Shown: one piece after another, positions 1 to 37,684 of the stretch | Layout of the letters: each line of letters starts with the position of its first letter | How positions within the stretch are numbered: position 1 is the first letter of the stretch | Source: Sphingomonas sp. | GTDB lineage: Bacteria > Pseudomonadota > Alphaproteobacteria > Sphingomonadales > Sphingomonadaceae | Length of the DNA stretch: 37,684 bases | Assembly: GCF_025353885.1 (NCBI RefSeq) | Contig: NZ_JANXNX010000032.1 | Coordinates: 1-37,684 of the forward strand | Reading direction: 5' to 3' | Program-made: the position numbers and the translations under genes | Notes under the pieces: model-generated | What the model was told of the DNA's origin: nothing | Seen by the model: the letters and a program-made list of their open reading frames with translations, nothing else | Database searches by the model: none

Positions 1-2565
1 CGGATGCGCGGCACGGGCATCGAGCACGGCTTGGGCGAGCGCCTCTACTTTCGCGCGTTGCGCGGGCGAGGCGTCGGGCCATGGGAAGGTGTTGTAGACC
101 AAGCCGCTCGAGTAACTGTAGTCACTCTTTAATCGACCCCCAATGTGACCAAGCCATGCCATATGCATCCGGCTGGTAAGCACTCCAAATATTTCAAGTG
201 ATGCCTCTTGCAACACTCTCAGTTTCTGGTTTGGAATTATAGGCGGAGAGATCCATCCAATAGGTGCGTAATTGCGTCGTTCGGATGAGGTATTTGGAAT
301 AGCGAGAAAAGGCCGTGCTGGGATAACAGTTAAATGCCATTGGGTTGGCTTTGTTGATAAATCCAAAGTCGTTTTACTTGATCGACTTGCTCGCCATTTT
401 CGTATTGCCTCTAGTCGTGCCATAACCGGCGGAACGGACTTTATTAATTCTGGTGACATCAAAGGTGTAGCTATCACCCACCGCGCGAAGCCATTTATGA
501 ATTCTTCGGCTCCTTGGTAGGGCCGCAAAAAATCTGCAATCTCTGGATGTTTAGCAATCAGCTCTTGTCTCTCGATGTAGCTTAAAACTAGATTTCCGTC
601 TTCCAACGGCTTTGAACCGGTGATCAATTTGGGCATTCCGTTGATCGGACTCCCCGCCTCTTTCACCACCAAATGCCGATTTGCCACCCCGCGTGCATCA
701 AACAAATACGCAGTCAGCCCGCCATGCCGGGTTTCAACAGGCGCGCCCTTTATATCCGGGTAACTGAACAGCCGCTTTTCCGCCGGTTCCAAATCCCGAT
801 GGGCCAGACCGACAATAACCACGTGCACGTGCGCCTTGCCACGCGCCTCACTGCCCCAACTGAACGTGCGGTGGGCAAAGGCGATTTCCAGACCATAACG
901 ATCGAACAACAGCGGCCATAACTGCGCTACTTGTTCGCCTTGGGTTATTGAATTGGTGGAAACAAAAGCAATCCGAATGCGCGGATTGACCTTGGCCATT
1001 TGCCCCGCCTTTAAAAACCAAGCCGTCACATAGTCCAGCGTGCCGCCCGATCCGCCCAGCTTGGCAATCCCACGCACTTGCGCCCGCTGAAAATTTGTCT
1101 GGAACTTGGCCCCGATAAATGGTGGGTTGCCCATGATATAGCTGCACCGCTCTGGTGGCAGCAGCGCGGCCCAATCTGCTTCCAGCGCATCGCCGTGCAG
1201 GATATGCGCGCTGTCCTTCAACGGGATGCGGGCATAGTTCAGTCGGAATGCCTCATTAATCGCGTTATTGGCGATATGGTCCATCATCCACATCGCGACT
1301 TCGGCAATGCGGGCGGGAAACTCCTCATATTCAATGCCGTAAAACTGGTCGACGGTCACCCTGCACATCAGCGCCGCGTCGATCTGTTGATCGGCATATT
1401 GGGCGCGCAGGCAGTCCAGTTCCAGCCGCCGGATTTCGCGATAGGCGATGACCAGGAAATTGCCGCACCCACAGGCGGGATCGAGGAAGGTCAGCCGCGT
1501 CAGCTTTTCCTGAAACTTCGCCAGTTCCTTATCCCGCCCGCTGCGCCGTTCCATAATGTGCGCCAGTTCAGCGCGCAGATCATCAAGGAACAGCGGGCCG
1601 ATCACCTTCAGGATATTTTCTTCCGAGGTGTAATGAGCGCCCTTGGCCCGGCGTTCCTTGGCATCCATCACAGATTGGAACAGCGAACCGAAAATGGCCG
1701 GACTGACCGCTGACCAATCGTGGCGGCAGGCATCCAGCAAATAGCCGCGCATTTTCTCGTTAAAAACCGGAGTGCGCAGGTGTCCGCCAAACAGCTTTCC
1801 GTTGACATAGGGAAAGGCGTTCAATTCGCCCGACAGGCCCGATTGCCGCTGATTTTCGGGCGTATCCAGCACGTCGAACAGTTCGCTCAAAACGCGGCCC
1901 GCGTCCGCACCGTCGGGCCGGGTGTCGTTGTCGATCAGTTGTAGGAAAATGTCCTTCGGCTGGAAAATGCCGGTGTCGTCGGCAAACATGCAGAACAGCA
2001 GCCGCACCAGCAATTGTTCCAGGTCGTGCCCGCCATAGCCCGCGTCGTTCAGTGCGTCATGCAGGCGGCCCATCAGTTCGGCCGCCTTGATCGTGACGCT
2101 GGCCTGCGTGGTGAAACTGACCTTGCGGCCCAGCATGAAATCGAACGCAGTTATGTGCTTGTGCAGATCGGCAAGGTTGAAGCGAATTTCCGCGCCATTA
2201 TTGTCCAGGTCGATCAGCCGCCAGCGCTGAAAATCGCAGGTCAGCATATAACGCGGCTGGTCACGTTCGGGCAGCCAGTTGAAATATTCGCTGGCCTGCA
2301 TTTGCGCCGAAAGCAGGTCTTTGCCCGCGCTCTTTTGTTCAACAATCAGGGTGCCGGGCCAGAACATATCAATGAAGCCGCGCCGGTTTGCCTCCAGCCC
2401 CTGCACCATTTTTTCATAGACCGCGACCTGCCGCCGCCTGATCCCGAATATCTCGAAGAATTCATTGTAAAAGCTTTGGGTTTCGCCCTTTTCATAATGG
2501 GCGTCTTTCCACTCTTCGCTGAACGCCTTGGCCCGCCGTGTTATCTCGTCCCAGCCTAACCGCAT
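1..2565 (-). CDS. MmeI-like type IIL/IIG restriction-modification enzyme (partial, C-terminus off the left edge)
   Basis: Single-chain enzyme expected to cut DNA and N6-methylate adenine in the same target. The reading frame is open from an ATG at 2565 to base 1, giving 855 residues; MmeI itself has about 920, so roughly the last 60 are missing. Visible parts: an N-terminal PD-ExK nuclease with D66-x9-E76-Q-K78, the spacing seen in MmeI; a helical linker; a methyltransferase with SAM motif I DPACGCGNF at 362-370 and catalytic motif IV NPPF at 480-483; and a target-recognition region at about residues 640-820 (positions about 105-645). The recognition region is visibly more AT-rich than the rest of the gene. 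No separate methylase or nuclease gene is nearby, as expected for this self-contained family. Family assignment is firm; the recognition sequence cannot be read from this. Confidence 0.9.
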   Translation of the reverse strand, partial: MRLGWDEITRRAKAFSEEWKDAHYEKGETQSFYNEFFEIFGIRRRQVAVYEKMVQGLEANRRGFIDMFWPGTLIVEQKSAGKDLLSAQMQASEYFNWLPERDQPRYMLTCDFQRWRLIDLDNNGAEIRFNLADLHKHITAFDFMLGRKVSFTTQASVTIKAAELMGRLHDALNDAGYGGHDLEQLLVRLLFCMFADDTGIFQPKDIFLQLIDNDTRPDGADAGRVLSELFDVLDTPENQRQSGLSGELNAFPYVNGKLFGGHLRTPVFNEKMRGYLLDACRHDWSAVSPAIFGSLFQSVMDAKERRAKGAHYTSEENILKVIGPLFLDDLRAELAHIMERRSGRDKELAKFQEKLTRLTFLDPACGCGNFLVIAYREIRRLELDCLRAQYADQQIDAALMCRVTVDQFYGIEYEEFPARIAEVAMWMMDHIANNAINEAFRLNYARIPLKDSAHILHGDALEADWAALLPPERCSYIMGNPPFIGAKFQTNFQRAQVRGIAKLGGSGGTLDYVTAWFLKAGQMAKVNPRIRIAFVSTNSITQGEQVAQLWPLLFDRYGLEIAFAHRTFSWGSEARGKAHVHVVIVGLAHRDLEPAEKRLFSYPDIKGAPVETRHGGLTAYLFDARGVANRHLVVKEAGSPINGMPKLITGSKPLEDGNLVLSYIERQELIAKHPEIADFLRPYQGAEEFINGFARWVIATPLMSPELIKSVPPVMARLEAIRKWRASRSSKTTLDLSTKPTQWHLTVIPARPFLAIPNTSSERRNYAPIGWISPPIIPNQKLRVLQEASLEIFGVLTSRMHMAWLGHIGGRLKSDYSYSSGLVYNTFPWPDASPAQRAKVEALAQAVLDARAAHP

Positions 2566-2695
2566 CGATGCCCCCGTCGTCGCGCCGGACTTAACGGCAC
2601 CTTGGTGCGCCGCCAAGGGTTGATGGGTGCGCGCCGGGGCGGCCTGACAGCATATGCCCGATTTTCAACGGTTTAACGCTTAGGTGGGTGCGGAA

Positions 2696-2770
2696 TGGTG
2701 GCGCTGACGGGCTCGAACCGCCGACCCTCTCGGTGTAAACGAGATGCTCTACCAACTGAGCTAAGCGCCC
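2696..2770 (-). tRNA. tRNA-Val(UAC)
   Basis: A cloverleaf is readable on the minus strand: acceptor 5' strand GGGCGCT, D arm GCTC...GAGC, anticodon stem TCTCG/CGAGA with loop TTTACAC (anticodon UAC, valine), a short variable loop, T arm GGCGG-TTCGAGC-CCGTC, and an encoded ACCA end. The 3' acceptor strand is AGCGCC followed by ACCA, one C short of the AGCGCCC that would pair with all seven 5' bases, so G1 has no partner. The gene may still be functional, or the base may be lost in this copy. The restriction-modification gene lies downstream of its 3' end in the same orientation. Confidence 0.88.
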
Positions 2771-2809
2771 GCGGGGGACCCCTTGCCCGATCCCCGCGTT
2801 TTCGGCAAG

Positions 2810-3748
2810 TCAGGCCAATACCGCGCCCTGCTGTTTTGCCGCCGACAGGTAACTGCGCATCGCGTCGGCGGTCGGGTCGCTCAGCTCGATGAAGATCCGG
2901 CGGCGATCATGGTCGTCGGCCACGCGCAGGAACAGCCCGCGCTCGGTCATCCCCCGAATCGCGCGCAGGGCGGTGGTCGGCGGCACCGCAGCCGCGATGC
3001 ACAGGCTGGAGACCGCCACCTGCGTCCCCTCGATCCGCGCCGCCATCAGGTCCAGCAGCATATCCCACGCCGCCTCCCCGAACAGGTCCGACGGCAGGAA
3101 CCGGTCGCGCAGTCGCCGCCCCCGGATCATCGCGCGGATGTCCCCGACATTGACCGCCGCGCCCTTTGCCGGAGCGGGGACCGGCCCCGCGCGATATCCG
3201 ATCAGCCCGTCACTGAACGCATCGCCCCCGCTGCTGAGCGGACTGCCCGCCAAGTCCGCCAGGGTCGCTGCGATCCGCGCCACCTCGTCCGCCAGTTTCT
3301 GCAGCCGGTCGTTGTCGTCATTGTCGGCGTTCATTTCCGGCGCGATGTCCGATCCCGACGCCAGCGCCACCGCGCGGTCGATATTGGTCGGACTGCACAG
3401 CAGCGTTATCGGCCGGCTGATCCGGAATACGACCGCGTCGATACATTCGGTCGGAAATGCGATTACCGCGCGCCGCCGGTCGTGTTCGATCAGGTCCAGC
3501 ACCCGGTCCGCCGCATCGTCGATCTCGACCAGTTCGATCAGCACCACATTCTCGCGCCCGACTTCAGCCAGCGCCGCCGGAGCCTCCGCCACCGAGACCA
3601 CCCGCGTCACCCGCATCTTAGCCGCATCGGCGGCGGTCCGCGCGTTGGCGATCGCTCCCGCGTCGTCGGCGATGATTAAAACCGTCCGCTCCGGCGCAAA
3701 ATCCGCATGCTCGAAAAAACCCATCGCCCGACCCGTCATTGCCACCAT
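2810..3748 (-). CDS. Pseudo-receiver plus MarR-type winged-helix regulator
   Basis: Probable DNA-binding regulator of about 312 residues. The N-terminal part (about residues 15-125) has the alternating strand-helix pattern of a response-regulator receiver, starting RTVLIIADD. The strand that should carry the phospho-acceptor Asp reads VVLIELVE, and the usual Lys of the last strand is absent (LLCSPTN), so it looks non-phosphorylatable. A short acidic coiled segment follows. The last ~110 residues form a MarR-like winged helix, with SSLCIAAAVPPTTALRAI as the likely recognition region and DDHDRRRIFIEL as the wing. The frame extends to a start at 3847, but ATGs at 3748 and 3739 are more natural because they leave the divergent promoter region free. 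It is divergent from the sigma-54 activator, so a role in flagellar control is possible but inferred only from position. Confidence 0.7.
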   Translation of the reverse strand: MVAMTGRAMGFFEHADFAPERTVLIIADDAGAIANARTAADAAKMRVTRVVSVAEAPAALAEVGRENVVLIELVEIDDAADRVLDLIEHDRRRAVIAFPTECIDAVVFRISRPITLLCSPTNIDRAVALASGSDIAPEMNADNDDNDRLQKLADEVARIAATLADLAGSPLSSGGDAFSDGLIGYRAGPVPAPAKGAAVNVGDIRAMIRGRRLRDRFLPSDLFGEAAWDMLLDLMAARIEGTQVAVSSLCIAAAVPPTTALRAIRGMTERGLFLRVADDHDRRRIFIELSDPTADAMRSYLSAAKQQGAVLA

Positions 3749-3813
3749 CCTGTTTTGCGTTTGTTCCGTGCCAACTATCCGGGCTGCGGCATTTCTGCGC
3801 GCCAGAGTTAGTC

Positions 3814-3832
3814 CGATCCGGATCGATATCGA
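3814..3832. promoter_or_regulatory. Overlapping perfect palindromes between divergent regulators
   Basis: A 12-bp perfect palindrome CGATCCGGATCG (3814-3825) overlaps a 10-bp palindrome TCGATATCGA (3823-3832). They lie in the region shared by the pseudo-receiver/MarR gene and the sigma-54 activator gene, so this is a candidate operator for one or both. A weak CtrA-like half-site (TTAACC, from 3840) sits just beyond. No binding protein can be named from sequence alone. Confidence 0.4.
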
Positions 3833-3907
3833 AACGGTTTTAACCATGTTTTTTTCCTAGTCGAAATGGGCCGGACACCACCGACCTCACCGGCACCGGG
3901 ACAAGCC

Positions 3908-4915
3908 ATGACCACTGCGACCAAAGCAAGACCGCCCAGCGCCGACGACCTGCTGCTGGGAACCAGCCCGCCGATGCAGGCGGTCCGGGCGCTGGTTGCC
4001 CGGGTCGCCCCGCGCGATGTTTCGGTGCTGATCACCGGGCCGTCGGGCAGCGGCAAGGAACGCGCTGCACAGGCTATCCATATGTCCAGCGATCGCCGCG
4101 ACGGGCCGTTCGTGGCGATCAACTGCGGCGCGATCCCCCGCGACCTGCTGGAATCCGAACTGTTCGGCCATGAGAAAGGATCGTTCACCGGAGCCCATGC
4201 GACCCGGATCGGACGGTTCGAGGAGGCCAGTGGCGGCACATTGTTCCTCGATGAAATCGGCGACATGCCCCACGACATGCAGGTCAAACTCCTCCGCGTG
4301 CTGGAGGAACGCGTGGTCGAGCGCGTGGGTGGGCGCACTAAAATCGCGGTCGATGTCCGCATCCTGTCGGCGACCCACCGCAACTTGGAAACCGCAATTG
4401 ACGACGGCATTTTCCGCGAGGATCTCTATTATCGCCTGGCGGTCTTCCCGATCGCGCTTCCCGCGCTGGCAGAGCGAACGGGCGACCTGCCCTTGTTGAT
4501 CGATCATTTTCTGAAGATCGGCGGCGACCGGCGCGGAGCTGTGAAGTTCACCGGCAGCGGCATCGCCCGACTGTCCGCCCATCGCTGGCCCGGCAACCTG
4601 CGCGAACTGCGTAATTTGGTAGAGCGTGCCGCCATCCTCCACCCTGCCGAGACCATCGGTGGCGTGGAAGTCGATCGCCTTCTATCACGCGCCGCACCGG
4701 TGCTCCAGCCGACCTGTGATGCTCCGACGCCGCGCCTCCCGCCCCCGACCTTGTCCGAGGGCACGATCGACCTGCGCGAGATCCTCGCCGAACTGGAAGG
4801 TCGCTACATCCGTGAGGCCATCGAACGCAGCAGCGGAGTCATCGCGGAAGCCGCCCGCTCGCTGGGGTTGAACCGCACCACGTTGATCGAGAAGATGCGC
4901 CGCTACGCCGCCTGA
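3908..4915 (+). CDS. Sigma-54-dependent flagellar activator without receiver domain (FlbD/FlrC/FleQ type)
   Basis: AAA+ enhancer-binding protein that uses ATP to open sigma-54 promoters, here most likely those of fliE, the flhA operon, flgA and flgB. The 335-residue protein begins at ATG 3908; a longer in-frame start at 3866 is less likely because 3908 has a GGGACAAG purine tract in front. It consists almost entirely of the AAA+ domain: Walker A GPSGSGKE (44-51), sigma-54-contact loop GSFTGA (91-96, GAFTGA in most relatives) and Walker B FLDE (113-116). A Fis-type helix-turn-helix (about 305-333) follows. No N-terminal phospho-receiver is present, so activity is not controlled by direct phosphorylation. 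Its 3' end overlaps the 3' end of convergent fliS by 13 bp. Confidence 0.88.
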   Translation: MTTATKARPPSADDLLLGTSPPMQAVRALVARVAPRDVSVLITGPSGSGKERAAQAIHMSSDRRDGPFVAINCGAIPRDLLESELFGHEKGSFTGAHATRIGRFEEASGGTLFLDEIGDMPHDMQVKLLRVLEERVVERVGGRTKIAVDVRILSATHRNLETAIDDGIFREDLYYRLAVFPIALPALAERTGDLPLLIDHFLKIGGDRRGAVKFTGSGIARLSAHRWPGNLRELRNLVERAAILHPAETIGGVEVDRLLSRAAPVLQPTCDAPTPRLPPPTLSEGTIDLREILAELEGRYIREAIERSSGVIAEAARSLGLNRTTLIEKMRRYAA

Positions 4916-5298
4916 GCGATTTCGCGCCACGCCTCGGCAATCGGCTCCACCAGGTCGCGCGCACGATGACACCGATCCGGATCATTCTCCGCCACCGCCG
5001 CTCCGATCAGGCTGCCGACTTCGCGATAGATTGCCCCGAGCCGATCAGACAACGCCCCGGCCCCGACATCAAGCGTCACGTCGAGCGAAAACACGATGGC
5101 CTCTGCCCGTCGCCGCACGTCATTGCGTCGCTCCCGCTGGCCTGTAGCAATGGCACCACCCATCGCATCGAGGCAATCGACCAGCTCTTCCAGCAGGATA
5201 AACACCAGCCCGCCGGGTGACGCCCCCTCGGCGCGCATGGCCGCGACCTCGCGGTACAGTGCCACCGCAAGCGCTATCCGTTGTTCGTGCTGTTCCAT
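4903..5298 (-). CDS. fliS: Flagellin export chaperone FliS
   Basis: Small helical cytoplasmic protein of 131 residues that keeps flagellin monomers unpolymerised before export. The helical pattern and the stretch LYREVAAMRAE...ILLEELVDCLDAM match the FliS fold. Typical FliS is 120-140 residues, so the length is normal. Its start (ATG 5298) lies inside the end of fliD with a 25-bp overlap, the usual fliD-fliS order. It is the last gene of the unit expressed from the sigma-28 promoter at 6299-6325 and probably also by read-through from the fliE operon. Its stop codon lies within the 3' end of the convergent activator gene. Confidence 0.8.
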   Translation of the reverse strand: MEQHEQRIALAVALYREVAAMRAEGASPGGLVFILLEELVDCLDAMGGAIATGQRERRNDVRRRAEAIVFSLDVTLDVGAGALSDRLGAIYREVGSLIGAAVAENDPDRCHRARDLVEPIAEAWREIAQAA

Positions 5299-6065
5299 GC
5301 CGCGATCTGCTGGGTAAGATAGGACTGGCTCGCCTTGATCAGCGCGACGCGGCGATCCATCTGGCCGAACGACAGCGTCAGCCGGTCGATCAGCTTTGTG
5401 TTATCGCTTTCGATCCTTGCCTGTTGCACAGCGAGCGTCGTCGCGACGCGCGTGTAGCGCATCGTGCTGGCATCGAGCGGCCCGCCCTTTGCCATGACGA
5501 GGTCGCGCACGGCCGTCAGCCCGCTGTCCAGGCCACCGCCTGAGGTCAGCATCGCGCGCACGCCGACCGGATCGGCCGCGATCGCCGCGTTCAGCTTCAC
5601 GCGATCGACCCGCAGCGTGCCGTCGCGATTGGTGGCAATGCCGAGGTCGTTGAGCGATTGCGCTGTCGCCCCGCCTGCGAGCGCGCGCAGCGGGAGTTTG
5701 GCGAGCGCCGAGGTTGCCGCGCGCAGGCCATTGTCACCCAGCAACGCCCCCGACGATGCCGTAGTCGCCCCCCGGGCGGTGGCCGACGCGATCATCGTCC
5801 GCACCTGGTTGAAACCCGACACGAATTCGTTGACCAGCTTGGCAGTCGAGATGGTTGCGTCCTGCGCGTCTATGTCGAAAGCCGTGGCGAATTCGGTCAG
5901 GGCCGACCCGATCGAGGCGAGCGCCGAAATCTTGGCGGTGTTGCTTGTCGTCTTGGCCGTCAGCGCCTTGTCGCGGCCCTCGCGCGCGGCGGCGGCGAGT
6001 TCGACGATCAGCGCCTTGCTGTCGATGCCAGCCCCGGCACCTAGCGCGTCCGTGATCGAAGTCAT
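5274..6065 (-). CDS. fliD: Compact filament cap protein FliD
   Basis: Filament cap (HAP2) that sits at the flagellum tip and helps flagellin fold into the filament. At 263 residues it is far shorter than most FliD proteins (about 400-650). The N-terminal segment with ALGAGAGIDSKALIVEL fits the FliD N-domain, and the C-terminal half with LGDNGLRAATSAL, LNDLGIATNRDGTLRVD and a terminal coiled coil fits the FliD C-domain. The outer domains that normally lie between them are missing, with no sign of frameshift. It overlaps the upstream small ORF by ATGA and the downstream fliS by 25 bp. Identification rests on these end motifs and the fliS neighbour. Confidence 0.82.
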   Translation of the reverse strand: MTSITDALGAGAGIDSKALIVELAAAAREGRDKALTAKTTSNTAKISALASIGSALTEFATAFDIDAQDATISTAKLVNEFVSGFNQVRTMIASATARGATTASSGALLGDNGLRAATSALAKLPLRALAGGATAQSLNDLGIATNRDGTLRVDRVKLNAAIAADPVGVRAMLTSGGGLDSGLTAVRDLVMAKGGPLDASTMRYTRVATTLAVQQARIESDNTKLIDRLTLSFGQMDRRVALIKASQSYLTQQIAAWNSTNNG

Positions 6066-6265
6066 CGGCCAATCCCGAGCAGCCGACGTTCGCTGGCAAG
6101 CGCGGCACGGACTTCACCAATGTCGACTTTCAGCGCGATCCGCCGGTCGAGCGGGATGTTGGCCGAATGCAACAGTCCCTCCGCTTCCGACAGCGCGGCA
6201 TCGACATCGTTGGCCCAGGCGCGGCGCAATTCGGCGGTCGCCTTGGGGAATGGGATTGGGTTCAT
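6062..6265 (-). CDS. Small protein of unknown function, first gene of the fliD-fliS unit
   Basis: A 67-residue, mostly helical, soluble protein with no signal peptide or membrane segment. ATG 6265 is chosen because the longer in-frame start (6295) would lie almost at the transcription start expected from the sigma-28 promoter at 6299-6325, and because ACAGG precedes 6265. Its stop overlaps the fliD start (ATGA), so the two are translationally coupled. Position and size suggest an export chaperone or regulator such as FliT or FlgN, but I do not recognise a family motif. It carries a helical middle (DVDAALSEAEGLLHSA) and an Arg-rich end. Confidence 0.65.
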   Translation of the reverse strand: MNPIPFPKATAELRRAWANDVDAALSEAEGLLHSANIPLDRRIALKVDIGEVRAALASERRLLGIGR

Positions 6266-6298
6266 CGCGCCTGTCCATCTGTGTTCGCTTCGCAATGG

Positions 6299-6325
6299 AT
6301 AACGGCGCGGATGGTCGCAGCTTTA
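6299..6325 (-). promoter_or_regulatory. Sigma-28 (FliA) promoter for small ORF-fliD-fliS
   Basis: On the minus strand TAAA (6325-6322) is followed by exactly 15 bp and then GCCGTTAT (6306-6299), close to the classical sigma-28 consensus TAAA-N15-GCCGATAA. The first three bases of the -35 element are the TAA stop codon of flhB. The predicted start of transcription, about 6291, leaves a short leader before ATG 6265. The same layout occurs before flagellin, flgM and motA. Confidence 0.78.
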
Positions 6326-7447
6326 GGACGCGCGCCCGTCCGCGCCGTAGTGCAGGCCGTCGGGCATCTCGATTTCGGGCTGAGCACGGCGGGCGATCTC
6401 GGCGTTGAGGCCAAGGACGAACGCCAGCACAGTGGCGACCGCACGATACAGTTTTTCGTCAATCACCTGTCCAGATCGGCTGGTAAAATAAATGGCGCGG
6501 GCGAGCGCTGGATAGGTCAGCACCGGCACGTTCTCCAGCGCCGCCATTTCGCGCAGCGCGGCGGCGGCTTCGGCACGGGCGCGGGCCAGCACGACCGGCG
6601 CAACGTCGGTGCCGGGACGATAACGAAGTGCGACCGCAAACGACGTCGGGTTGACGAGGATGACAGTCGCCTCCTTGACGGCCTTGCGTGCCGACTGGTC
6701 GAGCAAGGCGGCGCGCTTGGCCTGAATTTGCTGGCGGACTTCAGGAGCGTGTTCGGATTCGCGGTGTTCGTCGCGCACCTGCTGCTTGGTCATCCGCAAC
6801 TTTGCATTGTGAAGCGCGATCTGGATCGGGGCGTCGAGCGCAGCAATTAGGATCAGTGCGATCGTGACGGCAAAAACGGTGCGCAGCAAGTGTGATGCCC
6901 CGACGGTCGCGACCGCCAGCGGATCGGCACCCGATGACATGACGAAGCCGGGCAACGCTCCCTTGATGGCCCACAAGAACGCGCCACCGAGAAAAATCAG
7001 CTTGGCGAGCGATTTGACGAATTCGATGCCGCCACGCGCGCTGAAGATGCGCTTCAAGCCGGTGGCGGGCGAGATGTTGGCTAATTTGGGTGCGACCGCA
7101 CCCCAGTTGATGCCAAGACCCCCGCCGATAAGGCGACTGCAAATGGCAGCGAAGCAGACCGACGCAAAGAGCACCGCCATCGGCACCGCAACGGCGGCGA
7201 TCATCGGCCAAACTGCAGTGGCGGGATCGAAATCGGTGCGCGTATCGCGGAGCATCAGCCCGGCGCGCATCTGGCTGGCGGCCCCGCCCCAGAGTACTGG
7301 TCCCATCAGCGCAAGCCAGCCTGCCCCGGCCAGCACTACCGCCGCGCCGGACAGCTCGCGAATATCGGGGAGCTGGCCCCTTTTTCGCGCAGCCTGCCGG
7401 TGTTTGGGCGTGGCGGCTTCGGTGCGCTCGCCCCCTTCGCCGCTCAT
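6323..7447 (-). CDS. flhB: Flagellar export switch protein FlhB (NPTS variant)
   Basis: Inner-membrane component of the flagellar type III export gate whose cytoplasmic domain switches substrate class after autocleavage. The 374-residue protein has four membrane segments in the first ~210 residues, then the basic linker and the cytoplasmic domain. At residues 266-269 the normally invariant NPTH cleavage motif reads NPTS (codon TCG at 6643-6641), followed by the usual FAVALRY. The start is ATG 7447, overlapping the fliR stop as ATGA. It is the last gene of the fliE-flhB run; its TAA stop is shared with the sigma-28 -35 element of the next unit. The length is slightly below the usual 350-390 midpoint, otherwise ordinary. 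Confidence 0.93.
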   Translation of the reverse strand: MSGEGGERTEAATPKHRQAARKRGQLPDIRELSGAAVVLAGAGWLALMGPVLWGGAASQMRAGLMLRDTRTDFDPATAVWPMIAAVAVPMAVLFASVCFAAICSRLIGGGLGINWGAVAPKLANISPATGLKRIFSARGGIEFVKSLAKLIFLGGAFLWAIKGALPGFVMSSGADPLAVATVGASHLLRTVFAVTIALILIAALDAPIQIALHNAKLRMTKQQVRDEHRESEHAPEVRQQIQAKRAALLDQSARKAVKEATVILVNPTSFAVALRYRPGTDVAPVVLARARAEAAAALREMAALENVPVLTYPALARAIYFTSRSGQVIDEKLYRAVATVLAFVLGLNAEIARRAQPEIEMPDGLHYGADGRAS

Positions 7448-8175
7448 TTGGTCGCCAGCTCGAACGACAGCCTGATCTGTTCGCCGATGGCGCTGCCCAT
7501 CGCGGGAAAGGCGATGACCAGCAGCATCGCCCCCGCTAACTGCGTAAAGGGCAGGCCGATCGCGAACAGATTCAGCGCGGGGGCGGCCTTTGCGATCAGG
7601 GCCAGCACGACCTGCACGATCACCAGCGCGAACGTCACCGGCAACGCGATGCTGACCGCACCCGAAAACAGCGCGGTGCCGAACATCGCCATCGCGTTGC
7701 CGGGGAACCATGCGGAGCCGATGGGAATGTCATGGAAACTGGCGACGACCATCGCGACCAGCGTCAGATGTCCCTGGCTGGCGAGGAAGATGGCGGTGGT
7801 GGCAAAGCTCATGAAATTGCCCAGCGTCGGCGCGGGTCCTGCCAGGCCGTTGGGCGAGGTGGCAAACCCCAGCCCCATCGTATTGCCGATGACTTCGCCC
7901 GCCATCATCGCGGCGGCAAAGGCCATTTGCATCGCAAAACCCATCGTCAGGCCGATCAGCAATTCGGGCAGCACGATGAACGGCGCATCCCGCGCGGCGG
8001 TCAGCGCAGCCTGGGGGTTGCCCGCTGAAAAGCCCGCCCACCCGATCGCAATGGCAATCGCGATCCGCAGCGGAACGGGCACATGGCTGTTCCCGAACAG
8101 CGGCGATGCGAACAATGCAGCGCCCGGGCGGATCGAAGCGATAGCGATGCCCGCTGCGGTTTCTGTGAGGGTCAT
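7444..8175 (-). CDS. fliR: Flagellar export gate protein FliR
   Basis: Integral membrane subunit of the FliP5-FliQ4-FliR1 export channel. It has 243 residues with about six hydrophobic segments, close to the usual 250-265. The conserved central region is present (MAGEVIGNTMGLGFATSPN, which corresponds to the family's GExIGxQMGxxxA region). The start ATG 8175 shares one base with the fliQ stop (TGATG) and the end overlaps flhB by ATGA, so the three are translationally coupled. Longer frames upstream lie inside fliQ and are not used. Confidence 0.93.
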   Translation of the reverse strand: MTLTETAAGIAIASIRPGAALFASPLFGNSHVPVPLRIAIAIAIGWAGFSAGNPQAALTAARDAPFIVLPELLIGLTMGFAMQMAFAAAMMAGEVIGNTMGLGFATSPNGLAGPAPTLGNFMSFATTAIFLASQGHLTLVAMVVASFHDIPIGSAWFPGNAMAMFGTALFSGAVSIALPVTFALVIVQVVLALIAKAAPALNLFAIGLPFTQLAGAMLLVIAFPAMGSAIGEQIRLSFELATK

Positions 8176-8453
8176 CAGTTCAGCATGTCGGGAATGCGTG
8201 CGAACATCTCTCGGGCGAAATCGGCGATGACCCCCAGGATCGCCGCGCCGAACACCGCCAGCACGACCGCGATGACGATCAGCTTGGGCACGAACGACAA
8301 GGTCGCCTCGTTGATCGAGGTGACTGCCTGGAACAACCCCACGACCAGCCCGACGACCAGCACCGACACCAGCAACGGCGCGGACGCCAGCGCCGCCGTC
8401 CACAGCCCCTGTTGCGCGAACCCCAGCAATATGTCCTGTTCGCTGCCCATCAT
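8175..8453 (-). CDS. fliQ: Flagellar export gate protein FliQ
   Basis: Small two-helix membrane subunit of the export channel, 92 residues against about 89 usually. Two long hydrophobic hairpins (LVSVLVVGLVVGLFQAVTSI and VPKLIVIAVVLAVFGAAILG) flank the family's conserved QAxTSINEATLSFVPK turn. Two adjacent ATGs (8453 and 8450) could start translation; both overlap the fliP stop. It lies in the conserved fliP-fliQ-fliR order. Confidence 0.93.
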   Translation of the reverse strand: MMGSEQDILLGFAQQGLWTAALASAPLLVSVLVVGLVVGLFQAVTSINEATLSFVPKLIVIAVVLAVFGAAILGVIADFAREMFARIPDMLN

Positions 8454-9142
8454 CCCGATCCAAACGACGATGCCAGCGACCCCATCGTCAACGCCCATCC
8501 GTCGATGGCGACGAACAGCAGCAGCTTAAACGGCATCGACACGACCGACGGCGACAGCATCATCATGCCGAGCGCCATCAATGCGCTGGCCACGACCAGG
8601 TCGATGACGAGGAAGGGCAGGAAGATCAGGAACCCGATCTGGAATGCGGTCTTCAACTCGCTTGTGACAAAGGCGGGGACGAGGATCGCGAACGGCGTCG
8701 TGGCGATGCTCGCGCCGGGCTTTTCATTGCCCATGCGATAGAACAGCGACAGATCGGCGCTGCGCGTCTGGCGCGCCATAAACCCGTGAAGTGCAACGCC
8801 GCCGCGCTCGATCGCGGTCTCCATCGGCAGCGCCTGCGTGCGATAGGGCTGCCACGCGGTGCGGTCGATCTCCGCAATCACGGGGCGCATGACGAACAGC
8901 GTCAGGAATAGCGCCATGCCGACCAGCACCTGGTTGGGCGGGGTCTGTTGCAGCCCGAGGGCCTGTCGCAGAATCGACAACACGATCAGGATGCGCGTGA
9001 AGCCGGTCATCATTAGCAACAGCGTCGGCAGGACGGTCAGCCCGGTCATCAGCACCAGAATCTGCAGCGGCAGCGACAATGGTTCGGCGCCCGTGTTGAG
9101 CGCACCCAGGTCAAGCGCCGCCATCAAGGTCAAGGCGATCAT
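8450..9142 (-). CDS. fliP: Flagellar export gate protein FliP
   Basis: Main subunit of the export channel in the inner membrane, 230 residues (usual about 245). An N-terminal hydrophobic stretch is followed by the conserved FTRILIVLSILRQALG and QTPPNQVLVGMALFLT segments, a periplasmic loop with LFYRMG, and two C-terminal membrane helices ending in the SLPFK-like SMPFKLLLFV motif. The start at ATG 9142 overlaps the fliO stop by ATGA. The longer frame upstream would run through fliO and is rejected. Confidence 0.95.
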   Translation of the reverse strand: MIALTLMAALDLGALNTGAEPLSLPLQILVLMTGLTVLPTLLLMMTGFTRILIVLSILRQALGLQQTPPNQVLVGMALFLTLFVMRPVIAEIDRTAWQPYRTQALPMETAIERGGVALHGFMARQTRSADLSLFYRMGNEKPGASIATTPFAILVPAFVTSELKTAFQIGFLIFLPFLVIDLVVASALMALGMMMLSPSVVSMPFKLLLFVAIDGWALTMGSLASSFGSG

Positions 9143-9339
9143 GAGGGGAGGTCGCTGGCGATCAGGGCGATGCCCTCCCGGCTGACGGACAGCAGCAGCG
9201 TGCGACCGGCGAATTGGACGACGGCCAGCTTGGTCGTCGCGCCGAACGACTGGACCTCGACCAGGCGTGCGATGCGTCCGCGCCGTTGGTCCCGCACACG
9301 ATTGACGAGCGACAACAGGCGTGCAGTCAGCGCGTTCAT
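9139..9339 (-). CDS. fliO: Very short FliO-like protein without membrane segment
   Basis: A 66-residue protein in the fliO position between fliN and fliP. It matches only the cytoplasmic C-terminal domain of FliO: the pattern IARLVEVQSFGATTKLAVVQFAGRTLLLSV resembles the beta-rich end of longer FliO proteins. FliO normally begins with a transmembrane helix and assists assembly of the FliP ring; here no hydrophobic helix of sufficient length is present. ATGA overlaps link it to both neighbours. The name is inferred from gene order and C-terminal pattern, not from an overall match. Confidence 0.6.
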   Translation of the reverse strand: MNALTARLLSLVNRVRDQRRGRIARLVEVQSFGATTKLAVVQFAGRTLLLSVSREGIALIASDLPS

Positions 9340-9599
9340 TTGACCGATGCCACGATTTCACAGATGCGGACGCCGTAGCGCCCGTCGACGGTGACAATCT
9401 CTCCGCGCGCGATCAGGGTGCCGTTGGCAAGGATGTCCAGCGGGTCGTCGGTCTGGCGGTCGAGTGCGACGACGGCATCCTGTTTGAGTGCGATCAGCGC
9501 AGACAGGGTCATTGACGTCGAACCGACCTCCACCGACAGGCGCATGGGGATGCGGGACAGTAGTTCGTAATTGTCGGTTGGGGGCGGGACTTCAGTCAT
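9336..9599 (-). CDS. fliN: Flagellar motor switch/C-ring protein FliN
   Basis: C-ring protein of 87 residues made of one SpoA domain. It forms the base of the rotor and docks the export ATPase complex. Characteristic features are RIPMRLSVEVGSTSMTLSALIAL, the hydrophobic core LDRQTDDPLDILANGTLIARGEIV and the terminal VDGRYGVRICEIV. The N-terminal tail is short, as in minimal FliN. It starts at ATG 9599 inside the end of fliM and its stop overlaps fliO. Confidence 0.92.
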   Translation of the reverse strand: MTEVPPPTDNYELLSRIPMRLSVEVGSTSMTLSALIALKQDAVVALDRQTDDPLDILANGTLIARGEIVTVDGRYGVRICEIVASVK

Positions 9600-10377
9600 C
9601 GGTCATGGTCTCCATCAAGTCGATTCGGACGGCGGTGCGGCCATCGGTGTCGGTCAGCGTTCCGGCCGCGATCAGATGTGCCCCGGCAAATAACGGGACA
9701 GAGGCGGGCCGGGGGATCGACAGCACGTCGCCGACCGCCAGTCGTAATATCGTGGCGGCGGGGAATTCGGGTTGCGCCAGGATCGCCCGCACCGTCAGCC
9801 TGGCCGCGAGCGCACTGCTGCGAAGCCGGGCGGCCCAGTCGGCCACACGCGGGACGGGCACCCCGCTGATCCGCGCGAGCCCCTCGATCGCAAAGGCGAT
9901 ATGGACGTAGCCGACGGTGCCGCAAGTAAGCGCGATCGTAGCGACCATATCGTCGGCGCGCGCGAATTGTGCCGGGTCGGCAGGGGCAACGGCGGGGGTG
10001 CCGGTGGGCCAGTTGCAGGCGATGGCCTGCGCGATGCCGTCTGCGATCTGGCGCGCGCGCGACGCGGTGGCACGACACTGGCGGGGGGCGTGTGGCTTCG
10101 CGCCTGCCCCGCCGAACTGGCGTTCCAGCAACGACCCGGCCAACGCGTCGTCGACCGCGATGTTCATGGCGCAGGCGGTGCCGAGGCTGAAACCGAAGCT
10201 GGCGGCGGGCTGCTGCCACAGGGCAAAGACCTGCGTGTCCGACGACGCCTGGACCTTCTCTCCCAGCAGGAGCGAGACCGGTGCCACAATCCGCGCGGCC
10301 ACATGCGACAGGGCATTCTGGACACCGTCACCCGGCGCCCGGGCGAGCAGCAGATTGGGGCGGGTCAGCGCGGTCAC
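9592..10377 (-). CDS. fliM: Shortened FliM-like C-ring protein
   Basis: Rotor C-ring protein between fliL and fliN. It has 261 residues, about 70 fewer than usual. The C-terminal SpoA domain is clear (VRAILAQPEFPAATILRLAVGDVLSIPRP...), and the middle part is compatible with the FliM CheC-like domain. The N-terminus starts directly with TALTRPNLLLARAPGDG, without the LSQxEIDALL-type segment that binds phospho-CheY in chemotactic motors. The start is GTG at 10377, overlapping the fliL stop as GTGA. Identification is by order and SpoA domain; the rest is divergent. Confidence 0.82.
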   Translation of the reverse strand: MTALTRPNLLLARAPGDGVQNALSHVAARIVAPVSLLLGEKVQASSDTQVFALWQQPAASFGFSLGTACAMNIAVDDALAGSLLERQFGGAGAKPHAPRQCRATASRARQIADGIAQAIACNWPTGTPAVAPADPAQFARADDMVATIALTCGTVGYVHIAFAIEGLARISGVPVPRVADWAARLRSSALAARLTVRAILAQPEFPAATILRLAVGDVLSIPRPASVPLFAGAHLIAAGTLTDTDGRTAVRIDLMETMTDD

Positions 10378-10835
10378 TGGATCACGAAACTGGTGAAATA
10401 CACGCTGTCGATACCCGTGTGCCCGGTCTTCGACTTAAGGACCTGATCCATCACGGCGCGCAGCTTTTTCTGGAGCTGTTGCTTGCCCGCCGTCGTCGCC
10501 AGGTTGGACGCATCCTGATCGGCGACGATCATCAGCACCACCGACCGCAGCGCCGCCTCGTTGACCTTCACCGCCTCTGCGGAATGCTCGTCACGGGTCG
10601 CGACCGACAGCGAAAGCTGCGCAAAACTGCCGGTATCGCGCAAGTTAGAGGTAAAGGGCTGCTGGAACGCGAAATAGGCGACTTCTGCGGGTGCCGGATC
10701 GCCATGCGGCTGCAACATTCCGGCCTGCGCCACATAGACGCCCCCGGCGGCCCCCGCCCCCGCCATCAGCAACGCGCCGATGCCATAGGCCAGCAGCCCC
10801 ACCAGCTTGCCGCGTTTCTTCTTGGTTCCACTCAT
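10374..10835 (-). CDS. fliL: Flagellar basal body-associated protein FliL
   Basis: Single-pass inner-membrane protein of 153 residues that surrounds the stator and supports torque. It has a basic cytoplasmic N-terminus (GTKKKRGK), one membrane helix (about residues 12-38), then a periplasmic domain with FTSNLRDTGSFAQLSLSVATRDEHSAEAV, typical of FliL. ATG 10835 is preferred to a GTG at 10853 because AAGGAA lies 6-7 bases in front of it. It follows fliK and overlaps fliM. Confidence 0.92.
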   Translation of the reverse strand: MSGTKKKRGKLVGLLAYGIGALLMAGAGAAGGVYVAQAGMLQPHGDPAPAEVAYFAFQQPFTSNLRDTGSFAQLSLSVATRDEHSAEAVKVNEAALRSVVLMIVADQDASNLATTAGKQQLQKKLRAVMDQVLKSKTGHTGIDSVYFTSFVIQ

Positions 10836-10849
10836 CGATTGTTCCTTAT

Positions 10850-11878
10850 TCACGCGTAGCGACCGGCGTCGGCGGCAGCGTCGTCTTCGCTGTCGTTAAC
10901 CTGTCCGATTTCGATCTGGAGGCGCGGCCTCGCCTCGTCGCGGCCGCGCGATCCGGACGGGTCCAGCAGGACCATCGCCGCCGAGATCGGCGCCCCCAGC
11001 GCGGCGGCTCCGGCCAGCACGAGCGGACGCGCGGCGTCCACTGCGGCCAGTGCGCGGGTCTCCGACACGCCTATCTCCAGGCGGTCGGCGGTGCGTTCGA
11101 TGGTAATCCTGCCATAGCCCTCAGGTTCGACACGGAAGCGGACGTCGCCCGACTTCGCGGCCAGCGCGGACACGTCGCGAATGACGGTATCGAGCCACCG
11201 CGTTTCGGCCGGGTCCTGACGCGCGAGGACCGCGAAAATCTGTTCGGCGGGATGCGTCCGCGCTGGCTGGACAAGCGGCGCAGAAAGCGCTGCCGCAAGC
11301 GCTACCGGGATTTCGGGAGGCCGGACGGGCACCACCTCCACGAGGGCTTCGGACGGGGCCAGGGCGACCGTCGTCGTGTCGCCGGGCTTCAGTGGCGGCG
11401 AAGTATCGCGCATTGTCGGCACAGCCTCACCAAGCTTGGCTTTTGCAAAACTCGCTGGCGGCAAGGGCGATGGCTGGGGGTTCACTGGCATCAGTTCCAA
11501 AGGTGCCGGTTGCGTCACTTGAAGGGCTGGCGGCGTCTGGAATGGCAGGATCGGAAGGTCGACCGGCTCGTCCGTCACCAGTGGCTCGTCCCGGTTTTCA
11601 GTGTCGAGCAGCAGGGTTTGGCCCTGGCCCGGCTTGGCAACAGGAAACGACGCGCCAACGGTATCGGCAACTGCAACATCGAATTTTACCGCAATCGCTG
11701 GAGCCGGGTGATTTGGCGTCGGAACCGGAGACGGGTCGCCGATCTCGGCAGCCGTGGTCGCGACCAGCGTTTCAGCATCGAACACGGTGGCGAAATCGAC
11801 AGTTTCCGTCGAAATTGGCGGCGGCGACACCAACCCCCCCGGCAATGCCAAGGTGAGTGCGGGGGCTGCAATCACCAT
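10850..11878 (-). CDS. fliK: Hook-length control protein FliK
   Basis: Secreted ruler protein that sets hook length and triggers the FlhB switch. It has 342 residues with the expected build: a long low-complexity Pro/Ala/Thr-rich N-terminal two-thirds and a compact C-terminal domain (about 225-320: WLDTVIRDVSALAAKSGDVRFRVEPEGYGRITIERTADRLEIGV) like the FliK hook domain. The start at ATG 11878 overlaps the end of fliJ by 7 bp. The gene order fliJ-fliK-fliL supports the call. Confidence 0.85.
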   Translation of the reverse strand: MVIAAPALTLALPGGLVSPPPISTETVDFATVFDAETLVATTAAEIGDPSPVPTPNHPAPAIAVKFDVAVADTVGASFPVAKPGQGQTLLLDTENRDEPLVTDEPVDLPILPFQTPPALQVTQPAPLELMPVNPQPSPLPPASFAKAKLGEAVPTMRDTSPPLKPGDTTTVALAPSEALVEVVPVRPPEIPVALAAALSAPLVQPARTHPAEQIFAVLARQDPAETRWLDTVIRDVSALAAKSGDVRFRVEPEGYGRITIERTADRLEIGVSETRALAAVDAARPLVLAGAAALGAPISAAMVLLDPSGSRGRDEARPRLQIEIGQVNDSEDDAAADAGRYA

Positions 11879-12285
11879 CGACCCATCCCACGCACCATAG
11901 CCGTAAAAGTTTTCCGAGCCTCAGCTTCGCGCCCTGCGATGCGCTCTGCACGATCCCGTCGGTCCTCGGCATTCCTGCTACGGGCATCGGCAACGGCGAG
12001 CGATTGTTCCAATGGGCCGAGGAGTATGACGCTCCTTTCGCGCTGTGTTTCGGTTGCCAGCACGCCCGCCAGCAAGTTCGCTACCGTCTGACCGGATGCC
12101 GCAACCACACTGCCCGCCTGTGGGCCACGGTCGACGGCCAGCACGTTCGAAAGATGCTTCAAGCGCGCCAGTCGGGCATCGAACACCGCAACGGCAGCAA
12201 TCCCATCAGCAAGCGTGAGCACGGCAAAGCGACGCTCAATCCCCCGCACCCGCACCAATTGCCGGGCTTGTGAAATCGCGCTCAT
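11872..12285 (-). CDS. fliJ: Export apparatus protein FliJ
   Basis: A 137-residue helical protein immediately after fliI, where FliJ is normally found; it should act as the central stalk of the FliH-FliI ATPase and escort chaperones. Sequence identity to FliJ is weak by eye, as usual in this family. The coiled-coil-like pattern with Arg/Glu-rich C-terminus (NAEDRRDRAERIAGREAEARKTF) fits. The ATG at 12285 overlaps the fliI stop (ATGA). Confidence 0.72.
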   Translation of the reverse strand: MSAISQARQLVRVRGIERRFAVLTLADGIAAVAVFDARLARLKHLSNVLAVDRGPQAGSVVAASGQTVANLLAGVLATETQRERSVILLGPLEQSLAVADARSRNAEDRRDRAERIAGREAEARKTFTAMVRGMGRW

Positions 12286-13598
12286 GCTGCACCTAGATTG
12301 TGCAGCATTTCCAGTGTCTCATGCTGTGGGCAGACTTGATCCGTACCCTGTTTTAGGAACTCGATAATCGCCGGACGGTTGGCGAGCGCCCGGTCCAGCA
12401 TCGGGTCTGCACCCGCGCGATAGGCACCCATCAGGACCAGGTCCCGATTTTCGGCAGCAAGCGCCCAATCGCCCCTCACTCGCTGGGCAGCAGCGTTATG
12501 TTCGAGGGTCACGACGTCGGTCATGGTCCGACTGAGCGATCGCGCAATATCGATCGCTGGAAAGACGCCCGCCTCGGCCAGGGTGCGCGACAGGACGATA
12601 TGGCCATCGGTGATCGACCGCGCGGTATCGACAACGGGATCGTCCATGTCGTCGCCGTCGGCCAGGATCGTGTAAAGCGCGGTGATTGACCCGCCCGTGC
12701 GGCGGTCGCCCCCGGCACGTTCGATCAACGCAGGGATCAGCGCCAGCGCAGAGGGTGGATAGCCCTTCACCGTCGGAGCTTCGCCCATCGCTAGGCCGAT
12801 CTGGCGCTGCGCATGGGCAAGCCGTGTCAGGCTGTCGACGATCAGCAGGACCGACAGCCCGGCGTCGCGAAAATACTCGGCAATGGCAGTTGCGCGCTCA
12901 ACCGCACGCAGGCGGAGGACGGCAGGTGCGTCGGCGGCGGCGGCAACAACCACTGTGTAAGCGCGCGCCGCGGGCGAGACATGGCTTTCGTCGAAATCGG
13001 CAATCTCACGGGCGCGTTCACCGACCAGGGCCACGACGACGACATCGGCGGCCACGCCGCGCATGATCTGCGCGAGCAAAGTCGATTTGCCGACGCCGGA
13101 CCCCGCCACGATCGCCATCCGCTGCCCAACGCCGAGCGTGAACAACGCATCGACGGCCCGCACGCCGGTTGACATCGCAGTCTTGATCCGCGCCTTGTCC
13201 ATCGGGTTTCCAACGGTCCGTGCGGGTTGCGTCTTCAGCACGCCGATCGGACCGAGCCCATCGAGTGGCACGCCATTGGCATCGATGACACGGCCAAGGA
13301 CATTGCCACCAACCGCGATGTGATTGACGCTGTCGTCAGCAACAACCTGTGCGCCGACCGTCAGCGCGGCGGCTCCATCAAGCGGCAGCAGATGCACGCT
13401 GTTAGCGTCGAATCCCGACACGAGTGCGGGCACCCATGACCCGGCGGGGCCAGCGATGCGCGCGCCGCCGCCAAGAGGGAGGATAATTCCACCTGCCCGC
13501 AACCCACCGTTTGCGCAACTCATCACATGGCCGAACCGCAGCGGATAGGTCCGCGCTATCAAGACGCCTGAAAGGGCGGCCGCCGCACGTTCGATCAT
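12282..13598 (-). CDS. fliI: Flagellum-specific export ATPase FliI
   Basis: F1-beta-like ATPase energising flagellar protein export, 438 residues (usual 440-460). It has Walker A AGSGVGKS (165-172), Walker B SVLLIVDS (about 249-256) and the type III ATPase signature region GEAPTVKGYPPSALALIPALIERAG. An N-terminal beta-barrel domain precedes. The C-terminus is ordinary. The gene overlaps fliH upstream and fliJ downstream with ATGA junctions. Confidence 0.97.
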   Translation of the reverse strand: MIERAAAALSGVLIARTYPLRFGHVMSCANGGLRAGGIILPLGGGARIAGPAGSWVPALVSGFDANSVHLLPLDGAAALTVGAQVVADDSVNHIAVGGNVLGRVIDANGVPLDGLGPIGVLKTQPARTVGNPMDKARIKTAMSTGVRAVDALFTLGVGQRMAIVAGSGVGKSTLLAQIMRGVAADVVVVALVGERAREIADFDESHVSPAARAYTVVVAAAADAPAVLRLRAVERATAIAEYFRDAGLSVLLIVDSLTRLAHAQRQIGLAMGEAPTVKGYPPSALALIPALIERAGGDRRTGGSITALYTILADGDDMDDPVVDTARSITDGHIVLSRTLAEAGVFPAIDIARSLSRTMTDVVTLEHNAAAQRVRGDWALAAENRDLVLMGAYRAGADPMLDRALANRPAIIEFLKQGTDQVCPQHETLEMLHNLGAA

Positions 13599-14122
13599 GA
13601 CAAATCCCCCAACGCTGCACGGACGCGATCAAGAGCGGAAATCACGCCATCCTCCGCGCCGCGTCCGCCGACGACCATGACGATTTGGCCGGGTGGAACC
13701 GACACATCGCCGCAGACGCTCAGGTCGTTGCGCACGCCATCGAGCAACGCCACGCAATCGGGATGGACACGCACCGTCACCGGCCCGTCGGGACCCTGGA
13801 TGGCATCGGCAAGCACCAGCGCACGGGCCTTCAACAGGGCTTCATCGACCGGAGCCGACCCGGCGACGTCCCGAACCAGTCGCATCACCGTTGCGGCAAG
13901 CAGCGCTGCCAGCGGTTCGGGGTCCGCCCGCTCGATCGAGGTCGCGGCATCGACCAGCGTGACCAGCATCGCCCGCTCGGCGGCCAGCTCTGTCTTCATG
14001 GCAAGGACTGCCGCAGCATAGCCTGTAGTATAAGGGTCGCCGACGTCTGCATGATTGTCGTTCTGGACAAGCCGCAGTGGTCGTGCGCGGGCCGCGCTGC
14101 CCGGGCTCCACATATCAGACAT
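13595..14122 (-). CDS. fliH: Flagellar assembly protein FliH
   Basis: Peripheral-stalk regulator of the FliI ATPase, 175 residues, a little shorter than usual. It has a divergent N-terminal tail, a central helix (YTTGYAAAVLAMKTELAAERAMLVTLV) and a C-terminal domain with VTVRVHPDCVALLDGV and the V..DP-like VPPGQIVMVVGGRGAEDGV region. Its place between fliG and fliI supports the call. It overlaps fliG by 8 bp and fliI by 4 bp. Confidence 0.85.
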   Translation of the reverse strand: MSDMWSPGSAARARPLRLVQNDNHADVGDPYTTGYAAAVLAMKTELAAERAMLVTLVDAATSIERADPEPLAALLAATVMRLVRDVAGSAPVDEALLKARALVLADAIQGPDGPVTVRVHPDCVALLDGVRNDLSVCGDVSVPPGQIVMVVGGRGAEDGVISALDRVRAALGDLS

Positions 14123-15110
14123 AGTCGCCGTCTCCCTTGCCTAACTGAATGGCACCGCTGTCGCTCAGCGATTTCGCCAGGATGATGATGGCGCGCTGGG
14201 CGGCCTGAACGTCGGCCAACTTGGTCGGCCCCTGTTCAGCAATCGCATCGCGCATCGTGTCTGCCGCGCGCGCCGACATGGTCGCGAAGATGCGCTCGCG
14301 TTGCGCGTCCGTGACGCCCTTCAGCGCCAGTGTCATCTCGGTCGCATCGGTAGTGCGGCATAGCGTTCCCAAATCCTTGTCCGACAGGCCCAGCAGGTCG
14401 TCGAACACCACGCGGTCATCGTCGATGCGCTGCGCGAGCGGTCGGTCGAGCTTGCCGAGCGCGCGCATCATGCGCAGGTCGAGTGCGCGCGGGACATGGT
14501 TAAGGATCGCGGCGATCGCGGGTGCCCCGGCGTTGACCTCCGCGCGGCCCGCCTTGCCCGCTCCGATATGATTGGCCAGCAGCGCGTCGGCATCGGCAAA
14601 GGCCTGGGCCGACACTGGGCCGAGCGTCGCCGCGCGATACAGGATATCGGCTTGGTCCGCGTCGTCCATTCGCGCGATGACCGCCGCCGCCGCCGCTGGC
14701 GCAAGATTGGCGATCAGCAGCGCGGTGAACTGCGGGTGTTCGGTCGCGCATAGGCTCACAAGATCGTCGACCGACAACCATTTCAGCGTCGGGAGCGGAT
14801 CGGCCATCGCCTCTGGAATGATGCGTTCGAGCATAGCAGGAGCGCGGTCGCCGCCGAGGGCGCGCGTCATCACGCCGCTGAGATGCCCGCTTACTTCTGA
14901 GGTCATTGTCGAACAATCCTTGGCACTCTGGACAAAGCAGTCGAGCGCGACCGCGACCCGGTGTTCGTCGACATCGTGGAGCGCAAACATGGCGCCGCCA
15001 ACGCGTTCGATCTCCGCCGGGTCGAGCCGCTCGACGATCGCGGCGGCCTCTTCCTCGTCCAGCAGCATCAGCAGGATCGCGGCGGTTTCGTGGTCGGCAC
15101 GCTCAGGCAT
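14115..15110 (-). CDS. fliG: Flagellar motor switch protein FliG
   Basis: Rotor protein joining the MS ring to the C ring and interacting with the MotA stator. It has 331 residues, the family norm. The C-terminal torque domain is recognisable (VVFDDLLGLSDKDLGTLCR...TLALKGVTDAQRERIFATMSARAADTMRD), retaining the FDDL and ALKG segments, and the middle domain contains EHPQFTALLIANL. ATG 15110 is used; the longer frame from 15167 would lie wholly in the end of fliF. It overlaps fliF by 8 bp. Confidence 0.94.
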   Translation of the reverse strand: MPERADHETAAILLMLLDEEEAAAIVERLDPAEIERVGGAMFALHDVDEHRVAVALDCFVQSAKDCSTMTSEVSGHLSGVMTRALGGDRAPAMLERIIPEAMADPLPTLKWLSVDDLVSLCATEHPQFTALLIANLAPAAAAAVIARMDDADQADILYRAATLGPVSAQAFADADALLANHIGAGKAGRAEVNAGAPAIAAILNHVPRALDLRMMRALGKLDRPLAQRIDDDRVVFDDLLGLSDKDLGTLCRTTDATEMTLALKGVTDAQRERIFATMSARAADTMRDAIAEQGPTKLADVQAAQRAIIILAKSLSDSGAIQLGKGDGDYV

Positions 15111-16668
15111 CGACCGGGTCCCGGACGAGGTTGCGGACCACGACGGCGGCCCGCGCCGGGTTGGCACGGACGAAGTCGCGGACCAGTGCCACGCGCGCGG
15201 CGTAGCTGGGTGTCGCCTCGATCATGTCGAGCGTCACGTCGGACCGGTGCCCGTCAAGTTCGGTGCCGATCAGGCCGGCGATCTCACCGCGACGCTCCTC
15301 GGCAGCGGCATTGCGGCGCTTCAGCAAGGGGCGACCGACGCCGAAGATGAGCAGTGCCACGACCACGATCACGGCCAGGTCGCGACCTGCGGTGGCGATC
15401 CAGTCGGCCTGCCACCATACGGGGGTATCGACAGTGACAGGCTGGAAGGGGCGTGAGGTGACGATGACGGTGTCGCCACGCGTTCCGTCGAAGCCAACAG
15501 CACCTTTGACGAGCGCATCGAGCGCCGCCAGTTCGACGCCAGAGCGTTTTTTCGCACTGTCCTTCAGCGCGACGGCAACCGATAAGCGACGCACCTGTCC
15601 GCTGGCGCTCCGCGAGACAGAGACTTCGCGACCCAGCTCAAAGCTGCGGGTCGAATCTTCGGACGTTCGCCCCGGAGTGACGCCGGGCTGGGTCGCAGCC
15701 GGCGGGGTCGTGCTGACCGTGGAGGCGGGCGGCGGGGTGTTCGATAATGTGCCGGGGATACCAACCGCCGGTGGCGCATTGTCCGCCGAGGTCCAGCGCG
15801 ACTGTTCCTGCCGCAGGGCGCGGTCGCTTTCTGGAAATGTCTCGCGCGTTGCCTGACGCTCGTCGAAATTCAGGTCGGCATGGACCTCGGCGGTAAAGGC
15901 CTCAGCCCCGACCAATGGCGTCAGCAGTCTTGACAGGGCATCGCGGTAACGAGCCTCGATACGGTTCTGGACATCGATCTGGCGCGCGGCTTCGGCGGCC
16001 AGCGGGTCGCTGCGATCGGCGGACAGCAGGTGCCCCGCCTGGTCGACAATTGCGACATCGTCGGCGTTCAGGCCGTTGACCGACGACGCGACCAGGTGGG
16101 CAATGGCCTGAACTTGCGCGTCCGATAGCGTGCGACCGCTGGCCAGTTTGACCATGACTGACGCCGCAGACTTCACACGGTCGCGCACGAACAGGCTCGG
16201 CGGTTCGACGGCCAGATGGACCTTGGCGGTCTCGATCGGGTCGATTGCTTCGATGGTGCGCGCCAAGTCGGTCTCCCTGGCACCGCGCAGGCGTTCCCCC
16301 TCCAGCGCATGGCTGGCGCCCATCGGCAGCGCATCGAGCGACGCCGACCCACTGGGAGCCGATTTCGGCAACCCCTGCCCCGCCAGCAACATCCGGGCGC
16401 GATGATAATCGGCGGTCGATACGTCGAGCGCGCCGCTGTCACCGTCGATCCGATATTTGACCCCGGCGACATCAAGCGCCGCCGCGACCGCTGCCTTGTC
16501 GCTATCGCCAAGCGAGGCGAACAGCGGCTTTTGCGCGGGCGCACCGATTGCCATCCAGGCCAGCACAACCGCCAGCGCGACGCCCAGCAAGCCCAGCATC
16601 GGCAGGCTACGACGGACCAGCGGTTGGTTGACCAGCGAGCGCATCCGCAGCGCGACATCGGTCGCCAT
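15103..16668 (-). CDS. fliF: MS-ring protein FliF
   Basis: Inner-membrane ring on which the rest of the basal body is built, 521 residues (usual 520-570). Two membrane segments (about 20-42 and 430-450) bracket the periplasmic ring-building motifs, including QGLPKS, GERLRGARETDLARTIEAIDPIETAKVHLAVEPPSLF and SASVMVKL. A Pro/Thr-rich linker follows. The cytoplasmic FliG-binding tail ends RAAVVVRNLVRDPVDA. The start overlaps the fliE stop by one base (TGATG). Confidence 0.96.
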   Translation of the reverse strand: MATDVALRMRSLVNQPLVRRSLPMLGLLGVALAVVLAWMAIGAPAQKPLFASLGDSDKAAVAAALDVAGVKYRIDGDSGALDVSTADYHRARMLLAGQGLPKSAPSGSASLDALPMGASHALEGERLRGARETDLARTIEAIDPIETAKVHLAVEPPSLFVRDRVKSAASVMVKLASGRTLSDAQVQAIAHLVASSVNGLNADDVAIVDQAGHLLSADRSDPLAAEAARQIDVQNRIEARYRDALSRLLTPLVGAEAFTAEVHADLNFDERQATRETFPESDRALRQEQSRWTSADNAPPAVGIPGTLSNTPPPASTVSTTPPAATQPGVTPGRTSEDSTRSFELGREVSVSRSASGQVRRLSVAVALKDSAKKRSGVELAALDALVKGAVGFDGTRGDTVIVTSRPFQPVTVDTPVWWQADWIATAGRDLAVIVVVALLIFGVGRPLLKRRNAAAEERRGEIAGLIGTELDGHRSDVTLDMIEATPSYAARVALVRDFVRANPARAAVVVRNLVRDPVDA

Positions 16669-16982
16669 CAGACGGGCATGTTCATGATGTCACGATAGGC
16701 CGACAGCAATTTGTTGCGGACCTGCAGCGTCGCTTCGAACGAGATCGAGGCTTTCTGCCGGGCGAGCATGACCTGAGCGATGTCGGATTCGGTCCCGCGC
16801 TCGAACGCTTCGGACGCGGCCCCGGCCTTGGCTTGCAGCGCGTTGACCTCGGTCAGCATCTGGCCGAAACCAGATGGCGCGGCGGTCCTTGCGGTCGCAC
16901 TTTCGGCGGCGATATCCTGCATCGCCTTGCTGCGCGCCAGCACGGTGCCGCGCATCGCCATCAGACTGGTGGCGTCGATCAT
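16668..16982 (-). CDS. fliE: Basal body protein FliE
   Basis: Adapter between the MS ring and the rod, and the first gene of the long fliE-to-flhB operon. ATG 16982 gives 104 residues, the same as in enteric FliE. The open frame reaches a GTG at 17048, but that lies inside the sigma-54 promoter and cannot be in the transcript. The C-terminal part (SFEATLQVRNKLLSAYRDIMNMPV) is the conserved FliE end. No strong Shine-Dalgarno is visible, so the exact start is moderately sure. Confidence 0.92.
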   Translation of the reverse strand: MIDATSLMAMRGTVLARSKAMQDIAAESATARTAAPSGFGQMLTEVNALQAKAGAASEAFERGTESDIAQVMLARQKASISFEATLQVRNKLLSAYRDIMNMPV

Positions 16983-17014
16983 CGCGATGAGTTCTGAAGG
17001 GTCATTGGCCGTCC

Positions 17015-17050
17015 CGGTGATTGCGTTCCCCAGGAGACCTGCAATCACCG
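17015..17050. promoter_or_regulatory. 10-bp inverted repeat overlapping the fliE promoter
   Basis: CGGTGATTGC (17015-17024) and GCAATCACCG (17041-17050) are perfect reverse complements separated by 16 bp. The upstream arm contains the -12 element and spacer of the fliE sigma-54 promoter. The other arm lies just downstream of the expected transcription start. It could bind a repressor or the activator, or form a hairpin at the 5' end of the message. Confidence 0.55.
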
Positions 17051-17055
17051 TGCCA
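17041..17055 (-). promoter_or_regulatory. Sigma-54 promoter of the fliE operon
   Basis: On the minus strand TGGCAC (17055-17050), a 5-bp spacer, then TTGC (17044-17041), an exact match to the core sigma-54 -24/-12 consensus. The predicted start near 17030 leaves about 48 bases of leader before ATG 16982. It should drive the whole fliE-flhB run. Confidence 0.88.
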
Positions 17056-17129
17056 GTTGGTGCTTCCCTCGGCAGGAAGGGATCACGGCGTCAGACCAGC
17101 GTCGCCATAGTGTCAGGAAACCGACGCCC

Positions 17130-18530
17130 TCAGCCGGCAAGACCCAGCAGGTAGAGCGCGACACCCGCCAACGACGACGCGCCAAGGGTCGCCAGCATGC
17201 CGATCTTCAGCCGGAACACAGCGATGATCGCCAGCACGGTGAGCGCGAGCGCCCAAGGGTCGACGCTGTTCCAAACCGGCATGTCAAAATGCAACGGTCC
17301 CCCCACGAACCGTCGCACGTCGTGAAAGATCGTGTGGATGGCAAACCACGCCGCTAGGTTCAGGATAACCCCAACCACCGCCGCCGTAATGGCAGACAAG
17401 GCCCCGGTCACCGCTGCATTGCCACGCATCCGCTCGACGAAGGGCGCACCCAGAGATATCCACAGGAAGCACGGCAAAAACGTCACCCATGTCGCCAGTA
17501 ACCCACCGAGCGTGCCTGCAAGCAAAGGCGGCAGCATACCCGGGTTGCGAAACGCGCCCATGAAACCGACAAACTGTAGCACCATGATTAGCGGCCCCGG
17601 CGTGGTTTCCGCCATCCCCAAACCGTCCAGCATCTCGCGCGCCGTCAGCCAGTGGAAATGCTCCACCGCCTGCTGCGCGACATAGGCGAGCACGGCATAG
17701 GCACCGCCGAAGGTCACGACCGCCATCGTCGAAAAGAAGGTGGCGATCTGGGTAAAGACGTCGTGCCCGCCCAGCGTCAGCAACAGGACCGCGACCGGAG
17801 CCAGCCACAGTGCGAGCCATACGCTTGCCTGGCACAACGTCGCCTTGGTCGTTGGCGTTGCGTGTGCGGGCAGTTCGTCACCCAGCAGCGTGTTAACATC
17901 AGCCACGATCTTGTCGTTGGTTGCGCCATGGCCGCCCCCGACCATGAACGCAGACACGCCCCGCCGCCCCGCCAGGTAACCCACAAGCCCTGCCCCCAGA
18001 ATAATGATCGGGAATGGCACCCCGCAAAAAAAGATCAGCACAAACGCGACCGCGGCCAGCACGCGCATCGGTACATTCTTGAGCGCGCGCGACCCGATCC
18101 GGATCACTGCTTGCAAAACGACGGCCAGCACCGCGCACTTGAGGCCAAAGAACAGCGCCGACACGATCCCCACCGCACCATAAAGCGCATAGATCCAGCT
18201 CAGCACCATGATCCCCACCGCACCCGGCAGGATAAATAGCCCGCCAGCGACAATACCCCCGCGCGTCCGGTGCATGAGCCATCCGATGTAGGTCGCCAAC
18301 TGCTGCGCCTCGGGGCCTGGCAACACCATGCAGAAATTCAGCGCGTGGAGGAAGCGGTGCTCGCCGATCCAGCGTTTTTCCTCGACAAGAATCCGGTGCA
18401 TTACCGCGATCTGGCCAGCAGGGCCCCCAAACGACAGCAGTGAAATCCGTAACCACACCCAGAATGCCTCGCCCAGCGAGACGGCGGCAGGGCGTTGCAC
18501 AAGCGGTTCGGAACGTTCTTCGACAGACAT
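17130..18530 (-). CDS. chrA: ChrA-type chromate transporter
   Basis: Polytopic inner-membrane protein of 466 residues in the chromate ion transporter family, which exports chromate in characterised members. The two homologous halves each begin with the family signature: ISLLSFGGPAGQIAVMH near residue 30 and VVTFGGAYAVLAYVAQQAV near residue 265, followed by EMLDGLGMAETTPGPLIM. ATG 18530 is preceded by TGGAGGATGC. The gene has no evident flagellar role and separates the fliE operon from the flagellin gene. Actual substrate cannot be told from sequence; some family members are of unknown substrate. Confidence 0.92.
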   Translation of the reverse strand: MSVEERSEPLVQRPAAVSLGEAFWVWLRISLLSFGGPAGQIAVMHRILVEEKRWIGEHRFLHALNFCMVLPGPEAQQLATYIGWLMHRTRGGIVAGGLFILPGAVGIMVLSWIYALYGAVGIVSALFFGLKCAVLAVVLQAVIRIGSRALKNVPMRVLAAVAFVLIFFCGVPFPIIILGAGLVGYLAGRRGVSAFMVGGGHGATNDKIVADVNTLLGDELPAHATPTTKATLCQASVWLALWLAPVAVLLLTLGGHDVFTQIATFFSTMAVVTFGGAYAVLAYVAQQAVEHFHWLTAREMLDGLGMAETTPGPLIMVLQFVGFMGAFRNPGMLPPLLAGTLGGLLATWVTFLPCFLWISLGAPFVERMRGNAAVTGALSAITAAVVGVILNLAAWFAIHTIFHDVRRFVGGPLHFDMPVWNSVDPWALALTVLAIIAVFRLKIGMLATLGASSLAGVALYLLGLAG

Positions 18531-18613
18531 GACGCATCCTCCAGATCAGGACGATACTTGGGCGCGGTGCCTGGAGGGGAGATCGCATTCCCCGCGCCCC
18601 TGAAAGCATCTCC

Positions 18614-18630
18614 CTTGACGGGAAGTCAAG
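18614..18630. promoter_or_regulatory. Inverted repeat in the chrA-flagellin intergenic region
   Basis: CTTGAC (18614-18619) and GTCAAG (18625-18630) form a 6-bp inverted repeat with a 5-bp spacer. On the minus strand its right arm supplies a TTGAC box that could be a -35 for chrA, although no good -10 is seen 17 bp further on. It might be an operator for chrA. Confidence 0.3.
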
Positions 18631-18644
18631 CGAGCCGCCGCCGC

Positions 18645-18671
18645 TAAACTTGTCCGCCGACCCGCCGTTAC
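18645..18671 (+). promoter_or_regulatory. Sigma-28 (FliA) promoter of the flagellin gene
   Basis: TAAA (18645-18648), exactly 15 bp, then GCCGTTAC (18664-18671), six of eight bases of the -10 consensus. It lies about 55 bp before the flagellin ATG and explains filament synthesis as a late, FliA-dependent step. Confidence 0.8.
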
Positions 18672-18725
18672 CTCAATCGTGGCGAAGCAGGACGGGGTCC
18701 CGCCGCCGGAACAGGAAGGACGAAC

Positions 18726-19541
18726 ATGACCTATATCGGAACCAACGTCGCAGCGATCCGCTCGCAGACCGGCATCAACAAGGCCGCCATGGGCCTCAGC
18801 ACGGCGATGGAGCGACTTTCGAGCGGCAAGCGCATCAACGCCGCCAAGGACGACGCCGCTGGCCTCGCCATCGCCAGCCGCATGACATCGCAGGTCCGCG
18901 GCCTGACCGCGGCGATGCGCAACGCCAATGACGGAATTTCGCTGGCCCAGACGGCAGAAGGCGCGATGGGCGAGATTTCCAACATGCTGCAACGCGTCCG
19001 TGAACTTGCTGTCCAGTCGGCCAACGGCACGAATTCGGCAGGCGATCGCACGAACATCCAGACCGAAGTGACCGCACTGCTCGGCCAGATTGACGATGTC
19101 GCAAACAAGACGACGTTCAACAACATCAAACTGACCGACGGATCGGCGACCGCGCTGACGATCCAAACCGGCATGAACTCGGGTGATACGGTAACGCTGG
19201 CCATTGCCTCGATGACCACAACGGGCCTAAGCGTCGCAGCCGTAGATTTGTCGACTGCGGCAGGGGCAGCGACTGCACTCGGCTTGCTCGATACCGCCAT
19301 CGACACGGTCAATACCGGACGTGCCGCCATCGGTGCCGCCCAGAACCGCTTCGAAGCAACGATCAGCAACCTTACATCGACCGTCACGAACCTGACCGAA
19401 GCGCGCAGCCGGATCGAGGACGCCGATTTCTCGGCGGAAACGACCCAGCTCGCCAAGGCCCAGATTCTCAGCCAGGCGGCAACTGCCATGCTGGCACAGG
19501 CCAATCAGTCGCAGCAGAGCGTTCTGAAGTTGCTTCAGTAA
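18726..19541 (+). CDS. fliC: Flagellin (compact)
   Basis: Filament subunit of 271 residues. The N-terminal D0/D1 helices ([41 protein letters not shown]) and C-terminal helices ([22 protein letters not shown] through QSVLKLLQ) are well conserved. Only a short Thr/Ala-rich segment (about 140-190) replaces the variable outer D2/D3 domains, as in other small flagellins. A strong AGGAAGGA ribosome site precedes ATG 18726. A single flagellin gene is present, with its own sigma-28 promoter and terminator. Confidence 0.97.
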
Positions 19542-19551
19542 CCACCGGATA

Positions 19552-19637
19552 CCGGACCATGTAATTTTGGGGTTGGTCCCCCGCCAGGTGGTCCGGCAAT
19601 GGCCCCGACGCTCCCCACGGCGTCGGGGCCTAATTTT
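19552..19637 (+). terminator. Strong intrinsic terminator and structured 3' end of the flagellin gene
   Basis: GGCCCCGACGC (19601-19611) and GCGTCGGGGCC (19620-19630) form an 11-bp perfect stem followed by TAATTTT. Just before it CCGGACCA (19552-19559) pairs with TGGTCCGG (19589-19596), with a GGGG/CCCC pair inside the loop. This gives a second hairpin that may stabilise the flagellin message. The convergent fliA gene ends at 19668. Confidence 0.88.
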
Positions 19638-19667
19638 GCGTGAAGCGAAACAGTTGAGGCGCTGATA

Positions 19668-20393
19668 TCAATCTCGATCGAGCACGAAACGCAGCTTGTT
19701 CAGGGCCGCCTTCTTGATCTGGCAGACCCGCGCCGCGCCCACGCCAAGCGTCTCGCCGATCTCATCGAGATTCAGTTCCTCGACGAAATACAGCTGCAAC
19801 ACCATCGCTTCGCGTTCGGGCAGTCCACCGATACCCCTGGCAATCGCAGCCTGTAATTGCGTCCGCTCGATAGCATCATCGGCGCGTTCTTCGACATCGG
19901 CAAACCACATCGAATGATCGGAATACAGGTCGTCGATCGATTCATGCCGGACCGACTGCGCCGCGTCCGCCATTGCATGATAGGTCGGCAAATCAACCCC
20001 CATTGCGTCGGCAAGCTCGGTATCTCCGGGCGGACGGCCATTGGCGCGTTCGAACTGGTCACGCGCGCCGGCGATGGCACGCCGCTTTGCCATGGCGGAG
20101 CGACATTGCGTGGCCTGTTTGCGCAGTCCGTCAATCATGCTGCCGCGGATCCTGAGAGAGGCGTAGGTCGCAAAGGCATGGCCGCGATCCTGATAACCTC
20201 GCGCCGCCTCGATCAGCGCAATCATGCCCGACTGGATCAGGTCCTCGACGTCGATCGCCGTAGAGACGCGGCCATGGACATGCCACGCGATCTTGCGAAC
20301 CAGGCCCATGTGTTCGCGGATCAGTTGTTCGGGATCAACGCGGCTTTCGGTGCCATATGTCAATGCGGCGACGGGCGTATCGACTAGCGCCAT
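19668..20393 (-). CDS. fliA: Flagellar sigma factor FliA (sigma-28)
   Basis: RNA polymerase sigma factor for late flagellar genes, 241 residues (usual 235-255). Region 2 reads HMGLVRKIAWHV...DVEDLIQSGMIALIEAARGYQ and GHAFATYASLRIRGSMIDGLR, the signature of sigma-28. Region 4 is LPEREAMVLQLYFVEELNLDEIGETLGVGAARVCQIKKAALNKL. It is the last gene of the transglycosylase-flhA-fliA operon and overlaps flhA by 10 bp, so it is expressed as a sigma-54-dependent middle gene. Its targets in this window are visible as four sigma-28 promoters. Confidence 0.96.
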   Translation of the reverse strand: MALVDTPVAALTYGTESRVDPEQLIREHMGLVRKIAWHVHGRVSTAIDVEDLIQSGMIALIEAARGYQDRGHAFATYASLRIRGSMIDGLRKQATQCRSAMAKRRAIAGARDQFERANGRPPGDTELADAMGVDLPTYHAMADAAQSVRHESIDDLYSDHSMWFADVEERADDAIERTQLQAAIARGIGGLPEREAMVLQLYFVEELNLDEIGETLGVGAARVCQIKKAALNKLRFVLDRD

Positions 20394-22486
20394 GTTGCGG
20401 CATCCTCGGTCAGCGCGGGGATGCCTGAGCCGACGACCGCGACGACATCGACGGGCTTGGCGTCGGGTATCTCGAGGAAGGACAGCACCGGCGTCTCCGG
20501 ATAATGCGGCCGCAGCAACCGCGACAGCGCTGCCCGTGCCAGAGGCGAGGTGATGATGGCGAAATTGCGCGCACCGGCCAGCAGTGGGGCGGCAGCAGTC
20601 CCGACCGCTGCCACGATCCGGGTCGACAGCCCCGGTTCGAACGGAAACTCGGCATCGGGCCCGACCTGCAGCGCTTGTGCCAACAGGAGTTCAAGGCCGG
20701 GATCGAGCGTGATTGCGGGAAGCGGCATGCGGACAGGAACGATGGTCTGAACGATCAACGCACCGATCCGCTGGCGCACGCCCTCGACCAGCACTTTCGG
20801 CGTGGCGGCCAGCGACGTGCAATCGATCATGGCGAGCGCGATGCGGCGAAAATCCTTGAGCGGCACGCCTTCGCTCAACAAGCTGCGGCACAGGGCGGCG
20901 ATGGCGGGTAGCCCGAACGGCTGCGGGGTCAGGCCCCGGGCAAGCTCGGGTGCGCTGTCCTTCAGTGCCTCGACCAGTTTTTGCGCCTCGTCGATGCCGA
21001 ACAGGTCGGCCGCCCCACCGACGATCGCGCGGTTCAGGTGCGTCGCGATGACGGTCGGTGCATCGACCACCGTGTAGCCCGCTGCAATCGCCTCCGACCG
21101 GCCCTCGGGCGCGACCCAAACCGCTTCCAGCCCGAACGTCGGATCCCTGACCGCGCGTCCCTCGACCGGGGTCTCGATGTCGCCTGAATCGAGCGCCAGA
21201 AAGTCGTCGGGAAACGCCTCGTCTTCGCCGACGACCATCCCGGCCAGCGTCAGGCGATAGGCATTGGGAGCAAGCGACAGATCGTCGCGGACGCGAACCT
21301 GTGGCACGACGAAGCCCAGTTCGCGCGAAAGCTGTCGCCGGATCGCAGTGATCCGCGCCATCAGCGGCGCGCCCCGCCGCTCGTCGACGAGCCCGATCAG
21401 CGCGTAGCCGATGTCGATCGACAGCGCCGCGCCGTCGTGCAGGTCGTTCCATTCGATCGCATGGGCAGGCCTGGCTGGCATCGGCGCAACCAGGACGATC
21501 GCGGACCGCTCCTTTTGGCGGAGGTGCCAGGCAAGCGCCGCGGCGCCGAGTGCGGCGGGCAGGACGATCAGGTGTGGCATCCCCGGCAACAGGCCGAGCA
21601 CCGCCATGATCGCGGCAACGGGGGTCCATGCCGCCGACTTGCCGAACTGCGCGGTCACCTGCCCCGCCAGGTTGAGCGGCGACGACACCCGCGTCACGAT
21701 GGCCGCCGCCGCAATCGACAGCAGCAGTGCTGGAACCTGCGCCACCAGCGCATCGCCGATCGCCAGCAGGACATAGGTCTTTGCCGCATCCTGCAGCGCC
21801 ATGCCGTGCGATACCGTGCCCAGCACGATGCCACCGACGATATTGATGGCAAGGATCATTACGCCCGCGACGGCATCGCCCTTCACGAATTTCGACGCCC
21901 CATCCATGGACCCGTAGAAGTCGGCCTCGGTTGCCACTTCCTGACGCCGCGCCTTGGCCTGTTCGGGGGTCATCAGCCCGGCATTCAAGTCGGCGTCGAT
22001 GGCCATCTGTTTGCCCGGCAGCGCGTCGAGCGTAAAGCGTGCCGACACTTCGGATACCCGCCCCGCACCCTTGGTGATGACGACCAGATTGATGATCATC
22101 ACGATGAGGAACACGAACAGCCCGACCACCCAGTTGCCGCCGATCACGAACGTCCCGAACGCCTCGATGACATGGCCTGCCGCCGCCTCACCCTTGTGCC
22201 CGGCGACCAGGACGACACGGGTTGAGGCGACGTTGAGGGACAGGCGCAACAGGGTCGCGAACAGCAGGACCGTGGGGAAAGAGGAAAACTCGATGGGTTG
22301 TGCCGCGTTCAGCGCGATCATTAGCACAGCGAGCGAGATCGCGATATTGGCGATGAAGCCGATGTCGAGCACGATGCTCGGCACGGGGACGATCATCAGC
22401 ACGACGATGGCGAGCGTCATGAACGGCAGGATACTGTTCCGCGCGGCGCTGCCCCACAGCCGCAACATGGTTGGCGAACGGCTCAT
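20384..22486 (-). CDS. flhA: Flagellar export gate protein FlhA
   Basis: Nonameric export-gate protein of 700 residues. Eight membrane helices occupy about the first 320 residues and the FHIPEP signature is present (KGAGRVSEVSARFTLDALPGKQMAIDADLNAG). The long cytoplasmic domain binds chaperones and substrates. ATG 22486 is used, overlapping the transglycosylase stop by ATGA; the frame upstream lies inside that gene. FlhA is separate from flhB here, unlike in enterics. Confidence 0.97.
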   Translation of the reverse strand: MSRSPTMLRLWGSAARNSILPFMTLAIVVLMIVPVPSIVLDIGFIANIAISLAVLMIALNAAQPIEFSSFPTVLLFATLLRLSLNVASTRVVLVAGHKGEAAAGHVIEAFGTFVIGGNWVVGLFVFLIVMIINLVVITKGAGRVSEVSARFTLDALPGKQMAIDADLNAGLMTPEQAKARRQEVATEADFYGSMDGASKFVKGDAVAGVMILAINIVGGIVLGTVSHGMALQDAAKTYVLLAIGDALVAQVPALLLSIAAAAIVTRVSSPLNLAGQVTAQFGKSAAWTPVAAIMAVLGLLPGMPHLIVLPAALGAAALAWHLRQKERSAIVLVAPMPARPAHAIEWNDLHDGAALSIDIGYALIGLVDERRGAPLMARITAIRRQLSRELGFVVPQVRVRDDLSLAPNAYRLTLAGMVVGEDEAFPDDFLALDSGDIETPVEGRAVRDPTFGLEAVWVAPEGRSEAIAAGYTVVDAPTVIATHLNRAIVGGAADLFGIDEAQKLVEALKDSAPELARGLTPQPFGLPAIAALCRSLLSEGVPLKDFRRIALAMIDCTSLAATPKVLVEGVRQRIGALIVQTIVPVRMPLPAITLDPGLELLLAQALQVGPDAEFPFEPGLSTRIVAAVGTAAAPLLAGARNFAIITSPLARAALSRLLRPHYPETPVLSFLEIPDAKPVDVVAVVGSGIPALTEDAATWR

Positions 22487-23214
22487 GCCCGGACCCCCAG
22501 CGACGCCAGCATCAGATAGGCGAGGCGCGCGTTGATCGGGTTGATCGTCCGCGCCGGGCTGGCGGTGGCCCATTGCTGCGGTCCTGGGGGCGCGGCTTCC
22601 GGCTGGAATTTGGTCGCGAACCGCTGGCGTATTTCGGTCAGCGAACGCGGCGCGCCCGAACGTTCATAAAAGACCGATCGATTGGCTCGAGCCGCCGCCG
22701 GAAACAGTGCTGCGCCCGACGCAGCAGGATCGGTCTCTACCGCTTGCAGGAACCGGCCCGCCCCCGCTGCGCCCAGGAAATGCGCGAGATACAGATCGAC
22801 CGATTGAACGCTATGGCCAAGCCTGCGCTCCAGCGACGCGCGGTTGTCCGACGCGAATTCGGCCGCCATCGCAGCGGACGTCTCCGGGTTTCGTCGCAGC
22901 GCCAGTATCGCCGCCCGCGCACCGGCGTCCGCCACCCGGTAACGCCCGTCGCGCCCGCGTGAAATGGCGGCGGCCTCCGCCCCCAGCCCATGCTCCGCGC
23001 CATGTCTGGCGACCGTGCCGAGCCATGTCTGTTCAACGAATTGGTAAAGACCCGTCGCCGACGATGTCCCCGCCCTGGCATCGGGGTCCAGCCCGCTTTC
23101 GACCTTCGCCTGGCTATACAGATATGAAAAGGCCACGCCCGTCCGGGTGGACGCCGTGGCAATCGCGTCGTGCACGCGAGCGGCCTGCGCCGCGCTGGAT
23201 ACCGTCGAAACCAT
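22483..23214 (-). CDS. SLT-type lytic transglycosylase of the flagellar cluster
   Basis: Probable peptidoglycan lytic transglycosylase of 243 residues that opens the cell wall for rod growth. The catalytic region is YSQAKVESGLDPDARAGTSSATGLYQF, with the Glu of KVESG as likely catalytic acid, plus DLYLAHFLGAAGAGRFL later. No clear signal peptide is seen, so export may be through the flagellar apparatus, as for SltF-type or FlgJ-type enzymes. ATG 23214 is preceded by GGGGAG at good spacing; a TTG at 23226 is less likely. It is the first gene of the flhA-fliA operon. Confidence 0.85.
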   Translation of the reverse strand: MVSTVSSAAQAARVHDAIATASTRTGVAFSYLYSQAKVESGLDPDARAGTSSATGLYQFVEQTWLGTVARHGAEHGLGAEAAAISRGRDGRYRVADAGARAAILALRRNPETSAAMAAEFASDNRASLERRLGHSVQSVDLYLAHFLGAAGAGRFLQAVETDPAASGAALFPAAARANRSVFYERSGAPRSLTEIRQRFATKFQPEAAPPGPQQWATASPARTINPINARLAYLMLASLGVRA

Positions 23215-23219
23215 GACAC

Positions 23220-23238
23220 TCCCCAATGGATATGGGGA
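23220..23238. promoter_or_regulatory. Inverted repeat over the transglycosylase leader and Shine-Dalgarno
   Basis: TCCCCA (23220-23225) and TGGGGA (23233-23238) are reverse complements with a 7-bp spacer. On the message the pairing arm includes the GGGGAG ribosome site of the gene starting at 23214. It may be an activator site or a hairpin that hides the ribosome site. Confidence 0.4.
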
Positions 23239-23244
23239 AGTTCT

Positions 23245-23259
23245 GCAAAGCCCGTGCCA
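23245..23259 (-). promoter_or_regulatory. Sigma-54 promoter of the transglycosylase-flhA-fliA operon
   Basis: On the minus strand TGGCAC (23259-23254), 5 bp, TTGC (23248-23245), an exact core match. The expected start near 23233 is about 20 bases before ATG 23214. It sits between the flgM end (23278) and the transglycosylase. Confidence 0.88.
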
Positions 23260-23277
23260 GATTAGGGAGTGGCCAGA

Positions 23278-23541
23278 TCAGTCGGCGATCGGGCCCAGAT
23301 CGCTCGCGATCATGCGCGCGGCAATGGCGTCGGGATCGGCCCCGTAGCTGCCATCGGCAATCGCAGTCCGCAGTTGCGCCACGCGCGATGCGTCGATGGG
23401 GGGACCTTGTGATGCCATCACTGCTATTGTCGAAAGATCACCCGATCTGACTGTCACGACACGCGGCGGGGCCGACGACGCGATCGGTCGCGCAACCCGC
23501 TCGACCGGGCCAGTCCCGCTCACCCTAACGCCATCGACCAT
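23278..23541 (-). CDS. flgM: Anti-sigma-28 factor FlgM
   Basis: Small protein of 87 residues that binds FliA until it is exported through the finished hook. The disordered Pro/Ser/Val-rich N-terminus and the C-terminal sigma-binding part (IDASRVAQLRTAIADGSYGADPDAIAARMIASDL) fit FlgM. ATG 23541 has GGAGG 8 bases upstream; GTG 23544 is an alternative. It follows flgA, the common order, and has its own sigma-28 promoter at 23572-23598, so FliA drives its own inhibitor. Confidence 0.9.
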   Translation of the reverse strand: MVDGVRVSGTGPVERVARPIASSAPPRVVTVRSGDLSTIAVMASQGPPIDASRVAQLRTAIADGSYGADPDAIAARMIASDLGPIAD

Positions 23542-23571
23542 CACATCGCCCTCCGCTCGTACACCCTCCGG

Positions 23572-23598
23572 ATAACGGCTTATGACGGGAAAGCTTAA
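23572..23598 (-). promoter_or_regulatory. Sigma-28 (FliA) promoter of flgM
   Basis: On the minus strand TTAA (23598-23595), exactly 15 bp, then GCCGTTAT (23579-23572). The -35 differs by one base from TAAA, while the -10 equals that of the fliD unit. The element begins immediately after the flgA stop codon. Confidence 0.72.
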
Positions 23599-24072
23599 TC
23601 AATAAATCCGGACCGTGCCGGGATCGGCGACCAGCCCCACGATCACGCCCGCCGCCCCCGGCCCCGTCCTGACGCGGACACGCGCGCCCAGCGGACCCTC
23701 GCTTTCGGCAATCCCCGATACCGACGCGCTGAACCCGTCGGCACCGGTCACGACCGATACCGGGTCGCCTTTGCGGATCAACGGCAGGACTGTTGTGGGC
23801 GAAATCGTCGTGACCATCGGCACCCTGATGCGCCAACCGATCGTGGCGCACCCGACCGTTATCGATCCGGCAGCTGGGGCACCCACGGTGAGCGTTTCCG
23901 GGCACGCCGCCAGCTTCATCCGCCGATCCACCGGTCGGGCCACCCCGACCCCGCCCGCCGCCGCAACAACAATGGCATCGACAGCGTCAAGATCCTGCCA
24001 CGTCGCCGCCGACGCTTCGGTCGCCATCAGCGCCACTCCCCAAACAAGCTGTCGTAAAATTGACGGCATCAT
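23599..24072 (-). CDS. flgA: P-ring assembly chaperone FlgA
   Basis: Periplasmic chaperone for FlgI polymerisation, about 157 residues, with a Sec-type signal peptide (hydrophobic LVWGVALMATEASA, cleavage likely after ASA). The SAF-like C-terminal domain is visible (RIRVPMVTTISPTTVLPLIRKGDPVSVV, ending VVGLVADPGTVRIY). Adjacent starts at 24075 (GTG), 24072 and 24069 (ATG) follow AGGAG closely; an ATG is favoured. It is divergent from flgB and upstream of flgM. Confidence 0.9.
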   Translation of the reverse strand: MMPSILRQLVWGVALMATEASAATWQDLDAVDAIVVAAAGGVGVARPVDRRMKLAACPETLTVGAPAAGSITVGCATIGWRIRVPMVTTISPTTVLPLIRKGDPVSVVTGADGFSASVSGIAESEGPLGARVRVRTGPGAAGVIVGLVADPGTVRIY

Positions 24073-24103
24073 CACTCTCCTCTCGGTTCAATCCCGTTAC
24101 CCA

Positions 24104-24118
24104 GCATCATCCGTGCCA
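24104..24118 (-). promoter_or_regulatory. Near-consensus sigma-54 promoter of flgA
   Basis: On the minus strand TGGCAC (24118-24113), 5 bp, ATGC (24107-24104); one base differs from TTGC at the -12 element. It points away from the flgB promoter, 33 bp away, giving back-to-back sigma-54 promoters. Confidence 0.62.
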
Positions 24119-24151
24119 CTAATCCCCGCGTTTCCGCCGATCCTGCCGAAC

Positions 24152-24166
24152 TGGCACGCACCTTGC
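24152..24166 (+). promoter_or_regulatory. Sigma-54 promoter of the flgB-flgL operon
   Basis: TGGCAC (24152-24157), 5 bp, TTGC (24163-24166), an exact core match, 46 bp before the flgB ATG. It should drive the eleven-gene flgB-to-flgL run, whose internal junctions nearly all overlap. Confidence 0.9.
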
Positions 24167-24178
24167 GGAATGACCGGC

Positions 24179-24193
24179 GTGCCAACCCGGCAC
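24179..24193. promoter_or_regulatory. Inverted repeat just downstream of the flgB promoter
   Basis: GTGCC (24179-24183) and GGCAC (24189-24193) with a 5-bp spacer lie around the expected transcription start of flgB. It is a candidate activator site: some flagellar sigma-54 activators bind downstream of the start. Confidence 0.35.
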
Positions 24194-24211
24194 TTCGGTC
24201 AAAGGCTCGCA

Positions 24212-24550
24212 ATGGCGCAGGATGCACTATTCGGAATCCACGGACAGGCATTGTCGCTGCGAAGCCAGCGGCTGACGATGCTGGCCTCGAACATCGCGAA
24301 TGCCGCAACGCCCAACTACAAGGCGCGCGACATCGATTTTGAAAGCGCGCTCGGCCTCGTCGCGTCGGGCCAGGATGCTACCGGTGCGGTTCGCTATCGC
24401 GTTCCGGTCCAGCCATCGCTCGACGGCAACACTGTCGAACTGTCGACCGAACAAACCCAGTTTGCCGAAAATGCGGTGCAGTACCGCACGACGCTCGCCT
24501 TTCTGGAAGGCCGCGTCGCCACCATCACCCGCGCCTTAAAAGGGGAATGA
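24212..24550 (+). CDS. flgB: Proximal rod protein FlgB
   Basis: Rod subunit of 112 residues. The N-terminal rod motif LRSQRLTMLASNIANAATPNYKARDIDF is diagnostic, and the C-terminal helix ENAVQYRTTLAFLEGRVATI is typical. ATG 24212 is preceded by AAAGG and follows the sigma-54 promoter; the long frame upstream from 23615 is the antisense of flgA. The length is slightly under the usual 130. ATGA overlap to flgC. Confidence 0.95.
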   Translation: MAQDALFGIHGQALSLRSQRLTMLASNIANAATPNYKARDIDFESALGLVASGQDATGAVRYRVPVQPSLDGNTVELSTEQTQFAENAVQYRTTLAFLEGRVATITRALKGE

Positions 24551-24957
24551 CCTTGCCGAACCAACTCAGTGTGTTCGACATATCGGGACGCGCCATGTCG
24601 GCGCAGCTCGTGCGTCTGAACACCACCGCCTCCAACCTGGCCAATGCCGGGTCGATCTCTGGCACCGAAGCGGGCGCCTTTCGCGCGCTGAAACCCGTGT
24701 TCCGCGCGGTCGGCAACGAACCCGGTGTTGCGACGGTTCAGGTCGATCGGGTGATTGCATCCGCGACCCCCGTCACCCGCCGCCATGACCCCAATCACCC
24801 ACTGGCGGACGCCGACGGCAATGTCTGGGAAGCAGGCGTCGATTCAACGGCCGAAATGGTCGAGATGATCGAGGCTGCGCGCCAGTATCAGAACAATGTG
24901 CAGGTAATCGAAACCGCAAAGTCGCTGATGCTCGACACGCTGAGGGTCGGCCGATGA
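24547..24957 (+). CDS. flgC: Proximal rod protein FlgC
   Basis: Rod subunit of 136 residues, normal length. N-terminal FDISGRAMSAQLVRLNTTASNLANAGS and C-terminal STAEMVEMIEAARQYQNNVQVIETAKSLMLDTLRVGR are the conserved rod helices. The DPNHPLADADGNVW segment is typical of FlgC. ATGA overlaps on both sides. Confidence 0.96.
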   Translation: MTLPNQLSVFDISGRAMSAQLVRLNTTASNLANAGSISGTEAGAFRALKPVFRAVGNEPGVATVQVDRVIASATPVTRRHDPNHPLADADGNVWEAGVDSTAEMVEMIEAARQYQNNVQVIETAKSLMLDTLRVGR

Positions 24958-25607
24958 CAAATGCCATCGACAGCCGCAGCATCGCCGCGCTGAACGCTAC
25001 GACCAAATCGTCGGGGAGCGGCACGCTCGACCAGACTTCGTTTCTGAAGCTGATGACCACGCAACTCCAGACACAGGACCCGTTCGAACCCATGGATAAC
25101 ACCCAGATGGTTGCCCAGATGGCGCAATTCTCCAGCGTTGCTGGAATTTCCGAAATGAATGCATCACTGAAGTCCATTGCCGCAAAACTCGACGCGGGCC
25201 GGGTCGGCGACGCCGCCGCCTGGATCGGCAAAAGCGCGTTGATCGCGGGAGATTTCGTCAATCGCGGGACCGACGGCACCTATGCCGGACAGGTCACGCT
25301 CGACGCCCCCGCCGACCGGCTGACCATCGACTTGCTCGATGGTGCCGGATTGATCGTCCACAGCGAAACGCTCGGCAAGAGCGAAGGCACCACGACGTTC
25401 AAATGGGACGGCAATGGCGAGGGCGGCACTGCGACCGGCCCGCTGCGCGTGCGGGTCACGGCGAAAAACAAATCCGCGACGGTCGCGACGACCACCAACA
25501 TCTGGACCCCGATTACGGCTGTCCAGTCCCCTGCAGGCGGCAGCGCCCAGCGCCTCGTCACGCCCAACGGCCTCATCGCACCAGAAGCCGCAATCCGCCT
25601 CGGCTGA
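24954..25607 (+). CDS. flgD: Hook capping/scaffold protein FlgD
   Basis: Scaffold for hook polymerisation, 217 residues (usual 220-240). It has the conserved N-terminal part LDQTSFLKLMTTQLQTQDPFEPMDNTQMVAQMAQFSSV, then Ig-like and Tudor-like domains ending in a FKWDGNGEGG motif. The start overlaps flgC by ATGA. It is followed by flgE with a 14-bp gap. Confidence 0.95.
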   Translation: MTNAIDSRSIAALNATTKSSGSGTLDQTSFLKLMTTQLQTQDPFEPMDNTQMVAQMAQFSSVAGISEMNASLKSIAAKLDAGRVGDAAAWIGKSALIAGDFVNRGTDGTYAGQVTLDAPADRLTIDLLDGAGLIVHSETLGKSEGTTTFKWDGNGEGGTATGPLRVRVTAKNKSATVATTTNIWTPITAVQSPAGGSAQRLVTPNGLIAPEAAIRLG

Positions 25608-25621
25608 ACCGGAGAACCACC

Positions 25622-26449
25622 ATGTCCTTTTATACATCGCTATCTGGCCTGAAGGCCGCGCAGACCGACCTCGCGGTCATATCGAATAACGTCGCTAACG
25701 TCGGCGCGGCGGGTTTCAAGAAAAGCCGCGCGGTCTTTGGCGATCTCTTTGCCTCCTCCCCCACCCAGGCCACAAAAATGATCGCGGGACAGGGTACGCG
25801 GCTGAACGGGATCACCCAGCAGTTTACGCAAGGGACGCTTGAGGCCACCGACAAGACGCTCGACCTCGCGGTCGCTGGCGAAGGAATGTTCGTGGTGCGC
25901 GGCAATCCGCCCCGTTCCGAACTCAGCTATACGCGCAACGGAGCCTTCAACCCGATCGGTGGCAAGATTACCGATACGATCGGCTCGACCCTGCAATTGC
26001 TACCCGTCGACGCGACTGGCTCGGTCACGGGCACGACGATGGCGGACCTGTCCGATTTCGTCCTGCCGACCAGCAAGCCGGGCGCGCCCACTATCGGCCT
26101 CGCCAACATCTCGATTGGCGACGATGGACTGGTGACGGCGACGTATAGCGACGGCAGCAACGAATTCCTGGGCAAGGTCGCGATGGCGAGCTTTACGGCG
26201 CAAGAGGGTTTGCGCCCGATCGGCGACGCGCACTGGCAATCGACCGGCGACAGCGGGCCGCCCGCGATCAACGCCGCACAGACCGGCGCACTCGGCTCGA
26301 TCCGTTCGGGAGCGATCGAACGCGCCAACGTCGACATCACCGAGGAACTGGTCGCCCTGATCGGGGCGCAGCGCAACTTCCAGGCCAATGCCAAGGCCAT
26401 CGAAACCGCTAGCGCCATGACCACGACCATCATCAATTTGCGGACCTGA
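25622..26449 (+). CDS. flgE: Hook protein FlgE (compact)
   Basis: Hook subunit of 275 residues; most FlgE proteins have about 390-430 or more. The N-terminal rod/hook motif (SFYTSLSGLKAAQTDLAVISNNVANV) and C-terminal helix (VDITEELVALIGAQRNFQANAKAIETA) are standard, so the short length reflects missing outer domains, not truncation. ATG 25622 is preceded by GGAG. Context flgD-flgE-flgF excludes confusion with FlgF or FlgG. Confidence 0.92.
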   Translation: MSFYTSLSGLKAAQTDLAVISNNVANVGAAGFKKSRAVFGDLFASSPTQATKMIAGQGTRLNGITQQFTQGTLEATDKTLDLAVAGEGMFVVRGNPPRSELSYTRNGAFNPIGGKITDTIGSTLQLLPVDATGSVTGTTMADLSDFVLPTSKPGAPTIGLANISIGDDGLVTATYSDGSNEFLGKVAMASFTAQEGLRPIGDAHWQSTGDSGPPAINAAQTGALGSIRSGAIERANVDITEELVALIGAQRNFQANAKAIETASAMTTTIINLRT

Positions 26450-26450
26450 G

Positions 26451-27194
26451 GTGGACCGGCTGATCCATATTTCGCTGTCGGCGATGAAGTCGGCAATGTC
26501 GCGACAGGCGGTGACGGCGAACAACCTCGCCAATGCATCGACCACGGGGTTCCGCGCCGACATCGCAAGCGTCCGTCCGGTGTGGCTGAGGGGCACAGGA
26601 CTGCCCGACCGCGCCTTTGCCTCCGAGGAGGTCACTGCCGCCGATATGCAGGGTGGCGCCGTGACGGCGACGGGGCGACCCCTGGACATCGCCTTGAACG
26701 GCGGCACCCTGCTGTCCGTTCAAGCCGAGGATGGCGACGAAGCCTATACGAGGCGCGGCGACCTGATCGTCAGCGACAGCGGACTGCTGACGACGGGCGA
26801 CGGGCATCCCGTGGTCGGCGATGGCGGGCCGATAACGATCCCGCCCGCCGACCGGGTCACGATCAACGACGATGGCTCGGTCTGGATCGTGCCGGTCGGC
26901 GGCGACCCAAACGCCCCGCAACAGATCGACCGGCTGAAGCTGACATCGGCAACGGGGTCGAAAATCGTCAAGCATCTGGATGGGCTGTTCCGTGTGCAGG
27001 ACGGTGGCGCGCTGCCTGCCGATCCTGCGGGCCGCCTGACGTCGCACGCGCTGGAAGGATCGAACGTCAATCCGACGACCGCGCTGGTCGCGATGATCGA
27101 AGCGTCCCGCGCGTGGGACACACAGGTCAAGATGCTGACCACCGCGCGCGAGATGGACACCGACACGACCAACCTCATGAAATTGCCAAGCTAG
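26451..27194 (+). CDS. flgF: Proximal rod protein FlgF
   Basis: Rod subunit of 247 residues, normal for FlgF. It has N-terminal HISLSAMKSAMSRQAVTANNLANASTTGFR and C-terminal EGSNVNPTTALVAMIEASRAWDTQVKML. The start is GTG one base after the flgE stop, so translation is probably coupled. The next gene flgG is 10 bp away. Confidence 0.95.
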   Translation: MDRLIHISLSAMKSAMSRQAVTANNLANASTTGFRADIASVRPVWLRGTGLPDRAFASEEVTAADMQGGAVTATGRPLDIALNGGTLLSVQAEDGDEAYTRRGDLIVSDSGLLTTGDGHPVVGDGGPITIPPADRVTINDDGSVWIVPVGGDPNAPQQIDRLKLTSATGSKIVKHLDGLFRVQDGGALPADPAGRLTSHALEGSNVNPTTALVAMIEASRAWDTQVKMLTTAREMDTDTTNLMKLPS

Positions 27195-27204
27195 GAAAAC
27201 CATC

Positions 27205-27987
27205 ATGGCCAATGCCGCACTACAGGTCGCTCGCACCGGGCTGGACGCGCAGAACACCCGGATGCGCGTCATCGCCAACAATCTGGCAAACGTGAACACG
27301 ACCGGCTTCAAGCGCGATCGCGCGACGTTCGAAACGCTCGCCTACCAGTCGATCACGACCCCCGGAGCGCCATCGTCGGCCGAAAACAAATACGCCATCG
27401 GCCTGTCGCTGGGGTCGGGCGTCCAGATGACCGGCACCGCGCGGATCGACACGCAGGGGGCGTTCACCACGACCAGCAACGCGCTCGACCTCGCCATTCA
27501 GGGCACAGGATATTTCCAGGTTCAGACCCCCGACGGCAAGATCGCCTATACCCGCGCAGGCGACTTCGCGCCGTCGCCGGAGGGCACGCTCGTCACCTCG
27601 GCGGGGTTGCCGGTCCAGCCCGCCATCCAGATCCCGTCCGGGGCGCAATCGATCACGATTGGGAGCGACGGCACGGTCTCCGCCACCGTTGATGGCAAGG
27701 TGACCGAACTCGGCCGGATAGAAACCGCCAGCTTCGTCAATCCGGCGGGACTGCAATCGCTCGGCGACAACCTGCTTGCCGAAACCGCGGCGAGCGGAGT
27801 GCCCCAGGTCGGTGCGCCAGGCAGCGAAGGGCGCGGCACCGTGCGGTCCGGAACCCTCGAGGCGTCGAACGTCAATGTCGTCGAGGAACTGGTCGACATG
27901 ATCGAAACGCAGCGCGCGTATGAGGTTAACTCGAAGATGATCTCTGCCGCCGATGAAATGCTGAAATATGTCAATCAGCAGCTTTAA
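27205..27987 (+). CDS. flgG: Distal rod protein FlgG
   Basis: Distal rod subunit, 260 residues, exactly the usual size. N-terminal RTGLDAQNTRMRVIANNLANVNTTGFKRDRA and C-terminal SNVNVVEELVDMIETQRAYEVNSKMISAADEML are near-consensus. ATG 27205 follows AGGAAA. The 3' end overlaps the start of flgH by 20 bp. Confidence 0.97.
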   Translation: MANAALQVARTGLDAQNTRMRVIANNLANVNTTGFKRDRATFETLAYQSITTPGAPSSAENKYAIGLSLGSGVQMTGTARIDTQGAFTTTSNALDLAIQGTGYFQVQTPDGKIAYTRAGDFAPSPEGTLVTSAGLPVQPAIQIPSGAQSITIGSDGTVSATVDGKVTELGRIETASFVNPAGLQSLGDNLLAETAASGVPQVGAPGSEGRGTVRSGTLEASNVNVVEELVDMIETQRAYEVNSKMISAADEMLKYVNQQL

Positions 27988-28618
27988 GGTCGCCGCGCTG
28001 GGTGCTTGCCTGTGCCTGGCGGCGGGCCGCGCTCCTCCCGCCGACTTTTCGCCGAGCCTGGCGGCGCGCGTATCGGAGTCGCCAGCGGACGGCGCGATCT
28101 TTCGAGCGGCGGGCTATTCCCCGCTCACCAGTGGGGCGCGGGCGAATGCAGTGGGCGACATCGTGACGGTCGTTCTGGTCGAACGCACGCAGGCGACCAA
28201 GTCGGCGACCCAGAATGCCGATCGCGGCGGGGCGATCGGCCTGACACCGCCCGGCACCGGCCCCTTCGCATTCTTCGCAGGCTCTGACCTAAATATGAGC
28301 GGTGCGCAGTCGTTTAAGGGAACGGGGCAGGCCGCCCAGTCGAACGCACTTACGGGCGAGATCAGCGTCACGATCGCAGCGGCCTACGCCAATGGCACGA
28401 TGCTGGTGCGCGGGGAAAAGACAGTGACGCTCAATCGCGGCGAGGAAATGATGCGACTTTCGGGCCTGATCCGCAGCGCCGATATCGGAGTCGACAATCG
28501 CATCGCGTCGACCCGCGTCGCCGACGCGCGCATTACCTATACCGGCAGGGGTGAAGTCGCGCGCGCCAGTCGCCAGGGTTGGCTGCAACGTTTTTTCAGC
28601 ATCGTGAGCCCCTTTTGA
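27968..28618 (+). CDS. flgH: L-ring protein FlgH
   Basis: Outer-membrane lipoprotein forming the L ring, 216 residues. A short hydrophobic leader ends in LGAC, a plausible lipobox (Cys14). The mature part has AVGDIVTVVLVERTQATKS, NGTMLVRGEKTVTLNRGEEMMRLSGLIR and the terminal QGWLQRFFSIVSPF characteristic of FlgH. The leader is shorter than most lipoprotein signals, so the true start could be re-examined. Followed by flgI with TGATG. Confidence 0.94.
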   Translation: MSISSFKVAALGACLCLAAGRAPPADFSPSLAARVSESPADGAIFRAAGYSPLTSGARANAVGDIVTVVLVERTQATKSATQNADRGGAIGLTPPGTGPFAFFAGSDLNMSGAQSFKGTGQAAQSNALTGEISVTIAAAYANGTMLVRGEKTVTLNRGEEMMRLSGLIRSADIGVDNRIASTRVADARITYTGRGEVARASRQGWLQRFFSIVSPF

Positions 28619-29703
28619 TGCGCTGGCTGTTGGCCTTGCTGGCATTCGGTGCGGTGCCTGCGCAAGCCGACAGGATCAAGGACCTGGGCGCGTTTCAGGG
28701 ACTGCGGGCGAACCAGTTGACCGGCTATGGCGTGGTGGTCGGGCTGGCGGGCACCGGCGATGACAGCCTCGACTATGCGACGCAAGGGGTGAAGGGTGTG
28801 GTCAGCCGGTTCGGCCTGACCCTGCCACCGGGCGTGAACCCCAGCCTGAAGAACGCGGCGGCGGTGCTGGTCACGGCCGAACTGCCGCCCTTTGCCAAGC
28901 CGGGCCAGCGGCTCGACATCACCGTTTCGGCGCTGGGCAAGGCCAAGTCGCTGAGGGGTGGGACGCTGATCCTGGTGCCGCTGCGGGGGGCCGACAACAA
29001 TATCTATGCGATGGCGCAAGGCAATCTGGCGGTCGGTGGACTGGGGGTCGATGCCGCCGACGGATCGAAGCTGACGGTCAACGTCCCGACGGCGGGGCGG
29101 ATCCCGGGCGGCGCGTTGGTAGAGCATCTCGTTGATACCGGATTCGCCAGCGCTGCCGCGCTGCAGTTCAACCTGAACGACGCCGACCTGACCACCGCGC
29201 AACGGGTCGCAGACGTTATAAATCAAAGACTTAGTGGTAATGTGGCGCAGGCCATCGATGCAGTTTCGATCACCATCGCCACGCCACCGGGTGCTCAACT
29301 GCGCGCCGGCCTGATGGCGCGGATCGAAAATTTCGAGGTCAGGCCCGCGGACGCCCCGGCCCGCGTGATCGTCAATGCGCGGACGGGCACGGTGGTCATC
29401 AACGGCGCGGTGCGGATTTCCCCCGCAGCGGTCACGCATGGCAAGCTGACGGTGCGGGTGGATGAGAACCCGCAGATCGTTCAGCCCGCCCCTTTTTCCA
29501 ACGGACAGACCGCGACCCAGCAACAAAGCGACATCGCCGTGGAGGAGACCCGCAACCCGATGTTCCGCTTCGCACCCGGCGCGTCGCTCAGCGATATCGT
29601 CGCGGCGGTGAACCGGATCGGTGCCTCGCCCGCCGACCTAGTCGCGATCCTGGAGGCCCTGAAACAGGCAGGAGCCATGAAGGCAGAGTTGATCATCCTA
29701 TGA
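28618..29703 (+). CDS. flgI: P-ring protein FlgI
   Basis: Periplasmic ring protein of 361 residues with a cleavable signal peptide (MRWLLALLAFGAVPAQA). Strong family segments: DLGAFQGLRANQLTGYGVVVGLAGTGD, LKNAAAVLVTAELPPFAKPGQRLDI and VNARTGTVVINGAVRISPAAVTHG. ATG 28618 shares a base with the flgH stop. Its FlgA chaperone is encoded in this window. Confidence 0.97.
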   Translation: MRWLLALLAFGAVPAQADRIKDLGAFQGLRANQLTGYGVVVGLAGTGDDSLDYATQGVKGVVSRFGLTLPPGVNPSLKNAAAVLVTAELPPFAKPGQRLDITVSALGKAKSLRGGTLILVPLRGADNNIYAMAQGNLAVGGLGVDAADGSKLTVNVPTAGRIPGGALVEHLVDTGFASAAALQFNLNDADLTTAQRVADVINQRLSGNVAQAIDAVSITIATPPGAQLRAGLMARIENFEVRPADAPARVIVNARTGTVVINGAVRISPAAVTHGKLTVRVDENPQIVQPAPFSNGQTATQQQSDIAVEETRNPMFRFAPGASLSDIVAAVNRIGASPADLVAILEALKQAGAMKAELIIL

Positions 29704-29930
29704 TCCAGCCCGTCTCAAACGCACCAATCACCCCGCTAACGAAGGCCGCAAAGGCTTTGGAGGCGGTTTTCCTGCGCCAGATGATCGCCGCGATGCGCAC
29801 TTCGACACTATCCGGCGACGATTCCACCCAGTTTCGCGACATGTCCGATGCCAATCTGGCCGATAAAATGGCTGGCGGGTTCGGGATCGCCGCAATGGTC
29901 GAACACCAGATGAAGGAACATCAGCCATGA
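29700..29930 (+). CDS. flgJ: Rod-assembly protein FlgJ, N-terminal domain only
   Basis: Rod cap/chaperone of 76 residues corresponding to the N-terminal rod-binding half of enteric FlgJ (KALEAVFLRQMIAAMRTSTL...DMSDANLADKMAGGFGIAAMVEHQM). The muramidase half is absent, as in many alphaproteobacteria; the SLT enzyme at 22483-23214 probably supplies that activity. ATGA overlaps link it to flgI and flgK. Confidence 0.92.
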   Translation: MIQPVSNAPITPLTKAAKALEAVFLRQMIAAMRTSTLSGDDSTQFRDMSDANLADKMAGGFGIAAMVEHQMKEHQP

Positions 29931-31258
29931 GCAGCGACCTGTTGAGCATCGGCGCGTCGGGCCTGCGGGCCTATAAAACTGCGCTGAACACCGTCGGCGA
30001 CAATATCGCCAACGCGCAAACCGTCGGCTATGCCCGCCGCAGCGCCCGCCTGACCGAAGTGTCGACCGGGGCGGGGCAAAGCATATTGTACCGCAATGTC
30101 GACCGTTTCGACGGGGTCGAGGTCCAGGCGATCGACCGGGCCACCGACCGTTTCCGCGTGGGCGAAGCGCGGCTGGCGGCGACCGCGGACGGCAAGGCAA
30201 AGGCGATATCGGGCTGGATGGCCATAACCGAAACCGCGCTGGCCGACGGCGATGATGGCGTCGGGGCACGGTTAGGCGCGGTTTTCGCAGGCGGCGCAGC
30301 TCTGGCCGCCGACCCCGTGGCACGCCAGCCCAGGACGGCATTCCTGAGTGCCATCGATGCCGCCGCGCAGGCGATCAGGACCAGTGCAGGCGACCTGCAG
30401 CGCGCTACTGAGGGCGTCGGCGATGCGGCGCAGTCTTCGGTGGCGGGCCTGAACGGCACCCTGTCGACGCTGGCCGACATCAATCTGGCCATCCGCCACG
30501 CCGGACCCGGAACCGCCACTTATGTCGAACTGTCCGACCAGCGCGACGCCCTGATCGACGCGGTTGCGGGACAATTGAACATCGATATCGTCGTTGCCAC
30601 CGACGGCACGACGACACTGTCGAGCAATGGCCAGATGTTGCTGAACGGGGCCACCGCGACATCCATCACGCTGACGGTGGCGAGCGACGGACGATTAAGC
30701 CTGGCCGCAGGCGCGCCGCTGACACCAACGGGCGGGACGCTGTCAGGCCTCGCGACAACGGCCGCTGTTATCGCCGACCGGCGCGCGGCGCTGGACGTGC
30801 TGGCATCCGATTTCGCAAGTCACATCAACCAGTGGCAGGGCGCGGGTCGCACGCCCGGCGGCACTGCCGGAACCGCGCTGCTGTCGGCGGTGGGTGGTGC
30901 CGCCGGACTGGTTGCGCTGGCGACCGATGCCGATGCCGTGGCGGCTGGATCGGCGGGCGGCGTGCCGAACGGCAATGCGCTGGACCTGGCCACGGTGCGA
31001 ACGACGAGCGACGTCGAGGGGCAGTGGAATACGATGGTCGGCCTGCAGGCCCAGGCCACCGCCGCCGCCACCAGCCAGCGCGCGACGACGACCGCGCGGC
31101 TGACCACCGCGAACGCCGCGCGCGACGGGGTGGAGGGCGTCGATCTGGATCACGAAGCAGTCGACCTGCTGCGTTTCCAGCAAGCCTATGAAGGCTCGGC
31201 CAAAATCCTCCAGGTCGCGCGCGACATCCTCGACACCATTATGGGATTGTTCAAATGA
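29927..31258 (+). CDS. flgK: Hook-filament junction protein FlgK
   Basis: First hook-associated protein, 443 residues, somewhat short (usual 450-650). N-terminal SIGASGLRAYKTALNTVGDNIANAQTVGYARR and C-terminal LDHEAVDLLRFQQAYEGSAKILQVARDILDTIMGLF are typical. ATGA overlaps flgJ and flgL. It is expressed from the flgB sigma-54 promoter; no separate sigma-28 promoter is seen before it. Confidence 0.95.
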   Translation: MSSDLLSIGASGLRAYKTALNTVGDNIANAQTVGYARRSARLTEVSTGAGQSILYRNVDRFDGVEVQAIDRATDRFRVGEARLAATADGKAKAISGWMAITETALADGDDGVGARLGAVFAGGAALAADPVARQPRTAFLSAIDAAAQAIRTSAGDLQRATEGVGDAAQSSVAGLNGTLSTLADINLAIRHAGPGTATYVELSDQRDALIDAVAGQLNIDIVVATDGTTTLSSNGQMLLNGATATSITLTVASDGRLSLAAGAPLTPTGGTLSGLATTAAVIADRRAALDVLASDFASHINQWQGAGRTPGGTAGTALLSAVGGAAGLVALATDADAVAAGSAGGVPNGNALDLATVRTTSDVEGQWNTMVGLQAQATAAATSQRATTTARLTTANAARDGVEGVDLDHEAVDLLRFQQAYEGSAKILQVARDILDTIMGLFK

Positions 31259-32094
31259 TCAACGGCACACGGTTTCGCATGGATACCGATATCGCCCGCC
31301 AGACGAACCTGGCGGCGCGGATCGCGCGCGGGCAGTCCGACATTGCGACGGGAAAGCGATTGCAGGTGGCATCGGACGATCCGGCAGCCAGCGCCCGCAT
31401 CGCGGTGCTGCGCCAACAGGAGATCGACACCAGGTCGTGGACCGCCAACGCCGATGGCGCGGCCTCTGTCGCGGCGCGCGCAGACAGCGCACTCGGCGCG
31501 ATCGGGCAGTTGCTGGACCGGGCCCGCGAACTGGCGACGAGCGCGGCCAGCGACACGCTGAACGATGCCGACCGCGCCGGAATCGCCAGCGAACTGGTGG
31601 GTATTGCGACAGAAATCGACGGGTTAGGTGGCGAGACAGACGCCGGGGGCGCGCGGGTCTTTCCGGTCGGCGCGGCGCTGGACGTGCCGGTCGGACGCGG
31701 GCTGACATTGGCGGCAACAACGACCTATGCCAACGCCTTCACGGTTGCCACAACAGGTGGGCCGGTGGACATGGCGGTCGTACTGAGAAACGCGGCGGCG
31801 ATGCTGAATGCGGGACCCGCCGCGCGCGCGACCGCACTGGCCAACGTGACCGCGGCAAGCGATCATATGGCCGCCGTGCGCGGCGAACAGGGCACGCGCG
31901 CCGCCCGCATCGACAGTGCCCGCGACCGCCTGGTCACCGTGCAGACGAGCGGCACCGAGGAGCGACAGGCGCTGGAGGCAACCGATGTATCTGGCACCGT
32001 CGCGCGGATACAGGGCGACCAGCTCGCGCTGGACGCGGCACAGGCGCTGTTTGCCAAGGTGAACCGGCGGACGCTGTTCGATTTGCTGGGGTGA
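31255..32094 (+). CDS. flgL: Hook-filament junction protein FlgL
   Basis: Second junction protein, flagellin-like, 279 residues. N-terminal RMDTDIARQTNLAARIARGQSDIATGKRLQVASDDPAASARI and C-terminal helices support FlgL rather than a second flagellin, as does its place after flgK. It is the last gene of the flgB operon. Confidence 0.93.
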   Translation: MINGTRFRMDTDIARQTNLAARIARGQSDIATGKRLQVASDDPAASARIAVLRQQEIDTRSWTANADGAASVAARADSALGAIGQLLDRARELATSAASDTLNDADRAGIASELVGIATEIDGLGGETDAGGARVFPVGAALDVPVGRGLTLAATTTYANAFTVATTGGPVDMAVVLRNAAAMLNAGPAARATALANVTAASDHMAAVRGEQGTRAARIDSARDRLVTVQTSGTEERQALEATDVSGTVARIQGDQLALDAAQALFAKVNRRTLFDLLG

Positions 32095-32120
32095 GGGCTT
32101 GGCTGACAATCGGCTATCAC

Positions 32121-32207
32121 TATACCCCCGGCGCAGGCCGGGGGGTATACAGCTGTCGGGTCGGCGCACCTCTTTCTGACGTCCGTACAGGCCCCGGCCT
32201 GCGCCGG
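32121..32207. repeat. GC-rich inverted repeat after flgL (REP-like candidate or terminator)
   Basis: TATACCCCCGGC (32121-32132) and GCCGGGGGGTATA (32137-32149) form a hairpin with a GCAG loop and one bulged base. In addition CCGGCGCAGGCCGGGG (32128-32143) is repeated in inverted orientation at 32192-32207 (CCCCGGCCTGCGCCGG), 16 of 16 bases. The arrangement resembles intergenic REP/BIME-type elements and could also end flgL transcription. The rest of 32095-32290 shows nothing else. Confidence 0.55.
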
Positions 32208-32290
32208 AGTGACGGTTCTGCCCTCGCCAATTCAGGGGAGAGGGAAGTGGGCCATTTCCTCCAAAGGTTTTTTGGAAGAAGATGGGTCAG

Positions 32291-33196
32291 CTATCCCACC
32301 GTTGCGCGCACGCCATAGTCCATCCGTCGCAGGTCAGTGAGCAACTCCGGGCCGGTCGGCTCCCAGCTGAGCTGCGCGCGGGTCCAGGTGCTGGAGGCTG
32401 ACATATCGAGACCGGCAAACATGGCGAACCATCCGAAATGCGTTGCTGCTTCCTCCGGTGACATCGACACCGCCGCCACGCCCAGGCCCGTCGCGATGAT
32501 TTCGGCAATGGCGCGGGCCGAGACACCTTCCTCGGCGACTGCATGGTAGCGCGCATCCCTGCTGCCCCGGTCCAGCGCCCGCACATAAAGCCTTGCCACG
32601 TCGAGTACGTGCGCGGCGGGCCAGCGATTGGCACCGTCGCCCACATAGGCGGCAACCCCCTGTTCACGCGTGATTTCCAGATAAGGCGAGATCAGCCCCT
32701 GCTTGAACTCGTCGTGGACCTGGGGGAGCCTTATGACGCGAACATCGAGGCCCGCATCGCGCAGTGCATTGCCGGCCAGTTCGGACGCGATGCGCGGATT
32801 GGGATGAGCGGTATTAAAGACGTCCTCCGTCGCCAGGCCCCCGTCCCCGGGGTCGCCCATTCCTGTGCCAGAGGTGATCAGCAATGGCCGGTCCGAACCC
32901 TGCAGCGCTTCGCCCAGCGCACCGATCGCGCGCCGGTCCTTTTCGCAATTGGCCAAAAAGTTTGCGAAATCATGATCGAAAGCGGTGTGGATCACGGCAT
33001 CGGTCTTTGCGGCCCCGGCGCGCAGGCTGTCCAGGTCTTCGAGCGTTCCGTGATGCGCCTCGGCACCGGCGGCAGCCAGTGCGCGCGCACCGTCGTCCGA
33101 ACGCGTCAATCCCAGCACCCGATGCCCCGCAGCCAGCAATTCGGGAACGATACGCGAACCGATAAAGCCAGTCGCACCCGTCAGAAAAACACGCAT
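32291..33196 (-). CDS. Atypical SDR-family NAD(P)-binding oxidoreductase/epimerase-like protein
   Basis: Rossmann-fold protein of 301 residues. The nucleotide-binding motif is at the N-terminus (VFLTGATGFIGSRIVPELLAAGH, the GxxGxxG type of extended/atypical SDRs), followed by DAVIHTAF and ITSGTGMG. Substrate unknown. ATG 33196 has GGAG 6 bases upstream; the frame starting at 33223 lacks such a signal. It is divergent from an XRE regulator gene with an inverted repeat between them, so the regulator probably controls it. Not flagellar. Confidence 0.88.
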   Translation of the reverse strand: MRVFLTGATGFIGSRIVPELLAAGHRVLGLTRSDDGARALAAAGAEAHHGTLEDLDSLRAGAAKTDAVIHTAFDHDFANFLANCEKDRRAIGALGEALQGSDRPLLITSGTGMGDPGDGGLATEDVFNTAHPNPRIASELAGNALRDAGLDVRVIRLPQVHDEFKQGLISPYLEITREQGVAAYVGDGANRWPAAHVLDVARLYVRALDRGSRDARYHAVAEEGVSARAIAEIIATGLGVAAVSMSPEEAATHFGWFAMFAGLDMSASSTWTRAQLSWEPTGPELLTDLRRMDYGVRATVG

Positions 33197-33242
33197 TGCA
33201 ATCTCCGTTATGATCGAAGACATATTTCGCGCTTATGCTGGT

Positions 33243-33285
33243 CCTGTTAAAGTAGTGACTTTATCCCGGTATAACGATTAACAGG
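33243..33285. promoter_or_regulatory. Candidate operator between SDR and XRE genes
   Basis: CCTGTTAA (33243-33250) and TTAACAGG (33278-33285) are perfect reverse complements, 27 bp apart. The right arm overlaps the ribosome site of the regulator gene starting at 33291. A TATAAC (33271-33276 area) may be a -10 for it. This fits autoregulation by the regulator, an inference. Confidence 0.5.
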
Positions 33286-33290
33286 TCGGC

Positions 33291-34127
33291 ATGGCTTCTG
33301 CACCCGATAACGCCCTTGGCATATTTCTTCGTGATCGTCGCTCGCGTCTCGATGCAGCGGCCTTCGGTTTCGGTAGCGGTCGTCGGCGGACGCCCGGATT
33401 GCGCCGCGAGGAGGTGGCGCAGCGGTCCAACATCTCTCCGACCTGGTACACCTGGCTGGAACAGGGCAGAGGCGGCGCGCCTTCGGCAGACGTGCTCAAT
33501 CGCCTTGCCGCCGGTCTGATGCTGACGGAACCCGAGCGCGAGCATCTTTTCATTCTTGGGCTGGGACGGCCACCCGAACCGCACTACAAGATTTCGGATG
33601 AAGTAACGCCTCGGTTGCAACGTGTCCTCGACGCCCTGCCGACCAGCCCCGCGATCATCAAGACGGCAACCTGGGACGTGGTGGCGTGGAACGCGGCGGC
33701 GGCGATGGTGCTGACCGATTACGGCAAGCTCCCGCGCGCGCAACGCAACATCCTGCGCCTGATCTTCACGGATTCGGGCGTCAAGGCCGGGCAGGAGGAC
33801 TGGCTCGCCGTCGCCCGTTATGTCGTTGGTGCATTTCGGGCCGACACCGTCCGGGCAGGGGCAAGGGCGGAAATAACGGAACTCGTTGAAGACCTGTCGA
33901 GGAGCAGTCCTGAATTCGCGGCGCTGTGGCGGGACAACGACGTTGCCGGACACGCCCATGGGCTGAAGCGCATTCATCACCCGGAACACGGGTTGCTGGA
34001 GCTGGAATTCTCGGTCTTTGCGGTCGACGGTCGCCCGGACCTGGGGATGCTGGTGTACAATTCCGCAACGGCGGAAACCGCCCGGCGCATCCAGTCGGTC
34101 ATGGCGGCCCGGTCGCCAGCGGCCTAA
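33291..34127 (+). CDS. XRE-family regulator with MmyB-like ligand-binding domain
   Basis: Transcription regulator of 278 residues. The N-terminal helix-turn-helix is about residues 36-75 (GLRREEVAQRSNISPTWYTWLEQGRGGAPS, the sub-family pattern), followed by a PAS-like C-terminal domain beginning at about 108 (LPTSPAIIKTATWDVVAWNAAA) as in MmyB-type proteins. ATG 33291 follows ACAGG. Neighbour and likely target: the divergent SDR gene. Its stop codon TAA is part of the motA sigma-28 -35 element. Confidence 0.9.
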   Translation: MASAPDNALGIFLRDRRSRLDAAAFGFGSGRRRTPGLRREEVAQRSNISPTWYTWLEQGRGGAPSADVLNRLAAGLMLTEPEREHLFILGLGRPPEPHYKISDEVTPRLQRVLDALPTSPAIIKTATWDVVAWNAAAAMVLTDYGKLPRAQRNILRLIFTDSGVKAGQEDWLAVARYVVGAFRADTVRAGARAEITELVEDLSRSSPEFAALWRDNDVAGHAHGLKRIHHPEHGLLELEFSVFAVDGRPDLGMLVYNSATAETARRIQSVMAARSPAA

Positions 34128-34151
34128 ACCCCGCCCCGCCCCGGTCGTTAA
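34125..34151 (+). promoter_or_regulatory. Sigma-28 (FliA) promoter of motAB
   Basis: TAAA (34125-34128), exactly 15 bp, then GTCGTTAA (34144-34151), six of eight -10 bases. TAA of the -35 is the stop codon of the XRE gene. Predicted transcription starts near 34158, about 28 bases before the motA ATG. Confidence 0.75.
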
Positions 34152-34185
34152 CGAGTGGACACCCCAACCGAGGACCCGCGCCACC

Positions 34186-35046
34186 ATGTTTCCAGCCATC
34201 GGCCTGATCGTCCTGCTTGCTATGGTCTTCGGCGGCTTCGCGCTGACCGGGGGTAATCTGATGCCCGTGCTGGAGGCGTTGCCGCACGAGATGCTGATCA
34301 TCGGCGGGGCGGCGGCGGCTTCATTGATCGTCGGCAATTCGGGTGCGCAGCTGAAGGCGCTGGGCGGGGGGATCGGCAAGGTCTTCAAGGGGCCGGCGTG
34401 GAAGAAGCAGGACTATCTCGACACGATATTCCTGGTGTCGCGGCTGATGAAGATGCTGCGGATCGAGGGGCCGGTCGCGGTCGAACCGCATATCGAGGAC
34501 CCGGCGGCGTCCACCGTCTTTGCTGAATATCCACGGCTGCTGAAGGACAAGACACTGGTCCACCTGATCGCCGATACGCTGCGGCTGGTCGTGATTTCCT
34601 CAGGGTCGCTCGATCCCCATGCGGTCGAGGATGTCATGGACAACGCGATCCGGACGCACCACCACGCGGCGATTGGGCCTGCCGACAATTTGCAAAACCT
34701 GGCCGACGCGCTGCCGGCGCTGGGCATTGTGGCGGCGGTGCTGGGCGTGGTGAAGACGATGGGGTCGATCGACCAGCCGCCCGCCGTGCTGGGCGCGATG
34801 ATCGGGTCGGCGTTGGTGGGCACGTTCCTGGGCGTATTGCTGGCCTATGGCGTAGTGGGGCCGTTCGCCACCAAGGCGCGCGCGGTAATCGAGGAGGACG
34901 GCGCAATCTATGGCGTAGTCAAACAGATCATCGTCGCGTCGCTCCACGGCCACCCGCAACCGCTCGTGATCGAGGCCGCACGATCGGGGCTGGCGCATGG
35001 CGTGCAGCCGAGCTTTGCCGAAGTGTTCGACGGGATGCGTAAATGA
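34186..35046 (+). CDS. motA: Flagellar stator protein MotA
   Basis: Proton-channel stator subunit of 286 residues with four membrane helices. The conserved second-half region reads DALPALGIVAAVLGVVKTMGSIDQPPAVLGAMIGSALVGTFLGVLLAYGVVGPFATKA, containing the two functionally important prolines (LPALG and VGPFA). ATG 34186 is preceded by GAGGA; a longer frame from 34018 runs through the XRE gene. It overlaps motB by ATGA. Confidence 0.95.
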   Translation: MFPAIGLIVLLAMVFGGFALTGGNLMPVLEALPHEMLIIGGAAAASLIVGNSGAQLKALGGGIGKVFKGPAWKKQDYLDTIFLVSRLMKMLRIEGPVAVEPHIEDPAASTVFAEYPRLLKDKTLVHLIADTLRLVVISSGSLDPHAVEDVMDNAIRTHHHAAIGPADNLQNLADALPALGIVAAVLGVVKTMGSIDQPPAVLGAMIGSALVGTFLGVLLAYGVVGPFATKARAVIEEDGAIYGVVKQIIVASLHGHPQPLVIEAARSGLAHGVQPSFAEVFDGMRK

Positions 35047-35933
35047 ACGCCGCGCCGCCGCGTCGGCCAAAAGCCGGGCCAAAAGCCGGATCGAACGAAC
35101 CGCCCGTGCGCCCGATCATCGTCCGCAAGATCATTCAGGCACCGCACGCCGCCCATCACGGCGGCGCGTGGAAGGTCGCCTATGCCGATTTCGTGACCGC
35201 GATGATGGCGTTCTTTCTGTTGATGTGGCTGCTGGGTGCGACGACCGAGAAACAGCGCAAGTCCATCGCTGATTACTTCAGCCCGACGCTGATCGAGATG
35301 CGCCAGAACAGTTCGGGATCGGACGGCATGTTCGGCGGCGATTCGATCACCTCCAAGGATAATTACGTCAGTCGGGCAAGCGGCGTCGGTTCGCGCTCGC
35401 TGGAATTGCCCAAGGACGTGTCGGAGGTCGGCGGCACCGATCCCAAAGTCGTCGACCGGCGGCGGTTCGAGGATCTGAAGCGCGCATTGCAGGTGCGGAT
35501 CGACAGCAAGCCGGGGCTGAAGCGGCTGGCGGAAAACATCCGCTTTACCGAAACGCGCGAGGGATTGCGGATCGATATCGTCGACGAGGCGGACTTTTCG
35601 ATGTTCGCGACGGCGACCGACCGGCTGTCGCCCGACGCCCGCGACCTGATCGCCGAGGTGGCAAGGGTTGCGGCCGACGTGCCCAACGACCTGATCGTCC
35701 GCGGGCATACCGACGCGCAGCCCTATGCCGCGACCGCGCCGATGAACAACTGGCTTCTGTCGACAGCGCGGGCGGAGGCGACCCGGCAGGCGCTGTTGAT
35801 CGCGGGGGTCGCCGGACCTCGGTTCGCCCGGATCGAGGGCGTGGCCGATCGCGAGCCGTACGTGCCGGGCGATCGGCTGGACCCCAGGAACCGGCGGATG
35901 TCGATTACGCTTGGGTGGACGGTCGCTCGTTAA
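35043..35933 (+). CDS. motB: Flagellar stator protein MotB
   Basis: Stator subunit of 296 residues that anchors to peptidoglycan. A basic cytoplasmic N-terminus is followed by one membrane helix carrying the proton-binding Asp (D49 in VAYADFVTAMMAFFLLMWLL). A plug/linker and a C-terminal OmpA-like domain (VRGHTDAQPYA...NNWLLSTARAEATRQALL...NRRMSITL) follow. The MotB-type rather than PomB-type partner suggests proton drive. It is the last gene of the sigma-28 unit. Confidence 0.95.
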   Translation: MNAAPPRRPKAGPKAGSNEPPVRPIIVRKIIQAPHAAHHGGAWKVAYADFVTAMMAFFLLMWLLGATTEKQRKSIADYFSPTLIEMRQNSSGSDGMFGGDSITSKDNYVSRASGVGSRSLELPKDVSEVGGTDPKVVDRRRFEDLKRALQVRIDSKPGLKRLAENIRFTETREGLRIDIVDEADFSMFATATDRLSPDARDLIAEVARVAADVPNDLIVRGHTDAQPYAATAPMNNWLLSTARAEATRQALLIAGVAGPRFARIEGVADREPYVPGDRLDPRNRRMSITLGWTVAR

Positions 35934-35957
35934 GGCAAGGCGCCACGGCAAAGCCGC

Positions 35958-35978
35958 GTCGTCGGTCGTCGGTCGTCG
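35958..35978. repeat. Three tandem copies of GTCGTCG
   Basis: Positions 35958-35964, 35965-35971 and 35972-35978 are identical 7-mers directly after motB. This is a possible slippage-prone tract between convergent genes; no function evident. Confidence 0.7.
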
Positions 35979-36014
35979 CCCTCGCGACGCCGGCCGGTCG
36001 GACCGCTGGTGGCG

Positions 36015-36034
36015 GGCTGTAACAGGCTACAGCC
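36015..36034. terminator. Hairpin between convergent motB and pntB
   Basis: GGCTGTA (36015-36021) pairs with TACAGCC (36028-36034) around a 6-base loop. There is no T-run on either side, so it is at best a weak or Rho-assisted terminator. Confidence 0.45.
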
Positions 36035-36047
36035 TCGCGCGATCCGA

Positions 36048-37460
36048 CTAATGCGCCAGTGCCTTGTTGATGTCCTCGACCATCTTCTTGGCATCGGCGA
36101 GCAGCATCATGGTCTGGTCCATGTAGAACACGTCGTTGTCGACCCCTGCGTAACCGACGCCGCCCATGCTGCGCTTGATGAAGAAGATCGTCTTGGCCTT
36201 GCCGACGTCAAACACCGGCATGCCATAGATGGGCGATCCCTTGTCGGTCTTGGCCGCCGGGTTCACCACGTCGTTCGCGCCGATGATGAAGGCGACGTCG
36301 GTCTGGGCGAACTCGCTGTTGATGTCCTCCAGCTCATAGACATCGTCATAGGGCACATTCGCTTCGGCGAGCAGCACGTTCATATGGCCGGGCATCCGTC
36401 CGGCGACCGGGTGGATGGCGTATTTCACCTTTACACCCTGCTTTTTCAACAGGTCGCCCATTTCGCGAAGGACGTGCTGCGCCTGTGCGACGGCCATGCC
36501 ATAGCCGGGGACGATGATGACCTGATCAGCCTGCGCCATCATATAGGCGGCGTCCTCGGCCGATCCGCGTTTCCACGGCCGGTCGGTCTTCGCGTCGCCG
36601 CCTGAAGGTCCGGCGGTGGCTCCGAAACCACCGGCGATGACGCTGATGAAGCTGCGGTTCATGGCCTTGCACATGATGTACGACAGGATCGCGCCCGATG
36701 ACCCGACCAGCGCACCGGTGATGATCATCGCGGTGTTGTGAAGCGTGAAGCCCATCGCCGCCGCCGCCCAGCCCGAATAGCTGTTGAGCATCGACACGAC
36801 GACCGGCATGTCCGCGCCGCCGATGGGCACGATCAGCAGGAAGCCGATCACGAACGCCAGAGCCGTGATGGTGAAGAACACCCACGGCGACTGATCAACG
36901 GTGAAATAGCCGACCAGGCCGAGGATGCCGACGATCAGGGCAAGATTGATGACGTGGCGACCGGGCAGCATGATCGGCTTTCCGCCCATGTTGCCGTTGA
37001 GCTTCAGGAAAGCGATGACCGAGCCGCTGAACGTGATCGCACCGATCGCAACGCCGAGGCCCATTTCGATGCGGCTGACGGGTTCGATCGTGCCGCTGGC
37101 GTCAACGATACCGAAGGCGAGCGGGTTCAGGAACGCTGCAGCAGCAACGAGCACGGCGGCAAGGCCGACGAGCGAGTGAAACGCGGCGACAAGCTGCGGC
37201 ATATCGGTCATTGCGATCTTGCGCGCGGTGATGATGCCGATGGCCGCACCGATGGCGATGGCGATCAGGATTTCAGGCAGGTTGGCGGTGTGGTGGACCA
37301 GCAACGTCGTGCCCACCGCGATGACCATGCCGATCATGCCATAGCGATTACCGCGCTGGCTGGTGGCAGGCGACGACAGGCCACGCAGCGCGAGGATGAA
37401 GCACACGCCCGCGATCAGATAGGCGAGACCGACGAATGGGTTCTGGACCGCGTGCTCCAT
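36048..37460 (-). CDS. pntB: NAD(P) transhydrogenase subunit beta
   Basis: Proton-translocating transhydrogenase (NADH + NADP+ to NAD+ + NADPH), membrane plus NADP-binding subunit, 470 residues. The N-terminal half holds about eight or nine membrane helices; the C-terminal domain has the NADP-binding VIIVPGYGMAVAQAQH and RMPGHMNVLLAEANVPYD motifs, then NDVVNPAA and KRSMGGVGYAGVDN, all standard. The start ATG 37460 shares one base with the preceding gene's TAA. Housekeeping gene; not linked to the flagellum. Confidence 0.97.
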   Translation of the reverse strand: MEHAVQNPFVGLAYLIAGVCFILALRGLSSPATSQRGNRYGMIGMVIAVGTTLLVHHTANLPEILIAIAIGAAIGIITARKIAMTDMPQLVAAFHSLVGLAAVLVAAAAFLNPLAFGIVDASGTIEPVSRIEMGLGVAIGAITFSGSVIAFLKLNGNMGGKPIMLPGRHVINLALIVGILGLVGYFTVDQSPWVFFTITALAFVIGFLLIVPIGGADMPVVVSMLNSYSGWAAAAMGFTLHNTAMIITGALVGSSGAILSYIMCKAMNRSFISVIAGGFGATAGPSGGDAKTDRPWKRGSAEDAAYMMAQADQVIIVPGYGMAVAQAQHVLREMGDLLKKQGVKVKYAIHPVAGRMPGHMNVLLAEANVPYDDVYELEDINSEFAQTDVAFIIGANDVVNPAAKTDKGSPIYGMPVFDVGKAKTIFFIKRSMGGVGYAGVDNDVFYMDQTMMLLADAKKMVEDINKALAH

Positions 37461-37684
37461 TACCGTTCCTTCTTCTTATACATGGCGAGCATTCGGGCGG
37501 TGACGGCAAATCCGCCGAAGATATTGACGCTGGCCAGCACGACCGCGAGCAGGCCCAGATATTTCGAAATGTCACTACCCGGCGCGGCGGACGCGATCAG
37601 CGCACCGACGATGATCACGCTTGAAATCGCATTGGTCACCGCCATCAGCGGCGTGTGGAGCGCGGGCGTGACCGACCAGACGAC
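37460..37684 (-). CDS. pntAB: NAD(P) transhydrogenase subunit alpha, membrane part (partial, 5' end off the right edge)
   Basis: The last 74 codons of a small membrane subunit: [21 protein letters not shown], then two hydrophobic helices ([30 protein letters not shown]) and the terminal [11 protein letters not shown]. This is the separate membrane part of the alpha subunit found where pntA is split, as in many alphaproteobacteria. The start lies beyond 37684. Confidence 0.92.

Follow-up and report, generated by a model that had tools for sequence, protein, structure and literature searches.

The window, i.e. the whole stretch of 37,684 bases analysed here, contains a compact flagellar cluster with a GC content of 64%. 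The cluster comprises fliS, fliD, flhB, fliR, fliP, a gene for a FliN-type switch protein, fliL, fliI, fliG, fliF, fliE, fliC, fliA, flhA, flgM, a flgA-like ORF whose score with the FlgA model is under the cut-off of that model, rod and hook genes, flgH, flgI, flgK and motAB. A chromate transporter gene (17130-18530) is located between fliE and fliC. The fliC gene (18726-19541, plus strand) encodes a flagellin of 271 aa with Flagellin_N and Flagellin_C domains. The filament cap gene fliD (5274-6065, minus strand; FliD_N and FliD_C) encodes a short form of 263 aa and is followed by fliS for the flagellin chaperone (4903-5298, minus strand; FliS). A small ORF of 67 aa (6062-6265, minus strand) overlaps the start of fliD, and no Pfam match was found for its last 60 residues. 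The anti-sigma-28 factor is encoded by flgM (23278-23544, minus strand; FlgM), and the stator by motA (34186-35046, plus strand; 286 aa, MotA_N and MotA_ExbB) and motB (35043-35933, plus strand; MotB_plug and OmpA). The sigma-28 factor itself is encoded by fliA (19668-20393, minus strand). This protein of 241 aa has sigma-70 regions 2-4, scores above the cut-off of TIGR02479, and its best PDB relatives are FliA proteins.

A scan of the entire window with the pattern TWAA-N15-GYCGTTA gave exactly four matches, versus a mean of 0.00 and a maximum of 0 in 100 dinucleotide shuffles. These are the four T(A/T)AA-15 bp-G(C/T)CGTTA sites with a common T at the fifth base of the -10 that the first-pass annotation had described. 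All four have this T and a spacer of exactly 15 bp, and all are correctly oriented 28-55 bp upstream of a gene. The FliA-type site of fliC (18645-18670, plus strand) has its -35 TAAA at 18645-18648 and its -10 GCCGTTA at 18664-18670, and the ATG at 18726 lies 55 bp past the end of the -10. The site of the small ORF-fliD-fliS unit (6300-6325, minus strand) has TAAA at 6325-6322 and GCCGTTA at 6306-6300; the first gene behind it is the 67-aa ORF (ATG at 6265, 34 bp past the -10 end) and not fliD itself. For flgM (23573-23598, minus strand) the -35 is TTAA (23598-23595) and the -10 GCCGTTA (23579-23573), with the start codon 28 bp (GTG at 23544) or 31 bp (ATG at 23541) past the -10 end. For motA-motB (34125-34150, plus strand) the -35 is TAAA (34125-34128) and the -10 GTCGTTA (34144-34150), with the ATG at 34186, 35 bp past the -10 end. 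A TAAA-like -35 and a GCCG-type -10, 15 bp apart, are thus found shortly before late flagellar genes (fliC, small ORF/fliD, flgM and motA) in an organism that encodes FliA. Several of the sites abut or overlap the preceding gene. The TAA in the -35 of the fliD unit (6323-6325) doubles as the stop codon of flhB, and that of motA (34125-34127) as the stop codon of an upstream regulator gene, while the flgM site begins right behind the stop (23599-23601) of the flgA-like ORF. In 10 of the 34 T-bearing flgM sites collected as described below (window included), the TAA within the -35 ends an open frame of at least 80 codons, irrespective of the identity of the gene.

The closest named relatives of this FliA are from sphingomonads, the best (79% identity) being from a Sphingomonadales metagenome-assembled genome, and on this basis we place the source of the window in the sphingomonad family. 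We located flagellin and flgM genes by tblastn in 80 named FliA loci, whose titles nearly all refer to sphingomonads, and scanned the upstream regions with TWAA-N15-GYCG, leaving the fifth base free. The flagellin set consisted of 46 upstream regions from 42 loci, after exclusion of the window and of hits starting at residue 20 or later, and the flgM set of 61 upstream regions, after removal of the window and one contig-edge case. Between -160 and -40, 41 of the 46 flagellin regions held a site, as did 33 of the 61 regions for flgM; shuffled controls gave an average of 0.35 for each set. The neutral site was missing in 5 of the 46 flagellin upstream regions and in 28 of the 61 for flgM, 18 of these 28 being titled Sphingobium. 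The fifth base was T in 41 of 42 flagellin sites and 33 of 33 flgM sites (74/75 in total). The fliC gene of Zymomonas mobilis also carries the site, and at least one exact match was found in 57 of 99 family genomes, counted irrespective of whether they are flagellate. For motA, the 80 FliA loci gave weak partial matches but no full-length gene. In four relatives, we selected by hand, not randomly, 20 of 26 exact matches; 17 of these 20 precede genes scoring over the Pfam cut-off for fliD, MotA or MotA/ExbB, flgM, flgA or flagellin, and the remaining three precede a sub-cut-off MotB-like gene (one) and ORFs without a Pfam match (two). In two of these relatives (loci L288 and L303) an exact site is also present before a MotA/ExbB-type gene lacking MotA_N, besides the one of MotA itself. 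The sites are therefore conserved in the family at orthologous fliC and flgM genes and were found at fliD, motA-type and flgM genes in the four relatives, but not at motA in seven family genomes that have other types of FliA (see below). As the first-pass annotation proposed, they have the look of genuine FliA promoters, serving genes for the filament, its cap, the anti-sigma factor and the stator. Judged from the DNA, it is very probable that all four are true sigma-28 promoters.

The first-pass annotation had also considered the motif to be lineage-specific, since the enteric -10 has A at its fifth base. This part did not hold. Within the class, a strict FliA model matched 9 of 240 genomes at E 1e-40, that of the window included, while FliA was found in 127 of 200 genomes of a sample of the phylum. 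From this sample we took 62 flagellin upstream regions of 48 genomes outside the class, which we take to be Gammaproteobacteria, and scored them with a threshold of at least 4.5 in a scheme that does not reward the fifth base. A site was found in 28 of the 62 (0.6 sites in mononucleotide shuffles). At the fifth position, 16 sites have A, 11 have T and one has C. Both A and T occur in each of two genomes, G528 and G477. The enteric consensus, quoted as TAAAGTTT-N11-GCCGATAA in PMC2859248, is like the sites of the window in architecture, spacing and GCCG, but has A where these have T. For Shewanella, a FliA consensus sequence TAAAG-N14-GCCGTTAA is given, predicted before one gene and with reference to Song et al. 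2008, in PMC3765264; it has the same -35 core, the same 15-bp spacing from TAAA to GCCG and the same fifth-base T as the window. Shewanella is a gammaproteobacterium, and the exact sites of our assembly (five, see below) differ from its sequence in that GCCG is replaced by GTCG in two of them and the -35 of one is TTAA. With T in 11 of 28 outside-class sites and in Shewanella, this base is commonly either A or T, and the T is not an invention of the lineage. It is a widespread variant that did not arise anew in the sphingomonad family but became fixed there, and the finding is thus real but ordinary. In searches of open-licence PMC papers, we recognised none that defines a sphingomonad FliA consensus.

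Could the sphingomonad FliA nevertheless have changed so that it demands a T at the fifth base, which would be a lineage-specific specificity? The difference between 74 of 75 sphingomonad sites and 11 of 28 outside the class is consistent with this (Fisher test of T versus A on fliC sites, 9e-8, kinship ignored). A possible structural cause is the loop before region 2.3, which is one residue shorter in the FliA of the window than in E. coli FliA. The constant part of the -10 is GYCG, and residues D81, R84 and R91 of E. coli FliA are said to read GCCG, a finding reportedly due to Koo et al. in 2009. These residues align to D88, R91 and R98 of the window FliA. In favour of the four sites being read by FliA, 19 FliA proteins of the family show no variation at R91 and R98 and hardly any at D88. 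By analogy with sigma-70, we assume that the fifth base lies near -11. We rejected the shorter loop as cause of the T, as two genomes (G389 and G421) combine GCCGTTA with a loop of the usual length. A link between loop and T within the family was rejected as well, as two members (G023 and G026) have the T without the shortening. Moreover, the genomes holding both letters and the identical sequence in Shewanella speak against a changed FliA, and a fixed letter is not the same as a changed requirement. We therefore consider a T-demanding FliA unlikely, and retain that the T form of a shared A-or-T position was fixed in sphingomonads.

A chance origin of the matches, from base composition and without promoter function, appears very improbable. 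A random density of the motif over the genome had been named beforehand as what would speak against the promoters, and such a density was not observed: the assembly (2.76 Mb in 117 contigs, 98.2% complete) contains five exact matches, four of which are in the window, i.e. in 1.4% of the sequence. As a control, the reversed pattern was found to match 9 times across the assembly. Taken as a conservative rate, this control leads to an expectation of 0.12 for the window and a probability of 8.6e-6 for four or more matches. Four correctly placed sites against an expectation of at most 0.12, and the conservation of the fliC and flgM sites at similar distance, argue against chance. It is also because of the 9 matches of the reversed control that lone matches elsewhere carry little weight. 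This applies to the fifth exact match (contig C71, 1290-1315), which is located upstream of a gene for a PilZ-domain protein, at first sight a tempting candidate for a late gene of the YcgR kind. The site has no counterpart at a 75%-identical orthologue (in G002), and at a 70% orthologue (in G006) there is only an off-consensus site. As a FliA promoter this match is unproven and probably due to chance, the site not being kept in the closest orthologues. The exact site was found at neither of the two chemoreceptor genes. A relaxed pattern, TWAA-N14-16-GYCGTT, was not enriched (30 matches versus 90 for its reversed control) and is not useful as a genome-wide motif. Equally improbable is that another sigma factor uses the sites with FliA uninvolved, since the TAAA-like -35, the 15-bp spacing and GCCG are the sigma-28 form quoted in PMC2859248, and fliA and flgM lie within the same cluster.

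The window also contains sigma-54 sites. With at most one mismatch we found 10, versus 3.8 expected, and only one of 100 shuffles reached 10. Perfect sites are located ahead of the flhA and fliA unit (23245-23259, minus strand), at the fliE unit (17041-17055, minus strand) and ahead of the rod/hook unit (24152-24166, plus strand). Their positions imply that fliE and the first rod gene start later than the longest ORFs. A sigma-54 activator gene (3866-4915, plus strand; Sigma54_activat) is a candidate early regulator. With three perfect sites and an encoded activator, the most likely hierarchy is sigma-54 first and FliA second. The Pseudomonas/Vibrio-type hierarchy, with sigma-54 early and FliA late as described in PMC6180460 and PMC6424431, is similar in having sigma-54 sites at early units and FliA sites at late genes. 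However, a match to a receiver domain was not found in the activator of the window, unlike in that type, and the hierarchy of the window is a predicted one. Sigma-54 and its activator would first switch on the flhA-fliA unit together with those for the basal body and the rod. FlgM would hold FliA until the hook is complete and would then be exported, and the freed FliA would transcribe fliC, fliD-fliS, flgM and motAB. The fifth base of sigma-28 promoters would be a position open to A or T, at which sphingomonads have kept the T form. We infer, with high confidence in the reading as a whole, that the four sites are class III promoters read by the FliA polymerase, that the order is sigma-54 and then FliA, and that the T form has become fixed in sphingomonads. 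Counting against this reading are the flgM and flagellin upstream regions devoid of the neutral site, the motA orthologues lacking a strict site (see below), the relaxed pattern with its fewer matches than the control, and the two chemoreceptor genes.

Eight family genomes have a divergent FliA, and their -10 tails differ from that of the window (loci L306, L308-L312, L314, L315 and L318-L321). The counts for these genomes are low, and their genes were identified through BLAST matches to proteins of the window and its relatives. In seven of the eight, a site is near fliC, with C or G as fifth base in all seven and one of them at 14-bp spacing; the form at fliC is GCCG(C/G)TCT. The second flagellin gene of G012 has no site. 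At flgM, fliD and MotA/ExbB-type genes we found seven sites, all with T at the fifth and six with C at the seventh position (GCCGTTCT). Neutral matches with other letters before matches to the sigma-54 activator, flgI, flhA and fliI were set aside. The pattern TWAA-N15-GYCGSTCT marks flagellin in six of the eight genomes and is otherwise scattered, so it does not constitute a regulon-wide motif there. FliA and its promoters may, rather doubtfully, have drifted together within this one family, divergent FliA proteins going mostly with GCCGTTCT at flgM, fliD and a MotA/ExbB-type gene and with GCCG(C/G)TCT at fliC, and those of the window type with GCCGTTA. This co-drift is made less likely by the true motA orthologues: the strict site was absent from the 200 bp upstream of all seven that were found in family members whose FliA is of another type (five of the eight genomes above, together with G011 and G120, whose fliC -10 sequences are GTCGTTCC and GCCGTTCC), and looser scanning added a single poor match in each of two. 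Should the co-drift be true, a recent change of specificity would have affected the -10 beyond GYCG, and two natural sigma factors would be at hand to dissect it.

For annotation, the motif is usable for late flagellar genes in sphingomonads, Zymomonas included. The enteric GCCGATAA alone as query would have missed nearly all sphingomonad sites found here. The results suggest that the fifth base is better written as A or T (W) in searches for sigma-28 promoters in proteobacteria. Finally, the FliD of the window is about half as long as the FliD proteins of four relatives with the same kind of promoter (522-537 aa or more, some of these ORFs being possibly clipped by the ends of their stretches), and its flagellin is likewise short. 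The filament cap may lack outer domains.
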